Shown: positions 1 through 46,813 of the stretch, piece after piece | How the letters are laid out: each line of letters opens with the position of its first letter | Numbering within the stretch: position 1 is the stretch's first letter | From: Acidobacteriaceae bacterium | GTDB lineage: Bacteria; Acidobacteriota; Terriglobia; Terriglobales; Acidobacteriaceae | Assembly (NCBI GenBank): GCA_003160215.1 | Contig: PLQW01000115.1 | Coordinates: 1-46,813, forward strand | Direction of reading: 5' to 3' | Length of the DNA stretch: 46,813 nucleotides | Notes under the pieces: model-generated | Database searches by the model: none | What the model was told of the DNA's origin: nothing | What the model saw: only the letters and a program-made list of their open reading frames with translations | Position numbers and translations under genes: made by a program

Positions 1-500
1 AGAGTTTCACCACAGGCTGCTAAGGATGGGCACGAGGTTTTCTCACAGGCGCAACTATGAATCGGTTCGCGAACCGTATAGTTACTCGGCCGGATTAGGC
101 AACCTGAAAATCACATTGTCTTTCTCCGCCGGGGGAAATACAAGGATGTGTTACCAATCTTCAAGAACCGGGTGCCTAACTCATTCCCGATGATTGCGAA
201 TGAGCTTATTGATGGGGCAAATGCCTCAAACGATTCTGTCCAGGTGACTGACCACCGAACATTATCGGCTTGTTCCATTCGACGATACGTCCAGAATTCT
301 AGGTACGTGGTGAACGGCACAAGGCCACCTTCTCTCGCCATTCTTAACAAAACGGGCAAGAAAAAGGAAAGCGCTCCTGGTTCTGGCGAACCACACCGCA
401 GCATGGTAGGACGAAAACAATTACAATAAACATTCCATGAATTCGACTGTCGCTGACGTGTAATTGCTCCGAACGGGGTGGTAAGCTACGGGGACGGCAG
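1..500. other. Gene-poor left edge with one perfect palindrome
   Basis: I recognise no gene here. Two open frames of about 95 codons overlap on opposite strands, but neither has a recognisable domain or a convincing ribosome binding site. Base composition is lower in GC than the genes to the right (27 of 60 bases at 181-240). A perfect 14-bp palindrome, CGGTTCGCGAACCG, lies at 63-76 and could be an operator or a hairpin. The stretch may also hold the regulatory region of the efflux operon that starts at 501. Confidence 0.5.
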
Positions 501-914
501 ATGGAACTACTCCTTAATCTGATTTGGATATCGCTGACTGTCGTGGCCCTTCTAGGGTTCCTGCGAAGCCGTCGCCCGTCCGGTCACCTTACTCGGATTC
601 CCTATCGCAAGTCGCTGTTGGCGCTCGCCTGCGGGGCGGTACTGCTTTTCCCTGTCGTTTCGGCCAGTGACGACCTCCATCCAACGCAGGCCGTCATGGA
701 GGAGGCCTCGAAGAGAGTACAGCTCTCGATTGCCCCTCTGCACCTCAGGCCCGCGGGCCTTCCACTGTTCATGTTGCCGGCGACACTGGCACTCTGCCTG
801 ATGTGCTCGCTGGTTGCCTTGCAGCTATTGCATCCTCTGGCTTTGAAAACTTTTCCCCTTAGTGGGGCGATTGTCCCATCCGCCGGACGCGCTCCTCCCT
901 CCTGCTGGAACTGA
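501..914 (+). CDS. Small membrane protein in front of the metal efflux genes
   Basis: A 137-residue protein with about three hydrophobic segments: an N-terminal helix at roughly residues 3-20, a second at 38-53 and a third at 87-109. The middle holds the segment FPVVSASDDLHPTQ, which I recall from short acidobacterial membrane proteins encoded near efflux or regulatory genes. No catalytic motif is visible and I do not know its function. The C-terminus is Pro/Ser-rich. It lies 137 bp upstream of the RND adaptor on the same strand, so it may be the first gene of that operon or a separately transcribed neighbour. A purine-rich GGGGACGG precedes the ATG. The reading frame is probably real, but the name is only descriptive. 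Confidence 0.6.
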   Translation: MELLLNLIWISLTVVALLGFLRSRRPSGHLTRIPYRKSLLALACGAVLLFPVVSASDDLHPTQAVMEEASKRVQLSIAPLHLRPAGLPLFMLPATLALCLMCSLVALQLLHPLALKTFPLSGAIVPSAGRAPPSCWN

Positions 915-954
915 TTCGGCGCAGGTGCCCGCCTCGATTGGCACAAATCATTCG

Positions 955-973
955 TACAAATTTCCCATTTGTA
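955..973. promoter_or_regulatory. Inverted repeat TACAAAT-N5-ATTTGTA, possible operator
   Basis: A perfect 7-bp inverted repeat (955-961 and 967-973) with a 5-base spacer TTCCC lies 79 bp upstream of the efflux adaptor start. The TACA/TGTA ends recall operators of BlaI/CopY-type repressors, although those usually have a shorter spacer. No such regulator is encoded in the window, so the assignment is an inference from position and symmetry. Confidence 0.35.
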
Positions 974-1018
974 GGTCTGGTACGCATCCGTTAGCGGATA
1001 ATTCCGCTCGTCCAGACC
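974..1018 (+). promoter_or_regulatory. Two-part hairpin in the leader of the efflux adaptor
   Basis: The outer arms GGTCTGG (974-980) and CCAGACC (1012-1018) pair perfectly. Inside them AGCGGA (993-998) pairs with TCCGCT (1003-1008) around a TAAT loop. The structure ends 33 bases before the ATG at 1052 and could affect translation or transcript stability of the efflux operon. It has no U-tract, so it does not look like an intrinsic terminator. Confidence 0.35.
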
Positions 1019-1051
1019 GGCTATGCCGGGACCAAGAAGAGAGACGTCTGA

Positions 1052-2203
1052 ATGAAGAACCGCATTAGCCTGCGGGGGCGAGCGCTGGCACATGCCGGCG
1101 GACTGCTCCCATTGCTGCTGGTCGCTGTGATGTTGTCGGCCTGCTCGAAGACCAAGGCCGAACCGTCGGCTGGCGCTGTCGTGGAGACCAATACCGACCC
1201 CAATGTCTTCACGATGCAGAATCCCCGGCAATTTCCGCTGGCCACGGTGGAAGTCCGCAAAGTGAGCGACGAGATACACCTCAACGGCGCCATTGCTCCG
1301 GATGTGAATCGCTCGGTGCCGGTGGTGTCGCTAGGCGGCGGCCGCGTAGTTGAGATCGAGGCCAAACTTGGCGATTACGTGCAAAAGGGCCAGGTTCTAT
1401 TGCTCATCAACAGTCCCGATCTGTCGGCGGCGTTCTCCGATTACCAGAAGTTCAAGGCCGATGAGCAACTGGCCGACAAGCAACTGGCGCGCGCCAAGCT
1501 GCTCTACGACAAGGGCGCCATCGCGCTGGCCGATCTGGAAAACGCTGAAGACGTCCACGCCAAGGCCACTGCCGACCTCAACGCAACGATCCAGCGGGTG
1601 CATGTACTGGGTAGCGACGTGAACAATCCTTCTCCGTTGCTGCCGTTGCGCGCGCCGATTTCGGGGACGATCGTCGATCAGCAGATTACTGGGGGCACGG
1701 GCGTTCGCTCGCTCGACAATCAGCAGGCCCTGTTCACCATCGCAGACCTGTCGGTAGTCTGGGTGATCTGCGATGTGTACCAGGACATGCTGCCGCGCGT
1801 GCATGTGGGCGACATCGCCGAAATCAACTTGAATGGCTACGCCGAAAGGTTTCCCGGCAAGGTCATCAACATCAGCCAGGTGCTGGACCCGGCGACGCGA
1901 ACCGCAAAGGTTCGAATCGAGCTGCCCAATCCACATGGCATCATGCGCGCGGGCATGTTCGTGACGGCGACGTTTCGCGCCAGCCAACTGGTGGAGCGCG
2001 TCGTAGTACCGGCATCGGCGGTCGTCCATCTGCACGACAAGGACTGGGTATTCCTTCCGGCGGGACAAAACCAGTTCCGGCGCGTGGCGGTGCAGCTTGG
2101 GGCGCAGGAAAAGGATGGATCGCAGCAGGTTATCAGCGGATTGAAAGCGGGCGATCAGGTCGTGACCAATGGGCTCCAGTTTTCCAGCGCGGCGGAGGAA
2201 TAA
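1052..2203 (+). CDS. RND efflux periplasmic adaptor subunit (CusB/CzcB type)
   Basis: A 383-residue membrane fusion protein that should link the inner-membrane pump encoded next to the outer-membrane channel. The N-terminus is a lipoprotein signal: a hydrophobic stretch ends in LSAC at about residues 29-32, so the Cys is probably lipidated. A biotinyl-lipoyl-like half (GGGRVVEIEAKLGDYVQKGQ) is followed by a helical hairpin at about 135-185, the second lipoyl half (LRAPISGTIVDQQITGG), a beta-barrel domain and a C-terminal membrane-proximal domain. The stop lies 6 bp before the pump start, and the pump's GGAGG ribosome site lies inside the end of this gene, which suggests coupled translation. 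Sequence alone does not settle the substrate; a divalent heavy metal is likely from the pump type. Confidence 0.93.
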   Translation: MKNRISLRGRALAHAGGLLPLLLVAVMLSACSKTKAEPSAGAVVETNTDPNVFTMQNPRQFPLATVEVRKVSDEIHLNGAIAPDVNRSVPVVSLGGGRVVEIEAKLGDYVQKGQVLLLINSPDLSAAFSDYQKFKADEQLADKQLARAKLLYDKGAIALADLENAEDVHAKATADLNATIQRVHVLGSDVNNPSPLLPLRAPISGTIVDQQITGGTGVRSLDNQQALFTIADLSVVWVICDVYQDMLPRVHVGDIAEINLNGYAERFPGKVINISQVLDPATRTAKVRIELPNPHGIMRAGMFVTATFRASQLVERVVVPASAVVHLHDKDWVFLPAGQNQFRRVAVQLGAQEKDGSQQVISGLKAGDQVVTNGLQFSSAAEE

Positions 2204-2209
2204 AGCGGC

Positions 2210-5200
2210 ATGATCCGGTACCTGGTTGATTTTGCGCTGCGCAACCGCATGCTCGTGCTGGCCATGGGGTTGCTGCTGCTCATCTGGGGAATCATCTCCT
2301 TCCACAATCTGCCCATCGAAGCCTATCCCGATGTGGCCGACAAGTATGTTTGGGTCATCACGCAGTGGCCGGGACGCGCGGCGGAAGAGGTGGAACAACA
2401 GGTCACGATTCCAATCGAGACACAGTTGAATGGTGTCGGACACCTTACCCATTTGCGCTCGACCTCGCTGGCAGGGCTTTCGTTCATTACCGTCCTGTTC
2501 GATGACGAGTCCGACAATCTGCAGAACCGGCAGCAGGTGCTGGAAAAGCTCACGCTGGTAAGTCTGCCGCCGGGTTTGAATCCGCAGATCGGTCCCGACT
2601 TCAGTCCTGCGGGCCAGATCTATTTCTATACCCTGCAAAGCACGAACCCGCAGTACGACATTATGGATTTGAAGGCGCTGCAGGACTGGGTAGTTTTCAA
2701 GCACCTGATGTCGGTGCCTAATGTTGCGTCGGTGTCCATTTTCGGTGGCGAGACGCGTGAGTACCAGGTGCAGGTCGATCCCGACAAACTGGTCTCGTAT
2801 GGGCTGGCGATGGCACAGGTGGAGCAGGCGCTCGCGGCGAACAATCTAAACGGTGGCGGCAGCTTCATCGAGAAAGGACAGCAGGCTTATAACGTCCGCG
2901 CGATTGGCCTGATGCAAAACACGGATGACATCGGGGCCACTGTACTGAAGGTGCAGAATGGCACGCCGGTGCGCGTGCGGGATGTCGCCATCGTGACCCA
3001 GGGACCGAAGATTCGTCTGGGCAAGCTGGGGAAAGCCATTCGTCACGCCGATGGCAAGGTCATCGACAACGATGACGTAGTCGAAGGCATCGTGCAAATG
3101 CGCAAGGGGGCCGAGGCCGAAGCGGTGCTGCGCGACATCGACGTCAAAGTTGACTTCCTCAACAAGCACGTGCTGCCACCCGGCGTGAAAATTGTTCCCC
3201 ACATTGACCGTGACGATTTGGTCCACCTGACCACACACACGGTACTGCACAACCTCACGGAAGGCATCCTGCTGGTTGTCCTGGTGCTGTTCTTTTTCCT
3301 GGGGAATGTTCGCTCGGCCCTAATCGTCGCCATCACCATTCCGTTCTCACTGTTCTTCGCGGCCATCCTGCTAGACCTGCGCCACATTCCCGCCAACCTG
3401 CTCTCCCTGGGCGCACTCGACTTCGGCATGATCGTGGAAGGTGCCGCCGTGATGGTCGAGAATATCCAGCGACGTCTGGAGAACCGCGCACAGTCCAGTA
3501 CCACCATCGACGAAAGCATCCGATCGGCGGCGCACGAAGTGCAGCGCCCAGTTTTCTACGCGATTGCAATCATCATCATCACCTACTTGCCCATCTTTAC
3601 TCTGCAGCGGGTCGAAGGCCGGTTGTTCAGGCCCATGGCGTGGACCGTTGCTTTTGCCCTGCTGGGAGCGCTCGTCTTCTCTATTCTGCTGGCGCCAGTG
3701 CTGTCCAGCCTTGTTTTCCGCAAGGGAGTAAAAGCCTGGGGGAATCCGGTCGTGGCGTGGATCACCGCGCGGTATGAGCAGACGCTGACGTGGATTCTGG
3801 CGCGGCGCATGGTCGCCCTCGGAGCTGCGCTTTTCGTTTTCGCGTTGACCGCGTATCTCAGCTTCGGAGGTGTGATTGGCTCGGAGTTTCTGCCGCATCT
3901 CGATGAAGGATCCATCTGGGCGCGGGGGACCCTGTCTCCCAGCACGGGTCCGACCGAAGGCCAGCGCATCATGGACCACGCGCGCCTGATCTTTGCCAGT
4001 TTTCCCGAGGTGACGCAGGTGGTGTCGCAAGTGGGACGCTCTGACGATGGAACGGACGCAACCGGCTTCTTCAACACCGAGTACTTCGTTGACCTGAAGC
4101 CACGCGACCAATGGCGGTCGCAATTTCACGGACGGAAAGAGTTGCTGATCGAAGCTATGGACAAAAGGGTCGAGGAGATTCCGGGCGTAGAGTGGGGGTT
4201 TTCACAGCCTATCGCTGACAACATGGAGGAAGCGGTCAGTGGTGTAAAGGGCGAGCTCGCGGTGAAGATCTTCGGCTCCGACTTGCACGATCTGGAACAG
4301 AAGGGCGAAGAAATAATGACCGCGATGAAGGGCGTGCCCGGCGTTGCCGACCTGGGACTCTTCCGCGTGCTCGGCCAGCCCAATGTCGACATCAAGATCG
4401 ATCGGGCCAAGGCTGACCGCTACGGCATCAACGTCGCGGATGTTCAGGACGCAATCCAGACCGCGGTCGGAGGAAATCCGGTGAGCCAGATCCTGATCGG
4501 GGAACAGCGCTTCGATCTGGTGCCTCGCTACCAGGAACAGTTTCGCCAGAGCGTCGACGACATCGCGAACATTCGCATCCTTGCTCCTACTGGCGAGCGT
4601 GTCTCGCTGGGCGAACTGTGCGACATCACGGTGGACAATGGCGCCTCGATGATCTATCGGGAAGGCAACCAGCGTTACATCGCTATCAAGTACAGTGTCC
4701 GGGGCCGCGACTTGGGCAGTACCGTCGAAGAAGCCATGAACAAGGTGAATCGCGAGGTGAAGCTGCCGCAAGGATACACGCTGGATTGGGCGGGCGAATA
4801 CGAAAGCCAACAGCGTGCTAACCACCGATTGGCAATCGTGGTACCGGTCACCATCCTGGTGATCATGCTGGTGCTGTATTCCATGTTCCGCTCTTTCAAG
4901 TGGGGCTTTCTGGTGTTGTTGAACCTTGGACTCGCGCCACTCGGCGGCCTGCTCGCGCTGTTGATTACCGGCACGCACTTCAGTGTTTCCACCGGCGTCG
5001 GACTGCTGGCGCTGTTCGGGGTTTCGGTGCAAACGGGAGTGATCATGATTGAGTACATCAACCAACTGCGCGGTCGCGGGCACAGCGTGCAGGAAGCCGT
5101 CTTGCTCGGTGCCACGCGTCGTTTGCGGCCAATCATGATGACCATGCTGGTGGCGTCGTTGGGGCTGGTTCCTGCGGCGTTGTCGCACGGTATCGGCTCC

Positions 5201-5347
5201 GACTCGCAGCGTCCTTTCGCCATCGTAATCGTGGGTGGCTTGTTGACCGAGTTGGCCCTGAGCCTGGTGCTGCTGCCCGCCTTCTACGCATGGATGGCAG
5301 GACCGAACGACGTCCTGCCAGACGAAGAGGAGGCGGTCACCGAATGA
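2210..5347 (+). CDS. Heavy-metal efflux RND pump (CzcA/CusA family)
   Basis: A 1045-residue inner-membrane proton/metal antiporter, the usual length for the HME-RND family. It starts MIRYLVDFALRNR and has twelve expected transmembrane helices with two large periplasmic loops. The TM4 proton-relay region reads DFGMIVEGAAVMVEN. In CzcA this motif carries Asp402, Asp408 and Glu415; here the middle Asp position is Glu. The periplasmic segment NMEEAVSGVKGELAVKIFG and the C-terminal half (FGVSVQTGVIMIEYINQ) are typical of the family. I did not find an obvious CusA methionine triad, so a divalent cation such as Zn, Co, Cd or Ni fits better than Cu/Ag, but this is uncertain. The stop overlaps the next gene's ATG by four bases. 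Confidence 0.95.
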   Translation: MIRYLVDFALRNRMLVLAMGLLLLIWGIISFHNLPIEAYPDVADKYVWVITQWPGRAAEEVEQQVTIPIETQLNGVGHLTHLRSTSLAGLSFITVLFDDESDNLQNRQQVLEKLTLVSLPPGLNPQIGPDFSPAGQIYFYTLQSTNPQYDIMDLKALQDWVVFKHLMSVPNVASVSIFGGETREYQVQVDPDKLVSYGLAMAQVEQALAANNLNGGGSFIEKGQQAYNVRAIGLMQNTDDIGATVLKVQNGTPVRVRDVAIVTQGPKIRLGKLGKAIRHADGKVIDNDDVVEGIVQMRKGAEAEAVLRDIDVKVDFLNKHVLPPGVKIVPHIDRDDLVHLTTHTVLHNLTEGILLVVLVLFFFLGNVRSALIVAITIPFSLFFAAILLDLRHIPANLLSLGALDFGMIVEGAAVMVENIQRRLENRAQSSTTIDESIRSAAHEVQRPVFYAIAIIIITYLPIFTLQRVEGRLFRPMAWTVAFALLGALVFSILLAPVLSSLVFRKGVKAWGNPVVAWITARYEQTLTWILARRMVALGAALFVFALTAYLSFGGVIGSEFLPHLDEGSIWARGTLSPSTGPTEGQRIMDHARLIFASFPEVTQVVSQVGRSDDGTDATGFFNTEYFVDLKPRDQWRSQFHGRKELLIEAMDKRVEEIPGVEWGFSQPIADNMEEAVSGVKGELAVKIFGSDLHDLEQKGEEIMTAMKGVPGVADLGLFRVLGQPNVDIKIDRAKADRYGINVADVQDAIQTAVGGNPVSQILIGEQRFDLVPRYQEQFRQSVDDIANIRILAPTGERVSLGELCDITVDNGASMIYREGNQRYIAIKYSVRGRDLGSTVEEAMNKVNREVKLPQGYTLDWAGEYESQQRANHRLAIVVPVTILVIMLVLYSMFRSFKWGFLVLLNLGLAPLGGLLALLITGTHFSVSTGVGLLALFGVSVQTGVIMIEYINQLRGRGHSVQEAVLLGATRRLRPIMMTMLVASLGLVPAALSHGIGSDSQRPFAIVIVGGLLTELALSLVLLPAFYAWMAGPNDVLPDEEEAVTE

Positions 5348-6705
5348 GGAACTTCTTCTCCCGCAGGTTGTATTGCATTCCGATTGTGCTGGCAGGCCTG
5401 CTGGTGCTGGCGCAGTCATGTCCGTCGTCCGCGCAAATGCTGCCGCAGACGACGGACACCACGCAGGTACCCGGTGTTCCGCAACTACCAGCAGCAGGGG
5501 CTCCGCAGACGCCAGCAGTGCTCATCACCATCGAGCAGGCGATCGAACTGGCAAAGAAGAACAATCCCACGCTGCAAGCCAACCGCACGCTGATCTCGCA
5601 GAACAAGGAGCAGGAAGTCACGGCCAATCTGCGGCCCAATCCGCTGTTGTCGTGGGACGCGCAATATCTTCCGCTATTTACTCCCGACCTGTGGTCGACC
5701 AACTACATCGAAAGCACGGCGCAATTCGATGTGGGAGTGGGGTACCTCTTCGAGCGCGGAAGGAAGCGCCAACACCGTTTGCAAGCAGCCCAGGACGTGA
5801 CCTCCGTAACCGAGGCACAGGTGGCGGATGCGGAGCGCACCACGGTGGAGAATACGGCCCAGCAGTTCATCGCCGCTCTGCTGGCAAAGGCAAATCTGGA
5901 GTTTGCCACTCAACTGCTCAACAGCTACCAGCACACCATAAATATCAGCCAGGAGCGGTACAAGGCCGGGGGAATGAGCAAGGTCGATCTGTTCAAAATT
6001 CAGTTGCAGACCCTGCAATTCCAGAGCGACGTGAGCGCGGCCCGCATTGCCAAGGCGCAAGCGTTAGGCTCGTTGCGGCAGGCAATGGGATTCGATTCCG
6101 TCCCTCGCGACTACGATGTCGCCGGCGACCTCGCTTACCAACCTTTGTCCCTACGAGTGGAGGACTTGCAGGCCCGCGCTCTTACCTTGCGTCCCGACCT
6201 CCAGGCCGCTCGGCGCAGCGTCACCTCCGCCACAAGTCAGATCGGTCTGGCCAAAGCCAATGCCAAACAAGACTTAAACGTTACTTTTGACTATTCGCAC
6301 GTTAGTACTTCGAATCTAGGCGCCTTTTACTTCAACATCCCGCTGCCGATTTTCAACCGCAACCAGGGCGAGGTGGCCCGGACTTACTTCGTACTGACCC
6401 AGTCGCAGTTTCAGGAAAGGGCTGCCGAGCAGCAGGTCTTGACCGATGTTAGGAACGCTTACGAGGCACTGCGCAATAGCGCAGACGTAGTCGAGCTATA
6501 TAACGGAGGCTACCTGCAACAGGCGCAACAATCGCTTGAGATCACGCAGTTTTCCTACCAGCATGGTGCGGCGTCGCTGCTGGACTTCCTGGATGCCGAG
6601 CGTAGCTATCGCGCGACCGAGTTGAGCTATCGCCAGGCGCTCGCGACTTATATGAGTGCGTTAGAGCAGCTGCGGCAGGCGGTGGGCAGGCGCGAGTTGC
6701 GGTAG
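5344..6705 (+). CDS. TolC-family outer membrane efflux protein
   Basis: A 453-residue outer-membrane factor that should complete the tripartite metal exporter. I chose the ATG at 5344 because it overlaps the pump stop (ATGA) and begins a signal peptide, MRNFFSRRLYCIPIVLAGLL, with likely cleavage after SSA. An upstream in-frame ATG at 5290 would run deep into the pump gene. The mature part shows the duplicated TolC/OEP layout: long amphipathic helices rich in Gln, Ala and Leu, one repeat starting at TIEQAIELAKKNNPTL and the second around LRPDLQAARRSVTSA, each with short beta strands. Unlike the other outer-membrane factor in the window (12797-14224), no lipobox is visible. It is the last gene of the operon. 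Confidence 0.93.
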   Translation: MRNFFSRRLYCIPIVLAGLLVLAQSCPSSAQMLPQTTDTTQVPGVPQLPAAGAPQTPAVLITIEQAIELAKKNNPTLQANRTLISQNKEQEVTANLRPNPLLSWDAQYLPLFTPDLWSTNYIESTAQFDVGVGYLFERGRKRQHRLQAAQDVTSVTEAQVADAERTTVENTAQQFIAALLAKANLEFATQLLNSYQHTINISQERYKAGGMSKVDLFKIQLQTLQFQSDVSAARIAKAQALGSLRQAMGFDSVPRDYDVAGDLAYQPLSLRVEDLQARALTLRPDLQAARRSVTSATSQIGLAKANAKQDLNVTFDYSHVSTSNLGAFYFNIPLPIFNRNQGEVARTYFVLTQSQFQERAAEQQVLTDVRNAYEALRNSADVVELYNGGYLQQAQQSLEITQFSYQHGAASLLDFLDAERSYRATELSYRQALATYMSALEQLRQAVGRRELR

Positions 6706-6780
6706 CACAGGGCCCTTTGGCGGGCTCCTTGAGGATGTTCCAAGTGACCAATTGCTGCCGCACAGCAAAGAGGAGTTGAA

Positions 6781-7559
6781 ATGAAGCGTAAAACCCTGTT
6801 TGGGATGGTTTTGTTACGGCTACTTACATGCTTCCTTGTTACTACAGCAACGCACCCTCCAATTTTTGCGCAAGACAAGACCAAACCAGACACAAATCCG
6901 AGACTCGCGGAGTCCTAATTGATACCAGCCCGCATCAGAAAAACGTGATCGAGTTTGAACGAGAAGTTGTTAGTTCGATCACTGACCGCCTTGATGGCTT
7001 TGGGGCGGAGAGTTTCGTCATTGGCTATGCCAACGAAGTGAATTTATTGCAAGACTGGTCTCCACTCGAAACTGGTCTCAAAAAAGCCTCTACGCAAATC
7101 GACTTGGAGGTCGAGGGTGGTGAGAACGGACGAACTCTACTTAATGACGCGCTCAAAGCTGCGCTGCTGAAGCTTGAGGCGAGAAATGGTTCCGATTCCA
7201 AAGCTCTGATTGTCATCGGGGAAGGGAATGATTTGGGTAGTACGACGAAATATTCTCAAGTTAAGAAGCTGGCAAGATCCGGTCATGTTCAGTGCTTTGC
7301 GTTGCTGGTCGCAAGTCATGACCTCATAGGAGGCCGAGTCAGACATTTTGGATTTGACCTTTATGATCTGGCGGGTGCTACCAAAGGAAATGCTTACGAT
7401 GTCGGCGCCAGTCGTACGCATTTGGACAAGGCAGTAAATGACATGCTCAAGAGGGTCATTAGTTCCATAAGGCTCTCGTCCTCGCCAGCAGACAATCAGA
7501 GCGTGCTCAATGAATCAAGTGGTTTTGGGACTGCTTACTCAGAAGTGCCGCTGGTCTAG
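6781..7559 (+). pseudogene. Broken VWA-domain secreted protein (frameshift and missing N-terminal domain)
   Basis: An ATG at 6781 with AGGAG five bases upstream starts a good signal peptide (MKRKTLFGMVLLRLLTCFLV, cleavage near IFA-QD), but that frame stops after 45 codons. A VWA-like domain follows in another frame from about 6910 to 7559: GVLIDTSPHQ, NGRTLLNDAL, KALIVIGEGND. In VWFA-related acidobacterial proteins roughly 60-80 residues (a DxxGxxVxGL domain) separate the signal peptide from the DTS motif; here they are absent. The MIDAS is degenerate: DTSPH instead of DxSxS, and GEGND in place of TDG. GC is low (27 of 60 bases at 7021-7080). I read it as a decayed, possibly transferred gene. 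A sequencing indel could explain the frameshift but not the missing domain. Confidence 0.65.
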
Positions 7560-7565
7560 CCACCG

Positions 7566-7763
7566 TTACTGGAGATCGGTTCGGTCGGACAAAAGAACGC
7601 CGTTGCGCGCGTAGCTGTCGCGGGGCACCTCAACGAAGGCTATAGTAAGCTTTTCCGGCTTGACATTGAGTTCTTCGCGCAGCACTTCTGTCACGCGCTT
7701 CGCCGCGCGGCGTTTTTGTTCGATGGTGCGCCCTACGAGCATCGTGATCTGCACATGCGCCAT
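7566..7763 (-). CDS. 4-oxalocrotonate tautomerase-like small protein without Pro-1
   Basis: A 65-residue protein with the length and fold pattern of the 4-oxalocrotonate tautomerase superfamily: beta strand HVQITMLVGR, helix TIEQKRRAAKRVTEVLREEL, strand KLTIAFVEVPRD, and the C-terminal YARNGVLLSDR. A strong GGAGGAGGGG ribosome site precedes the ATG. In active enzymes removal of Met exposes Pro-1, the catalytic base. Here the residue after Met is Ala (GCG, one base from the Pro codon CCG). The protein could have a different role, be inactive, or reflect a point mutation or sequencing error. It is convergent with the broken VWA gene and has no operon partner. Confidence 0.8.
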   Translation of the reverse strand: MAHVQITMLVGRTIEQKRRAAKRVTEVLREELNVKPEKLTIAFVEVPRDSYARNGVLLSDRTDLQ

Positions 7764-8220
7764 GCAACCCCTCCTCCAAGATTTCGCGCAGCTTTGGCCC
7801 GCGCGGATTCCGAGCAGACTGTTTACCCGGAATTTTCTCTTGACTTTGAAACCGGAGACATTTTACGCGCAAATCGCCACCCCGATGTTGTTGAGACGAT
7901 TTCATCCGCGGATGCCCTCGATCGGCTTGCGATCCGTACCAGCACCGCAAAAAATTGCCTCCAGTAGAACAGCGGCAAGGCGTCGCCAACACTTCGCAAA
8001 TGAGATCTCATGTCCAGGGTTTCCGCAAGCCTCGGTGATTTCGCTTTTTGAGGGTGGTAGTTTTCGGGCAGTTATGGCCTGAACCAAAAAATGAAACACT
8101 TGCCATTGCGACACTTCGCAGTTACGCAGCGCATTATATTCGTCTTTCATTCGCCACTTGAAATGTAGACGATTTTGTGACGGTTAGGACACTGTAGTTC
8201 GCCGCAATTCAACAATTTTC
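7764..8220. other. Stretch without recognisable gene
   Basis: Several overlapping open frames exist on both strands, but none has a domain or a convincing start that I recognise. The region lies between the tautomerase-like gene and a replication-relaxation remnant, so it may be decayed mobile DNA. Confidence 0.4.
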
Positions 8221-8619
8221 AACAACCTGCCTCCAATTAAGGACGACACGAAGCCCCCGGCTGCGAACACGAGCTATTTCTTCCGTGAGTACGAGCGATC
8301 CCGACCGGCAGGCCAGGCGAGGGGCGAGTCGAACTTCATCCGCAAGATGGGCGCCCTTGAAGAGTATCATCGCAGCGGCGGCGCTACGAAGCGCTGAGGC
8401 ATTCCGAACTTCTACGTCCTCACCGTGACGCCAACGCACGAGCGGGCGGCGAATCTTTGCCGTAGCATGGTGGACGCCGACCCGCCCCTTGCTTCCAAGC
8501 GGTTCTGGTTTACGGACGCGAGTCACCTTTCGCTCAACCATCCCGAGGCGGTCCTAGAGGAGATCTTCTTCACGCCGAAGGACTGCGCTCAAGGCATTTC
8601 GTATAGCCTTCGTACTTGA
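8221..8619 (+). pseudogene. Remnant of a replication-relaxation family protein
   Basis: One reading frame from 8221 to 8619 is coherent across an internal TGA at 8395-8397. Before the stop it reads SYFFREYERSRPAGQARG and SNFIRKMGALEEYHRSGG; after it GIPNFYVLTVTPTHERAANL, then FWFTDASHLSLNHPEAVLEE. This matches my memory of the C-terminal part of replication-relaxation proteins from plasmids and integrative elements (FxxEYDR, RKMRAYxEYH, FRVLTVTPTxERxxNL). There is no start or N-terminal domain, and a TAG at 8185-8187 closes the frame upstream. It is a truncated, nonsense-interrupted relic of a mobile element; the family name rests on recalled motifs only. Confidence 0.6.
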
Positions 8620-8768
8620 CCCCCTACAGGTATTTTGACGGTCTTTTGACAGCCCGGTGACAATCTCGTGACAACTTCCTGCCCACGGGGCGTTAGGCTT
8701 GCGGTCAGATACGCCTTCGACTGTCGCTCGTGGTTCGGGGGCGATCAAGTTAATCAGGAGGAAAGCAT

Positions 8769-10022
8769 ATGTACGCCACGACATTGAACCGCGCTTCGTT
8801 GTTGATTGTCTCAATCCTACTCATCGCTTCCCAGCAGGCGGCCGCACAGGCTGGCCACCTCGATCTGACATTTGGCAATGGAGGCATTGTAACCACGGAC
8901 TTCGGGGATCAAGGCAACTCCAACAAGGCCAGTCCGAACGCGGTCACCATCCAGCCGGACGGCAAGATCGTGGTCTGCGGTGGGGTTCCCAGCCACACCG
9001 GTTTCCCCGTCCCTGCGGTAGCCCGCTACAACACCAATGGCAGCTTGGATACAAGCTTTGGAACCTCGGGCATTGTGTCCATACCGAGCATAGAGGACGT
9101 CCCCCTTACGGCGATCACCCTGCAGACCGATGGTGCGATTGTAGCCACCGGTTCGAATATTGTGGTGCGGTACCTCTCTACTGGGGTTCTTGACTCCACG
9201 TTTGGAACCGGGGGAATTGTGTCGCTCGGTAATGATTTCCCTGGCGAACCGACAACCGGTGTGCTTGTTCAACCGGACGGCAAGATTTTGGTGGCCAACC
9301 GTTACCTGCTACGTTTTCTGTCCGACGGCCAGTTTGACAACAGCTTTGGGACCGGAGGCACGGCGAGGACTGCTGGTTTTCCGGCCACTGGGCTGGCCCT
9401 TCTTCCTAATGGAAAGATCCTGGTGGCATCTTCCTTTTCGGGAGAAAGCGGCTTTATCTCTCAATATGACTCGAACGGTAGTCTCGACACCACCTTCGGA
9501 ATTGGCGGCCAATTGGCCAGCCCCGGAACTGCAGCCGGTCTAGTTCTTCTCGGAACAGGGGATTTTCTTTCAGGCGGGAGTCTGACCAACAACTCTGTTC
9601 TACCGGTCGGCGGCATTGCGGCCTCTAGCTTTGCGGTATCTCGCTACCTGGGCGTGGGAAGTACGGACGCAAGCTTCGGCACCAACGGCGGTACAGTAAC
9701 TTCTGTTCCCGGTTTTACAGCTATAGCAACTTCGGGTTTAGCGGTGCAGCCGAGCGGTGACATTGTGATGTTGGGTACAGCTTCCCACCTCCCGCTGACG
9801 GCGTTTGCGCTGGCTCGATACACCCCGACCGGCCAGCTCGATACTACATTCGGCAGCAATGGCACCGTCGTTACCTCGTTCGGACTTGGCGCCTCCGTCA
9901 GTGCTAACGGCCTGGCAATTCAATCCGACGGCAAGATCGTCGCGGTCGGGAGTTACTTACTAACGGTCCCCCATGGTCTTTTCGACACCGCGTTTAAGGT
10001 AGCCCGCTACCTGGGTCAATAG
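8769..10022 (+). CDS. Secreted delta-60 repeat protein
   Basis: A 417-residue exported protein built from about seven delta-60-type repeats (TIGR02608-like). Each repeat begins with a LDxxFGxxG block (LDLTFGNGGIV, LDTSFGTSGIV, LDSTFGTGGIV, FDNSFGTGGTA, LDTTFGIGGQL, TDASFGTNGG, LDTTFGSNGTV) and continues with the QPDGKIVxxG and ARY motifs. Such repeats probably fold as a beta-propeller-like array; no enzymatic motif is present. The N-terminus has a signal peptide (ASLLIVSILLIASQQAAA). GAGGAAAGCAT gives a strong ribosome site before the ATG. It stands alone, and an inverted repeat follows the stop. The cellular role is unknown; many relatives are surface or secreted proteins. Confidence 0.85.
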   Translation: MYATTLNRASLLIVSILLIASQQAAAQAGHLDLTFGNGGIVTTDFGDQGNSNKASPNAVTIQPDGKIVVCGGVPSHTGFPVPAVARYNTNGSLDTSFGTSGIVSIPSIEDVPLTAITLQTDGAIVATGSNIVVRYLSTGVLDSTFGTGGIVSLGNDFPGEPTTGVLVQPDGKILVANRYLLRFLSDGQFDNSFGTGGTARTAGFPATGLALLPNGKILVASSFSGESGFISQYDSNGSLDTTFGIGGQLASPGTAAGLVLLGTGDFLSGGSLTNNSVLPVGGIAASSFAVSRYLGVGSTDASFGTNGGTVTSVPGFTAIATSGLAVQPSGDIVMLGTASHLPLTAFALARYTPTGQLDTTFGSNGTVVTSFGLGASVSANGLAIQSDGKIVAVGSYLLTVPHGLFDTAFKVARYLGQ

Positions 10023-10034
10023 ACGGTGTGCTGG

Positions 10035-10055
10035 CAGGAACTCTGGCAGTTCCTG
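10035..10055 (+). terminator. Inverted repeat after the delta-60 gene
   Basis: CAGGAACT (10035-10042) pairs perfectly with AGTTCCTG (10048-10055) around a 5-base loop, 12 bp after the stop. There is no clear U-tract, so it may be a weak or factor-assisted terminator. Confidence 0.35.
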
Positions 10056-10486
10056 TCACGCCCAGCCAAGACGGGGACCCCTTTGGCCGACGCGCCGGAT
10101 GGCGCGCACCGTTTTTGACAAGCCGCACCGCCCGTGCCACAGTACCGCAGCCGCCTTCACTCTTACGCTCTTCGCCGGAACCGCAAGCGCGCACTGCAAT
10201 GTCAGGACGTAAAGCAATAATTTCGACAAAATGTGCCTCATCCGAACCGCTGCTTTCATACAATCCTCGCGCAATCGGACCACTCAACCCGGTTAGCTCG
10301 AAGACCGATCCAGGATATCCTTAGCGGAAGGTTCCGAGATGCCGAGGGCCGGTGATATAACCAGGGCCATGATTGCAGCGAAGCCACGCTGGAATCTTGC
10401 ACGCTTGTATGTGCATCTTTGCGCCGCTTCAGCGACCGTATTACCGTGCGAAGAAGATAGAGACAACAGAGGTGTTGAGCCGACGC
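10056..10486. other. Stretch without recognisable gene
   Basis: Nothing convincing is seen in this gap between the convergent delta-60 and TIGR03067 genes. Short open frames are present on both strands; one on the minus strand has a weak hydrophobic N-terminus, but none has a domain or clear ribosome site. Confidence 0.4.
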
Positions 10487-10936
10487 TCAGGGTTTCGCGC
10501 GGCGATATTCGATCGTAAAGAACGAATCGCCCGGACGGGACGAAAAGTCCTGCGGCCGAGGTTTGCCGGGCAGTCCGTTGCCGCGCAAACGAAGCTTGTC
10601 ACCTTCGAAGCTATAGATCCATTGTGCGGGGACTTGTGGCAGATCGCCATCGCCGCCGACCATCGCAGTCGTGTCGAGCGTCTTGGGCGATTGGGTGGGA
10701 CCAAGGGTTAGAAATCCGCGTTCGACCACCGTGCCATTGTTCACCAGCACATAGCGATCATTCTTGATGAGCAGCATCCGGCCCGCGACTTCATCGGCTG
10801 GAACGGGCTTCCCATCGCGTGTTGCGGCGGTCGCCATCCACTTGCCCTGAAGGCGCTGTAAGTCAGACTGCTTATCGGCGCAATTCGCGGCAAGCGAAAT
10901 TACGCCAAACAGGATGAGCAGGAAGAAGCGGTGCAT
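10487..10936 (-). CDS. TIGR03067-type secreted protein
   Basis: A 149-residue protein with a signal peptide (MHRFFLLILFGVISLAANC; the Cys could also be a lipidation site). The single domain begins DLQRLQGKWMATAATRDGK and carries the pattern known from TIGR03067 proteins: QGxW near the start, a GKPVPADE segment, a middle D-RYVL strand, YSFEGDKLRLR, and RPQDFSSRPGDSF at the end. The family is frequent in Planctomycetes and Acidobacteria, and its function is not established. I chose the Met at 10936 because the hydrophobic leader starts there; an in-frame Met at 10957 would add seven polar residues. It lies 71 bp downstream of the sulfatase and may be the last gene of that transcript. Confidence 0.78.
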   Translation of the reverse strand: MHRFFLLILFGVISLAANCADKQSDLQRLQGKWMATAATRDGKPVPADEVAGRMLLIKNDRYVLVNNGTVVERGFLTLGPTQSPKTLDTTAMVGGDGDLPQVPAQWIYSFEGDKLRLRGNGLPGKPRPQDFSSRPGDSFFTIEYRRAKP

Positions 10937-11007
10937 CTTGAACTCGGAGTCAACCATGCCGCCCCAGCCGCGTGGCCGAGGCGGCGTCTTGAGTAACTGC
11001 AAAGGGC

Positions 11008-12639
11008 CTAGTCCTGTGGTATCTGGGCTCCCTTCGGCGGTACGGAGAGGTCTTTCGGCAGCTCCGGCAGCGCCTCCCAAAAGACTTCACCGTCGAGGCC
11101 GAGGAAGCGGTTGGGATATTCCTTCATTTCCGCAAACGTCTGCTTCAACACCATGCCCAGCGCAGGCATGATCCAACCGTGGTCGTGCAAGGGGCTTCGG
11201 CCGGGAGAGGTCTTCATGGCGTCGGACATGGGGGCAGAGCCCATGAATACGATGTCGTGCAATTCAAAGGGATCGATGAGCACGTCATACAGGGATGCGG
11301 CCGTCTGGTTGCGGTTCACGCCCAACCATGAATCATGGGAGTTGTACGTCAACTTCCAGCGGCCTTGGCGCACCGCGATGCCGCCACTGGCACTGAAGAA
11401 CAGGACGGTGTCACGCTTTCCGGGTCCCTTGCCGAGGATGACATCCGATTGATCGAGGCCATCGAAGACGATGGGTGTGCCCGAGTTGTCCACCCAGTGC
11501 CGGGGCGGCGCGGGCAGACCGGCAATCACCGACAGAGTGGGAAACCAATCCATGCAGGAGAAGATGTCGTGACTTACCACGCCGGCGGGAACGTGTCCGG
11601 GCCAGCGCACCATGGCTGGGACTTTGAAGCCGCCCTCAAACGTGCTGCTCTTCTCACCGCGCCAGGGAGTGTTGCCGGAGTCCGGCCAGGTGTCGATCCA
11701 GGCGCCGTTATCGGTGGTCCAGACGACGATGGTGTTGTCATCGATGCCGGCTTCCTTCAGCGCGGCCATGACCTGCCCGACCTGCCGGTCGAGAATCATC
11801 AGGCCGTCGGTATAGGGATACTGGCCGGGTGACTTGCGCACATCCTCATCGGGAATGACCGATGGGTTGTGCATGCGCATGAAGTTCAGGTCGATGAAGA
11901 AGGGCTCGGGGTCCTTGGCATGCTGCTTGATCCATTTGGTGACATATTCGGTTTGCCATTGGTCCACCAGCTTCAACTCCGCGGTGCGGAATTCACGGCC
12001 GTCGAGCATGGCGGTGGCATCCTTGTCCCCGGGATTCTGCTCCCACATCTTGAGATTCATTTTGCCCCAATACGCCATGAACTGCGGATCGTTGCTGGGG
12101 AAATCGGGATAGAAGCTGGTGTCGTCGTAGGTATACACGTTGCCGTAGTACGGCAACATGTAGTGCATCTCGTCGAACCCGTGTTGGGTGGGATAGTACT
12201 GCACCTTGTCGCCGAGGTGCCACTTGCCCGTCTGCATGGTATGGTAGCCGGCCTTCTTCAGGTACTGAGGCAGGGTTATGTCTGACTTGCTGATCCCGTT
12301 GGGGTCACCGGGTATGAAGACGTTCAGGATCCCGGCACGAACCGGCTCACGGCCGATCATGACCGCAAGACGTCCCAGCGTGCAGGTGGGCTGGGCATAG
12401 TACTGGGTAAAGCGCATGCCTTCGGCGGCAACGCGGTCCATGTTGGGCGTGGGCGCGCCACGGTCCACACCCCCGCCGTACACCCCTAAGTCCATCCAGC
12501 CGACGTCGTCGGTCATAAGGATGATGATGTTCGGCTTTTTCGCCTGGGCGAACCCGGGCAGTTTGCTGGCCAGTACAACTAGAATAAGCAGGGCCAGTGT
12601 CCACCAGTTGGAAATCCTCGTGAATCGAACTGCTCTCAT
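11008..12639 (-). CDS. Arylsulfatase-family protein with aberrant formylglycine motif
   Basis: A 543-residue exported sulfatase (alkaline phosphatase superfamily). It has a signal peptide ending near GFAQA and a perfect AAGGAG ribosome site. Metal ligands appear as TDDVGWMD (Asp44, Asp45) and TTDNGA; GKWHLG and WRGEKSSTFEGG carry the expected catalytic Lys/His residues. The activation motif C/S-x-P-x-R that formylglycine-generating enzyme recognises should be at residues 86-90, but it reads CTLGR, with Leu in place of Pro and Gly in place of Ser, followed by VMIGR instead of LxTGR. The Cys and Arg are kept. The Leu codon CTG is one base from CCG. The protein may be activated unconventionally, be poorly active, or contain a sequence error. 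It belongs to a cluster with an exporter upstream. Confidence 0.9.
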   Translation of the reverse strand: MRAVRFTRISNWWTLALLILVVLASKLPGFAQAKKPNIIILMTDDVGWMDLGVYGGGVDRGAPTPNMDRVAAEGMRFTQYYAQPTCTLGRLAVMIGREPVRAGILNVFIPGDPNGISKSDITLPQYLKKAGYHTMQTGKWHLGDKVQYYPTQHGFDEMHYMLPYYGNVYTYDDTSFYPDFPSNDPQFMAYWGKMNLKMWEQNPGDKDATAMLDGREFRTAELKLVDQWQTEYVTKWIKQHAKDPEPFFIDLNFMRMHNPSVIPDEDVRKSPGQYPYTDGLMILDRQVGQVMAALKEAGIDDNTIVVWTTDNGAWIDTWPDSGNTPWRGEKSSTFEGGFKVPAMVRWPGHVPAGVVSHDIFSCMDWFPTLSVIAGLPAPPRHWVDNSGTPIVFDGLDQSDVILGKGPGKRDTVLFFSASGGIAVRQGRWKLTYNSHDSWLGVNRNQTAASLYDVLIDPFELHDIVFMGSAPMSDAMKTSPGRSPLHDHGWIMPALGMVLKQTFAEMKEYPNRFLGLDGEVFWEALPELPKDLSVPPKGAQIPQD

Positions 12640-12796
12640 GTTGTCTCCTTCTTTCTGTTGATGGTTTGCGCGGTGGCGGCCCGCGCCGATAAAACTGGTT
12701 AATCAACCCATGCAGCAAGCTGGCGGCGTTGGATTGGAAATGCTGCGCTGACTGGCCGAATAAACGAGCAGCCGGTTCAAGACCAAGGTAGCCTCC

Positions 12797-14224
12797 TCAG
12801 AACGGTCCGCCTAAAGCGAGATAGAGGTCAATACGGTTGGCAATGAGGTCGTATTGAATAGTTGTCGTCGCCATCTCGGTCCCTAACACCACATTCTCCA
12901 ATTGCAGCACCGGCGACAGGTCGGTCTGCCCCACGTCGTATTTCACCCTCCCCAGGGTCAGCGCGTCCTGGATGCTGTTTAGGGCGCCCTGAGCGTCCTT
13001 GGCCTCGTCCTTCAAATAGCGCTCATTGGTCAGCGTGACCTCGACATCGTCAAAGGCTTGCAATATGGTCTGTCCATAGAGCGCCAGGGCCGCTTTTTGG
13101 TTTTCGTCAGCGGTCTTTACGCGGGCTTGCAACAAGCCGCCCGTATAGATGGGAGCGAGAAGGTTTCCCGCCACCGTCCAAACCCAGGGCCGGAAGGCAA
13201 GGGCCTGGTAGATTTCATTGGTCAAATAGCCGCCAGCGCCGGTGAGCGCCAGCGAAGGCAGTTGTGCCGCTTTGGCGCTCTGCACCAGATGGAAAGCAGC
13301 ATCGAAATTGTGTTCCGCAGCCGCCACATCCGGACGACGTTCCAGCAACTGGACCGGCAGCCCCGCAGGCACGGGAGGCGGCAGGGCAGCCAGGGCGCTG
13401 GCGGTTTGGATCTCGCCTGCGGGGTAGCGGCCCAGAAGCACTTCCAGCGCTCGAACCACTTGCAGATGGGCGTTGCTGACATTGGCCAGTTGGGCCTGGG
13501 ATTGCGCCAGTTGCGCCTGCGCGAAGTCAACTTGCTGTTGCTCGGCATTTCCAACCTGGAATTGGGCGACGGTCACGTCCAGTAGTTGCTGGTCGATGGC
13601 TACGTTCTGCTCGGCATATTTCTCGAGCATCAAGGTGTAGGTTACGAGGTACCACACCTTGGCGGTCGCCGCCGCCAGCGACATCCGGGCCCACTGGTAG
13701 TCCAATTCAGTTGCGGCAAGCCCCTGCTTGGCAGCCGCCACCTGGGAACGAATCTTTGCCCAAAGGTCGACTTCCCACGACACCCCGCCCAGAAGGCTCG
13801 ACGCATTGAAGACGCCCTTGCGCTGTCCGGTGGATTTTTTCTGATTGTAGCGGCCAAGATACTGGGCGGCGCCGACGACACCAACCATCGGCATCATCTG
13901 AGCATGCACCTCGGTGACAAGGTTCGCCGCTACCTGGACGCGGGTGGCCGCTGCCTGCAGATCGAGGTTGTTCTTAAGGGCCTCGGCCACAATGGCTTCC
14001 ATTTGGGGATCGTTGAAGCTCTTCAGCCATCCGGTTTCAACGGGAGCGGCGCTGGTTCCCTGAGCCGTCCATTGCTCTGGGATTTTCGTTGTCGGAGGCA
14101 GGGCATTGTTCATGGTCTGCGTTGTGGAAGGCGGCTTCTTGACGGCACAGGCAGAAAGCAGCAGCAGAATAACGCCGCCGGCGCCTGCTAAGAACCTCCT
14201 GGATTTGCTGCCGTTTGTATTCAC
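12797..14224 (-). CDS. NodT-type outer membrane efflux lipoprotein
   Basis: A 475-residue outer-membrane factor (RND/MFS-type, OprM/NodT family). I prefer the GTG at 14224: it is 14 bp after the HlyD gene's stop, has GGGAG just upstream and starts a lipoprotein signal (GGVILLLLSAC). A Met at 14269 would overlap the HlyD gene by 31 bases. The mature part has two OEP repeats, with typical segments ALKNNLDLQAAATRVQVA, PAGLPVQLLERRPDVAAAEH and GLLQARVKTADENQKAALA. It should act as the exit duct for the HlyD-type adaptor directly upstream (14239-15462). No separate inner-membrane transporter is encoded nearby, as is also true for the enterobacterial YiaV/YiaW arrangement. Confidence 0.9.
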   Translation of the reverse strand: MNTNGSKSRRFLAGAGGVILLLLSACAVKKPPSTTQTMNNALPPTTKIPEQWTAQGTSAAPVETGWLKSFNDPQMEAIVAEALKNNLDLQAAATRVQVAANLVTEVHAQMMPMVGVVGAAQYLGRYNQKKSTGQRKGVFNASSLLGGVSWEVDLWAKIRSQVAAAKQGLAATELDYQWARMSLAAATAKVWYLVTYTLMLEKYAEQNVAIDQQLLDVTVAQFQVGNAEQQQVDFAQAQLAQSQAQLANVSNAHLQVVRALEVLLGRYPAGEIQTASALAALPPPVPAGLPVQLLERRPDVAAAEHNFDAAFHLVQSAKAAQLPSLALTGAGGYLTNEIYQALAFRPWVWTVAGNLLAPIYTGGLLQARVKTADENQKAALALYGQTILQAFDDVEVTLTNERYLKDEAKDAQGALNSIQDALTLGRVKYDVGQTDLSPVLQLENVVLGTEMATTTIQYDLIANRIDLYLALGGPF

Positions 14225-14238
14225 CCTATTCTCCCGGC

Positions 14239-15462
14239 TCAGTAGCCCGTGAAGACGTAGTTGGTCCATGTGTACCAGCGCATGATGACCTGCCGGATAA
14301 TGAAGAGGTCCTTCCAGTCCTCACCCCGAATTGAGACCCAGCCGTTGGTGCCGATCGGTATGACGATGTCCTTCAAATCGTCTTCCAGATTGAGCACGAC
14401 GTACATACGATCGGGGATCGCGGGCTCGTAGGCTCGCTTCAGCCGGCCCTCGGGATACAGAGCGCCGGAGCCGGTCGCCTTTTCTATCCCAAGTACTTTT
14501 GCATGCAATATCTTGCCCGGTAGCGCGGGTATGGCCACCTCGGCTTCGGCCCCGGGTTTCACTACATTTACATAATTTTGCATCACAGTCGCAACCAGCA
14601 GCGGATTGCTTCGCTGATTGACGAAAACCATGACCGGCCCGATGGACACCATAGTTCCCGGCCGCAGAGTCACCTGAGTCACGTAACCGTCGTCGGGTGC
14701 GACTACGGTGGTTTGGTCCACACTCCACTGGGCGCCGGTAACTTCAGCCTTCGCTGCCGCCAGGATTTCCGGTTGGATCTTGATGGCTTCCTGGAGTGCC
14801 GTTTGTGCCTGAACCAGTTGGGCCTGGGCGGCAACCAATTGTTGTTTCTGGGCGGCCATCTGCTGGTTCTGCGCGAGTACCTGGTCGGTCAGCGCCTTGA
14901 CGTCGGTCTCGTACTTCTCCACTTCGAAGAGGCTGCCAGCGTTCTTGCTCTTCAGTTCCGTATATTCCTTCAGTCGGGTCTTGGCCAAGTTGAGTTGCGA
15001 CTGGGTGGCGCCGATTGCGGCCTGGGTCGCCGAGATTTCCGCCTGCAAAGCCTGGGTCTGCGCTGTCGCAGAGTTCACCGTCTGAGTGTCTTGCAGAATG
15101 GCGGTCGAAGTCCGGATCTCACTCTCGGCATACGACGCTTGCGAGTGCTGCAACTGGTCTGCATAGGGCTGGGGATCCATCTTGAACAACACGTCGCCCT
15201 TTTTCACGAAGCGGTCGTCTTTGACGTCCACTTCGATTACCTTGCCCGGCACTCGCGCCTCGATCTGCGTTGTCACGCCTGAGACGGTAGTGCCAATGGA
15301 AAACGGCTGGGTGTAGTTCATACCGAACAGGACAATTAGCAGGCCAATGAAGCCTACGGCGCCCACGAGGACCTGCGCCAGCAGATTGAACGGCAGCCAG
15401 CGAAACTTGATGAAGATGAGGTAGAGGCCAATGCAATAGACGGCGGCGAGAAAGGCAATCAC
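14239..15462 (-). CDS. HlyD-family secretion protein, YiaV/YibH-like
   Basis: A 407-residue inner-membrane-anchored membrane fusion protein. Two N-terminal hydrophobic segments (residues 2-19 and 27-48) precede the lipoyl-like half at EARVPGKVIEVDVKDD. A long Gln/Ala-rich coiled coil follows at about 105-225, then the second half VVAPDDGYVTQVTLRPG and a beta-barrel region. The C-terminal end RQVIMRWYTWTNYVF resembles the end of E. coli YiaV/YibH. The start is GTG, overlapping the previous gene's TGA (GTGA), so translation is probably coupled. The gene lies in a tight run with a DUF3302 protein, a 72-residue membrane protein and a NodT outer-membrane protein. The substrate is unknown. Confidence 0.88.
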   Translation of the reverse strand: MIAFLAAVYCIGLYLIFIKFRWLPFNLLAQVLVGAVGFIGLLIVLFGMNYTQPFSIGTTVSGVTTQIEARVPGKVIEVDVKDDRFVKKGDVLFKMDPQPYADQLQHSQASYAESEIRTSTAILQDTQTVNSATAQTQALQAEISATQAAIGATQSQLNLAKTRLKEYTELKSKNAGSLFEVEKYETDVKALTDQVLAQNQQMAAQKQQLVAAQAQLVQAQTALQEAIKIQPEILAAAKAEVTGAQWSVDQTTVVAPDDGYVTQVTLRPGTMVSIGPVMVFVNQRSNPLLVATVMQNYVNVVKPGAEAEVAIPALPGKILHAKVLGIEKATGSGALYPEGRLKRAYEPAIPDRMYVVLNLEDDLKDIVIPIGTNGWVSIRGEDWKDLFIIRQVIMRWYTWTNYVFTGY

Positions 15463-15677
15463 GGAGTCACCCCCAGGCGCTGCACCAGCTCGCGATATTG
15501 GCCTTCAACCACGGCTAGCCGCTCCGAGGTTTCCGCCAAAGCCTTCTTGATGGTCGCGTAGTCTGCCGGTCCCGATGGCACAGAGAGCCCAGCTTTCAGG
15601 CGGTCTTTCTCCCGGTTCTTCTGGTCGAGGTATCGCAAGACCAGCACGTAGCCGATAACAAGTATCGCCACTAACAT
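15459..15677 (-). CDS. Small membrane-anchored coiled-coil protein
   Basis: A 72-residue protein with one N-terminal transmembrane helix (LVAILVIGYVLVLRYL) and a charged, probably coiled-coil tail (ATIKKALAETSERLAVVEGQ). I do not recognise a family. It starts two bases after the stop of the DUF3302 gene, with GGAG in the preceding codons, and its TGA overlaps the GTG of the HlyD gene. This packing argues that it is real and works with the exporter, perhaps as a small inner-membrane accessory subunit. Its tail (SERLAVVEGQYRELV) resembles the tail of the preceding protein (SERLNNLENGLRTVL), so both may share a short coiled-coil element. Confidence 0.72.
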   Translation of the reverse strand: MLVAILVIGYVLVLRYLDQKNREKDRLKAGLSVPSGPADYATIKKALAETSERLAVVEGQYRELVQRLGVTP

Positions 15678-15679
15678 GG

Positions 15680-16045
15680 CTATGCTCCTTCTGCGCGAGA
15701 GGGCACTACCTTCGGAAGCACAGTTCGCAACCCGTTTTCCAGATTGTTGAGGCGCTCCGAAATCGACGAAATGGTTGCAGCCAATTCAGCCGTCTCAGCT
15801 TCGCTGATCGCGATCGCGGCGCCTTCGCCGGTGCGCGGGCGAATGAATGCCGCAGCCAGCGCCAGTATCCAGATGGGGAACACCAGAATGCCGACCCATC
15901 CTGCGATGTTGACAGCTTCGGCCCATGGACTGCGGCGTTTCCTGGCAATGGCGCCCGGAGTGTAGGCAAGGAGCAAGATCAAGCACACTGCCCCAAGAAT
16001 CAGGCCAAGCAGTATCAGCAGGGAAAAAACATCGAGAAAACCCAT
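15680..16045 (-). CDS. DUF3302 family inner-membrane protein (YiaW-like)
   Basis: A 121-residue protein with two transmembrane helices (about residues 5-28 and 45-67). The segment AYTPGAIARKRRSPWAEAVN, followed by IAGWVGILVFPIWILA, fits the DUF3302 pattern of E. coli YiaW, whose gene neighbours the HlyD-like yiaV; here the same pairing is kept. A C-terminal tail of about 45 residues with a predicted coiled coil is longer than in YiaW. It is the first gene of a tight four-gene run on the minus strand that also encodes the HlyD and NodT proteins. The role is unproven; the pairing suggests it helps the adaptor or forms part of a small exporter. Confidence 0.8.
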   Translation of the reverse strand: MGFLDVFSLLILLGLILGAVCLILLLAYTPGAIARKRRSPWAEAVNIAGWVGILVFPIWILALAAAFIRPRTGEGAAIAISEAETAELAATISSISERLNNLENGLRTVLPKVVPSRAEGA

Positions 16046-16504
16046 AGTACGCTCCGGAAAAAAGGCTCGTTACACCTTGACTACCGGTTGATTTGTACCC
16101 AGTTTTGCCGCAAACTCTGTGCTCGCTTCTCTTCAGTCCTATCGTTGAGTTCTACAATTTATCTCGTCGGAGCGAGATCGCATCACATAGTACTCGCCGA
16201 ACCCTACAGACAAAAGAAGTTTCCATCGGATGTTTTAGGCCGGTGCGCCGCCCGACGACGCACTCTCGGATTGTCTTCACTCTTCCATTTCTCCTTTTGA
16301 GTGCAATGGTGTTGAGATCTCAATCACCTGAGGGACGATGAGGGCTGCCTTCGTTCGTTTGCCGCCACAGTGGGAAAAAAAGTCAAACGACCCTTGCGAT
16401 CTTCCCGTGGTCATCCGCTTCGGGCGAGGGTCGCGATGAGTGGGTTTTACCAACGTTCATGTGAAATGGACCGTTCAACCATTCCAACCTCCGCTATTGT
16501 CGGA
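16046..16504. other. Gap between HAD phosphatase and DUF3302 operon
   Basis: This should contain the promoter of the minus-strand DUF3302-HlyD-NodT run and the end of the phosphatase transcript. Open frames on the plus strand show no domain and no good ribosome site. No clear terminator hairpin is visible. Confidence 0.4.
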
Positions 16505-17521
16505 TCATTTCTCCCAAGCGAAAATCCGCTTCCAGTCGTTCTTCATGCTGATGACGAACCAACCCTTCGACTTGGCTTCGTCGTACAGTGCCTGAGTGAA
16601 GGCGCCGACCTTGGTATCAGGCAGTCCCTGGGCCGGACCGTAGGCATACTCGCGCTGTGCGTCATCGTGCAGCACAATCATCATCAAGGGTGCTCCGCCG
16701 CCCGCCTGGGTGTACTCCAGCATCTGTTGGTCGCCGGTTGAGTTGCCAAACGCCGCCTTGGAGTGGCGGCCGGTAAAGAGATAAATGTCTTCCGGCTTGC
16801 CGGAAAAATTGTCGTTCAGCAGCAGCTTCGGGGGACGCATCAGGACCCCTTCGCCTTGCTTGCTATAGGTATATTGCGTCTCGAGGGCAGAGCCGATGAC
16901 CTGTTCCGGCGGGACACCATACACTTGCTCGGCATAGACGCGAACGAAGTCCTGCCCGCCGCCGGTGACGATGTAGGTCTTGTAGCCGTTGGCGCGGAGA
17001 TACTGCATCGCCTCCAGCATGGGCTGGTAAGTGAGGCCGGTATAAGGCCGGTCCCAGCGCTTGTCCATCGCCTTCGCCAGCCAGTCTTTTACGATGCCAT
17101 GGAACTGATCTACCGTCATGCCGGTGTGGGTGGCAATCATGATGGTCTCCACGTCTTTCATGGTGAGCTTCGTCAGCGCGGCCTTGTCGCCAGAAAGCAC
17201 GGTCTGAAATGGCTGCGTGGTCTTCCATTCCGGGTGCTGCGGCGCCAGCTCGGCGACCCGCTCAAAGGCAAATACGAACTGCGTGTACATGGGGTGTTCG
17301 ACCCACGTGGTGCCGTCCTGGTCGAAGGTGGCGATGCGCTGCCCCGGTGGGACGAAGTTCGGACTCGCTGGGTCGGTCGTGACCTTCACGAAGTTAAGGA
17401 TCGCCTGCTTCGCCGGCCCGGCATTCCACGACGGCAGCGGGTCCTGCGCCTGCGCGACCGCGGAGGCAATCAGTATCAAGCAAGACAATATGGAGGTATA
17501 AAAAGACGACCGTGTCCTCAT
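16505..17521 (-). CDS. Exported HAD-superfamily phosphatase
   Basis: A 338-residue haloacid dehalogenase-type hydrolase with a signal peptide (MRTRSSFYTSILSCLILI, cleavage near AVAQA), so it should act outside the cytoplasm. Motif I is ATFDQDGTTW (Asp67 nucleophile, Asp69 acid/base), motif II is YIVTGGGQDF, and motif IV is AFGNSTGDQQMLEY. The cap between motifs I and II is helical (TMKDVETIMIATHTGMTVDQ), as in SerB-like members. Motif IV has Asn-Ser-Thr-Gly-Asp where many HAD enzymes have two acidic residues. I chose the ATG at 17521 because GGGAG lies eight bases upstream and the signal peptide begins there. It lies upstream of the exporter and sulfatase genes on the same strand; a shared role in phospho- or sulfo-ester metabolism is only an inference. 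Confidence 0.88.
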   Translation of the reverse strand: MRTRSSFYTSILSCLILIASAVAQAQDPLPSWNAGPAKQAILNFVKVTTDPASPNFVPPGQRIATFDQDGTTWVEHPMYTQFVFAFERVAELAPQHPEWKTTQPFQTVLSGDKAALTKLTMKDVETIMIATHTGMTVDQFHGIVKDWLAKAMDKRWDRPYTGLTYQPMLEAMQYLRANGYKTYIVTGGGQDFVRVYAEQVYGVPPEQVIGSALETQYTYSKQGEGVLMRPPKLLLNDNFSGKPEDIYLFTGRHSKAAFGNSTGDQQMLEYTQAGGGAPLMMIVLHDDAQREYAYGPAQGLPDTKVGAFTQALYDEAKSKGWFVISMKNDWKRIFAWEK

Positions 17522-18231
17522 GCTTTGGTCTCCCGGGTTGCGGCTAGCGGCCATTTCCGCGTCAAAGATTATGAAGTTCCTGCAAACCGTTGCAGCTTTC
17601 GCTGGCGATCTTCATCAGTCTGTTTTCAGCAATGTGACTTTTCAGTAATGTAACCTGTCCGGTGGAGCAGATGCGACAATTCCGCAGCTCAAACTGCGAG
17701 TAGCAGAGCGCATCTCCTCTACCCGTCAACGGATGTACCCCGTGAATGCGTAAATCGTGCCCGTTCCCAAGCAGATGCGGGCAGTCCGTGGTTCGCCTTG
17801 CGGGTTGCGGAATGTGGAGTAACATCCGGCAATTCCGGATTTTCATGGGAAGGCCTCAACACAGTACTTTTCGCCTTGGTGCCTGGAAAAGCTGTACCTA
17901 ACGAGAGAGAACGTAACTCACGAAATTCAATGGCATGGCTCCCAGCATCGCTAGCAGCCACACTCCAAGGCCGCGTACCGTCCAGAACTCATGCTCATGT
18001 CCGTGCATGGACTCATCCACCGCGAGGATAGTAGGCCGAGGAGTGTTTGGGATTCCATAAGATTCACGTCGCTTCCAATATCTTGCTGCAAAGATCAATG
18101 TGTCACTCCGCGAGTCTAAAGCAGTGCACGATGCCCGTGGTACTCAAATATTTCGTCCGATCTGTAACCCTGACGAAAGGTTCAGACCTGTGGCGTGCGA
18201 TACCCCGGCTGTTGCCGTTAGGATGGCGGCT
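17522..18231. other. Long gap without recognised gene
   Basis: No gene is supported here. A 66-codon minus-strand frame ending at 17898 encodes one hydrophobic segment (LGVWLLAMLGAMPLNFVSYV), but I see no ribosome site or family. The region adjoins a transposase remnant and may be debris from insertion events; it also holds the promoter of the HAD phosphatase. Confidence 0.4.
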
Positions 18232-18483
18232 CCAGAGTCGCACAGTTGGAAGCGGATTTGCCGGAATAGTTGTCCTTCTTCCGCTTCCCCCGACACCTGT
18301 GGAAGAAGCTGCGCACCACCAATATCATCGAATGCAGTTTCGCGGAGGTTCGCCGTCGTACTCGGCCCATGGTCCGCTTCGTGAACGCGCAGAGCGTGGA
18401 TCGCATCATCTACTCCATCTTTCCAGCGCTTCAACCTGGAATGGAAACTCCGCACCCTCCGCGTTTTTACACAAGCAGCTTGA
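18232..18483 (+). pseudogene. C-terminal remnant of an IS256-family transposase
   Basis: The frame reads QLEADLPE, an in-frame stop (TAG), then LSFFRFPRHLWKKLRTTNII, ECSFAEVRRRTRPMVRFVNA and QSVDRIIYSIF. A frameshift near 18418 leads to SFQRFNLEWKLRTLRVFTQA and a stop at 18481-18483. This is the C-terminal end of a mutator-type (IS256) transposase, with the LRTTNxIE and RRTR motifs. The DDE residues and N-terminal two thirds are missing, and I found no terminal inverted repeats. It is a dead fragment, and the stop plus the frameshift show that it has been inactive for some time. Confidence 0.75.
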
Positions 18484-18530
18484 CGTCACCTTTTTATGGA
18501 ATCCAACGTGCAACAAAGTGGCTCCGAGTC

Positions 18531-18536
18531 TATAAT
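18531..18536 (+). promoter_or_regulatory. Perfect TATAAT -10 box before the M48 protease
   Basis: TATAAT lies 54 bp upstream of the ATG at 18591, between the transposase remnant and the protease gene. No good -35 hexamer is seen at 16-18 bp spacing, so the promoter call rests on the -10 element and its position. Confidence 0.4.
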
Positions 18537-18590
18537 GAGCGCAAGTACCACCCCGGCAAGGTGGCTCAGCGTTCGGCACTGGAGTTTTCC

Positions 18591-19769
18591 ATGAAGTCAC
18601 GCCCTCTCGCCGTTGCAACCGCAATGCTGCTGAGTGTCCTCCTGGCTCTTCCTTCGTTCGCGCAGGACACCACGCAAACTCAGGCACCATCAGCGCAGTC
18701 ACCAAGCAATCCACAAGACCAAACTCAACCTGCGGCAGGCACGAGCTCTGACACGACTGCTCCCGCCGGCAGCGCGTCGACGCCGGCATCGACGCAGGAC
18801 GCACCCAAAGCCACCCACGATAAGGGCAAGAATGACATCGATGACATCGGTAATCGCAAGGTCGGCTCAGGCAAGGGTATCGGGGACTGGTATGGGTACG
18901 ACACCGAGATCAAGATGGGCAAGCAGTACGCCATGATGATCGAGTCGAGTGCGCGGATGATCCAGGATCCGGTCATTGTTGAGTACGTGAACCGCATCGG
19001 CCAGAACCTGGTGCGCAACTCCGACGCCAAGGTGCCCTTCACCATCAAGGTTATCGACTCCGACGACATCAACGCCTTCGCCTTGCCAGGCGGTTTCTTC
19101 TACGTCAACAGCGGCCTCGTCCTTGCCGCGGACGATGAAGCCGAACTGGCGGGGGTGATGGCGCATGAGATCGCGCACGTTGCGGCCCGGCACGCGACTC
19201 GCGAGATGACGCGCGCCAACTACGCGAGCATGGCTTCGATTCCGCTGATCTTCGTGGGAAGTTGGGGCGTGTATGAAGCCGCGAGTATGGCCTTGAACCT
19301 GGCGTTGCCGCTGACCTTTATGAAATTTACGCGCGGCTTCGAAGCGGAAGCCGATTACCTGGGCGTGCAGTACATGTACAAGGCCGGTTACGATCCGCAG
19401 GCCTTCGTCTCTTTCTTTGAGAAGATCAAGGCGCAGGAAAAGAAGAAGCCGGGCACCTTGGCCAAGGCCTTCGCTTCTCATCCGCCGACTCCCGATCGAA
19501 TTCTCAAGACCCAGGAAGAGATACGCGCAGTCCTTCCGGCACGTCCGGAATACATTGTCAACACTTCTGAGTTCAACGATGTGAAGGCCCGCTTGGCCGC
19601 GCTGGAAAACCGCAAGAAGGGCATCGAACAGAAGGACACCACCAAGCCCTCGCTACGGCGCACTCAAACCGCGGACAGCGACAAGGGCCAGCCTGGCAAC
19701 GATGGCGACGATCGCCCGACCTTGCAACGGCGCGATGACGACTTCATCGCCAGCGCAGGTCAATGGTAG
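18591..19769 (+). CDS. Exported M48-family metalloprotease
   Basis: A 392-residue zinc metalloprotease with a signal peptide (MKSRPLAVATAMLLSVLLAL, cleavage near SFA-QD). A Thr/Ser/Pro/Ala-rich linker of about 60 residues precedes the catalytic domain. The zinc site is HEIAH at residues 192-196, and the third ligand is the Glu in FEAEADYLGVQYMYKAGYDP. FKKI-type helix FVSFFEKIKAQE and SHPPTPDRI are typical of the BepA/LoiP group, which handles outer-membrane proteins in the periplasm. The open frame extends upstream into the transposase remnant, but the ATG at 18591 with GGAG upstream and the signal peptide mark the start. The C-terminus is charged and low-complexity. A strong terminator follows. 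Confidence 0.92.
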   Translation: MKSRPLAVATAMLLSVLLALPSFAQDTTQTQAPSAQSPSNPQDQTQPAAGTSSDTTAPAGSASTPASTQDAPKATHDKGKNDIDDIGNRKVGSGKGIGDWYGYDTEIKMGKQYAMMIESSARMIQDPVIVEYVNRIGQNLVRNSDAKVPFTIKVIDSDDINAFALPGGFFYVNSGLVLAADDEAELAGVMAHEIAHVAARHATREMTRANYASMASIPLIFVGSWGVYEAASMALNLALPLTFMKFTRGFEAEADYLGVQYMYKAGYDPQAFVSFFEKIKAQEKKKPGTLAKAFASHPPTPDRILKTQEEIRAVLPARPEYIVNTSEFNDVKARLAALENRKKGIEQKDTTKPSLRRTQTADSDKGQPGNDGDDRPTLQRRDDDFIASAGQW

Positions 19770-19790
19770 CATCGCCCGAATCTAGCTCTG

Positions 19791-19822
19791 CCGGCGGCCG
19801 CGTGCCGCCGGTTTGCTATTTG
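19791..19822 (+). terminator. Intrinsic terminator after the M48 protease
   Basis: CCGGCGGC (19791-19798) pairs perfectly with GCCGCCGG (19804-19811) around a 5-base loop and is followed by TTTGCTATTTG. It lies 21 bp after the stop codon. Confidence 0.75.
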
Positions 19823-19879
19823 CGGATCATGTTCGAGCCAGATTCAGTTTGAGCGCTCATCTTGTCTGTCGGCAAACGA

Positions 19880-20335
19880 TCACCTTTCTGTCAGCTCGAA
19901 TACCGGATAGTTTGCAGCGAGGCTCGCAAAAACCTGGACGGCTGAACCGGCGGGGACGGGGAAGTAGCGCTGCACGGTGGTCTTGAAGCTATCCAGGTAA
20001 GCTTTCAGCAGTTCGGGTTTTTCTGGATCGGCAACCGGCTGCAAGCGATAGCTCTGGCGCGACCGTCCCTTCTTCAGCGTAACCTCACCTGCCGCTTCCG
20101 CGTTGCGGACCCACTGCGTGCGGCCGCGTGGCGCCACCAGAAACCGTTTGCCGCCAATCTCCAGCAGATCAATCGGAGTGGAGCACAGCCGTCCGCTTTT
20201 CCGCCCTCGGACCTGAAGCAGGTAATTGTGTTTCAGTCCAAAGCCGAGGCCCACCAGGAATCCGAACAAACGGTTGAACGCGCGTTCCATCGCGGTCGGT
20301 CGCCGGAAGACAGGCGTGCTGGAGTTGGTCGCCAT
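19880..20335 (-). CDS. DUF385-type nitroreductase/F420-binding split-barrel protein
   Basis: A 151-residue protein of the deazaflavin-dependent nitroreductase family (DUF385, PF04075-like). The family pattern is visible: a helical N-terminus (AMERAFNRLFGFLVGLGFG), strand YLLQVRGRKSGRLCSTPIDL, then LEIGGKRFLVAPRGRTQWVR and NAEAAGEVTLKKG, which form the split beta-barrel. Characterised relatives bind F420 or other flavins and reduce nitro compounds or quinones; whether this organism makes F420 cannot be judged here. Length is normal. It stands alone on the minus strand, convergent with the M48 protease, and a terminator separates it from the zinc-ribbon gene upstream. Confidence 0.85.
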   Translation of the reverse strand: MATNSSTPVFRRPTAMERAFNRLFGFLVGLGFGLKHNYLLQVRGRKSGRLCSTPIDLLEIGGKRFLVAPRGRTQWVRNAEAAGEVTLKKGRSRQSYRLQPVADPEKPELLKAYLDSFKTTVQRYFPVPAGSAVQVFASLAANYPVFELTER

Positions 20336-20415
20336 AAACCTATTTTACGCAGCTTCTTGCCCGAAGGTTGGAGAGTGCCGGGCCGTACTCCGCGGAATTC
20401 GCGCGGGCCAACCCG

Positions 20416-20444
20416 AATACAAAAGGGCGTTCGAATGAGCGCCC
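20416..20444 (-). terminator. Intrinsic terminator for the zinc-ribbon gene
   Basis: AAGGGCG (20421-20427) pairs with CGCCCTT (20438-20444) around a 10-base loop. Read on the minus strand the stem is followed by TTTTGT. It lies between the zinc-ribbon gene and the DUF385 gene. Confidence 0.6.
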
Positions 20445-20501
20445 TTCTAATTTGCGAACGAATATTCCCGCAGGTACGAATCGGCTGGCTCACGCCGGCA
20501 A

Positions 20502-20741
20502 CTAGGCCGCCTTCCTGCCCGGCGCGATGGCGATCGGGCTGGGAGCCGGCGAACTCTGCGGCTTAGAGCGAACCAGCTTCATTTCCGTCCAGTCGTAAGG
20601 AAATTCCCTGCCACAATCCAGGCACACGACATAGGTTCCGGTGACTGAGGCGGCTACGCTGCGCCGAAGTTTTCCTTTCACCGTGATGGGAAAGCTGCAA
20701 CGTTGGTGCGAACAACCGAAGACCAGATCGAACAGACTCAT
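20502..20741 (-). CDS. Small zinc-ribbon-like protein
   Basis: A 79-residue protein. Two Cys pairs are spaced like a zinc ribbon or partial finger: CSHQRC near residues 10-15 and CLDCGREF near 44-51. Basic residues lie between them and a Pro/Ser-rich tail follows. No enzyme motif is present and I do not know its function; similar short proteins occur in Acidobacteria. The Met at 20741 has GAGAGG upstream, and the open frame before it lacks such a site, so I start here. Stem-loop DNA downstream would end its transcript. Confidence 0.6.
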   Translation of the reverse strand: MSLFDLVFGCSHQRCSFPITVKGKLRRSVAASVTGTYVVCLDCGREFPYDWTEMKLVRSKPQSSPAPSPIAIAPGRKAA

Positions 20742-21126
20742 AAGCCGCCTCTCGCCCCCCAGCAAAGGAGAACCAGGGGACTGCGCCCGAATCACGGCGC
20801 GAAGTTGGGTCAAGCCTCTTGCGCAAGATAACCCGTTTCTGGATCTTTAGATTCGAAGGCTACGGAAAAGGTTTGACGGAACCAACCAAGCGTTCCCGTT
20901 TCGACAACCTTAAGATTACTAAAGTGCCTTCTCTAAAGTGCTATTGCAAAGCTGAGGGCCACACTAGATATCGGCAAGTTGGGAGACGAAATGAGTTGCA
21001 TGCTGTGCAAAGCTGGCATCGGCTTACAGGGAAGTTGATTATGAGCGCTAGGTGCCCCAAAGACCGGAGATCAGGCGCAACCGCAGGCTGGCACGCTCCG
21101 TTGGAATGGATGCCGTTAGGAACGAG
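20742..21126. other. Gap without recognised gene
   Basis: This lies between the zinc-ribbon gene start and the anti-sigma gene stop, both on the minus strand. I see short open frames only and no domain. The promoter of the zinc-ribbon gene should lie near its right side. Confidence 0.4.
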
Positions 21127-21411
21127 CTACTTGGTAGTAGGAGAGTCGCTCTGTCCCTGAGGATCGCTGGCTTGGCTCTTGTGGCATTCGCACTTGGAGA
21201 CGATAGCCGTCCGCAGCCGGGTGCGAAGGTCGTCGGGAAGTTCGTACAAGTGGGAGTCGCGGTAGATCTCGATAGTCATCTTGGTGGTATTGCAGACCAC
21301 GTAGCAGTTGTGACACCACTGAAGATGGTCCTCCAATTCGGCTCGCGTTTGAGCGTCCATCGAGTCGTCAAGGTAGTCGGTGAGCTCTTTCAGAAAATCA
21401 GAGCAGGTCAC
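21127..21411 (-). CDS. Zinc-finger anti-sigma factor (zf-HC2)
   Basis: A 94-residue protein with the zinc-binding anti-sigma signature: Cys3 (MTCSDF), then HLQWCHNCYVVC, giving H-x3-C-x2-C. It has no transmembrane helix, so it should be a cytoplasmic regulator that holds the partner sigma factor, possibly sensing redox or zinc. The start is GTG and overlaps the sigma-factor stop (GTGA), which implies coupled translation and fixed stoichiometry. The C-terminal 40 residues include a further Cys pair (KCECHK) that could extend metal binding. The assignment is firm from the motif and gene order; the signal is unknown. Confidence 0.88.
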   Translation of the reverse strand: MTCSDFLKELTDYLDDSMDAQTRAELEDHLQWCHNCYVVCNTTKMTIEIYRDSHLYELPDDLRTRLRTAIVSKCECHKSQASDPQGQSDSPTTK

Positions 21412-22034
21412 TGTTTGCCATCTCCACCAGTACGATTTTTGAAATACTTGCTCAACCGTTCACGCAACTGCAGCCGGGCCCGAAGCAGGCGGGACTTGAC
21501 CGCGGGAATACTCAAATCCAAGGCATCCGCCGTCTCTTCGGTGGAGAGCCCCTCAACGTCGCGCAAGACAAACACCGTGCGAAAGCTTGGCGGCAACCCT
21601 TGTATCGTCTTGCCCAGGATCTCTTTCAACTCACCCTGGTTGTAAAGCTGTTCCGGATTCGGAGACCAGTCCGCGACTTCGCGCGGCATGGAATCTTCTT
21701 CGGTCTTGATGTCCTCATCGAGCGACACCATGCGCTCGGGACGCCGGCGGCGCAAGCGCATGAGCGCTTCGTTCACCGCGATCCGTACCAGCCAGGTGTA
21801 AAACTTCGACTGCTCCTGGAAGTTCGCCAGGTTCTGGTACGCCTTCAGGAAAGCGTCCTGCACCACGTCTTCCGCGTCTTCGCGGTTCTGCGTGATGTGC
21901 TGCGCAATCCGGAACACGTTGCGGTCATACCGCTTCACCAGCTCTTCGAAAGCGCTGATGTCGCCGGCCTTGGCCGCGTGGACTAGCGTAAGTTCATCGC
22001 CAGCCGCTTCTACCTTTGGTTGGATGGTTCCCAT
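21408..22034 (-). CDS. ECF sigma-70 factor (RpoE-like)
   Basis: A 208-residue extracytoplasmic-function sigma factor. Region 2 is AFEELVKRYDRNVFRIAQHI, then REDAEDVVQDAFLKAYQNL and TWLVRIAVNEALMRLRRRR. Region 4 is LPPSFRTVFVLRDVEGLSTE followed by the helix-turn-helix TADALDLSIPAVKSRLLRAR. An acidic linker of about 40 residues joins them. The gene is paired with a zf-HC2 anti-sigma gene by a four-base overlap. I prefer the ATG at 22034; an in-frame Met at 22118 would add 28 residues encoded by a strong hairpin region. Such factors usually transcribe their own operon, but no matching promoter could be defined by eye. Confidence 0.92.
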   Translation of the reverse strand: MGTIQPKVEAAGDELTLVHAAKAGDISAFEELVKRYDRNVFRIAQHITQNREDAEDVVQDAFLKAYQNLANFQEQSKFYTWLVRIAVNEALMRLRRRRPERMVSLDEDIKTEEDSMPREVADWSPNPEQLYNQGELKEILGKTIQGLPPSFRTVFVLRDVEGLSTEETADALDLSIPAVKSRLLRARLQLRERLSKYFKNRTGGDGKQ

Positions 22035-22065
22035 GTTTGCAAGATTCAGGATTTTAATCCAGGGC

Positions 22066-22098
22066 CCCCAAGGCGCGCTGCTTTTGCGCGGCTTGGGG
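22066..22098 (-). promoter_or_regulatory. Strong hairpin in the sigma-factor leader
   Basis: CCCCAAG (22066-22072) pairs with CTTGGGG (22092-22098). After a single mismatch, CGCGC (22074-22078) pairs with GCGCG (22086-22090) around a 7-base loop. The hairpin lies 31 bases upstream of the chosen sigma ATG. No U-tract follows toward the gene, so a leader control element is more likely than a terminator. Confidence 0.4.
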
Positions 22099-22343
22099 TG
22101 GTTTACGCCCCAGCACAAAAATCCCGAAAGCCATTGTACCTATACCGCCGAGGATTCGGGAAAGCCGGAGAAACAAAATTTTACTGGTCGAGCTACCGCT
22201 GCCTGCTCCGTTGACTCACGGGTCTGGTGGAAATACGTCTATTGTACGGACGCGCGAGTCCAACAGATGTCACTGGCGGGAACCCATTTCGTAAATGAAT
22301 TGTTTCGGCCCGGGCTGGAAGGAATCGCGCTAAACTGAATCCA
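22099..22343. other. Rest of the divergent intergenic region
   Basis: Together with the hairpin at 22066-22098 this makes a 309-bp gap between the divergent sigma and transglycosylase genes. It should carry both promoters. I cannot define -35/-10 boxes with confidence. Confidence 0.4.
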
Positions 22344-24656
22344 GTGAGTCCTCAAAGTCGCTTCCACGTCGTTTTTCTGGCCCTTGTGCTGGCCTTGCTG
22401 GGCAATGGAGTGCTTGCGCAAGAGACCTCCTCCGCCCACAAGAAAAAGCCTGGCTCCAGTACCAGCACCCATAAATCAACAAAGTCGGCGAGCAAAAAGT
22501 CGGCGTCTGCCCAGCATCACGCGCCGCGTAAGAAAGTAACGGCTGCCCGCGCCCACAGCATGAAGCGGACCTTCGTGGCCTCCAGCGACTTACGTCCGAT
22601 GGCGCGGCAGCTCGTGGAATTTCGCACTCCCGTTGCCTATGCCGGGGTCGAAACGTACGCCCACGCCCATGCTGGAATGGAGGCTGGAGCGCTGGCCTGG
22701 TTCGCCATCGGATACGCGCACTACCTCGACGCGCAGTATCCGGCGGCGATCGCCGCCATGCAGAAGGCGCAACCTCAGATCGGCGAATTGAAGGATTACA
22801 CGGCGTTCTTTATCGGCAACTCGTACGTGCTCAGCAACAATCCCGAGGACTCGTTTGCGTATCTGCGGGACTTCGCTATTCGCTTTCCGGATTCGCTCTA
22901 CGCACACGATGCGTTGATTGCTTACGCCAGGGCGCTACTGGCGACCAATCGGCCGGCGGAAGCGGTGCGCACGCTTCAAGCGCATCGCACGCCCGCCAGC
23001 GCCGAGACGGAATACTTCCTGGGCAAAGCGGAGGTGCAGAATGGACAGGACCGAGCTGGGGAGGAGATCCTGCGTCACGTTTACTACAACTATGCCACCA
23101 ATTACACCGCCGATAATGCAGCCGCGGATTTGAAGAGGATTCCGGAGGTGGCTTCGCTTCCGCCGGTGACCTACGCCGAGCACCTGAAGCGCGCTGAGGC
23201 GCTCTACAAGGCGCGTCGCTATCCCGCAGCGGCCGACGAGTATCGCACCCTGGCGGATCTCGCTCCGCCGGGAGAGCAATCCGCAGCGCTGATTCAGCTC
23301 GCCAATTCCTACATGCACGATGGCAATACCCGCGATGCCCGCGCCGCTCTCGATCGCATTCCCGACGATGGCAGCGAAGCCAGCGCCGAGAAGTGGTACC
23401 AGCGTGCCGAGATTGCCCGCAATGCCAATGACGAAGCCGCCCTGACCACCATCCTGGAGCACATGCGCAGCACCACTCCCAAGTCGCCGTGGCTGGAATC
23501 GGCTTTGTTTACCGCGGGAAACATGTACTTGCTACGCAAGGATTATGACCGCGCCATTGACTATTACCGCGAGCTTCATGAGCGGTTCCCGTCGGGAACG
23601 AAAGCGGCGTACGCGCATTGGAAGTGCGCCTGGCTCACCTACCGCCAGAACCGCAAGGAGCAAGCCAGGAAATATTTCGACGAGCAGATTGAGTTTTATC
23701 CCGACACCAACGAAGTTCCGAATGCCATGTACTGGCGGGGGCGCATGGCGGAGGACGAGAGTCAGTATGGCGCGGCCCGGGCGTACTACCAGAAGCTTGC
23801 GGAGCGTTATCGCAACTACTACTACGGCGTGCTGGCGCGCAAGCGGTTGGCGGTCTTGCCTGCGGCTCCCTCGGTAATTGTGGCGTCGCTGCAGCACATC
23901 GGTTCGGCGCCGGCGTACGATGCCGAATCAAAAGTCACCGACCCACCCGAGGACGACCTTCACTACATGCGCGCCCGGCTGCTGGAAAATGCTGGCGTGA
24001 CTGACCTGGCGGTTCGGGAATTGCAAGCCGGCAGCTCGACCGGTCCGTCGTGGGAGATGCTGGAAATTGCGCACATCTATTCCAGCGGGGGCGAGTACTT
24101 CCGTGCGCTACAGGCGTTGAAGCGCGCCATCGCGGGATATTTTGCCATGGATGTAGACGCGCTCCCCGCGCCCTACTGGCACGGACTATTCCCGCGCCCC
24201 TATTGGGATGCACTGCGGCGCTACTCGGACGAGAACGGAATCGATCCTTACCTGGTGGCATCGCTGATTCGGCAGGAATCGGAGTTCAACCCCAGCGCCA
24301 TCTCCCATGCCAACGCTTACGGGCTGATGCAACTGTTGCCCAAGACGGGGAAGGGCGAGGCCAAAAAAGCGGGACTGCAGCACTACAATACCGACTCGCT
24401 GCTCGATCCGACTACAAATATTGAACTGGGAACCCGCTACTTCCGCCAGATGATTGACCACTTCGGCGGACAGACGGAGTACGCCCTGGCTGCTTATAAC
24501 GCTGGCGCCGAGCGCGTCGAGGATTGGCGCGCGTCGGGCAACTTCCGCGACGTGGAGGAGTTCGTCGAGTCCATCCCGTTCACCGAAACCCGCGAATACG
24601 TGCAGGCCATCGTGCGTAACGCCGAGGTGTACAAACGGGTGTACGGGACACCATAA
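22344..24656 (+). CDS. Soluble lytic murein transglycosylase (Slt70-like)
   Basis: A 770-residue exported peptidoglycan-cleaving enzyme. The start is GTG, followed by a signal peptide (FHVVFLALVLALLGNGVLA). A basic Lys/Ser/His-rich linker precedes a long superhelical region of TPR-like helices (about residues 90-590), as in Slt70. The C-terminal SLT domain starts at RYSDENGIDPYLVASLIRQE; Glu645 in RQESEFNPSAIS is the expected catalytic acid. AYGLMQLLPKTGK and ALAAYNAGAERV are the other conserved motifs. It cleaves the MurNAc-GlcNAc bond with formation of 1,6-anhydroMurNAc in this family. It lies divergent from the sigma gene; no strong ribosome site precedes the GTG. Confidence 0.9.
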   Translation: MSPQSRFHVVFLALVLALLGNGVLAQETSSAHKKKPGSSTSTHKSTKSASKKSASAQHHAPRKKVTAARAHSMKRTFVASSDLRPMARQLVEFRTPVAYAGVETYAHAHAGMEAGALAWFAIGYAHYLDAQYPAAIAAMQKAQPQIGELKDYTAFFIGNSYVLSNNPEDSFAYLRDFAIRFPDSLYAHDALIAYARALLATNRPAEAVRTLQAHRTPASAETEYFLGKAEVQNGQDRAGEEILRHVYYNYATNYTADNAAADLKRIPEVASLPPVTYAEHLKRAEALYKARRYPAAADEYRTLADLAPPGEQSAALIQLANSYMHDGNTRDARAALDRIPDDGSEASAEKWYQRAEIARNANDEAALTTILEHMRSTTPKSPWLESALFTAGNMYLLRKDYDRAIDYYRELHERFPSGTKAAYAHWKCAWLTYRQNRKEQARKYFDEQIEFYPDTNEVPNAMYWRGRMAEDESQYGAARAYYQKLAERYRNYYYGVLARKRLAVLPAAPSVIVASLQHIGSAPAYDAESKVTDPPEDDLHYMRARLLENAGVTDLAVRELQAGSSTGPSWEMLEIAHIYSSGGEYFRALQALKRAIAGYFAMDVDALPAPYWHGLFPRPYWDALRRYSDENGIDPYLVASLIRQESEFNPSAISHANAYGLMQLLPKTGKGEAKKAGLQHYNTDSLLDPTTNIELGTRYFRQMIDHFGGQTEYALAAYNAGAERVEDWRASGNFRDVEEFVESIPFTETREYVQAIVRNAEVYKRVYGTP

Positions 24657-24753
24657 GACACTGCTCTTGGCACCCAGTAGCGCAGAGAGCGCTTGGCTTG
24701 ATCGGGGTTCAGCCCAAGGCACTGAGCGCAACGGGTGGATCGTGATTCATGAA

Positions 24754-24804
24754 TTGTCATTACGAGCAACGGACCTGCTGGGCAGGTTGAAACAGGAATG
24801 ACAA
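24754..24804. repeat. Short palindromic element, copy 1
   Basis: A 51-bp element bounded by perfect 8-bp inverted repeats, TTGTCATT at the left and AATGACAA at the right. The left end continues ACGAGC, as in the copy at 35826. It is the shortest member of the TTGTCATT family in this window. Confidence 0.55.
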
Positions 24805-24842
24805 CTCTGCAAGATCGTCCGGCTAAGTCCTTTGTTTGCGTT

Positions 24843-24983
24843 GTTGTCATTGGGAGCGCCAGCTTTTGGCGCGAGGAATCTGCTTTTTCCATAACCACAC
24901 AAAAGCGTATCCCTCGCTCCTCCACCCCGGCGAGTGCAAAACCGGCACTCGCCGGGGATCCCGGCTGCGCTCGTGACGACAAC
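24843..24983. repeat. Palindromic element with 13-bp hairpin, copy 2
   Basis: Starts GTTGTCATTGGGAGCG and ends GTGACGACAAC, so the ends are inverted repeats. GAGGAATCTGCTTTTT follows inside the left end. The interior holds a perfect 13-bp stem: CCCCGGCGAGTGC (24925-24937) pairs with GCACTCGCCGGGG (24945-24957) around a 7-base loop. It resembles a REP/MITE-type non-coding element. Confidence 0.6.
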
Positions 24984-25189
24984 ATCCGACGTAGAAGGTA
25001 GTTACATTCCTTTGAGGTTCGCAGAATTTGGCGTGGAGGCGGCGACATCGCTCGTCTCTGGATTCTTCTCCGAGTTCCCGATGGCGAATGCAGGATTCCA
25101 GCCGCGATGCAGCAGCCATGGTTTGAATCGTGGGAACTCCGTTACAATCGGAGATGGCGCATTGCGCCGCGCACGAATGGAGGAGATTG

Positions 25190-25453
25190 ATGGCACAAGT
25201 GAAAATCACGGTCCGCAGGAATGGGCCGTTCCGCGTGGAGGCGCCCGAGGGCACGATCGAATTGGTGGATGCCGAGGGCAATCCGTACGACTTGACCGGC
25301 AAGACAGCGTTTTCTCTGTGCCGCTGTGGCGGATCGGTGAACAAACCCTTCTGCGACGGGACCCATTCCAAGATTGGCTTCCAGGCCGCGGAAGCCGCAG
25401 TGCAAAAGGCCGATGAGACGGTGCCCCAAGAGGAGCCGAAACCTGGCGCCTAG
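25190..25453 (+). CDS. CDGSH iron-sulfur domain protein
   Basis: An 87-residue protein with the CDGSH-type [2Fe-2S] signature CRCGGSVNKPFCDGTH (three Cys and one His as cluster ligands) at about residues 44-59. The N-terminal half is a small beta domain (VKITVRRNGPFRVEAPEGTI) and the tail is acidic. Bacterial members of this size are cytoplasmic electron-transfer or cluster-handling proteins; no partner gene is adjacent. GGAGGAG lies just upstream of the ATG at 25190; an upstream in-frame ATG at 25130 lacks such a site. A good intrinsic terminator follows, so the gene is probably monocistronic. Confidence 0.88.
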   Translation: MAQVKITVRRNGPFRVEAPEGTIELVDAEGNPYDLTGKTAFSLCRCGGSVNKPFCDGTHSKIGFQAAEAAVQKADETVPQEEPKPGA

Positions 25454-25490
25454 CAAAGATTGGTAATCAGTTCTAGAGTTTAGCACGCGA

Positions 25491-25516
25491 AGGGCCGCTG
25501 ACCGGCGGTCCTTTTT
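25491..25516 (+). terminator. Intrinsic terminator after the CDGSH gene
   Basis: AGGGCCGC (25491-25498) pairs with GCGGTCCT (25505-25512) with one G-T pair and a 6-base loop, followed by TTTT. Confidence 0.75.
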
Positions 25517-25562
25517 GTGTAGTTGGCGGGATCGGTGAATGAATGACGGTGCCGGTCAAGTG

Positions 25563-25590
25563 CTGACCACTAACCACTGACCACTGCCTC
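25563..25590. repeat. Heptamer array overlapping the VWA stop codon
   Basis: Four units of 7 bp: CTGACCA, CTAACCA, CTGACCA, CTGCCTC. The last unit contributes two of the three bases of the stop codon of the minus-strand VWA gene (25589-25591). Confidence 0.7.
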
Positions 25591-26833
25591 AATGCACCGT
25601 CTTGGTCTTCCTTGACATGTAGTCCATCAGCAGATACTGGCCCAGGGTGTAGGGGGTGGTGAAGTAGGCTTTGCCGCGGCACATTTCCGTCACCTTCTGC
25701 ACGAACTGGATGAGCCCATAGTCCGAGGCAAGCATGAAGATATTGATCAGGATTCCCGCGCGCTTGCACTTAGAAACTTCTTTCAGGGTCTCGCTCACCA
25801 CCAGCGGATCCAGTCCGAAGGCGTTCTTGTAGATGCGGCCATCCTCCAGGGTGAGCGCCGAGGGTTTGCCATCGGTGATCATCACGATCTGCTTCATGTC
25901 TTTGCGCTGGCGTTGCAAGATGCGCTGCGCCATGCGCAGACCTTCGCGTGTATTGGTGTAGTACGGTCCGACCTTGACACGCGCCAGTTGCGACAGCGGC
26001 AGCTCCTCCGCCGAGTCGTGAAACAGCACCAGCGACAGCGAATCGCCCGGGTATTGCGTGCGGATGAGATGCGAGAGCGCCATGGCAACTTTCTTGGCCG
26101 GCGTGAAGCGGTCCTCGCCATACAGGATCATGGAGTGCGAGCAGTCGAGCATGAGCACGGTCGCGCACGACGATTGGTACTCGCACTGATGCACCTGGAG
26201 ATCGCTGTACTCGATGTTCAGTGGCAGGTGCAGGCCTTCGCGCTGGATCGCACTCGACAACGTCGCGGTGATGTCCAGGTTCAGGGTGTCGCCGAATTCG
26301 TAGGTCTTCGACGCGCCGCTGGCCTCGATGCCAGTGGCAGTGTCGCGCGTGTCGTGGCGGCCGAAGTTCGATTTGCCGAGCGAGCCCAGCAGATCGCGCA
26401 GCGCGCGGAAGCCCAGAAAGTCCAGTCCCTTGTCGGTGATCTCGAAGCGCGCCTGTGATTGGGCGTCACCGACTTGGCCGCCTGCGGTCGAGCTGCGCGA
26501 AGGATCGTGCGGCTGATCGACGTTGATGTAGTTTTCCTGCTCCATGCGGTCGATGACCTGCTCGATCAACTCTTCCATCTGCTCGGGGCTCATGTTCTCG
26601 ATCTGCTCGCGCATCTGCTGGTCGAGCATGTCGCTGTTGAGCAGCGCCTCGGCGATGGCCTGGCGCAGGTCTTCGAGCGTCTGCTCGGCGTCTTTGAGAT
26701 CGTAGAAGTCCTGGTATTGTTGCTGGAACCCGCTCTGCAGCAGGTAGTCGGAGAGCGCGCTGAGCAGGTCCTCCATGCTCATCTCGGAGGCGGGCTCGGG
26801 AACGTATTTTTTGTAGCGAATAAATCGGGCCAT
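25589..26833 (-). CDS. VWA-domain protein, partner of a MoxR-type ATPase
   Basis: A 414-residue cytoplasmic protein (no signal peptide). The N-terminal 130 residues are helical and acidic, rich in Gln, Glu and Met ([20 protein letters not shown]). The C-terminal VWA domain has an intact [15 protein letters not shown] (DxSxS), YYTNTREGL (Thr) and MITDGKP (Asp). The gene lies 98 bp downstream of the AAA ATPase gene (26931-28439) on the same strand. MoxR-type ATPases and VWA proteins form chaperone or chelatase-like pairs in which the ATPase remodels or inserts a cofactor into a target; the target here is unknown. The start codon is directly adjoined by a heptamer array in place of a clear Shine-Dalgarno sequence, which is unusual. 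Confidence 0.88.
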
Positions 26834-26874
26834 TAGCTTTTAGCTCTTAGCGTTTAGCCGTTAGCAACTAGCAA
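26833..26874. repeat. Heptamer array adjoining the VWA start codon
   Basis: Six units: TTAGCTT, TTAGCTC, TTAGCGT, TTAGCCG, TTAGCAA, CTAGCAA. It abuts the VWA start codon (26831-26833) and occupies the place of the ribosome binding site on the minus strand. Confidence 0.75.
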
Positions 26875-26910
26875 TCGCGGACGGAGGCGCTGGATCGCTG
26901 AAGCTTTTCC

Positions 26911-26938
26911 CAGCCCCTAACACCTGGCCCCTAATTGA
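26911..26938. repeat. Degenerate heptamer array over the ATPase stop codon
   Basis: CAGCCCC, TAACACC, TGGCCCC, TAATTGA. The TAG stop of the minus-strand ATPase gene (26931-26933) lies within it. The units are weaker than in other arrays. Confidence 0.45.
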
Positions 26939-28439
26939 ACGGCCTTCTCTGTCTGCGAAACTCGCGCTCCTCGTCGTCCTCATCGCGGATGGGCCGCTTC
27001 TCACGCGGCGGCTGCTTCTCGCCCGCGGTGAACATTCGCTCCTCGCTGCGCCCAATTTTCTTGTGCGCGTACAGGCCTTCGAGAATGAACTCAGCGCCCG
27101 AGACCAGCACCTCCGACGGCTCTTTTCCGCTCAAGCCCAGGCCACTCAATTTGTCCAGCAATCCCTGGATGCCGCGCAGCTTGTGCAGCATTTCCTGCGC
27201 GCTGGCGGAGTCACGCATCTGGATCTCGCCGCCGAGATCGAACCACTGCACTACCTGGCTCATGTTGCTGTTGCCGTGGAAATATTTGTCGTAGGTGCGA
27301 GCGATGGCGGCGCGAATGATCTCGCGCACCACGTTGTCGGCGCCCTTCAGTTCGCCTTCGTATTCCAGTTCGAGTTTGCCGGTCATCGCGGGCAGGGCGG
27401 CGTAAATGTCGCCGATGCGCGGGACCACCAGCTTCTCGCCGGAACGAATGGCGCGCCGCTCGGCGTTGGAGATGACGTTTTCCGTGGCGCTGATGGGCAG
27501 CCGCTGGCTTACTCCGGAGCGCTTGTCGACGCGCTTATCTTCGCGGGCGATGAACGCAATCTGCTCGATCACCTGGCTCACGAACTCGGGAACTTGCAGT
27601 TGCAAGCCGTTGCGCGCCGTCCACGCTTCCTGCGCGGTGATGGCAATGCCTTCTTCGATGGTCACCGGATAATGCGTGCGAATCTCGGAGCCGATGCGGT
27701 CCTTCAGCGGCGTAATGATCTTGCCGCGTGCGGTGTAATCCTCAGGATTGGCGCTGAAGACCAGAGCCACATCGAGCGGCATGCGCACCGGGTAGCCCTT
27801 AATCTGCACATCGCCTTCCTGCATGATGTTGAACAGACCCACCTGGATCTTGCCGGCGAGATCGGGCAGCTCGTTGATAGCGAAGATGCCGCGATTGGCG
27901 CGCGGCAACAGTCCGTAGTGAACCGTGTACTCGCTGCCCAGTTCGTGGCCGCCCTTGGCCGCCTTGATGGGATCGATGTCGCCGATCAGGTCGGCGATGG
28001 TGACGTCCGGGGTCGCCAGCTTCTCCACGTAGCGATCGTCCGCAGCCAGGTAAGAAATTTGCGCGTCGTCGGGATTGTTGGCCAGCAATTCGCGGCAGCG
28101 GCGGCAAATCGGCGCGTAGGGATTGTCGTGGATTTCGCAGCCGCTCAGGTAGGGTAACTGCGGATCGAGTAGCCCCGCAAGTGCGCGCAGGATGCGGCTC
28201 TTCGCCTGTCCGCGCAATCCGAGAAGAATGAAATTATGGCGGGACAATACCGCGTTCACGATTTGCGGCACTACCGTATCGTCGTAGCCGACGATGCCGG
28301 GGAAGATGGGCCCACTTCTGCGCAAGCGCGCGATGAGGTTGTCGCGCATTTCGTCCTTGACGCGGCGATAGCGCACCCGTTGCTCGGAAAACTGCGAGCT
28401 GCTGCGAAGCTCGCCCAGGGTCTGCGGAAGTTTGCTCAA
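26931..28439 (-). CDS. MoxR/ChlI-type AAA+ ATPase (magnesium chelatase-like)
   Basis: A 502-residue AAA+ ATPase. I start it at a TTG (28439) because GGAGGT lies nine bases upstream and the product begins SKLPQTLGELRSSSQFSEQR, which fits the family; longer upstream frames run toward the mechanosensitive channel gene. Walker A is GLRGQAKS (residues 74-81). The Walker B region reads RGIFAINELPDL, with Asn instead of the usual Asp before the Glu, which I recall as normal in this subgroup. A Cys triad C-x10-C-x2-C (101, 112, 115) after Walker A could bind a metal. VFSANPEDYTARGKIITPLK is the sensor region. The C-terminus is highly charged. It should act with the VWA protein encoded next. Confidence 0.88.
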   Translation of the reverse strand: MSKLPQTLGELRSSSQFSEQRVRYRRVKDEMRDNLIARLRRSGPIFPGIVGYDDTVVPQIVNAVLSRHNFILLGLRGQAKSRILRALAGLLDPQLPYLSGCEIHDNPYAPICRRCRELLANNPDDAQISYLAADDRYVEKLATPDVTIADLIGDIDPIKAAKGGHELGSEYTVHYGLLPRANRGIFAINELPDLAGKIQVGLFNIMQEGDVQIKGYPVRMPLDVALVFSANPEDYTARGKIITPLKDRIGSEIRTHYPVTIEEGIAITAQEAWTARNGLQLQVPEFVSQVIEQIAFIAREDKRVDKRSGVSQRLPISATENVISNAERRAIRSGEKLVVPRIGDIYAALPAMTGKLELEYEGELKGADNVVREIIRAAIARTYDKYFHGNSNMSQVVQWFDLGGEIQMRDSASAQEMLHKLRGIQGLLDKLSGLGLSGKEPSEVLVSGAEFILEGLYAHKKIGRSEERMFTAGEKQPPREKRPIRDEDDEEREFRRQRRPFN

Positions 28440-28629
28440 GGGCTGGATACCTCCAGGGTCACGGCCGCCCTCCTCGCACAGCGGACCGAATGATGCCGAA
28501 TGTTCGTATTCTACGCCAGCGACGATCGCACCCGCGCTCGACGGTCGTAAACGCAAGTTGGATTGTCGCAGCAGGAAAGAGGAGCGGTGGGTTTCGTAAG
28601 CCGGAGACGGAAGATGACGTGTTGCGGGG

Positions 28630-31272
28630 TCATTCTCCGGCGACCGGACTCTTGCTGCGGCTCCCCAGTTCAACGTCCGCATCGTTTTCCGCGAAGACAG
28701 ACTTTGCCCCATTGCCTGCCAACAGCCCAGCCGCGGTTGGATCCACCCCGCGCAGGTGAAGATCGCGTTGTGGGAAGGGAATCTCGATGCCCGCCTCGGA
28801 GAGCAGCCGCATGACCTCGAGCGCAACCTCGCTCTTCACCTTTACAACGTTGCTCTCCTGCATCACCCAGAACTGAAGCTCGAAGTTTAGCGCGCTGTCG
28901 CCGAACTCCTTGAAAAAGACGGCGGGTTCGGGCGAGGTGAGGACGTCGGGATGCTGTACCGCGGGCCGCTCCATCAGGTCCTTCACCAGCTTGGGATCGG
29001 TGCCGTACGCCACGCCAACCGGCAGCTCCAGCCGGCGCCTGGCCTCGGAGAGCGTCCAGTTGGTCACGTTGCTGGAGATGAAGGTTGCATTGGGAATGAT
29101 AATCTCGGCGCCCTGGACGGTCTGGACGGTGCTGGCGCGGATGCCGATGCGGGTTATGGTACCGGTCAGGCCAGCCTGAATTTCCACGACATCGCCCACG
29201 CGGATGGGCCGCTCGAATTGCAGGATCAGCCCGGAGACGAAGTTGTTGATGATGTTTTGCAGGCCAAAGCCGACGCCGACCCCCAGGGCGCCGGTGATCA
29301 CGGTGAACTTGTTCAGGGCCACGCCACCCGCGTTCACGGCGAAGAGGAAGACCAGCAGCAGAAGCAAATAGTGCAGAGTGGTCGAAATCAGCTCCGGGAT
29401 ACCGCGCTTCAAGTGCAGGCGCTTGAGCACCTCTTCCCGCAACAGGAAGCGCAGCGAGGTGGAAAATGCAAACCCGGCCAGCAGGATCACCCAAAAACTG
29501 AGCACGCCGCCCAGGGTGATGTTGCCGGAGCCGCCGACGATATTGAAGTTGAACAGCGCAACGATCTGCTGGTTGACCCATGTGCGCACGTTCATCAGGT
29601 CCAGCGTGGCGCCGAGCCACACCAGGGCGCCGGCCCATTGCAACACGCGCGGCACCCAGCGGGCGATGGCCGCACGGTGCAGGCGCACCACCGCCAACCG
29701 CTCAGCCGAAGGCGCTTCGATAGCGGCCAGCAACAGCAGAGTGAAGACGCGTAGTGCAGTGAATGCCGCAAGGGCGATAAAGGTGCTGTAGACGCACAGC
29801 GTGGTCAGAAACTGCGTGAGCTGGTAGTACCCAAATAGGTTTGTCAACTGCGCCAGGGCCAGGACCGCGATGGCCACCCGCGACCCGAAGATAAGGAGCC
29901 TTTGCGGGTCGCTCCGTTTCTCCGCCTCGGCCATGCGCTTAGGCCTGAAGAGATAGGCGAAGAGCACGACCGCCACCGAGGAGCCGAGGAACTGCACCTC
30001 GCGCTTGGCGGCGGACGAGAGCGTGACCCAATTGAGGACAGCGTTGAAGGCGTAAACTCCCGCTACCCAGTACAGTGGCATGCGGAAACGAGGTTCGATC
30101 AGCGGCGGCAACAACACCAGGATGGAAAAAAACGAGAGCAGGATAGCGAGGCCGATCAGCGGCAGAGGCGCCTGACTCGCCAGCAGGATTGCCAGGAGCA
30201 AGGGCGGCAAGAGTCCGAGCGCAAACCAATGCCGCGTGATCCCCAGCGCCCTTGCCTGCGGTTCTCCGGCCGGCTGAATTCCGCGGGTCCTGACCGACAA
30301 CCGGTAGGCGCCGAAGAGCGACAGCAGCAGCAGCACGGCAAGCGTGGAGAATATCCCTGAGTTCTCCTGCGCAAACGACTTAATGCCGATGACACGTGCG
30401 CCGGCGTTGCGAAAGAAATCGGACAGCGGCTCACCCTGCTGCCGGCGCAGGAAAATCTGCCACAGCGGCAGGCTGTCGCGTTGCAACACGCGGTCTTTCA
30501 GTTGCGCGCGCGATTTCGCCAGCCCGTCCATCATCTCGAGCGCCAATTGGTGCTGATTGGCGGCGATCACCTGCAGGTTGACGATCACTCGCAACAGGTC
30601 CTGCGCCTGGGACTGTGTCGTCTGAATGCCTTTGACGGCGTCCCGGATCACGTCGAGCGTGGGCCCGAGGTCGGGGGTCTTCTTGTTTCCCTCCAGGGTC
30701 GCTGTCCATTGCGGCTGCAAGCCCTGCAGTTGCTGCACCGCCGACTGCGCGGCATTGGCCCAATCCAGCAGTTGCCGTCGTGTGGTGGCGCCTTCGGTGG
30801 AGAAGGCGTGCCAGTACGTTTCCTGCTCCCGCAGCTCCAGCGAACTGGGAGATCCAGCCAGCAACGCCTCAACTTCTTTCTTTTTGGCCTGCAACGTGGC
30901 ATCGCGTTCCGTCAGCGTGGCTTTCACGGCATCGAGTTGCTCGCGCGTGGGTAGCTGGCTAACGAGATCGCGCAGCAGGCGCATCAAATCTTCAGCACGG
31001 GTTGCGACATCGGGCAGCGGGATGGCTGTAGGAGGCAGCGCCTCGCCGGGCGGAGGGGGCGCAGGAGTGGATTGGCTGGCTGGCGAAGCGGTCTTGTTGC
31101 CTAGGAGCGAGCTCAGAGGGTTGCTTGCCAAGGAGCCGCCCGGCTGGGCCACTGCCGATGCCGTGAGGCACAGCAGGATCGCCAACAGGATTAGGCTAGC
31201 TGCGTGCGCGGCCCTTGCGCTACTGCGCACCACACTTGCCAATGAAATTTGCTGAAACATGCTTTCGCCCAT
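28630..31272 (-). CDS. Large MscS-family mechanosensitive channel
   Basis: An 880-residue inner-membrane channel protein. After a signal-like segment and a Pro/Ala-rich linker comes a periplasmic coiled-coil region (about 85-280), then many transmembrane helices (about 310-640). The conserved MscS core includes the pore helix TGALGVGVGFGLQNIINNFV, SGLILQFERPIRVGDVVEIQ, and the beta domain GTITRIGIRASTVQTVQGAE with IIPNATFISSNVTNW. The size and layout resemble MscK/YbdG-type large members that gate on tension or ions. Two starts are possible (31272 and 31260, four codons apart); neither has a strong ribosome site. It is divergent from the M48 protease at 31484. Confidence 0.9.
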   Translation of the reverse strand: MGESMFQQISLASVVRSSARAAHAASLILLAILLCLTASAVAQPGGSLASNPLSSLLGNKTASPASQSTPAPPPPGEALPPTAIPLPDVATRAEDLMRLLRDLVSQLPTREQLDAVKATLTERDATLQAKKKEVEALLAGSPSSLELREQETYWHAFSTEGATTRRQLLDWANAAQSAVQQLQGLQPQWTATLEGNKKTPDLGPTLDVIRDAVKGIQTTQSQAQDLLRVIVNLQVIAANQHQLALEMMDGLAKSRAQLKDRVLQRDSLPLWQIFLRRQQGEPLSDFFRNAGARVIGIKSFAQENSGIFSTLAVLLLLSLFGAYRLSVRTRGIQPAGEPQARALGITRHWFALGLLPPLLLAILLASQAPLPLIGLAILLSFFSILVLLPPLIEPRFRMPLYWVAGVYAFNAVLNWVTLSSAAKREVQFLGSSVAVVLFAYLFRPKRMAEAEKRSDPQRLLIFGSRVAIAVLALAQLTNLFGYYQLTQFLTTLCVYSTFIALAAFTALRVFTLLLLAAIEAPSAERLAVVRLHRAAIARWVPRVLQWAGALVWLGATLDLMNVRTWVNQQIVALFNFNIVGGSGNITLGGVLSFWVILLAGFAFSTSLRFLLREEVLKRLHLKRGIPELISTTLHYLLLLLVFLFAVNAGGVALNKFTVITGALGVGVGFGLQNIINNFVSGLILQFERPIRVGDVVEIQAGLTGTITRIGIRASTVQTVQGAEIIIPNATFISSNVTNWTLSEARRRLELPVGVAYGTDPKLVKDLMERPAVQHPDVLTSPEPAVFFKEFGDSALNFELQFWVMQESNVVKVKSEVALEVMRLLSEAGIEIPFPQRDLHLRGVDPTAAGLLAGNGAKSVFAENDADVELGSRSKSPVAGE

Positions 31273-31483
31273 TATCGCTTATCGCCTGACATGGATGCCC
31301 GCGAGAGACAGGATCGCGCCTTTTCCACGACGTGTCTCAGCTTGGGTCTTAATGGAATGGCCCGCTCTTCCCGAACAATGGCAAACTGAGACATTACCGA
31401 GGGCACGCGTCATTTGCTTGTCCAGTTTCACTTACCCTGTGATGGCCCGGGCCCGGACAGGCGGTGGGTAAGATAGATCGGGT

Positions 31484-32866
31484 ATGCGCTCTTCTCAGCT
31501 CCCCATGAAGGTAGCCGCGCTGTTGCTGGCGATTGCGTTGGCGGCGCCGCAAACCGTGGAGGCGCGCTTCAAGCCGTCCACCAGCTCCGACGCGTTCGCG
31601 CGCGACCAGGAGATCCAAATCGGACAACAGGTGGCGGCTGAAACCAACAAGAAGCTACCGCTTCTGCCCGATAGCGATCCCATCACCAAATATGTGCAAC
31701 AGTTGGGCGCGAAGTTGGTGGTGCATGCTCCCGGGGAGAAGTGGCCGTACACCTTCCATGTGATCAATCAGAAGGAGACCAATGCTTTTGCGATTCCCGG
31801 TGGTCCCATCTGTATCAACCTGGGAACCATTCAGGCAGCCGATAATGAAGCGCAACTAGCTGGCGTGATTTCGCATGAAACTTCTCACATCGTGCTGCGC
31901 CATGGCACCCGCGCGGCAACGAAGCAGATGGAGGCGCAACTGCCATTGCAGATTTTGGGCGCTCTCATCGGTGGTTCCGGAATCCTGGCTCAATTGACGC
32001 TGATGGGCATTAGCTTCGGCGTTGGGTCGTATTTTCTGCACAATTCCCGGCAATCTGAGAACGAAGCCGACCTGATGGGCACCGACATCATGTACGACAC
32101 CGAATACGATCCCAGACAGATGGCCGAGTTCTTCCGCAAGCTTGAGGCGCAAGGCAACGCAGGCATTCAGTTCCTCAGCGATCACCCCAATCCAGGGAAT
32201 CGCGTTCAGTCCGTGAACAACGAGGTCGCCACCCTCCCGCCGAAGCACTTGGTCGAAAACACGCCGGAGTTCAAGCGCGTAAAACAGCTTGCGATGGCGC
32301 GGCATCCGCTGACGGCGGAGCAGATCGAGGAGGGCCAGGGAGTAGCGCCAGGCCAGTCAACCGTCGCAATTAGCGGCTCGATTCCCGCGCCCAACGGCGA
32401 CCTCCAGACCTTGAGCAATATTGCCTTCGAAATAGGCTATCCCTCGAACTGGAAAGTGTACGGCGATCCGTCGTCCTCGGTGACCATCGCGCCGGATGGC
32501 GGAGTGGCGCAGAATGCGGTGGCTTACGGGGTCATCATCGACGATTTCCAGCCCGAGACCAACCTGTCACTCGACGCGGCCACACATCAATTGATTACCA
32601 ACCTGCGGCAGTCGAATCCCGGCCTGCGAACTGTGGGCAGCGATGAAAGCATTCGCGTGAACGGCGTGCCGGGCCGCTCGCAAGAGATGATCGGGACTTC
32701 GCCCATCAAGCAAGGCAATCAGGCTTTGCAGGAGCGCGACTGGCTGGTGACCACGCAGCGCGCGGACGGAATAGTGATCTACCTGGTATTCATCGCACCC
32801 GAGAAGGACTTCTCGAAGCTGCGCCCAACGTTCGAGCAGATGCTGCGAAGCTTTAAGGAAAAATAG
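31484..32866 (+). CDS. Exported M48-family metalloprotease with C-terminal extension
   Basis: A 460-residue zinc metalloprotease with an N-terminal signal (MKVAALLLAIALAAPQTVEA; this Met is the eighth residue, so the real start could be 31505). The zinc site is HETSH at residues 131-135; the third ligand is in SRQSENEADLMGTDIMYDTE. A helical hairpin of hydrophobic residues (LPLQILGALIGGSGILAQLT) lies between them, as in LoiP/BepA-like proteases. After FLSDHPNPGNRVQSV, a C-terminal domain of about 160 residues follows (PSNWKVYGDPSSSVTIAPDG), which may recognise substrates or membranes. It differs in sequence and domain content from the M48 protein at 18591, so it is not a recent duplicate. Its stop codon is joined to a heptamer array. 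Confidence 0.9.
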   Translation: MRSSQLPMKVAALLLAIALAAPQTVEARFKPSTSSDAFARDQEIQIGQQVAAETNKKLPLLPDSDPITKYVQQLGAKLVVHAPGEKWPYTFHVINQKETNAFAIPGGPICINLGTIQAADNEAQLAGVISHETSHIVLRHGTRAATKQMEAQLPLQILGALIGGSGILAQLTLMGISFGVGSYFLHNSRQSENEADLMGTDIMYDTEYDPRQMAEFFRKLEAQGNAGIQFLSDHPNPGNRVQSVNNEVATLPPKHLVENTPEFKRVKQLAMARHPLTAEQIEEGQGVAPGQSTVAISGSIPAPNGDLQTLSNIAFEIGYPSNWKVYGDPSSSVTIAPDGGVAQNAVAYGVIIDDFQPETNLSLDAATHQLITNLRQSNPGLRTVGSDESIRVNGVPGRSQEMIGTSPIKQGNQALQERDWLVTTQRADGIVIYLVFIAPEKDFSKLRPTFEQMLRSFKEK

Positions 32867-32893
32867 TTTCGAGTTTCAAGTTTCCAGTTTCAA
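32866..32893. repeat. Heptamer array at the M48 stop codon
   Basis: GTTTCGA, GTTTCAA, GTTTCCA, GTTTCAA. The first G is the last base of the TAG stop. It is the left arm of a 260-bp unit whose right arm is at 33096-33123. Confidence 0.8.
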
Positions 32894-33095
32894 GTGGACG
32901 GATGAACTTGGCTGGTGACCATCAGCCGGGTATGCGGGGAAAATCCTCTAGGCTCAAAGACGTGACAGAGGTGGGTTCAGGAATGGAGGAAAGGCGAAAA
33001 TCAGGCCCCTCGACTCGCGCCACGACCGCGTCAAATGCGGTCGCGGCGCTCCCTCGGGATGAAAGATTCATGAAACGAGTTCTACGCAATGAACA
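32894..33095. other. Core of a composite intergenic unit
   Basis: Non-coding DNA between two inverted heptamer arrays and between convergent genes. It contains CGCCACGACCGCG, CGGTCGCGGCGCTCCCTCGG, a sequence with close matches in the second composite unit at about 40186-40212. GACCGCG and CGCGGTC-like segments can fold back on each other. Confidence 0.5.
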
Positions 33096-33123
33096 CTTGA
33101 AACTCGAAACTGGAAACTATTTC
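33096..33123. repeat. Heptamer array near the VWFA stop codon
   Basis: CTTGAAA, CTCGAAA, CTGGAAA, CTATTTC. It is inverted relative to the array at 32866 and ends two bases from the stop codon of the minus-strand VWFA gene (33126-33128). Confidence 0.8.
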
Positions 33124-33125
33124 TA

Positions 33126-34511
33126 CTACTGCGGCGGCGATTGCGGTGGCGGGGCCGTCGTTCCTGGGCTGCCCGGCGGCGGCTGATCGGGCGTCAGGGG
33201 TTGCACCTCGGCCCTTTGCGGAGGCAGCGGGTAGTAGCCGTGCTTGGCGAAGACCTCCAGCCCGGGACGCCTCACCCGCACTTCGATGTCGCGGTAGTTG
33301 CTGGAGGGTTTTTGCGCCGTGTTATAGCCCAGCGTGTACTGATTGCGAGCTTCCAAGGTAATGCGCTGATAGGCGCTCTCGATGGACTCCTTGGAGAACT
33401 CGTCCAGCACGTCGCCGCCGGTGGCGTTGGCGTATCGCGGAAGGATGTTGCTGTATCCGAAGCCTGGAATCCGGGCCTTCTCGATCTTGTTATAGAGCGG
33501 CATGGCGGCTGAGTCCACGCCGATGGCATAGACCGCGATTTCATCCGTCAGCAGCACCTTCAACACCTGGGCATAGCTGGCGCGGCTGCCATATTCCTTG
33601 CCATCGCTGATTACGAAGATGATCTTGCGGTTCTGGCGCGGACGGTGGGACAGGTTCTGGGCTGCTGCCAGGATCGCATCGTTCAGCACATGCGACTCCT
33701 TTTCGGGAGTGTATACCTGCTTACTGCCCGGCATGGGCTTGCTATTGGTCACCGGACCTGCCCCAAAGGGCCCGCCCACCAGCGGTGCGCCGGCATTTTC
33801 GCCATGCTCATCCTTAATCCGCTGCAGAGCAATCTCCATGCGAGTCGCGTTGCCAAAATCGGACCGTTGGTTGACCGTATTGCCATACGTGAATACGGCC
33901 ACCTCGTCGAATGGGCCGAACGATCCACCGAGAGCGGAGAATGTCTGGTTCACCTTCTTCAGGGTCAGGTCCGACATGCCCTGGTCAATGATCAGCGCGG
34001 CGGAAAGCGGGAACGGATCGCTGGTAAAGAGCTTGATCTGCTGCTTGACGCCCTCTTCGTAAATGCTGAAGTCGCTCTGCAGCAGTCCATCCACCAGCTT
34101 GCCGTCGTTGTCCTTCACCGTGACCGGAACGGTGACGAAACTGACCGTCCGCTGCAGCCGGAACAACTCATCGCGGCCGCTCTCTCCGGCGTTGGAAGCG
34201 CTGCCGGCAGGCACCGTCTTGATTCCCATGAAACCCGGAGGCGGAGCTTCCGGGTTCGCCGGCTCTGGAAACGGCTGCTGGCCGCTGCGAGTATTTGGCG
34301 GCGCTTCTGGGTTTCCACTCGAAGATGAAGAACCCTGGTCGTCAGGTGTCCCCTGGGATGGCAGGTTGACACTGGGAGCGGGCGCATTGTTCTGCGGCGT
34401 AGGAGCGTCGGGCAATTTCTGCTGTTGCGATATCGCGTAGCTTGCAGCGAAACTTACGACCGCCACCATCATGACGGATTGGATCCACGGGCTCAATCGG
34501 CGATTGAACAT
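33126..34511 (-). CDS. VWFA-related acidobacterial domain protein (large)
   Basis: A 461-residue exported protein. The Met at 34511 starts a signal peptide (WIQSVMMVAVVSFAASYAIS) followed by KLPDAPTPQNN, a Pro-rich N-terminal motif common in this phylum. A low-complexity linker of about 100 residues precedes the TIGR03436-type region: VTVPVTVKDNDGKLVDGL, then the VWA-like domain with IIDQGMSD (degenerate DxGxS MIDAS), IIFVISDGKEYGSRASYAQV, and a C-terminal segment ARNQYTLGYNTAQKPSSNYR with RRPGLEVFAKHGYYP. The tail is Pro-rich. These proteins are abundant in Acidobacteria; their role is not established, although export and an adhesion or scaffold role are plausible. The gene is divergent from a second family member at 34646. 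Confidence 0.88.
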   Translation of the reverse strand: MFNRRLSPWIQSVMMVAVVSFAASYAISQQQKLPDAPTPQNNAPAPSVNLPSQGTPDDQGSSSSSGNPEAPPNTRSGQQPFPEPANPEAPPPGFMGIKTVPAGSASNAGESGRDELFRLQRTVSFVTVPVTVKDNDGKLVDGLLQSDFSIYEEGVKQQIKLFTSDPFPLSAALIIDQGMSDLTLKKVNQTFSALGGSFGPFDEVAVFTYGNTVNQRSDFGNATRMEIALQRIKDEHGENAGAPLVGGPFGAGPVTNSKPMPGSKQVYTPEKESHVLNDAILAAAQNLSHRPRQNRKIIFVISDGKEYGSRASYAQVLKVLLTDEIAVYAIGVDSAAMPLYNKIEKARIPGFGYSNILPRYANATGGDVLDEFSKESIESAYQRITLEARNQYTLGYNTAQKPSSNYRDIEVRVRRPGLEVFAKHGYYPLPPQRAEVQPLTPDQPPPGSPGTTAPPPQSPPQ

Positions 34512-34645
34512 GTATCTCTGTTGTCTCCCAGATTGCCGGAACTCTGGACAGTATACCTGCACTAAGACGACTCGGCAGCCCTCATCGCTGCAGAATCGTA
34601 TTGCGCTGCACTACAATGGATGCATAGCACAGGAAAGAGAAGCAT

Positions 34646-35686
34646 ATGTTGCTCCACCGATTTCGCCAGTTCGCTGCCGTCCTAGGCCTCATTCTGGTCT
34701 CCAGCCTGGGGATCGCGGCCCAGTCGCAAAATCCGCCGCCGCAGCCGCTGGCTCAAGATCAGCAGTCACAGGCGCCCGCCGAGGACGATAACCTGCAGAC
34801 CTTCAAGGCGCAGGTGAACGTCGTCAACCTGTTCTTCAACGTGAAGGACAAACACGGCATGCTGATTCCCAACCTCACCAAGGCTGACTTCGAGGTGCTG
34901 GAGGACGGGAAGCCGCAAACCATCAAATATTTCTCGGCGGAATCGAACCAGCCGTTGACCTTGGGTATCATGATTGACACCAGCGCCAGCCAGACCCGCG
35001 TTTTGGACATTGAGCAGACGTCCTGCGCCGAGTTTCTGCACAGCGTTCTGCGCAACAAGGACTTGGCCTTTGTCATCAACTTCGACGTGGATGTGGACCT
35101 CGATCAGGATTTCACCAACAACGTGCACGATCTGACCAGGGCACTTAACAGGATGCAAATCAATGCCGGGATGGGCGGAGGTCCGCCGGGATTGGGCGGT
35201 GGCCCGATTCCAACTACCCCGCGGGGCACGCTTCTGTATGACGCCATCTACCTCGGCGCCAACGACAAGTTGAAGAACGAAGTTGGACGCAAGGCCATGA
35301 TTGTGTTTACCGATGGCGAGGACCAGGGTAGCCGCTTGCGAATTCAGGACGCCATCGAAGCCGCGCAAAAAGCCGACACCATTTGCTACGTGATCCTGAT
35401 TGCCGATCGCGGATTCTACGGCGGCTTCGGTTACAGTGGCGACTACGACATGAAGAAGCTGGCCGAACAAACCGGCGGCCGTGTCATCGAGGTTGGCAAC
35501 AAGCAGGAGAAGCTGCGCCAGGCCTTCGACCAGATCCAGAACGAATTGCGCAGCCAGTACAACATTGGCTACACACCAACCAATAATAAGCTCGACGGCA
35601 GCTATCGCAAGATCCAGGTTCGTGCCAAGGGCGGGGAGTATAAGGTGCAGGCCCGCCAGGGCTACTACGCTATGGCCAAGGACTGA
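34646..35686 (+). CDS. VWFA-related acidobacterial domain protein (short)
   Basis: A 346-residue exported protein with a signal peptide (FAAVLGLILVSSLGIAAQ) and a Gln/Pro linker. The family order is complete: VNVVNLFFNVKDKHGMLIPN, LTKADFEVLEDGKPQTIKYF, the MIDAS in LGIMIDTSASQ (intact DxSxS), VFTDGEDQGSRLRIQDAI, and the C-terminal RSQYNIGYTPTNNK and KVQARQGYYA. A Gly/Pro-rich loop (MGGGPPGLGGGPIP) is inserted in the VWA domain. AGGAAAGAGAAGC precedes the ATG. It lacks the long linker and tail of the divergent neighbour, and only this copy keeps a canonical MIDAS, so the two probably differ in metal-dependent binding. Confidence 0.9.
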   Translation: MLLHRFRQFAAVLGLILVSSLGIAAQSQNPPPQPLAQDQQSQAPAEDDNLQTFKAQVNVVNLFFNVKDKHGMLIPNLTKADFEVLEDGKPQTIKYFSAESNQPLTLGIMIDTSASQTRVLDIEQTSCAEFLHSVLRNKDLAFVINFDVDVDLDQDFTNNVHDLTRALNRMQINAGMGGGPPGLGGGPIPTTPRGTLLYDAIYLGANDKLKNEVGRKAMIVFTDGEDQGSRLRIQDAIEAAQKADTICYVILIADRGFYGGFGYSGDYDMKKLAEQTGGRVIEVGNKQEKLRQAFDQIQNELRSQYNIGYTPTNNKLDGSYRKIQVRAKGGEYKVQARQGYYAMAKD

Positions 35687-35692
35687 AAAGCA

Positions 35693-35741
35693 GGGGTTAG
35701 GGCTAGGGGTCAGTGATTAGTGGATAGCCGGTGGCGGATAG
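35693..35741. repeat. Heptamer array after the short VWFA gene
   Basis: GGGGTTA, GGGCTAG, GGGTCAG, TGATTAG, TGGATAG, CCGGTGG, CGGATAG, beginning six bases after the stop codon. In the sense strand of the gene most units end in Y-A-G. Confidence 0.65.
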
Positions 35742-35825
35742 TCGTTGTGGAGCCATCAGCATCTATAGATCGCAGGGTAAGTAATGTCCCATGTGGCGTG
35801 TTGGGAATTCGATTCGTATGTGGAA

Positions 35826-35928
35826 TTGTCATTACGAGCGAAGCGAGGAATGTGCTGTTGTTTGCGGCTGGAACGACGGCTGCGGGGAAAGCAGGTCCCT
35901 CACGGCCTAAGGCCGTTCGTGATGACAA
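35826..35928. repeat. TTGTCATT palindromic element, copy 3
   Basis: Starts TTGTCATTACGAGCG and ends TGATGACAA, giving inverted ends. AGCGAGGAATGTGCTGTT follows the left end and matches copy 2. The interior contains a palindrome ACGGCCTAAGGCCGT (35902-35916). Confidence 0.6.
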
Positions 35929-36107
35929 CTCAGAAATCGCGAAACCGGACATTATTTGTGCAGCACTCAATAACCCCGTCGATACTTAGCCATAGCATTC
36001 GTTTCCCAGATTTCGATCGTCATCCTGAGTTCGGTAGTGCCGACCTTCGTCCGCGTATCTCCACCCTGTCTCGGTTTGTCACAGCTATAAGAAGCACGCA
36101 AAGATCA

Positions 36108-36187
36108 GCCCCGAATGGGGCGAAAGAGCTTAGCCCAGCGCGTTAGCGCTGGGTGAACTGGGAAATAAGACCGAGTCCCGCAGGGAC
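36108..36187. repeat. Triple-hairpin dispersed-repeat-like element
   Basis: Three consecutive short hairpins: GCCCC-GAAT-GGGGC (36108-36121), CCCAGCGC-GTTA-GCGCTGGG (36134-36153) and GTCCC-GCA-GGGAC (36175-36187). I recall very similar strings dispersed in genomes of Acidobacteria and related phyla. The element ends 30 bp before the stop codon of the minus-strand gene at 36218. Confidence 0.55.
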
Positions 36188-36217
36188 GGCACACGTTTCG
36201 CGAGTGAGACGAGCCTT

Positions 36218-36697
36218 TTATTCCGAGGGATCGGGAAGATTTCCGTTGTCTGTCGCGGTTGACTCGTCCAGCCTCTGCCGGATGTAGCTCCAGTCTGGAA
36301 TGAATTGTTTTCTCTCTTCGCGGGCCGCCTGCTCGTCCTTCCGCTCCAGAAAGCTGGCCCTCCACCAAAGCAGAATCGAAAGCAATAACAGGAAGACAGG
36401 CAAGTAATAACTGGGGAAGCCGACATAGGCGCTGAAGGCGGCCAAGCACATCACCAGCCACGAGCCGAGATAATTCTTATAGCGTTTCTCCGCCTTGCGT
36501 CTCAGTTCGTCGATCTGGTTCCACTCCCAAAACTGAGCCTTGGCCATTTCCATGGCCAGCTTCTCTGCGTCCCCAGGGCTGAGCGGGATGGGAGCAGTCA
36601 GGTACTCACCCGCCGACGACAACAACAACGTGGTTTCGTCCAGGCCGAGATCGAGCCCGCGAACTTCCGTGCGTATCACGCTGCCTCTGCTGGACAT
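36218..36697 (-). CDS. Two-helix membrane protein of unknown function
   Basis: A 159-residue protein. An N-terminal cytoplasmic-type domain of about 70 residues (TEVRGLDLGLDETTLLLSSA) precedes two transmembrane helices (about 78-93 and 97-112) and a charged, Arg/Glu-rich C-terminus (RKDEQAAREERKQFIPDWSY). GAGGAG just upstream of the ATG at 36697 supports the start. No family is recognised. It overlaps the end of the RHH reading frame (36606-36836) by 92 bases in a different frame, so the pair is either coupled or the upstream frame has been altered. A repeat element lies directly after its stop. Confidence 0.6.
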   Translation of the reverse strand: MSSRGSVIRTEVRGLDLGLDETTLLLSSAGEYLTAPIPLSPGDAEKLAMEMAKAQFWEWNQIDELRRKAEKRYKNYLGSWLVMCLAAFSAYVGFPSYYLPVFLLLLSILLWWRASFLERKDEQAAREERKQFIPDWSYIRQRLDESTATDNGNLPDPSE

Positions 36698-36836
36698 GTG
36701 CTCCTCGTGGGATCGAGTCAGACTCCGCCAGTATTAACTCAGGCATGGAGCGGCCCCTCGCGGCGGCATGCTCTTTCAGCTTTCGGTACAGAGACGCCGG
36801 AATATCCACCGTGGTCTGAATCGATTCCTGTTTCAT
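36606..36836 (-). pseudogene. Probable truncated ribbon-helix-helix antitoxin
   Basis: The first 36 residues fit an RHH DNA-binding antitoxin of the type seen in acidobacterial toxin-antitoxin pairs: ESIQTTVDIPASLYRKLKEH followed by AAARGRSMPELILA. After that the product becomes basic and low-complexity, and reads through 92 bases of the next gene in another frame. No toxin such as a PIN protein lies beside it. I judge it a 5' fragment whose 3' end has been lost, though a functional RHH domain of about 36 residues could still be made. Confidence 0.5.
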
Positions 36837-36872
36837 GATAATGAGTTTTTTTCATAAGCAATCATTGGCCCG

Positions 36873-36921
36873 CTGACTGCTGACTGCTGACTGCTGATTG
36901 CTGATTGCCAACTGCTAGCTA
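36873..36921. repeat. Heptamer array overlapping the aspS stop codon
   Basis: CTGACTG three times, CTGATTG twice, CCAACTG, CTAGCTA. The last three bases (CTA, 36919-36921) are the TAG stop of aspS on the minus strand. Confidence 0.85.
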
Positions 36922-38727
36922 CAGGTCCTTCTTTCCCACCACCGCAATCCCCAACTCCTTCAACTGACGCTCGCTCACCGGAGTCGGAGCGTCCACCATC
37001 AGGTCGATCGCCTTCGCCGTTTTGGGGAAGGGAATCACCTCGCGCAGGCTTTCCGCGCCCGCCAGGATCATCACGATACGGTCCAGCCCCAGCGCGATGC
37101 CGCCGTGCGGCGGAGTGCCGTATTGCAGTGCCTCGAGGAAGAAGCCGAAGCGCGCCTGTTGCTCCTCGGGAGACATGCCCATTGCCTTGAAGATTTTGCT
37201 CTGGATGTCCTGGCGGTGAATACGAATCGAGCCTGAGCCCAGTTCAGTTCCGTTGAGCACCACGTCGTAGGCCAACGCACGCACGCCGCCCGGATCGCTC
37301 TCCAGCTTGTCCATGTCCTGCTCGTGCGGCGAGGTGAAGGGATGGTGCGCCGCGTTCCAGCGCTGCTCCGTTTCGTCCCATTCGAACATGGGGAAGTCGG
37401 TCACCCACAGCAGTCGGAAGTTGCCATGCTTGTAAGCGCCGTGGCGCTCGGCATACCTCTGCCCCAGCGCGAGACGAAGTTGTCCCGCGGCGGAATAGAC
37501 TCCATAGGCCTGTTGCCCTGACTTCACGGCGCTTGCTGGTTCAGTGCGCTTTGCACCGGCCACAATAACCACCAGGTCTTCGGGATTCGGTTTCGCAAGC
37601 TCGCGAATCTTTGCTACTGCCTCGGGGAAGGATTTCTCCAGCCGCTTGAGGTCCTCGAAGACTTTGGCGTCCTTGCGATCGCCAAACATCGCCTTGATCT
37701 CGTCGCGCTCCTTGCGCGAAAGCTCGCCCACTTTCGGGATGACGATCGCGACAACCGGTAGCTCGGAATCGACGTGCAGCGTCTCCAGGTTCTCCGCCGC
37801 GAACGCCTCGCGCACGTGGGTCATCGCGGGCAAGCGCAGGTCGGGCTTGTCGATGCCATACAGCCGGATCGCCTGGTCGTAGCTCGTCTGCGGAAACGGC
37901 GTTGCCAGATCGACGCCGATGGTCGCAAATGCCGCCTTCAGAAAACCTTCGACCGTGTGGAAGACGATCTCCGGCCGCGCAAAGCTGATCTCCAAATCGA
38001 TCTGGGTGAACTCTGGCTGGCGGTCGGCGCGCAGGTCTTCGTCGCGGAAGCAGCGCACGATCTGGAAGTATTTATCGAAGCCCGAGATCATCAGGATCTG
38101 TTTGAACAACTGCGGCGACTGCGGCAGCGCGTAGAACTTCCCGGCATGCACGCGGCTGGGCACCAGATAGTCGCGCGCGCCTTCGGGCGTGGAGCGGGTC
38201 ATGAACGGCGTCTCGATTTCGTAGAAGCCCTGCGCGTTCAGATGGTCGCGAATGGCGATGGCAACCTGGTGGCGCAGTTCGATGTTGCGATGCAGCTCGG
38301 GCCGGCGCAGGTCGATATAGCGATACTTGAGACGCACCTCTTCGTTGGCCAGCACCGCATCGCTGGGCGAAAACGGCAGCGGCTTGCAGTCGTTCAGCAC
38401 GCGTAACTCGTCGGCAATCACCTCGATCTCGCCCGTCGGAATGTTCTTGTTTACGGTGTTTGCGTCGCGTAGCTTCACGTGGCCCAGGACGGCAACCACA
38501 AACTCGGAGCGCACCGCGGTCGCCCGGTCGTGGACTTCGGCGCCGGCATCGGCGGTGATAACAACCTGCGTAACGCCGCTGCGGTCGCGCAGATCGAGGA
38601 AGATGAGATTGCCGAGATCGCGCCGCCGGTTCACCCATCCCATGAGCACAACTTTGGAGCCGGCGTCGGAAGCGCGCAACTCGCCACACATATGAGTACG
38701 TTTCAGGTTACCTAGAAAATCGAGCAT
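36919..38727 (-). CDS. aspS: Aspartyl-tRNA synthetase
   Basis: A 602-residue class IIb aminoacyl-tRNA synthetase that charges tRNA-Asp. The anticodon-binding OB fold (GWVNRRRDLGNLIFLDLRDR) is followed by the catalytic core with QSPQLFKQILMISGFDKYFQ and CFRDEDLRADRQPEFTQIDL (motif 2), the bacterial GAD insertion, and motif 3 in GIALGLDRIVM. Length is typical of bacterial enzymes. I start at the ATG 38727, because MLDFLGNLKRTHMCGEL fits the family; a Met at 38802 would encode three near-identical RILI/TRIL repeats from tandem DNA repeats. It follows hisS on the same strand, a pairing common in bacteria. Whether it also charges tRNA-Asn cannot be judged from this window. Confidence 0.96.
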   Translation of the reverse strand: MLDFLGNLKRTHMCGELRASDAGSKVVLMGWVNRRRDLGNLIFLDLRDRSGVTQVVITADAGAEVHDRATAVRSEFVVAVLGHVKLRDANTVNKNIPTGEIEVIADELRVLNDCKPLPFSPSDAVLANEEVRLKYRYIDLRRPELHRNIELRHQVAIAIRDHLNAQGFYEIETPFMTRSTPEGARDYLVPSRVHAGKFYALPQSPQLFKQILMISGFDKYFQIVRCFRDEDLRADRQPEFTQIDLEISFARPEIVFHTVEGFLKAAFATIGVDLATPFPQTSYDQAIRLYGIDKPDLRLPAMTHVREAFAAENLETLHVDSELPVVAIVIPKVGELSRKERDEIKAMFGDRKDAKVFEDLKRLEKSFPEAVAKIRELAKPNPEDLVVIVAGAKRTEPASAVKSGQQAYGVYSAAGQLRLALGQRYAERHGAYKHGNFRLLWVTDFPMFEWDETEQRWNAAHHPFTSPHEQDMDKLESDPGGVRALAYDVVLNGTELGSGSIRIHRQDIQSKIFKAMGMSPEEQQARFGFFLEALQYGTPPHGGIALGLDRIVMILAGAESLREVIPFPKTAKAIDLMVDAPTPVSERQLKELGIAVVGKKDL

Positions 38728-38739
38728 GATTGTCCTTGT

Positions 38740-38792
38740 GATAAGAATACGCGTTGAGATAAGAATACGAGTCTGGATAAGAACACGTGTTT
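38740..38792. repeat. Three 18-bp direct repeats in the aspS leader
   Basis: GATAAGAATACGCGTTGA (38740-38757), GATAAGAATACGAGTCTG (38758-38775) and GATAAGAACACGTGTTT (38776-38792) follow each other with an 18-bp period. On the aspS strand the shared core is CGTATTCTTATC. They end 13 bp upstream of the aspS start. Confidence 0.75.
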
Positions 38793-38797
38793 GAAGA

Positions 38798-38819
38798 GGC
38801 ACGGCTTTGAAGCCGTGCC
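38798..38819. terminator. Perfect hairpin between hisS and aspS
   Basis: GGCACGGCTT and AAGCCGTGCC form an almost uninterrupted 22-bp palindrome. A CTTTT run follows on the plus strand, where no gene ends; on the minus strand there is no good U-tract. It may be a dispersed repeat or a processing site rather than a terminator of hisS. Confidence 0.35.
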
Positions 38820-38853
38820 CTTTTAAACCTTGCGCAGGTCCAAGGGTTTATCG

Positions 38854-40134
38854 TTAGTTCTGTCGCAGGTGTTTCGTCAATTCCGCGCGTGGCACTTGCA
38901 CCTGCTGCCCGCTCGCCAGGTCTTTCACCGCGAACTGCTCCGCCGCCACTTCGTTTTCTCCGACAATGACAATGAATCGCGCCCCGGCCTTCTCGGCGTT
39001 CTCGAATGATTTCTTCAGCCGGAATGTTTCGTCGCCGATATCAGCGCTGATACCCGCTCGCCGCAACTCTCGCGCCAGTTTGAGAGCATGTCCATTCATC
39101 CCCGCGCCCAGAGGAGCGACGTAAGCCTGCACCTTCTCCGCCGGCTTTTCGCCCTGCGATTGCAATGCGAGCACCAGCCGGTCTTCCCCGATGGCGAATC
39201 CGATGCCCGGCGCCTTCGGCCCTTCCAGCGATTCCGAAAGTCCATCGTAGCGCCCACCGCCCAGCACCGCGCTTTGCGCGCCCAGTCCGCCGTGGGTGAA
39301 CTCGAACGTGGTGCGCGTGTAGTAGTCCAGCCCGCGGACCATGCGGTCGTTGATCGTGTACGTAACCCCGGCCGCATCGAGCATCGATCGCACCGCGGCG
39401 AAATGTTCACGGCAAGGCTCGTCAAGATACTCGCTGATCTTGGGTAGCTTCTCGATGATCGGCTGGTCTTCCGGCACTTTGCAGTCCAGCACCCGCAGCG
39501 GATTCGTCTCCGTTCGTCGCTGGCAATCGGTGCACATCAGGTGCACTACGGGCTGCAAAGCCTCGCGCAGCGCCTGGTTGTAGCGCGCGCGATCTTCGGC
39601 GCAGCCCACCGAATTCAACTGCAACTGCCAATCGCGCAATCCGACTTCGTCGAGCAGCGTGGCCAGCATCTCCAGCACTTCGGCATCGCGCAACGGCGAC
39701 TCACTGCCCGCGCTCGGCGGCCCGATGATCTCCGCGCCAATCTGGTAGAACTGGCGATAACGCCCCTTCTGCGGTCGCTCGCGCCGGAACTGCGGCCCAA
39801 TGTAATACAGCTTCTGCAGCGTGCCCTTCTTGTCGAGACCATGCTCGATGTACGCGCGCACCACACCGGCGGTGTTCTCGGGACGCAACGTCAGCGACTG
39901 CGGCTTCTCGCTTTGGGCGCGGGCCTTGTCCTCCCAAGTGAACATCTCTTTGGAAACGATGTCGGTCTCTTCGCCCACGCTGCGCGAGAACAGTTGCGTG
40001 TCTTCGAAAATCGGCGTCCGGATCTCGTGATAGTTGTAGCGCGCGAAGACGTCGCGCACCTTCGCGTCCACCCGGTTCCATAGGTCGGTGTCGGGCGGGA
40101 GAAGATCGCGAGTTCCACGGACTGCCTTGATCAT
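38854..40134 (-). CDS. hisS: Histidyl-tRNA synthetase
   Basis: A 426-residue class II aminoacyl-tRNA synthetase that charges tRNA-His. It starts MIKAVRGTRDLLPPDTDLWN, with motif 1 region YHEIRTPIFEDTQLFSRSVG, motif 2 around FRRERPQKGRYRQFYQIGAE, the HisRS-specific MVRGLDYYTRTTFEF and LGGGRYDGLSE, and the C-terminal anticodon-binding domain (VQAYVAPLGAGMNGHALKLA). Length is typical. It lies 126 bp upstream of aspS. Its leader carries a heptamer array eight bases before the start codon instead of an obvious Shine-Dalgarno sequence. Confidence 0.96.
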   Translation of the reverse strand: MIKAVRGTRDLLPPDTDLWNRVDAKVRDVFARYNYHEIRTPIFEDTQLFSRSVGEETDIVSKEMFTWEDKARAQSEKPQSLTLRPENTAGVVRAYIEHGLDKKGTLQKLYYIGPQFRRERPQKGRYRQFYQIGAEIIGPPSAGSESPLRDAEVLEMLATLLDEVGLRDWQLQLNSVGCAEDRARYNQALREALQPVVHLMCTDCQRRTETNPLRVLDCKVPEDQPIIEKLPKISEYLDEPCREHFAAVRSMLDAAGVTYTINDRMVRGLDYYTRTTFEFTHGGLGAQSAVLGGGRYDGLSESLEGPKAPGIGFAIGEDRLVLALQSQGEKPAEKVQAYVAPLGAGMNGHALKLARELRRAGISADIGDETFRLKKSFENAEKAGARFIVIVGENEVAAEQFAVKDLASGQQVQVPRAELTKHLRQN

Positions 40135-40142
40135 AGAGAACA

Positions 40143-40170
40143 GTTTCTAGTTTCTAGTTTCTAGTTGGCC
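40143..40170. repeat. Heptamer array in the hisS leader
   Basis: GTTTCTA three times, then GTTGGCC. It lies eight bases from the hisS start codon and forms the left arm of a composite unit whose right arm is at 40254-40274. Confidence 0.8.
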
Positions 40171-40253
40171 TTGGAAAGTCTCTCGCCACGACCGCCGCCG
40201 CTCCCTTGGCGGTTAATGCGGTTCTGTTTCGGCTAGACGAACCGCCGATCGGT
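40171..40253. other. Core of the second composite intergenic unit
   Basis: Non-coding DNA between inverted heptamer arrays. CTCGCCACGACCG and CGCTCCCTTGG match the core of the unit at 32894-33095 (CGCCACGACCG and CGCTCCCTCGG), although this copy is shorter. Confidence 0.5.
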
Positions 40254-40274
40254 CTTGAAACTTGAAACTATTTT
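40254..40274. repeat. Heptamer array over the carbonic anhydrase-like stop codon
   Basis: CTTGAAA, CTTGAAA, CTATTTT. The CTA of the third unit (40268-40270) is the TAG stop codon of the minus-strand gene. Confidence 0.75.
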
Positions 40275-40786
40275 CTCCTCTCCGCCAGATAATTTTCCTT
40301 GTAGCCCAAATAATTGCGGGCATAGCGCAGGATCGTCTCCTGGTCCGCGTCGCTCAACTGCTTGCGCACCTTGCCGGGAACACCCATCACCAGCGAGCCA
40401 GGCTCGATGACAGTCCCCTCGGGAATCACCGTGCCGGCCGCAATAATTGATCCTGCTCCGATGCGCGCTCCATTTAGGATGACGACGCCCATCCCGATCA
40501 GGCAGCGGTCTTCGACGACGCAGCCGTGCAGCGTGACCGAATGCCCCACCGTCACCCAATCGCCGACGATCACGGGCCACTGGTTCAGCATGCCGTGCAG
40601 CACGCTGCAATCCTGGATGTTGCTGTTGGCGCCCACCCGAATGAAATGTACGTCGCCGCGTAGCACTGCGTTCATCCAGACGCTGGCGTTCTCGCCCAGC
40701 ACCACGTCGCCGATCAACTGGGCCGACTCGTCGACGTAGCACGACGGCGGGATAGTTGGGCTGATTCCTTTGTAGGAGCGGATCAT
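40268..40786 (-). CDS. Gamma-carbonic anhydrase-like hexapeptide protein
   Basis: A 172-residue left-handed beta-helix protein of the gamma-carbonic anhydrase family (PaaY/YrdA/CaiE group). The hexapeptide pattern runs from ESAQLIGDVVLGENASVWMN to NGARIGAGSIIAAGTVIPEG. Probable zinc-site residues are seen in LRGDVHFIRVGANSNIQD, CSVLHGM and VTVGHSVTLHGC, the usual positions of the three His ligands at trimer interfaces. A C-terminal helix (DQETILRYARNYLGYKENYL) packs on the helix. Many family members are weak or inactive as anhydrases, so the enzymatic role is uncertain. It lies upstream of hisS on the same strand, separated by a composite repeat unit. Confidence 0.88.
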   Translation of the reverse strand: MIRSYKGISPTIPPSCYVDESAQLIGDVVLGENASVWMNAVLRGDVHFIRVGANSNIQDCSVLHGMLNQWPVIVGDWVTVGHSVTLHGCVVEDRCLIGMGVVILNGARIGAGSIIAAGTVIPEGTVIEPGSLVMGVPGKVRKQLSDADQETILRYARNYLGYKENYLAERRK

Positions 40787-41470
40787 ATTTACATTTACAC
40801 CAGTTTAGGTCGCACCGTTTCGCTGAACAGACTGCCGAAAAAAGCGACACTCGGGTAGAGCGGGCCTTCAGGGCCGCCTCCAAGCTATTCATTTTTGTCA
40901 TCTCGAGCCGGCTTTAGTCCGCGAGAGATCTGCTTTTCCGACCCTTTCCGCACCCTGTAGAGCCAGTTCAGCCTATAACATTGCGCCCAGCAGCGAGCGG
41001 CGGCCTGAACGCAGACGAGCCATCACCCACCGGAGGCCATGTCATTGAGCCTGCAAGTCTTTGAAAATACCACGCCGCAAGCGTGAAGCGAAATGAAAGC
41101 CAGCCGCGTCTGATACCAGTCGTAGCTTGTTGGGGGGTTTGTATGGGGTTCTTCCAGTCAAACTCTGATTTTCATGCGGTGCAAATCAGAGGCCCTTCGG
41201 TTGCACCGTCGCCAAAAGTAGCACGACTTTGATACCAGAAACCGGATCGTCGACGATGCTAAGTCCTTACGCACCAGTCACCTGAAAGTCGTCTACGACG
41301 TTTTCGGCATGGGCAAAACTATGATCTTGGGATACAACACCGCTAGCGTCTCTTCCGCCGTTGATACAGCAACAACTTTGTTCACTGGCCTAACCTTGAA
41401 ACTGAACGGCAGCACCGGCGGCAGTTTGCATTTGAGAATCGACTCCACGCTGGAAGAATCGGAGACTTGG
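40787..41470. other. Long gap with repeat fragment and alternative hairpins
   Basis: No gene is supported. At 40895-40937 a partial TTGTCATT-type element occurs (TTGTCATCTCGAGC, then GAGAGATCTGCTTTT). Two mutually exclusive inverted repeats lie at 41163-41208 (listed separately). The open frame of the response regulator extends upstream to 41309, but its first 54 residues have no domain character. Confidence 0.5.
41163..41208 (+). promoter_or_regulatory. Two mutually exclusive hairpins upstream of the response regulator
   Basis: Stem 1: CTCTGATTT (41163-41171) with AAATCAGAG (41183-41191). Stem 2: CGGTGCAA (41177-41184) with TTGCACCG (41201-41208). Both are perfect and share bases 41183-41184, so they cannot be fully formed together. 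This is the layout of a switching leader, but it lies about 260 bp upstream of the chosen start, and no ligand or terminator is evident. Confidence 0.35.
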
Positions 41471-41830
41471 ATGAACGCAGTCCGCCAGAAAACGGTGCTC
41501 TGTGTTGACGACGAGGCCATTGGTCTGCGAGTGCGAAAGATCATGCTGGAGAACCATGGTTTCCAGGTGCTCACCGCCAGCGATGGGCAACAAGGGATAG
41601 CTCTCTTCGAGCAGAACGCTGTTGACTTGGTCGTGCTCGACTTCTACATGCCGGGCCTCAGCGGGAGGCAGGTAGCTGCCGAAATGCGCCGCCGCCGGCC
41701 CACCGTTCCTATCATTTTTCTGTCGGCGTACTTCTCCCTGCCGTCCGATGCGCTAGAGATGGCCGACGCGTTCATTACCAAGGGCGAACTGCCCGAGGTG
41801 CTCATCGAAAAAATTGAGCAACTCCTGTGA
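41471..41830 (+). CDS. Single-domain response regulator
   Basis: A 119-residue receiver domain without output domain (CheY-like). The acidic pocket is in VLCVDDEAIG, the phospho-acceptor Asp in LVVLDFYMPGLSG, the switch Ser in IIFLSAYFS, and the conserved Lys in FITKGELPE. The Met at 41471 has GGAG six bases upstream. No histidine kinase is encoded in the window, so the partner is unknown; output is probably by protein-protein contact. It is convergent with ubiX. The inverted repeat GGCAGGC/GCCTGCC (41838-41863) lies between the two genes and may help end both transcripts. Confidence 0.9.
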   Translation: MNAVRQKTVLCVDDEAIGLRVRKIMLENHGFQVLTASDGQQGIALFEQNAVDLVVLDFYMPGLSGRQVAAEMRRRRPTVPIIFLSAYFSLPSDALEMADAFITKGELPEVLIEKIEQLL

Positions 41831-41876
41831 AGGGAAGGGCAGGCGATTCCCGAACTGCCTGCCACTGCAACCAGCC

Positions 41877-42491
41877 TTACTCGCCCTTCCACTGATAGGC
41901 GTCGGGTTGCGGCAGTCCCACATGCGCCAGCACGCGGTTGACGAACTCGCGTGCGATCTCCTCGGTCGAGACCGGGCGGAAATAAAACGCTGGGATGACC
42001 GGAAAGATGGTCGCTCCCGCTTCCGCGGCGAGCGTCATGTTGCGCAGGTGGATAAGATTGAACGGCGTTTCGCGCACACACAAGATCAACGCCCGGCGCT
42101 CCTTCAGACAGACATCGGCGGCGCGCTCGATGAGCTGGATCGCCATTCCATTGGCGATGCGCGCCAGTGATCCTACGCTGCAAGGCAGCACGATCATGGC
42201 GTCGGTCCGGTAGGAACCACTGGCCACGTTGGCCCCGATATCCGCATTGTTCTGCTGGCGGATTTTCTGCGAAGCTCGCCCCAGCAGCTTGTCGATCAAC
42301 TGGTTGCGGCCGGATAGCTGAAGTTCTTGGGCCATCACCCGCAAGCCGCTGTCGGAGAGAATAAGATTGACGGTTGCGACGCGCTCGTCGCGGTCCAGCG
42401 CATCCAGCAGGTGCTTAGCAAAGATGGAGCCGCTGGCGCCAGTGACGGCCACGGTCAAGGTTCGCGGTGCAATAGCGGTCTGAGCGTGCAT
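41877..42491 (-). CDS. ubiX: UbiX-family flavin prenyltransferase
   Basis: A 204-residue flavoprotein that should attach dimethylallyl phosphate to FMN to form prenylated FMN, the cofactor of UbiD-type decarboxylases. FMN-binding motif GASGSIFAKHLLDAL is near the N-terminus, followed by MIVLPCSVGSLARIANGMAI, RAADVCLKERRALILCVRET and PFNLIHLRNM, and PVIPAFYFRP near the end, all family hallmarks. Length is normal. No ubiD lies in the window. It is divergent from larB, so the two may share a control region (42492-42648) that contains a heptamer array. Confidence 0.93.
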   Translation of the reverse strand: MHAQTAIAPRTLTVAVTGASGSIFAKHLLDALDRDERVATVNLILSDSGLRVMAQELQLSGRNQLIDKLLGRASQKIRQQNNADIGANVASGSYRTDAMIVLPCSVGSLARIANGMAIQLIERAADVCLKERRALILCVRETPFNLIHLRNMTLAAEAGATIFPVIPAFYFRPVSTEEIAREFVNRVLAHVGLPQPDAYQWKGE

Positions 42492-42583
42492 CTAAGCTTC
42501 ACATCGTACCACTCGGTCGTGGTCGGTTTCGGCAACGAGACGGGTGGCACATGCGTTCCCTTGTCAGGACTTGCATCTTGAGT

Positions 42584-42646
42584 CTCGAAACTTGAAACTA
42601 GAAACTCGAAACTATTCACTAACCCCTAGCCCCTAGTCCCTAACTT
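42584..42646. repeat. Heptamer array directly upstream of larB
   Basis: Nine units: CTCGAAA, CTTGAAA, CTAGAAA, CTCGAAA, CTATTCA, CTAACCC, CTAGCCC, CTAGTCC, CTAACTT. It joins the two main array types (GAAAC-type and TAACCCC-type) and ends two bases before the larB ATG, in the place of a ribosome binding site. Confidence 0.85.
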
Positions 42647-42648
42647 TC

Positions 42649-43398
42649 ATGACTTCCGACGCCATCAAGAAACTGTTCGACCAGGTAAAGCGAGGCAAGC
42701 TCTCTCCCGACGAAGCGGTGCAGCGGCTGCGGCATCTTCCTTTCGAGGACCTGGGCTTCGCCAATGTAGACCATCACCGAACGTTGCGTGTAGGCATGCC
42801 CGAAGTCATCTTCGGACCAGGAAAAACTCCGCGGCAGTTCGCGGAGATTTTCGCGCGCCTCGCGCAACCCGGCCACAACGTGCTGGCGACCCGCGTTTCG
42901 CCCGAGCAGTTTCGCGCGGTGAAGCGCAAGTTTCGCAAGGCCACATTCCACGAGCTGGCGCGCGCCATCACGCTGACCCAGGACGAGACTGTTTACGGCA
43001 AAGGAACAATCGTCGTGGTTTCTGCCGGGACCAGCGACATTCCGGTTGCCGAGGAAGCGGTGGTCACCGCGCAAGCCATGGGCAACGAGGTGCAGCACGT
43101 GTACGACGTGGGAGTCGCCGGCATCCATCGGCTGCTGGCCCGCCGTGAAGCGCTGACGCGGGCGCGCGTGGTGATCGTCTGCGCCGGAATGGAAGGGGCG
43201 CTGCCCAGCGTGGTTGGCGGCCTCGTTGGTGTGCCGGTGATTGCGGTGCCCACCAGCGTCGGTTATGGCGCGTCGTATAAGGGAATCGCAGCGCTGCTCG
43301 GCATGTTGAACTCCTGCGCGTCAAATGTCAGCGTGGTGAACATTGACAATGGCTTCGGCGCAGGCTACGTCGCCTCCATCATCAATCGGCTGGAGTAG
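42649..43398 (+). CDS. larB: LarB, pyridinium-3,5-biscarboxylate mononucleotide synthase
   Basis: A 249-residue protein of the LarB family, related to AIR carboxylase (PurE). LarB carboxylates nicotinate adenine dinucleotide at the start of nickel-pincer nucleotide synthesis for lactate racemase and related enzymes. The N-terminal domain has [20 protein letters not shown] and FGPGKTPRQ; the catalytic domain has [36 protein letters not shown] and [15 protein letters not shown], and ends with [20 protein letters not shown]. The Cys in LNSCA is the expected reactive residue. No larC, larE or larA lies in the window, so partners must be elsewhere or the gene is an orphan. A heptamer array replaces a clear Shine-Dalgarno sequence. 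Confidence 0.93.
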
Positions 43399-43402
43399 TT
43401 CA

Positions 43403-43451
43403 GTTGGCGGTAGCCAGTAGCCAGTAGCCAGCAGCCGGTTGCCAGTTGCCG
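43403..43451. repeat. Heptamer array after larB
   Basis: GTTGGCG, GTAGCCA three times, GCAGCCG, GTTGCCA, GTTGCCG, beginning four bases after the larB stop codon. Confidence 0.85.
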
Positions 43452-43508
43452 AACCGGACGCGTCCGCCGTACCCGGGTAGTGCGTGCTTAAAAGGGCGTG
43501 TGAGAACC

Positions 43509-43550
43509 CTAACCCCTAGCCCCTAACCTCTAGCCCCTGCTCCCTGCCTT
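43509..43550. repeat. Heptamer array over the purB stop codon
   Basis: CTAACCC, CTAGCCC, CTAACCT, CTAGCCC, CTGCTCC, CTGCCTT. The CTA at 43530-43532 is the TAG stop of purB, and the array also encodes the last residues of the protein. Confidence 0.8.
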
Positions 43551-44843
43551 CTCCCCGAACACCCGCGTAAAGATCTTGTCCACATTGCGCAGCGGCCGCT
43601 GCAGATCGAAGGCGTGCTCCAGCGTCTCGCGCTTTACCTTCGACGTGATCTCCGGATCGTTCAGGATGAGCTCGCGAAAGTTCAGGTCTTCCTTCCACGC
43701 CTTCATGGCATTCGACTGCACCAGCCGATACGCGTCCTCGCGCAGCACCCCGGCTTCGACCAGGTCGAGCAGCAACTGTCCGCTGAACACCAGGCCGCCG
43801 GTGGACTCCAGGTTCTTCAACATGCGCTTGGGATAGACCAGCAGCGTATCAATCAGAGTGGTCGTCGTGCTCAGCAAGTAATCCGCCAGGATGGTCGAGT
43901 CCGGCAGGATGATGCGCTCGACCGAAGAGTGCGAGATGTCGCGCTCGTGCCACAGCGCGACGTTCTCCAGCGCCGCCTGCGCATTCGCACGCACCACCCG
44001 CGCCAGTCCGCTGATCTGCTCGCAGGTGACCGGGTTGCGCTTGTGCGGCATGGCCGACGAGCCCTTCTGCTTCTCGCTGAAATATTCTTCCGCCTCGCGC
44101 ACTTCGGTGCGCTGAAGGTGGCGAATCTCGGTGGCGATCTTGTCCAGCGTCGAGGCAATCACCGCCAGGGTTGCAACGTAAAACGCGTGGCGATCGCGCT
44201 GAATTACTTGCGAGGAAACTGCCGCGACGTTCAGTCCCAGGCGCTGGCAAATCTTCTCTTCGTATTCCGGCTCCAGGTGGGCCGCGTTGCCCACCGCTCC
44301 CGAGAGTTTGCCCACGCGCATCTGCTCGGCCGCCATTTCAAAGCGCTCAATGTTGCGCTGCATCTCCGAATACCAATTCGCCAGCTTCAGTCCGAAAGTC
44401 ACGGGCTCGGCGTGAATGCCGTGGGTGCGGCCGATCGCCGGCGTGCCCTTGAACTCCCAGGCGCGGCGCTTTAACACCTCACGCAGTTTCTTCAGGTCCT
44501 CGCCGATAATGGCGGACGCCTGCTTCAGCAGCAGAGCCTGAGCCGTGTCTACCACGTCGTTGGAGGTCAGCCCATAATGCAGCCAGCGCGATTCCGGGCC
44601 CACCCTTTCCGCCACGGCGGTGGTGAAGGCGATGACGTCGTGCTTCACTTCGGCTTCGATCTGGTTGATGCGCGCCAGGTCGAAGCCGCCCTTTTCGCGA
44701 ATGGCCTTGGCTGCCGCCTGAGGAACGATTCCGGCTTCGGCCAGCGTTTCCGTGGCGGCGACTTCCACCTCCAGCCACGTCCGGAACTTGTTTTCGTCAC
44801 TCCAGATGTGCCCCATCTCGGGACGGGTATAGCGAGCGATCAA
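43530..44843 (-). CDS. purB: Adenylosuccinate lyase
   Basis: A 437-residue enzyme of the fumarase/aspartase superfamily that acts twice in purine synthesis (SAICAR to AICAR, adenylosuccinate to AMP). The start is TTG at 44843: AAGGAG lies five bases upstream and the product begins IARYTRPEMGHIWSDENKFR, which fits the family; a Met at 44906 would add 21 residues without a ribosome site. Conserved regions are LHYGLTSNDVVDTAQALLLK, IGRTHGIHAEPVTFGLKLAN and the flexible signature loop GSSAMPHKRNPVTCEQISGL. The C-terminal AGSRG is encoded by a heptamer array and is probably not conserved. It is divergent from the PilZ gene. Confidence 0.95.
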   Translation of the reverse strand: MIARYTRPEMGHIWSDENKFRTWLEVEVAATETLAEAGIVPQAAAKAIREKGGFDLARINQIEAEVKHDVIAFTTAVAERVGPESRWLHYGLTSNDVVDTAQALLLKQASAIIGEDLKKLREVLKRRAWEFKGTPAIGRTHGIHAEPVTFGLKLANWYSEMQRNIERFEMAAEQMRVGKLSGAVGNAAHLEPEYEEKICQRLGLNVAAVSSQVIQRDRHAFYVATLAVIASTLDKIATEIRHLQRTEVREAEEYFSEKQKGSSAMPHKRNPVTCEQISGLARVVRANAQAALENVALWHERDISHSSVERIILPDSTILADYLLSTTTTLIDTLLVYPKRMLKNLESTGGLVFSGQLLLDLVEAGVLREDAYRLVQSNAMKAWKEDLNFRELILNDPEITSKVKRETLEHAFDLQRPLRNVDKIFTRVFGEKAGSRG

Positions 44844-44969
44844 GCGAGCTCCTTCACAGCCAGCAATGTTGGACAGAAGAAGACTCTTTATTGTAACTGC
44901 TGGCACAAAGTGCGTTTCAGTTTTCGAACAAAACTAAAGGCTGCCGGAGATCTTGCCGATAACTTCGGA

Positions 44970-45293
44970 ATGAGGAACACGATCGCGCAAAACTTTACAG
45001 CGCTAACAGCCGGACTTCTTCCGTGCGAGCGGCGCAGGGGAGACCGGATAGTGGTCCACATGCCCGTGCGGATCAGCGGCCAGGGTTTACTGGATAAGGT
45101 TTCTCAAGATGGGACCTGCACCGACATCAGCGAAGCCGGCATCGGTTTCGAGACCGATGCCGATTTGTATGTTGGGGAAATCGTGGACCTGGAATTCCCT
45201 CGCCATGACGGGGACCCCTTCCGCTTCCAGGCAAGGCTGCTCTACAAGATGGGGAACCGCTATGGCGCCTATCTTCTATCGCCTGGTTCCTGA
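44970..45293 (+). CDS. PilZ-domain protein
   Basis: A 107-residue single-domain protein. The c-di-GMP-binding pattern is complete: RRRGDRIVVHMPVRISG (RxxxR-type switch) and CTDISEAGIGFETDADLYVG (D-x-S-x-x-G). The remaining strands, IVDLEFPRHDGDPFRFQARL and LYKMGNRYGAYLL, complete the beta-barrel. It should be a c-di-GMP-responsive adaptor; no target is encoded nearby. The Met at 44970 gives about 18 residues before the first Arg motif; the ribosome site is weak. Its TGA directly abuts the stop codon of the convergent glutaredoxin-like gene. Confidence 0.85.
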   Translation: MRNTIAQNFTALTAGLLPCERRRGDRIVVHMPVRISGQGLLDKVSQDGTCTDISEAGIGFETDADLYVGEIVDLEFPRHDGDPFRFQARLLYKMGNRYGAYLLSPGS

Positions 45294-45554
45294 TCAGCCC
45301 TCGTCCATTATTCCCAGAAGCTTACTGATTTCTTCGTACAGAAACCCTTCGCCCGGACGATAAGGCTGCACCCAGCGGCCATCGATGACGAACTGCGGGA
45401 CGGCGCGCTTGCCGGCGTGACGAATGACCTCGTCAGCGGCGCCGGGCGTGGCTTCAATATCGATGTCGGTGTAGGAAATGTTGTGCTTGTCGAGGAAGCG
45501 CTTGGCGGTGCGGCAATCGGGGCACCATGAGGACGAATAAACCAACAAAGCCAT
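45294..45554 (-). CDS. Glutaredoxin-like thiol-disulfide protein
   Basis: An 86-residue thioredoxin-fold protein with the active site SSWCPDCRTAKRFLDKH (CPDC in place of the classic CPYC), the cis-Pro loop KRAVPQFVIDGRWVQPYRPG, and a C-terminal helix. The size and motif fit the glutaredoxin/NrdH-like group (mycoredoxin-like members also use CPxC). It probably reduces disulfides or mixed thiols in the cytoplasm. No Shine-Dalgarno sequence is evident before the ATG at 45554. The gene lies downstream of clpC on the same strand, but a strong terminator separates them. Confidence 0.88.
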   Translation of the reverse strand: MALLVYSSSWCPDCRTAKRFLDKHNISYTDIDIEATPGAADEVIRHAGKRAVPQFVIDGRWVQPYRPGEGFLYEEISKLLGIMDEG

Positions 45555-45624
45555 ATTGCAATGGATGAAAATCGCGGGTCCAGGCTGCAGGAAGTGGGTG
45601 GTACCTCGGGGAGGCAATGGAGAC

Positions 45625-45660
45625 AGAGCAAAACAAGAGGGGAAGCGTTTCCGCTCCCCC
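45625..45660 (-). terminator. Intrinsic terminator after clpC
   Basis: On the minus strand GGGGAGCG pairs with CGCTTCCCC (one bulged base) around GAAA, followed by TCTTGTTTTGC. It lies 25 bp after the clpC stop. Confidence 0.75.
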
Positions 45661-45684
45661 TTTGCTTTGCACACTGCTCTGACT

Positions 45685-46813
45685 CTAGTTGCTGTACAGC
45701 AGCACGCCCTCGGTCTTCTCCTCGCCGACGGGGCGATAGAAGAGCTGGTTGGTCTCCAGGTACACCTCGATGAACGTGGGCCGCTGGGCGAACGTCCCCT
45801 GGATGAGCGCTTCCGACAGCGGGTCCTCGATGTACTTCTGCAGCGCACGGCGCAACGGACGCGCGCCGTAGCTGCGATCCACAATCGTCTGGTCGAGGAT
45901 CCACTTGCGGGCCTCTTCCGCCACCGTGACCGTGATGGCGCGCTGCGCCAGGTTCTGGTTCAGTTGCTGCACCATCAACTCCACGATCTGGATCAGGTCT
46001 GCCTCGCTGAGCGCGTTGAAAATGATGACCTCGTCGAGACGGTTGAGGAACTCGGGGTTGAAGGTGCGCTTCACCTCGCTCTTCACCATGTCCTCGACCT
46101 TGGTGGAGATCGTCTCTTCGTGCTCCGACTGGAAGCCCATGCCGGTGCGCTTCTGCAAGTGACGCGCGCCGATGTTCGAGGTCATGATGATGATGGTGTT
46201 CTTGAAGTCCACCGTATTGCCCAGACCGTCGGTGAGCTGGCCGTCCTCAAACACCTGCAACAGGATGTTGAACAGATCAGGGTGCGCCTTCTCCACTTCG
46301 TCGAGCAGCACCACGGAGTACGGCGCGCGCTTCACGCGCTCGGTCAACTGGCCGCCTTCTTCATAGCCGACATATCCTGGAGGCGATCCGATCAGTTTCG
46401 ATACGGAATGTTTCTCCATGAACTCCGACATGTCGAAGCGCACCAGCGACTTCTCGCTGCCGAACATGAACTGCGCCAGGGTGCGTGCGACCTCGGTCTT
46501 GCCGACGCCCGTCGGCCCCAGGAAGAGGAACGAGCCGATAGGACGGTTCGGGCTCTTCAAGCCGGCACGCGAGCGGCGGATGGCGCGAGACAGCGCTGAA
46601 ATCGCGCGGTCCTGCGAGATCACGCGCCGGTGCAGCTCTTCTTCGATGCGCAGCAGTTTCTGGCTTTCTTCTTCCTTGATGGAAGCGATGGGAACGCCAG
46701 TCCAGCGCGAGACTACATCTTCGATGTCTTCGCGTCCCACGACCCCGGTGGTCGACTCGTCGAGGTGATACTTCTCGCGCAAGGCGCGCAGGTTCTCGCG
46801 CTCTTTGCGCTCC
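45685..46813 (-). CDS. clpC: ClpC-type ATP-dependent protease ATPase, C-terminal part (runs off the window)
   Basis: The last 375 codons of a ClpA/B/C-family AAA+ unfoldase; the 5' part lies beyond the right edge. The second ATPase domain is complete: Walker A LGPTGVGKTEVA, the pore-loop signature GSPPGYVGYEEGG, Walker B VVLLDEVEKAHPD, sensor IIMTSNIGA, and Arg finger region NPEFLNRLDEVIIF. The D2-small domain ends in SYGARPLRRALQKYIEDPLS. GMGFQSEHEE follows the sensor region at the place where ClpC proteins carry the ClpP-binding VGF-type loop, which supports ClpC over ClpB. It would unfold damaged proteins and feed them to ClpP. The segment before Walker A (SRWTGVPIASIKEEESQKLL) is typical of the D1-D2 linker. 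Confidence 0.93.
   Translation of the reverse strand, partial: ERKERENLRALREKYHLDESTTGVVGREDIEDVVSRWTGVPIASIKEEESQKLLRIEEELHRRVISQDRAISALSRAIRRSRAGLKSPNRPIGSFLFLGPTGVGKTEVARTLAQFMFGSEKSLVRFDMSEFMEKHSVSKLIGSPPGYVGYEEGGQLTERVKRAPYSVVLLDEVEKAHPDLFNILLQVFEDGQLTDGLGNTVDFKNTIIIMTSNIGARHLQKRTGMGFQSEHEETISTKVEDMVKSEVKRTFNPEFLNRLDEVIIFNALSEADLIQIVELMVQQLNQNLAQRAITVTVAEEARKWILDQTIVDRSYGARPLRRALQKYIEDPLSEALIQGTFAQRPTFIEVYLETNQLFYRPVGEEKTEGVLLYSN

What the first reader, a model, noticed from the sequence alone, without database searches (positions are those of the whole stretch)
25563..43550. A family of degenerate heptamer (7-bp period) arrays in intergenic gaps
At least twelve gaps or gap edges carry runs of 3-9 units with a strict 7-bp period but different unit sequences: CTGACCA, TTAGCNN, GTTTCNA, GGGNTAG, CTGACTG, CTNGAAA, CTANCCC and GTAGCCA (25563, 26833, 26911, 32866, 33096, 35693, 36873, 40143, 40254, 42584, 43403, 43509). 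Read in one orientation most units end in Y-A-R. Cyanobacterial STRR repeats also have heptameric units; I know of no description of a family with this diversity in Acidobacteria. Shared period with divergent units suggests a common generating mechanism rather than transposition of one sequence.
Basis: partly seen in the sequence, partly recalled or inferred. Interest (0 to 1): 0.8.

Follow-up and report, generated by a model that had tools for sequence, protein, structure and literature searches.

The report
Paired 7-letter repeat arrays bounding genes
Many gaps between genes in this soil bacterium are bordered, close to the gene ends, by mirror-image runs of a 7-letter DNA word, and the two runs of a gap often carry the same word even where related species use another; similar repeats are known elsewhere, but how they arise is not.

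Summary
Lag-7 similarity peaks sharply in intergenic DNA here and in relatives. The arrays form five unit families. At the left edge of a gap an array reads one strand (AGTTTCN, CAGTTGC, TTAGCNN, TTCGCNN, TAGGGGT), at the right edge the other, whatever the genes' direction: 150 of 159 edge arrays, 44 of 44 in loci not picked for arrays, 21 of 21 in held-out loci. Arrays crowd gene ends, most tightly stop codons. The two arrays of a gap share a family in 26 of 41 pairs (11.7 expected), those flanking one gene in 2 of 14. At the hisS gap the family differs between species, mostly on both sides. So the evolving unit is the gap with an inverted pair. Pairs in divergent gaps argue against a purely RNA role; four of five families lack G-runs, against G-quadruplexes. 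Rehm 2015 (PMC4692102) reported this layout for one G-rich heptamer in Xanthomonas: a new variant of a known kind. The strand rule seems clade-specific: a blind prediction in two distant genomes failed. The mechanism, DNA fold-back, is inferred, not shown.

The parts
25563..25586 (-). right-edge array, CTGACCA/CTAACCA units (F5 by profile), 2 bp before the stop codon of the gene at 25589
   Evidence: array at the same edge in G005
26833..26874 (+). left-edge array, TTAGCNN units (F4), touching the start codon of the gene 25589-26833
   Evidence: present with partly changed NN letters in G005
26911..26935 (-). right-edge remnant, CCCTAAC/CCTGGCC/CCCTAAT; not significant alone (P 0.118), but a longer array sits at this place in G005
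32865..32895 (+). left-edge array, AGTTTCN x4 (F1); its first AG completes the TAG stop codon
33095..33118 (-). right-edge array, CTNGAAA (F1), inverted partner of 32865
35693..35727 (+). left-edge array, GGGGTTA/GGGCTAG/GGGTCAG/TGATTAG/TGGATAG units (F5-like, assigned by eye), after the stop at 35686
36872..36916 (-). right-edge array, CTGACTG/CTGATTG (F4), at the stop of the class II (D, K, N type) tRNA synthetase gene 36919-38727
40142..40166 (+). left-edge array, AGTTTCT x3 (F1), 7 bp from the hisS start codon
40254..40269 (-). right-edge array, CTTGAAA x2 (F1), inverted partner of 40142
   Evidence: P 0.024
42569..42613 (-). right-edge array, CTNGAAA (F1), upstream of the AIR carboxylase gene 42649-43398
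42619..42642 (-). right-edge array, CTAGCCC/CTAACCC (F5 by eye), next to the start codon and in the same 7-bp register as 42569-42613; G005 and G007 have other units here
43403..43450 (+). left-edge array, GTAGCCA/GTTGCCA (F2), after the AIR carboxylase gene
   Evidence: arrays of other length at this edge in G005 and G007
43507..43538 (-). right-edge array, CTAACCC/CTAGCCC (F5), overlapping the stop of the lyase gene (43530)

Best explanation
Shown: the arrays are gap-edge arrays whose strand is set by the edge; where both edges carry one, they form an inverted pair, tend to carry the same unit family, and the family can differ between species, mostly on both arms. Inferred: the arms evolve together through DNA fold-back. 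When the gap is single-stranded in replication or repair, the arms pair (hairpin or cruciform), and slipped or template-switched synthesis in 7-nt steps adds units and converts one arm towards the other. Ectopic pairing with same-family arrays elsewhere supplies new families. Purifying selection on the neighbouring genes, not a regulatory function, sets the outer limit at gene ends.
For: Edge rule: 150 concordant, 9 discordant of 159 edge arrays among 218; loci not picked for arrays 44 and 0; held-out loci 21 of 21. In-gap neighbours: 38 of 52 are left +, right -, none the reverse. Family match within gaps 26 of 41 pairs in G000 and G005 (shuffled 11.7), across genes 2 of 14 (shuffled 3.4). 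Divergent gaps: 6 of 7 with a same-family pair; 5 of 6 once L020 is dropped, whose left gene is tandem in my first gene calls; there no single transcript should hold both arms. hisS gap, families by eye: F1/F1 in four species, F2/F2 in G002, F2+F4 with F4 in G008 and G001; on a two-protein tree this needs, counted by hand, at least two changes between F1 and F2. At L109 19206 the right arm is AGGGG-type in G000 and AGTGG-type in G005, and the left arm leans the same way. Nearly spacer-less palindromes exist (G007 hisS gap; G005 L046).
Against: If arms copied each other, the free letter N should match between arms; in F1 it does not (10 pairs, permutation P 0.78), nor clearly in F6 (3 pairs, P 0.16), though F4 arms resemble each other (9 pairs, P 0.004). 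Within F1 arrays N is redrawn from unit to unit (0.68 differ, 0.63 expected if independent) and the other six letters hardly vary, which slippage alone does not give. 15 of 41 pairs carry different families, and without F1-F1 pairs 18 of 37 match; many loci were picked for F1, and only 8 pairs come from loci not picked (6 match). Many arrays have no partner detected. Fold-back does not by itself explain why arrays touch gene ends.
Confidence: 0.38

Rival explanations
1. RNA-level selection: the arms form stem-loops at transcript ends (termination, processing, mRNA protection, coupling), so the pair is kept complementary by selection.
For: hisS gap transcripts fold far better than shuffles in three of five species folded (z -7.2 G005; -7.7 G007 and -5.1 G001), less in G008 (-2.6) and G000 (-2.5). 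Similar roles are suggested for cyanobacterial STRR hairpins (PMC2670836, passages read).
Against: Same-family arms also in divergent gaps (6 of 7; 5 of 6 without L020); N letters of F1 arms not alike beyond chance; many arrays have no partner detected; a stable fold follows trivially from inverted arrays.
Confidence: 0.2
2. Mobile palindromic (foldback, MITE- or REP-like) elements whose arms are heptamer arrays, inserted into gaps.
For: Dispersed families, inverted arms, patchy taxonomic spread (CAGYNNT arrays in 85 of 297 phylum genomes); array-less orthologous gaps are shorter across the genus (median 45 against 221 bp, 7 gaps).
Against: No shared core: 12 of 16 spacers have no other hit in about 1 Mb; presence at a gap is conserved between two species (9 both, 52 neither, 9 in one only; Fisher P 8e-6) and there the array-less gaps are not shorter (163 against 171 bp, 7 gaps). 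Target duplication was not looked for.
Confidence: 0.15
3. Ordinary slippage: 7 bp is a favoured slippage step of the polymerase and arrays expand and decay locally.
For: Copy number differs between orthologous arrays; in F2 and F4 neighbouring units resemble each other; proposed in the literature for heptamers (cited in PMC4692102, Discussion read).
Against: In F1 and F6 the variable letter is independent between adjacent units while the core stays constant; slippage does not predict edge orientation or matched arms.
Confidence: 0.15
4. A protein that binds single-stranded DNA or RNA in 7-nt steps with one unread letter (cold-shock or S1 type) keeps the units constant.
For: One or two free positions per unit in F1, F4 and F6, the rest nearly constant; such proteins are proposed for TAACTGA in Beggiatoaceae (PMC4679880, abstract).
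Against: Five families in one genus; the strand facing the gene is opposite at 5' and 3' gene ends; divergent gaps included.
Confidence: 0.09
5. G-quadruplex elements, as proposed for Xanthomonas GGGAATC and Nostoc GGGGA(C/T)T.
For: One family here, F5 TAGGGGT, is G-rich, with the G-rich strand at left edges as in Xanthomonas.
Against: F1, F2, F4 and F6 have no run of three G in their consensus yet obey the same edge rule. No folding of quadruplexes was computed.
Confidence: 0.03

Closest known systems
GGGAATC / GGGGA(C/T)T heptamer arrays of Xanthomonas and Nostoc (Rehm et al. 2015, PMC4692102; abstract and sections 3, 10, 11, 13, 16 read)
   Same: Period 7, intergenic, variable letters at fixed unit positions, closer to the 5' neighbouring ORF whatever its direction (the same edge rule), some overlap stop codons, 70 and 75 convergent inverted pairs in two Xanthomonas genomes (few in Nostoc), length and sequence variation between species at the same genes.
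   Different: There one G-rich family, read as G-quadruplex. Here five families, four without G-runs; both sides of a gap tend to share a family; the family differs between species.
TAACTGA heptamer repeats of Beggiatoaceae, cyanobacteria, Bacteroidetes (MacGregor 2015, PMC4679880; abstract, sections 7 and 10 read)
   Same: Intergenic heptamers, in the Beggiatoa genome mostly ending next to start codons; by inspection the strand there (rotated to GATAACT) resembles my right-edge forms.
   Different: One exact unit; mostly 5' of genes; interpreted as translational control; 8 of 22 intergenic sets sampled in Microcystis lie reversed relative to a start codon, against my rule.
Cyanobacterial STRR
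   Same: Usually 7-bp repeats, intergenic, said to form hairpins (PMC2670836, passages read).
   Different: In 250 kb of a Trichormus plasmid I found 8 intergenic arrays; 2 resembled my families enough to orient (both concordant), too few for a test.
Tandem heptamers of prokaryotes in general (SPADE, PMC6344855, passages read)
   Different: No layout relative to gap edges in the passages read.
REP palindromes (PMC3733652; start of abstract and passages read)
   Same: Intergenic and palindromic; related tyrosine transposases are reported in Acidobacteria.
   Different: Compact 20-40 bp stem-loops with GTAG or CGTC tags, not tandem heptamers.

Membership tests
Rehm-type gap-edge heptamer arrays | tandem unit of 7 bp, intergenic | tested here: met
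Rehm-type gap-edge heptamer arrays | a given strand lies near the ORF on its 5' side, whatever the ORF's direction | tested here: met
   150 of 159, 44 of 44 in loci not picked, 21 of 21 in held-out loci
Rehm-type gap-edge heptamer arrays | convergent inverted pairs | tested here: met
   38 of 52 in-gap neighbours, none reversed
Rehm-type gap-edge heptamer arrays | G-rich unit able to form G-quadruplex | tested here: not met
   only F5 of five families has a G-run in its consensus
Cyanobacterial STRR | the same unit sequences as the described STRR | not tested
   STRR unit sequences recalled, not fetched
TAACTGA repeats | exact TAACTGA unit | tested here: not met
   not the consensus of any of the five families; not searched for as such
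MITE / foldback transposon | copies share terminal repeats and some core | tested here: not met
   12 of 16 spacers without other hit in about 1 Mb
MITE / foldback transposon | target-site duplication, empty sites | not tested
   no strain-level genomes at hand; species pairs too diverged
REP/BIME | 20-40 bp palindrome with GTAG or CGTC tag | tested here: not met
   units are 7-bp tandem arrays with inverted arms 15-384 bp apart; tags not searched for
Phase-variable SSR | hypervariable copy number within a strain or species | not testable with these tools
   one genome per species; one array pair is identical between two species at 91% DNA identity

The most novel reading that the evidence does not exclude
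The arrays are written, not copied: after a break or gap in intergenic DNA, an unknown enzyme with a 7-nt internal template extends both DNA ends with the same unit, misreading one template position, much as telomerase does in organisms with variable telomere repeats (recalled). This would explain at once the same strand on both ends, the shared family, the independent N letters and the private spacers.
Probability: 0.05. Interest if true: 0.97.

Novelty: new variant of a known kind. Interest (0 to 1): 0.58.

Why it matters
Heptamers are called the most abundant intergenic tandem repeats in a wide range of prokaryotes, with no clue to function (PMC6344855, passages read). These data recast the question: the evolving object looks like the gap with two inverted arms, not a single array, and explanations tied to one sequence (G-quadruplex, one binding protein, one transposon) do not cover it. 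That makes the generating process testable by strain sequencing of a few gaps.

Tried and rejected
Global alignment of all arrays to a single unit: real shared signal (score 4.39 against 2.57 for permuted units) but it mixes strands and showed no edge rule; replaced by family-wise orientation (one search stopped with a script error after printing its first table). The sign of each family was chosen after seeing edges (five binary choices); the held-out loci guard against that.

Gene-centred inverted repeats: rejected, 2 of 14.

Reverse transcriptase as writer: PF00078 does not track arrays; G002, G007 and G018 are array-rich with no match, though G007 is only 82% and G002 90% complete.

Blind prediction failed: two distant genomes, G101 and G271, showed reversed order for CAGYNNT. 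I predicted tRNA genes between the arrays; none was found. The two places that I read are inverted pairs using the opposite strand of the unit, in G101 right after the stop of an ORF. So which strand faces the gene seems clade-specific, while the inverted layout is kept. A third place (L252) was fetched and tested only for RNA genes.

Whole-gap insertion: across the genus, array-less orthologous gaps were shorter (median 45 against 221 bp, 7 gaps), but not between G000 and G005 (163 against 171 bp, 7 gaps).

Heptamer query against plasmids: no match (low-complexity filter is on).

Limits: loci L001-L020 and L041-L050 were mostly picked for F1 hits, so family frequencies are biased. Genes were called with my own script; two versions disagree at L020, where the second lost a long gene, so one of seven 'divergent' gaps is probably tandem. 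The tree rests on two proteins. One conserved array pair (L013/L048) lies where my script calls coding sequence and is not in the intergenic counts.
Full report
Setting. The window is contig C51 (bases 1-46813) of a 5.34 Mb draft genome in 292 contigs.

Observation. The lag-7 peak is sharp and intergenic: in 619 kb of stretches of this genome not picked for arrays, 15 intergenic and 0 coding runs at lag 7, against 0, 1, 0 and 1 intergenic runs at lags 5, 6, 8 and 9. Coding DNA shows mainly lags that are multiples of three. The same holds in 80 hisS loci of relatives (lag 7: 36 intergenic, 2 coding; lag 8: 6 intergenic).

Families and edge rule. I took 195 intergenic arrays (at least 16 of 21 matches at lag 7) from loci of this genome, its congeners and more distant relatives and clustered their units without using position: five families cover 186 of the 195: F4 TTAGCNN/CAGCNNT (60), F1 AGTTTCN (51), F2 CAGTTGC (34), F6 TNTTCGC (25), F5 TAGGGGT (16). 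Within each, strand depends on which edge of the gap the array lies at. With 23 further arrays from 20 held-out G005 loci (218 in all), 150 edge arrays agree and 9 do not; the rest are mid-gap (23), between close edges (16), or could not be placed (20). It makes no difference whether the gene presents its start or its stop. In loci not picked for arrays, 44 agree and none disagrees. In the held-out G005 loci alone, with families and signs fixed beforehand, 21 of 21 agree; in 77 loci of other genera, 16 agree and 2 do not among the 18 edge arrays that resemble a family well enough (25 of 45 arrays reached that score).

Contact with genes. 44.5% of 164 arrays lie within 5 bp of a gene end, 8% expected for random placement in the same gap. 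Stop codons are hugged (99 arrays, median 2 bp), start codons less so (83 arrays, median 27 bp); at 32865 the array's AG completes a TAG stop. Gaps of 30-800 bp with arrays are tandem (81 of 682), convergent (22 of 186) and divergent (17 of 227).

The gap is the unit. Of 52 neighbouring array pairs in one gap, 38 are left-plus, right-minus, none the reverse, 13 same-strand, 1 unassigned. In G000 and G005, inverted pairs in a gap share a family in 26 of 41 cases (shuffled mean 11.7, none of 3000 reaching it); arrays on the two sides of one gene do not (2 of 14, shuffled 3.4). Over all genomes, leaving out F1-F1 pairs, 18 of 37 match; in loci not picked for arrays, 6 of 8. Divergent gaps show it too, 6 of 7, or 5 of 6 after dropping L020, whose left gene my first gene calls put in tandem; there one RNA should not contain both arms. 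Spacers between inverted arms are 15-384 bp; 12 of 16 tested have no other hit in about 1 Mb of the genome.

Evolution. Upstream of hisS, eight of the nine genomes of the genus could be read (G003 lacks the stretch), and all eight have a left array within about 8 bases of the start codon; families here are assigned by eye. F1 is in G000, G005, G007 and G004, F2 in G002, G008, G001 and G006. The right array matches in family in the four F1 species and in G002 (where the contig ends nearby and the neighbouring sequence is another); in G008 and G001 it matches a second, inner left array (F4); G006 has no right array. On a two-protein tree G002 lies with G008, and G004 with G001, G003 and G006, with one inner node weakly supported; counted by hand, at least two changes are needed. 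In G005 and G007 the innermost unit of the F1 array is AGTTGCC, an F2 unit, which suggests overwriting. Between G000 and G005, array presence is conserved by gap (9 both, 7 and 2 in one only, 52 neither; Fisher P 8e-6), while unit number and family turn over; at L109 19206 the right arm is AGGGG-type in one species and AGTGG-type in the other, and the left arm leans the same way. Yet one array pair is letter-for-letter identical in the two species in 91% identical DNA (my gene calls make that place coding), so turnover is episodic.

How units vary. Inside F1 arrays one letter, N, varies and the other six hardly do (1-7% between neighbours). N differs between neighbours in 0.68 of 93 pairs, 0.63 expected if drawn afresh; F6 behaves alike, whereas in F2 and F4 neighbours do resemble each other. 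In that second test the core was fixed by the search pattern; the first, without a fixed core but with a score threshold, agrees. Plain slippage followed by decay would spread changes over all seven letters and make neighbours alike, so it is not enough for F1 and F6. Against my own preferred mechanism, N letters of F1 arms in one gap are no more alike than arms of different gaps (P 0.78, 10 pairs); F4 arms are (P 0.004, 9 pairs).

Spread. F1 triplets occur in 17 of 297 sampled phylum genomes; CAGYNNT arrays in 85 of 297 (59 of 167 genera), but in some genomes the reversed control pattern is as common, so those are not specific. At the two places read in distant genomes the inverted layout is kept with the opposite strand of the unit, against my prediction. 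In this genome an octamer pattern (CACGGAGG) has 41 matches, and its 4 close pairs (each within 500 bp) all run plus then minus: the layout may not depend on period 7.

Known kinds. Rehm et al. 2015 (PMC4692102, sections read) describe GGGAATC arrays in Xanthomonas with the same edge rule and 70 and 75 convergent inverted pairs, and propose G-quadruplexes. Four of the five families here have no G-run in their consensus and obey the same rule. MacGregor 2015 (PMC4679880; abstract, sections 7 and 10) describes TAACTGA arrays next to start codons, but also reversed sets in Microcystis that do not fit my rule. SPADE (PMC6344855, passages) calls intergenic heptamers the most abundant tandem repeats of a wide range of prokaryotes with no clue to function. 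Geobacter metallireducens has heptanucleotide arrays too (PMC2700814, passages). I therefore file this as a new variant of a known kind.

Verdict. Layout, orientation, gap-level matching and turnover are shown here. The fold-back mechanism is inferred, at about 0.38; rivals are not exclusive of each other. The bold alternative, template-directed writing of both ends of a break, is not excluded but has no enzyme candidate: reverse transcriptase matches (PF00078) do not track arrays.

Noticed in passing
window 36107-36153 (-); also L009 15041-15087 (-) and 15215-15260 (+), L013 2065-2114, L049 9272-9319: Acido-Lenti-1 RNA (RF01687) occurs several times in this genome and once in the G005 loci scanned, once as an opposed pair about 130 bp apart, which looks more like a dispersed repeat than a single sRNA gene.
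   Followed up: partly
L147 4001-5659, L153 4001-5650 (hisS of G007 and G008), also G001: Histidyl-tRNA synthetase carries an in-frame insertion of about 125 residues near residue 77, absent from G000; the Pfam search of the G007 and G008 proteins showed only synthetase-related families.
   Followed up: partly
41 matches in G000, e.g. C271:22935 (+) and 23116 (-); ortholog gap L020 7930-8127 / L047: CACGGAGG octamer arrays; 4 of 4 close pairs run plus then minus.
   Followed up: partly
80 hisS loci L145-L224: A smaller lag-8 and lag-16 excess (6 and 9 intergenic runs) accompanies the lag-7 peak.
   Followed up: no
window 42569-42642: Two unit families (CTNGAAA and CTANCCC) abut in the same 7-bp register; the gene-proximal part is the one that differs most in G005 and G007.
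   Followed up: yes
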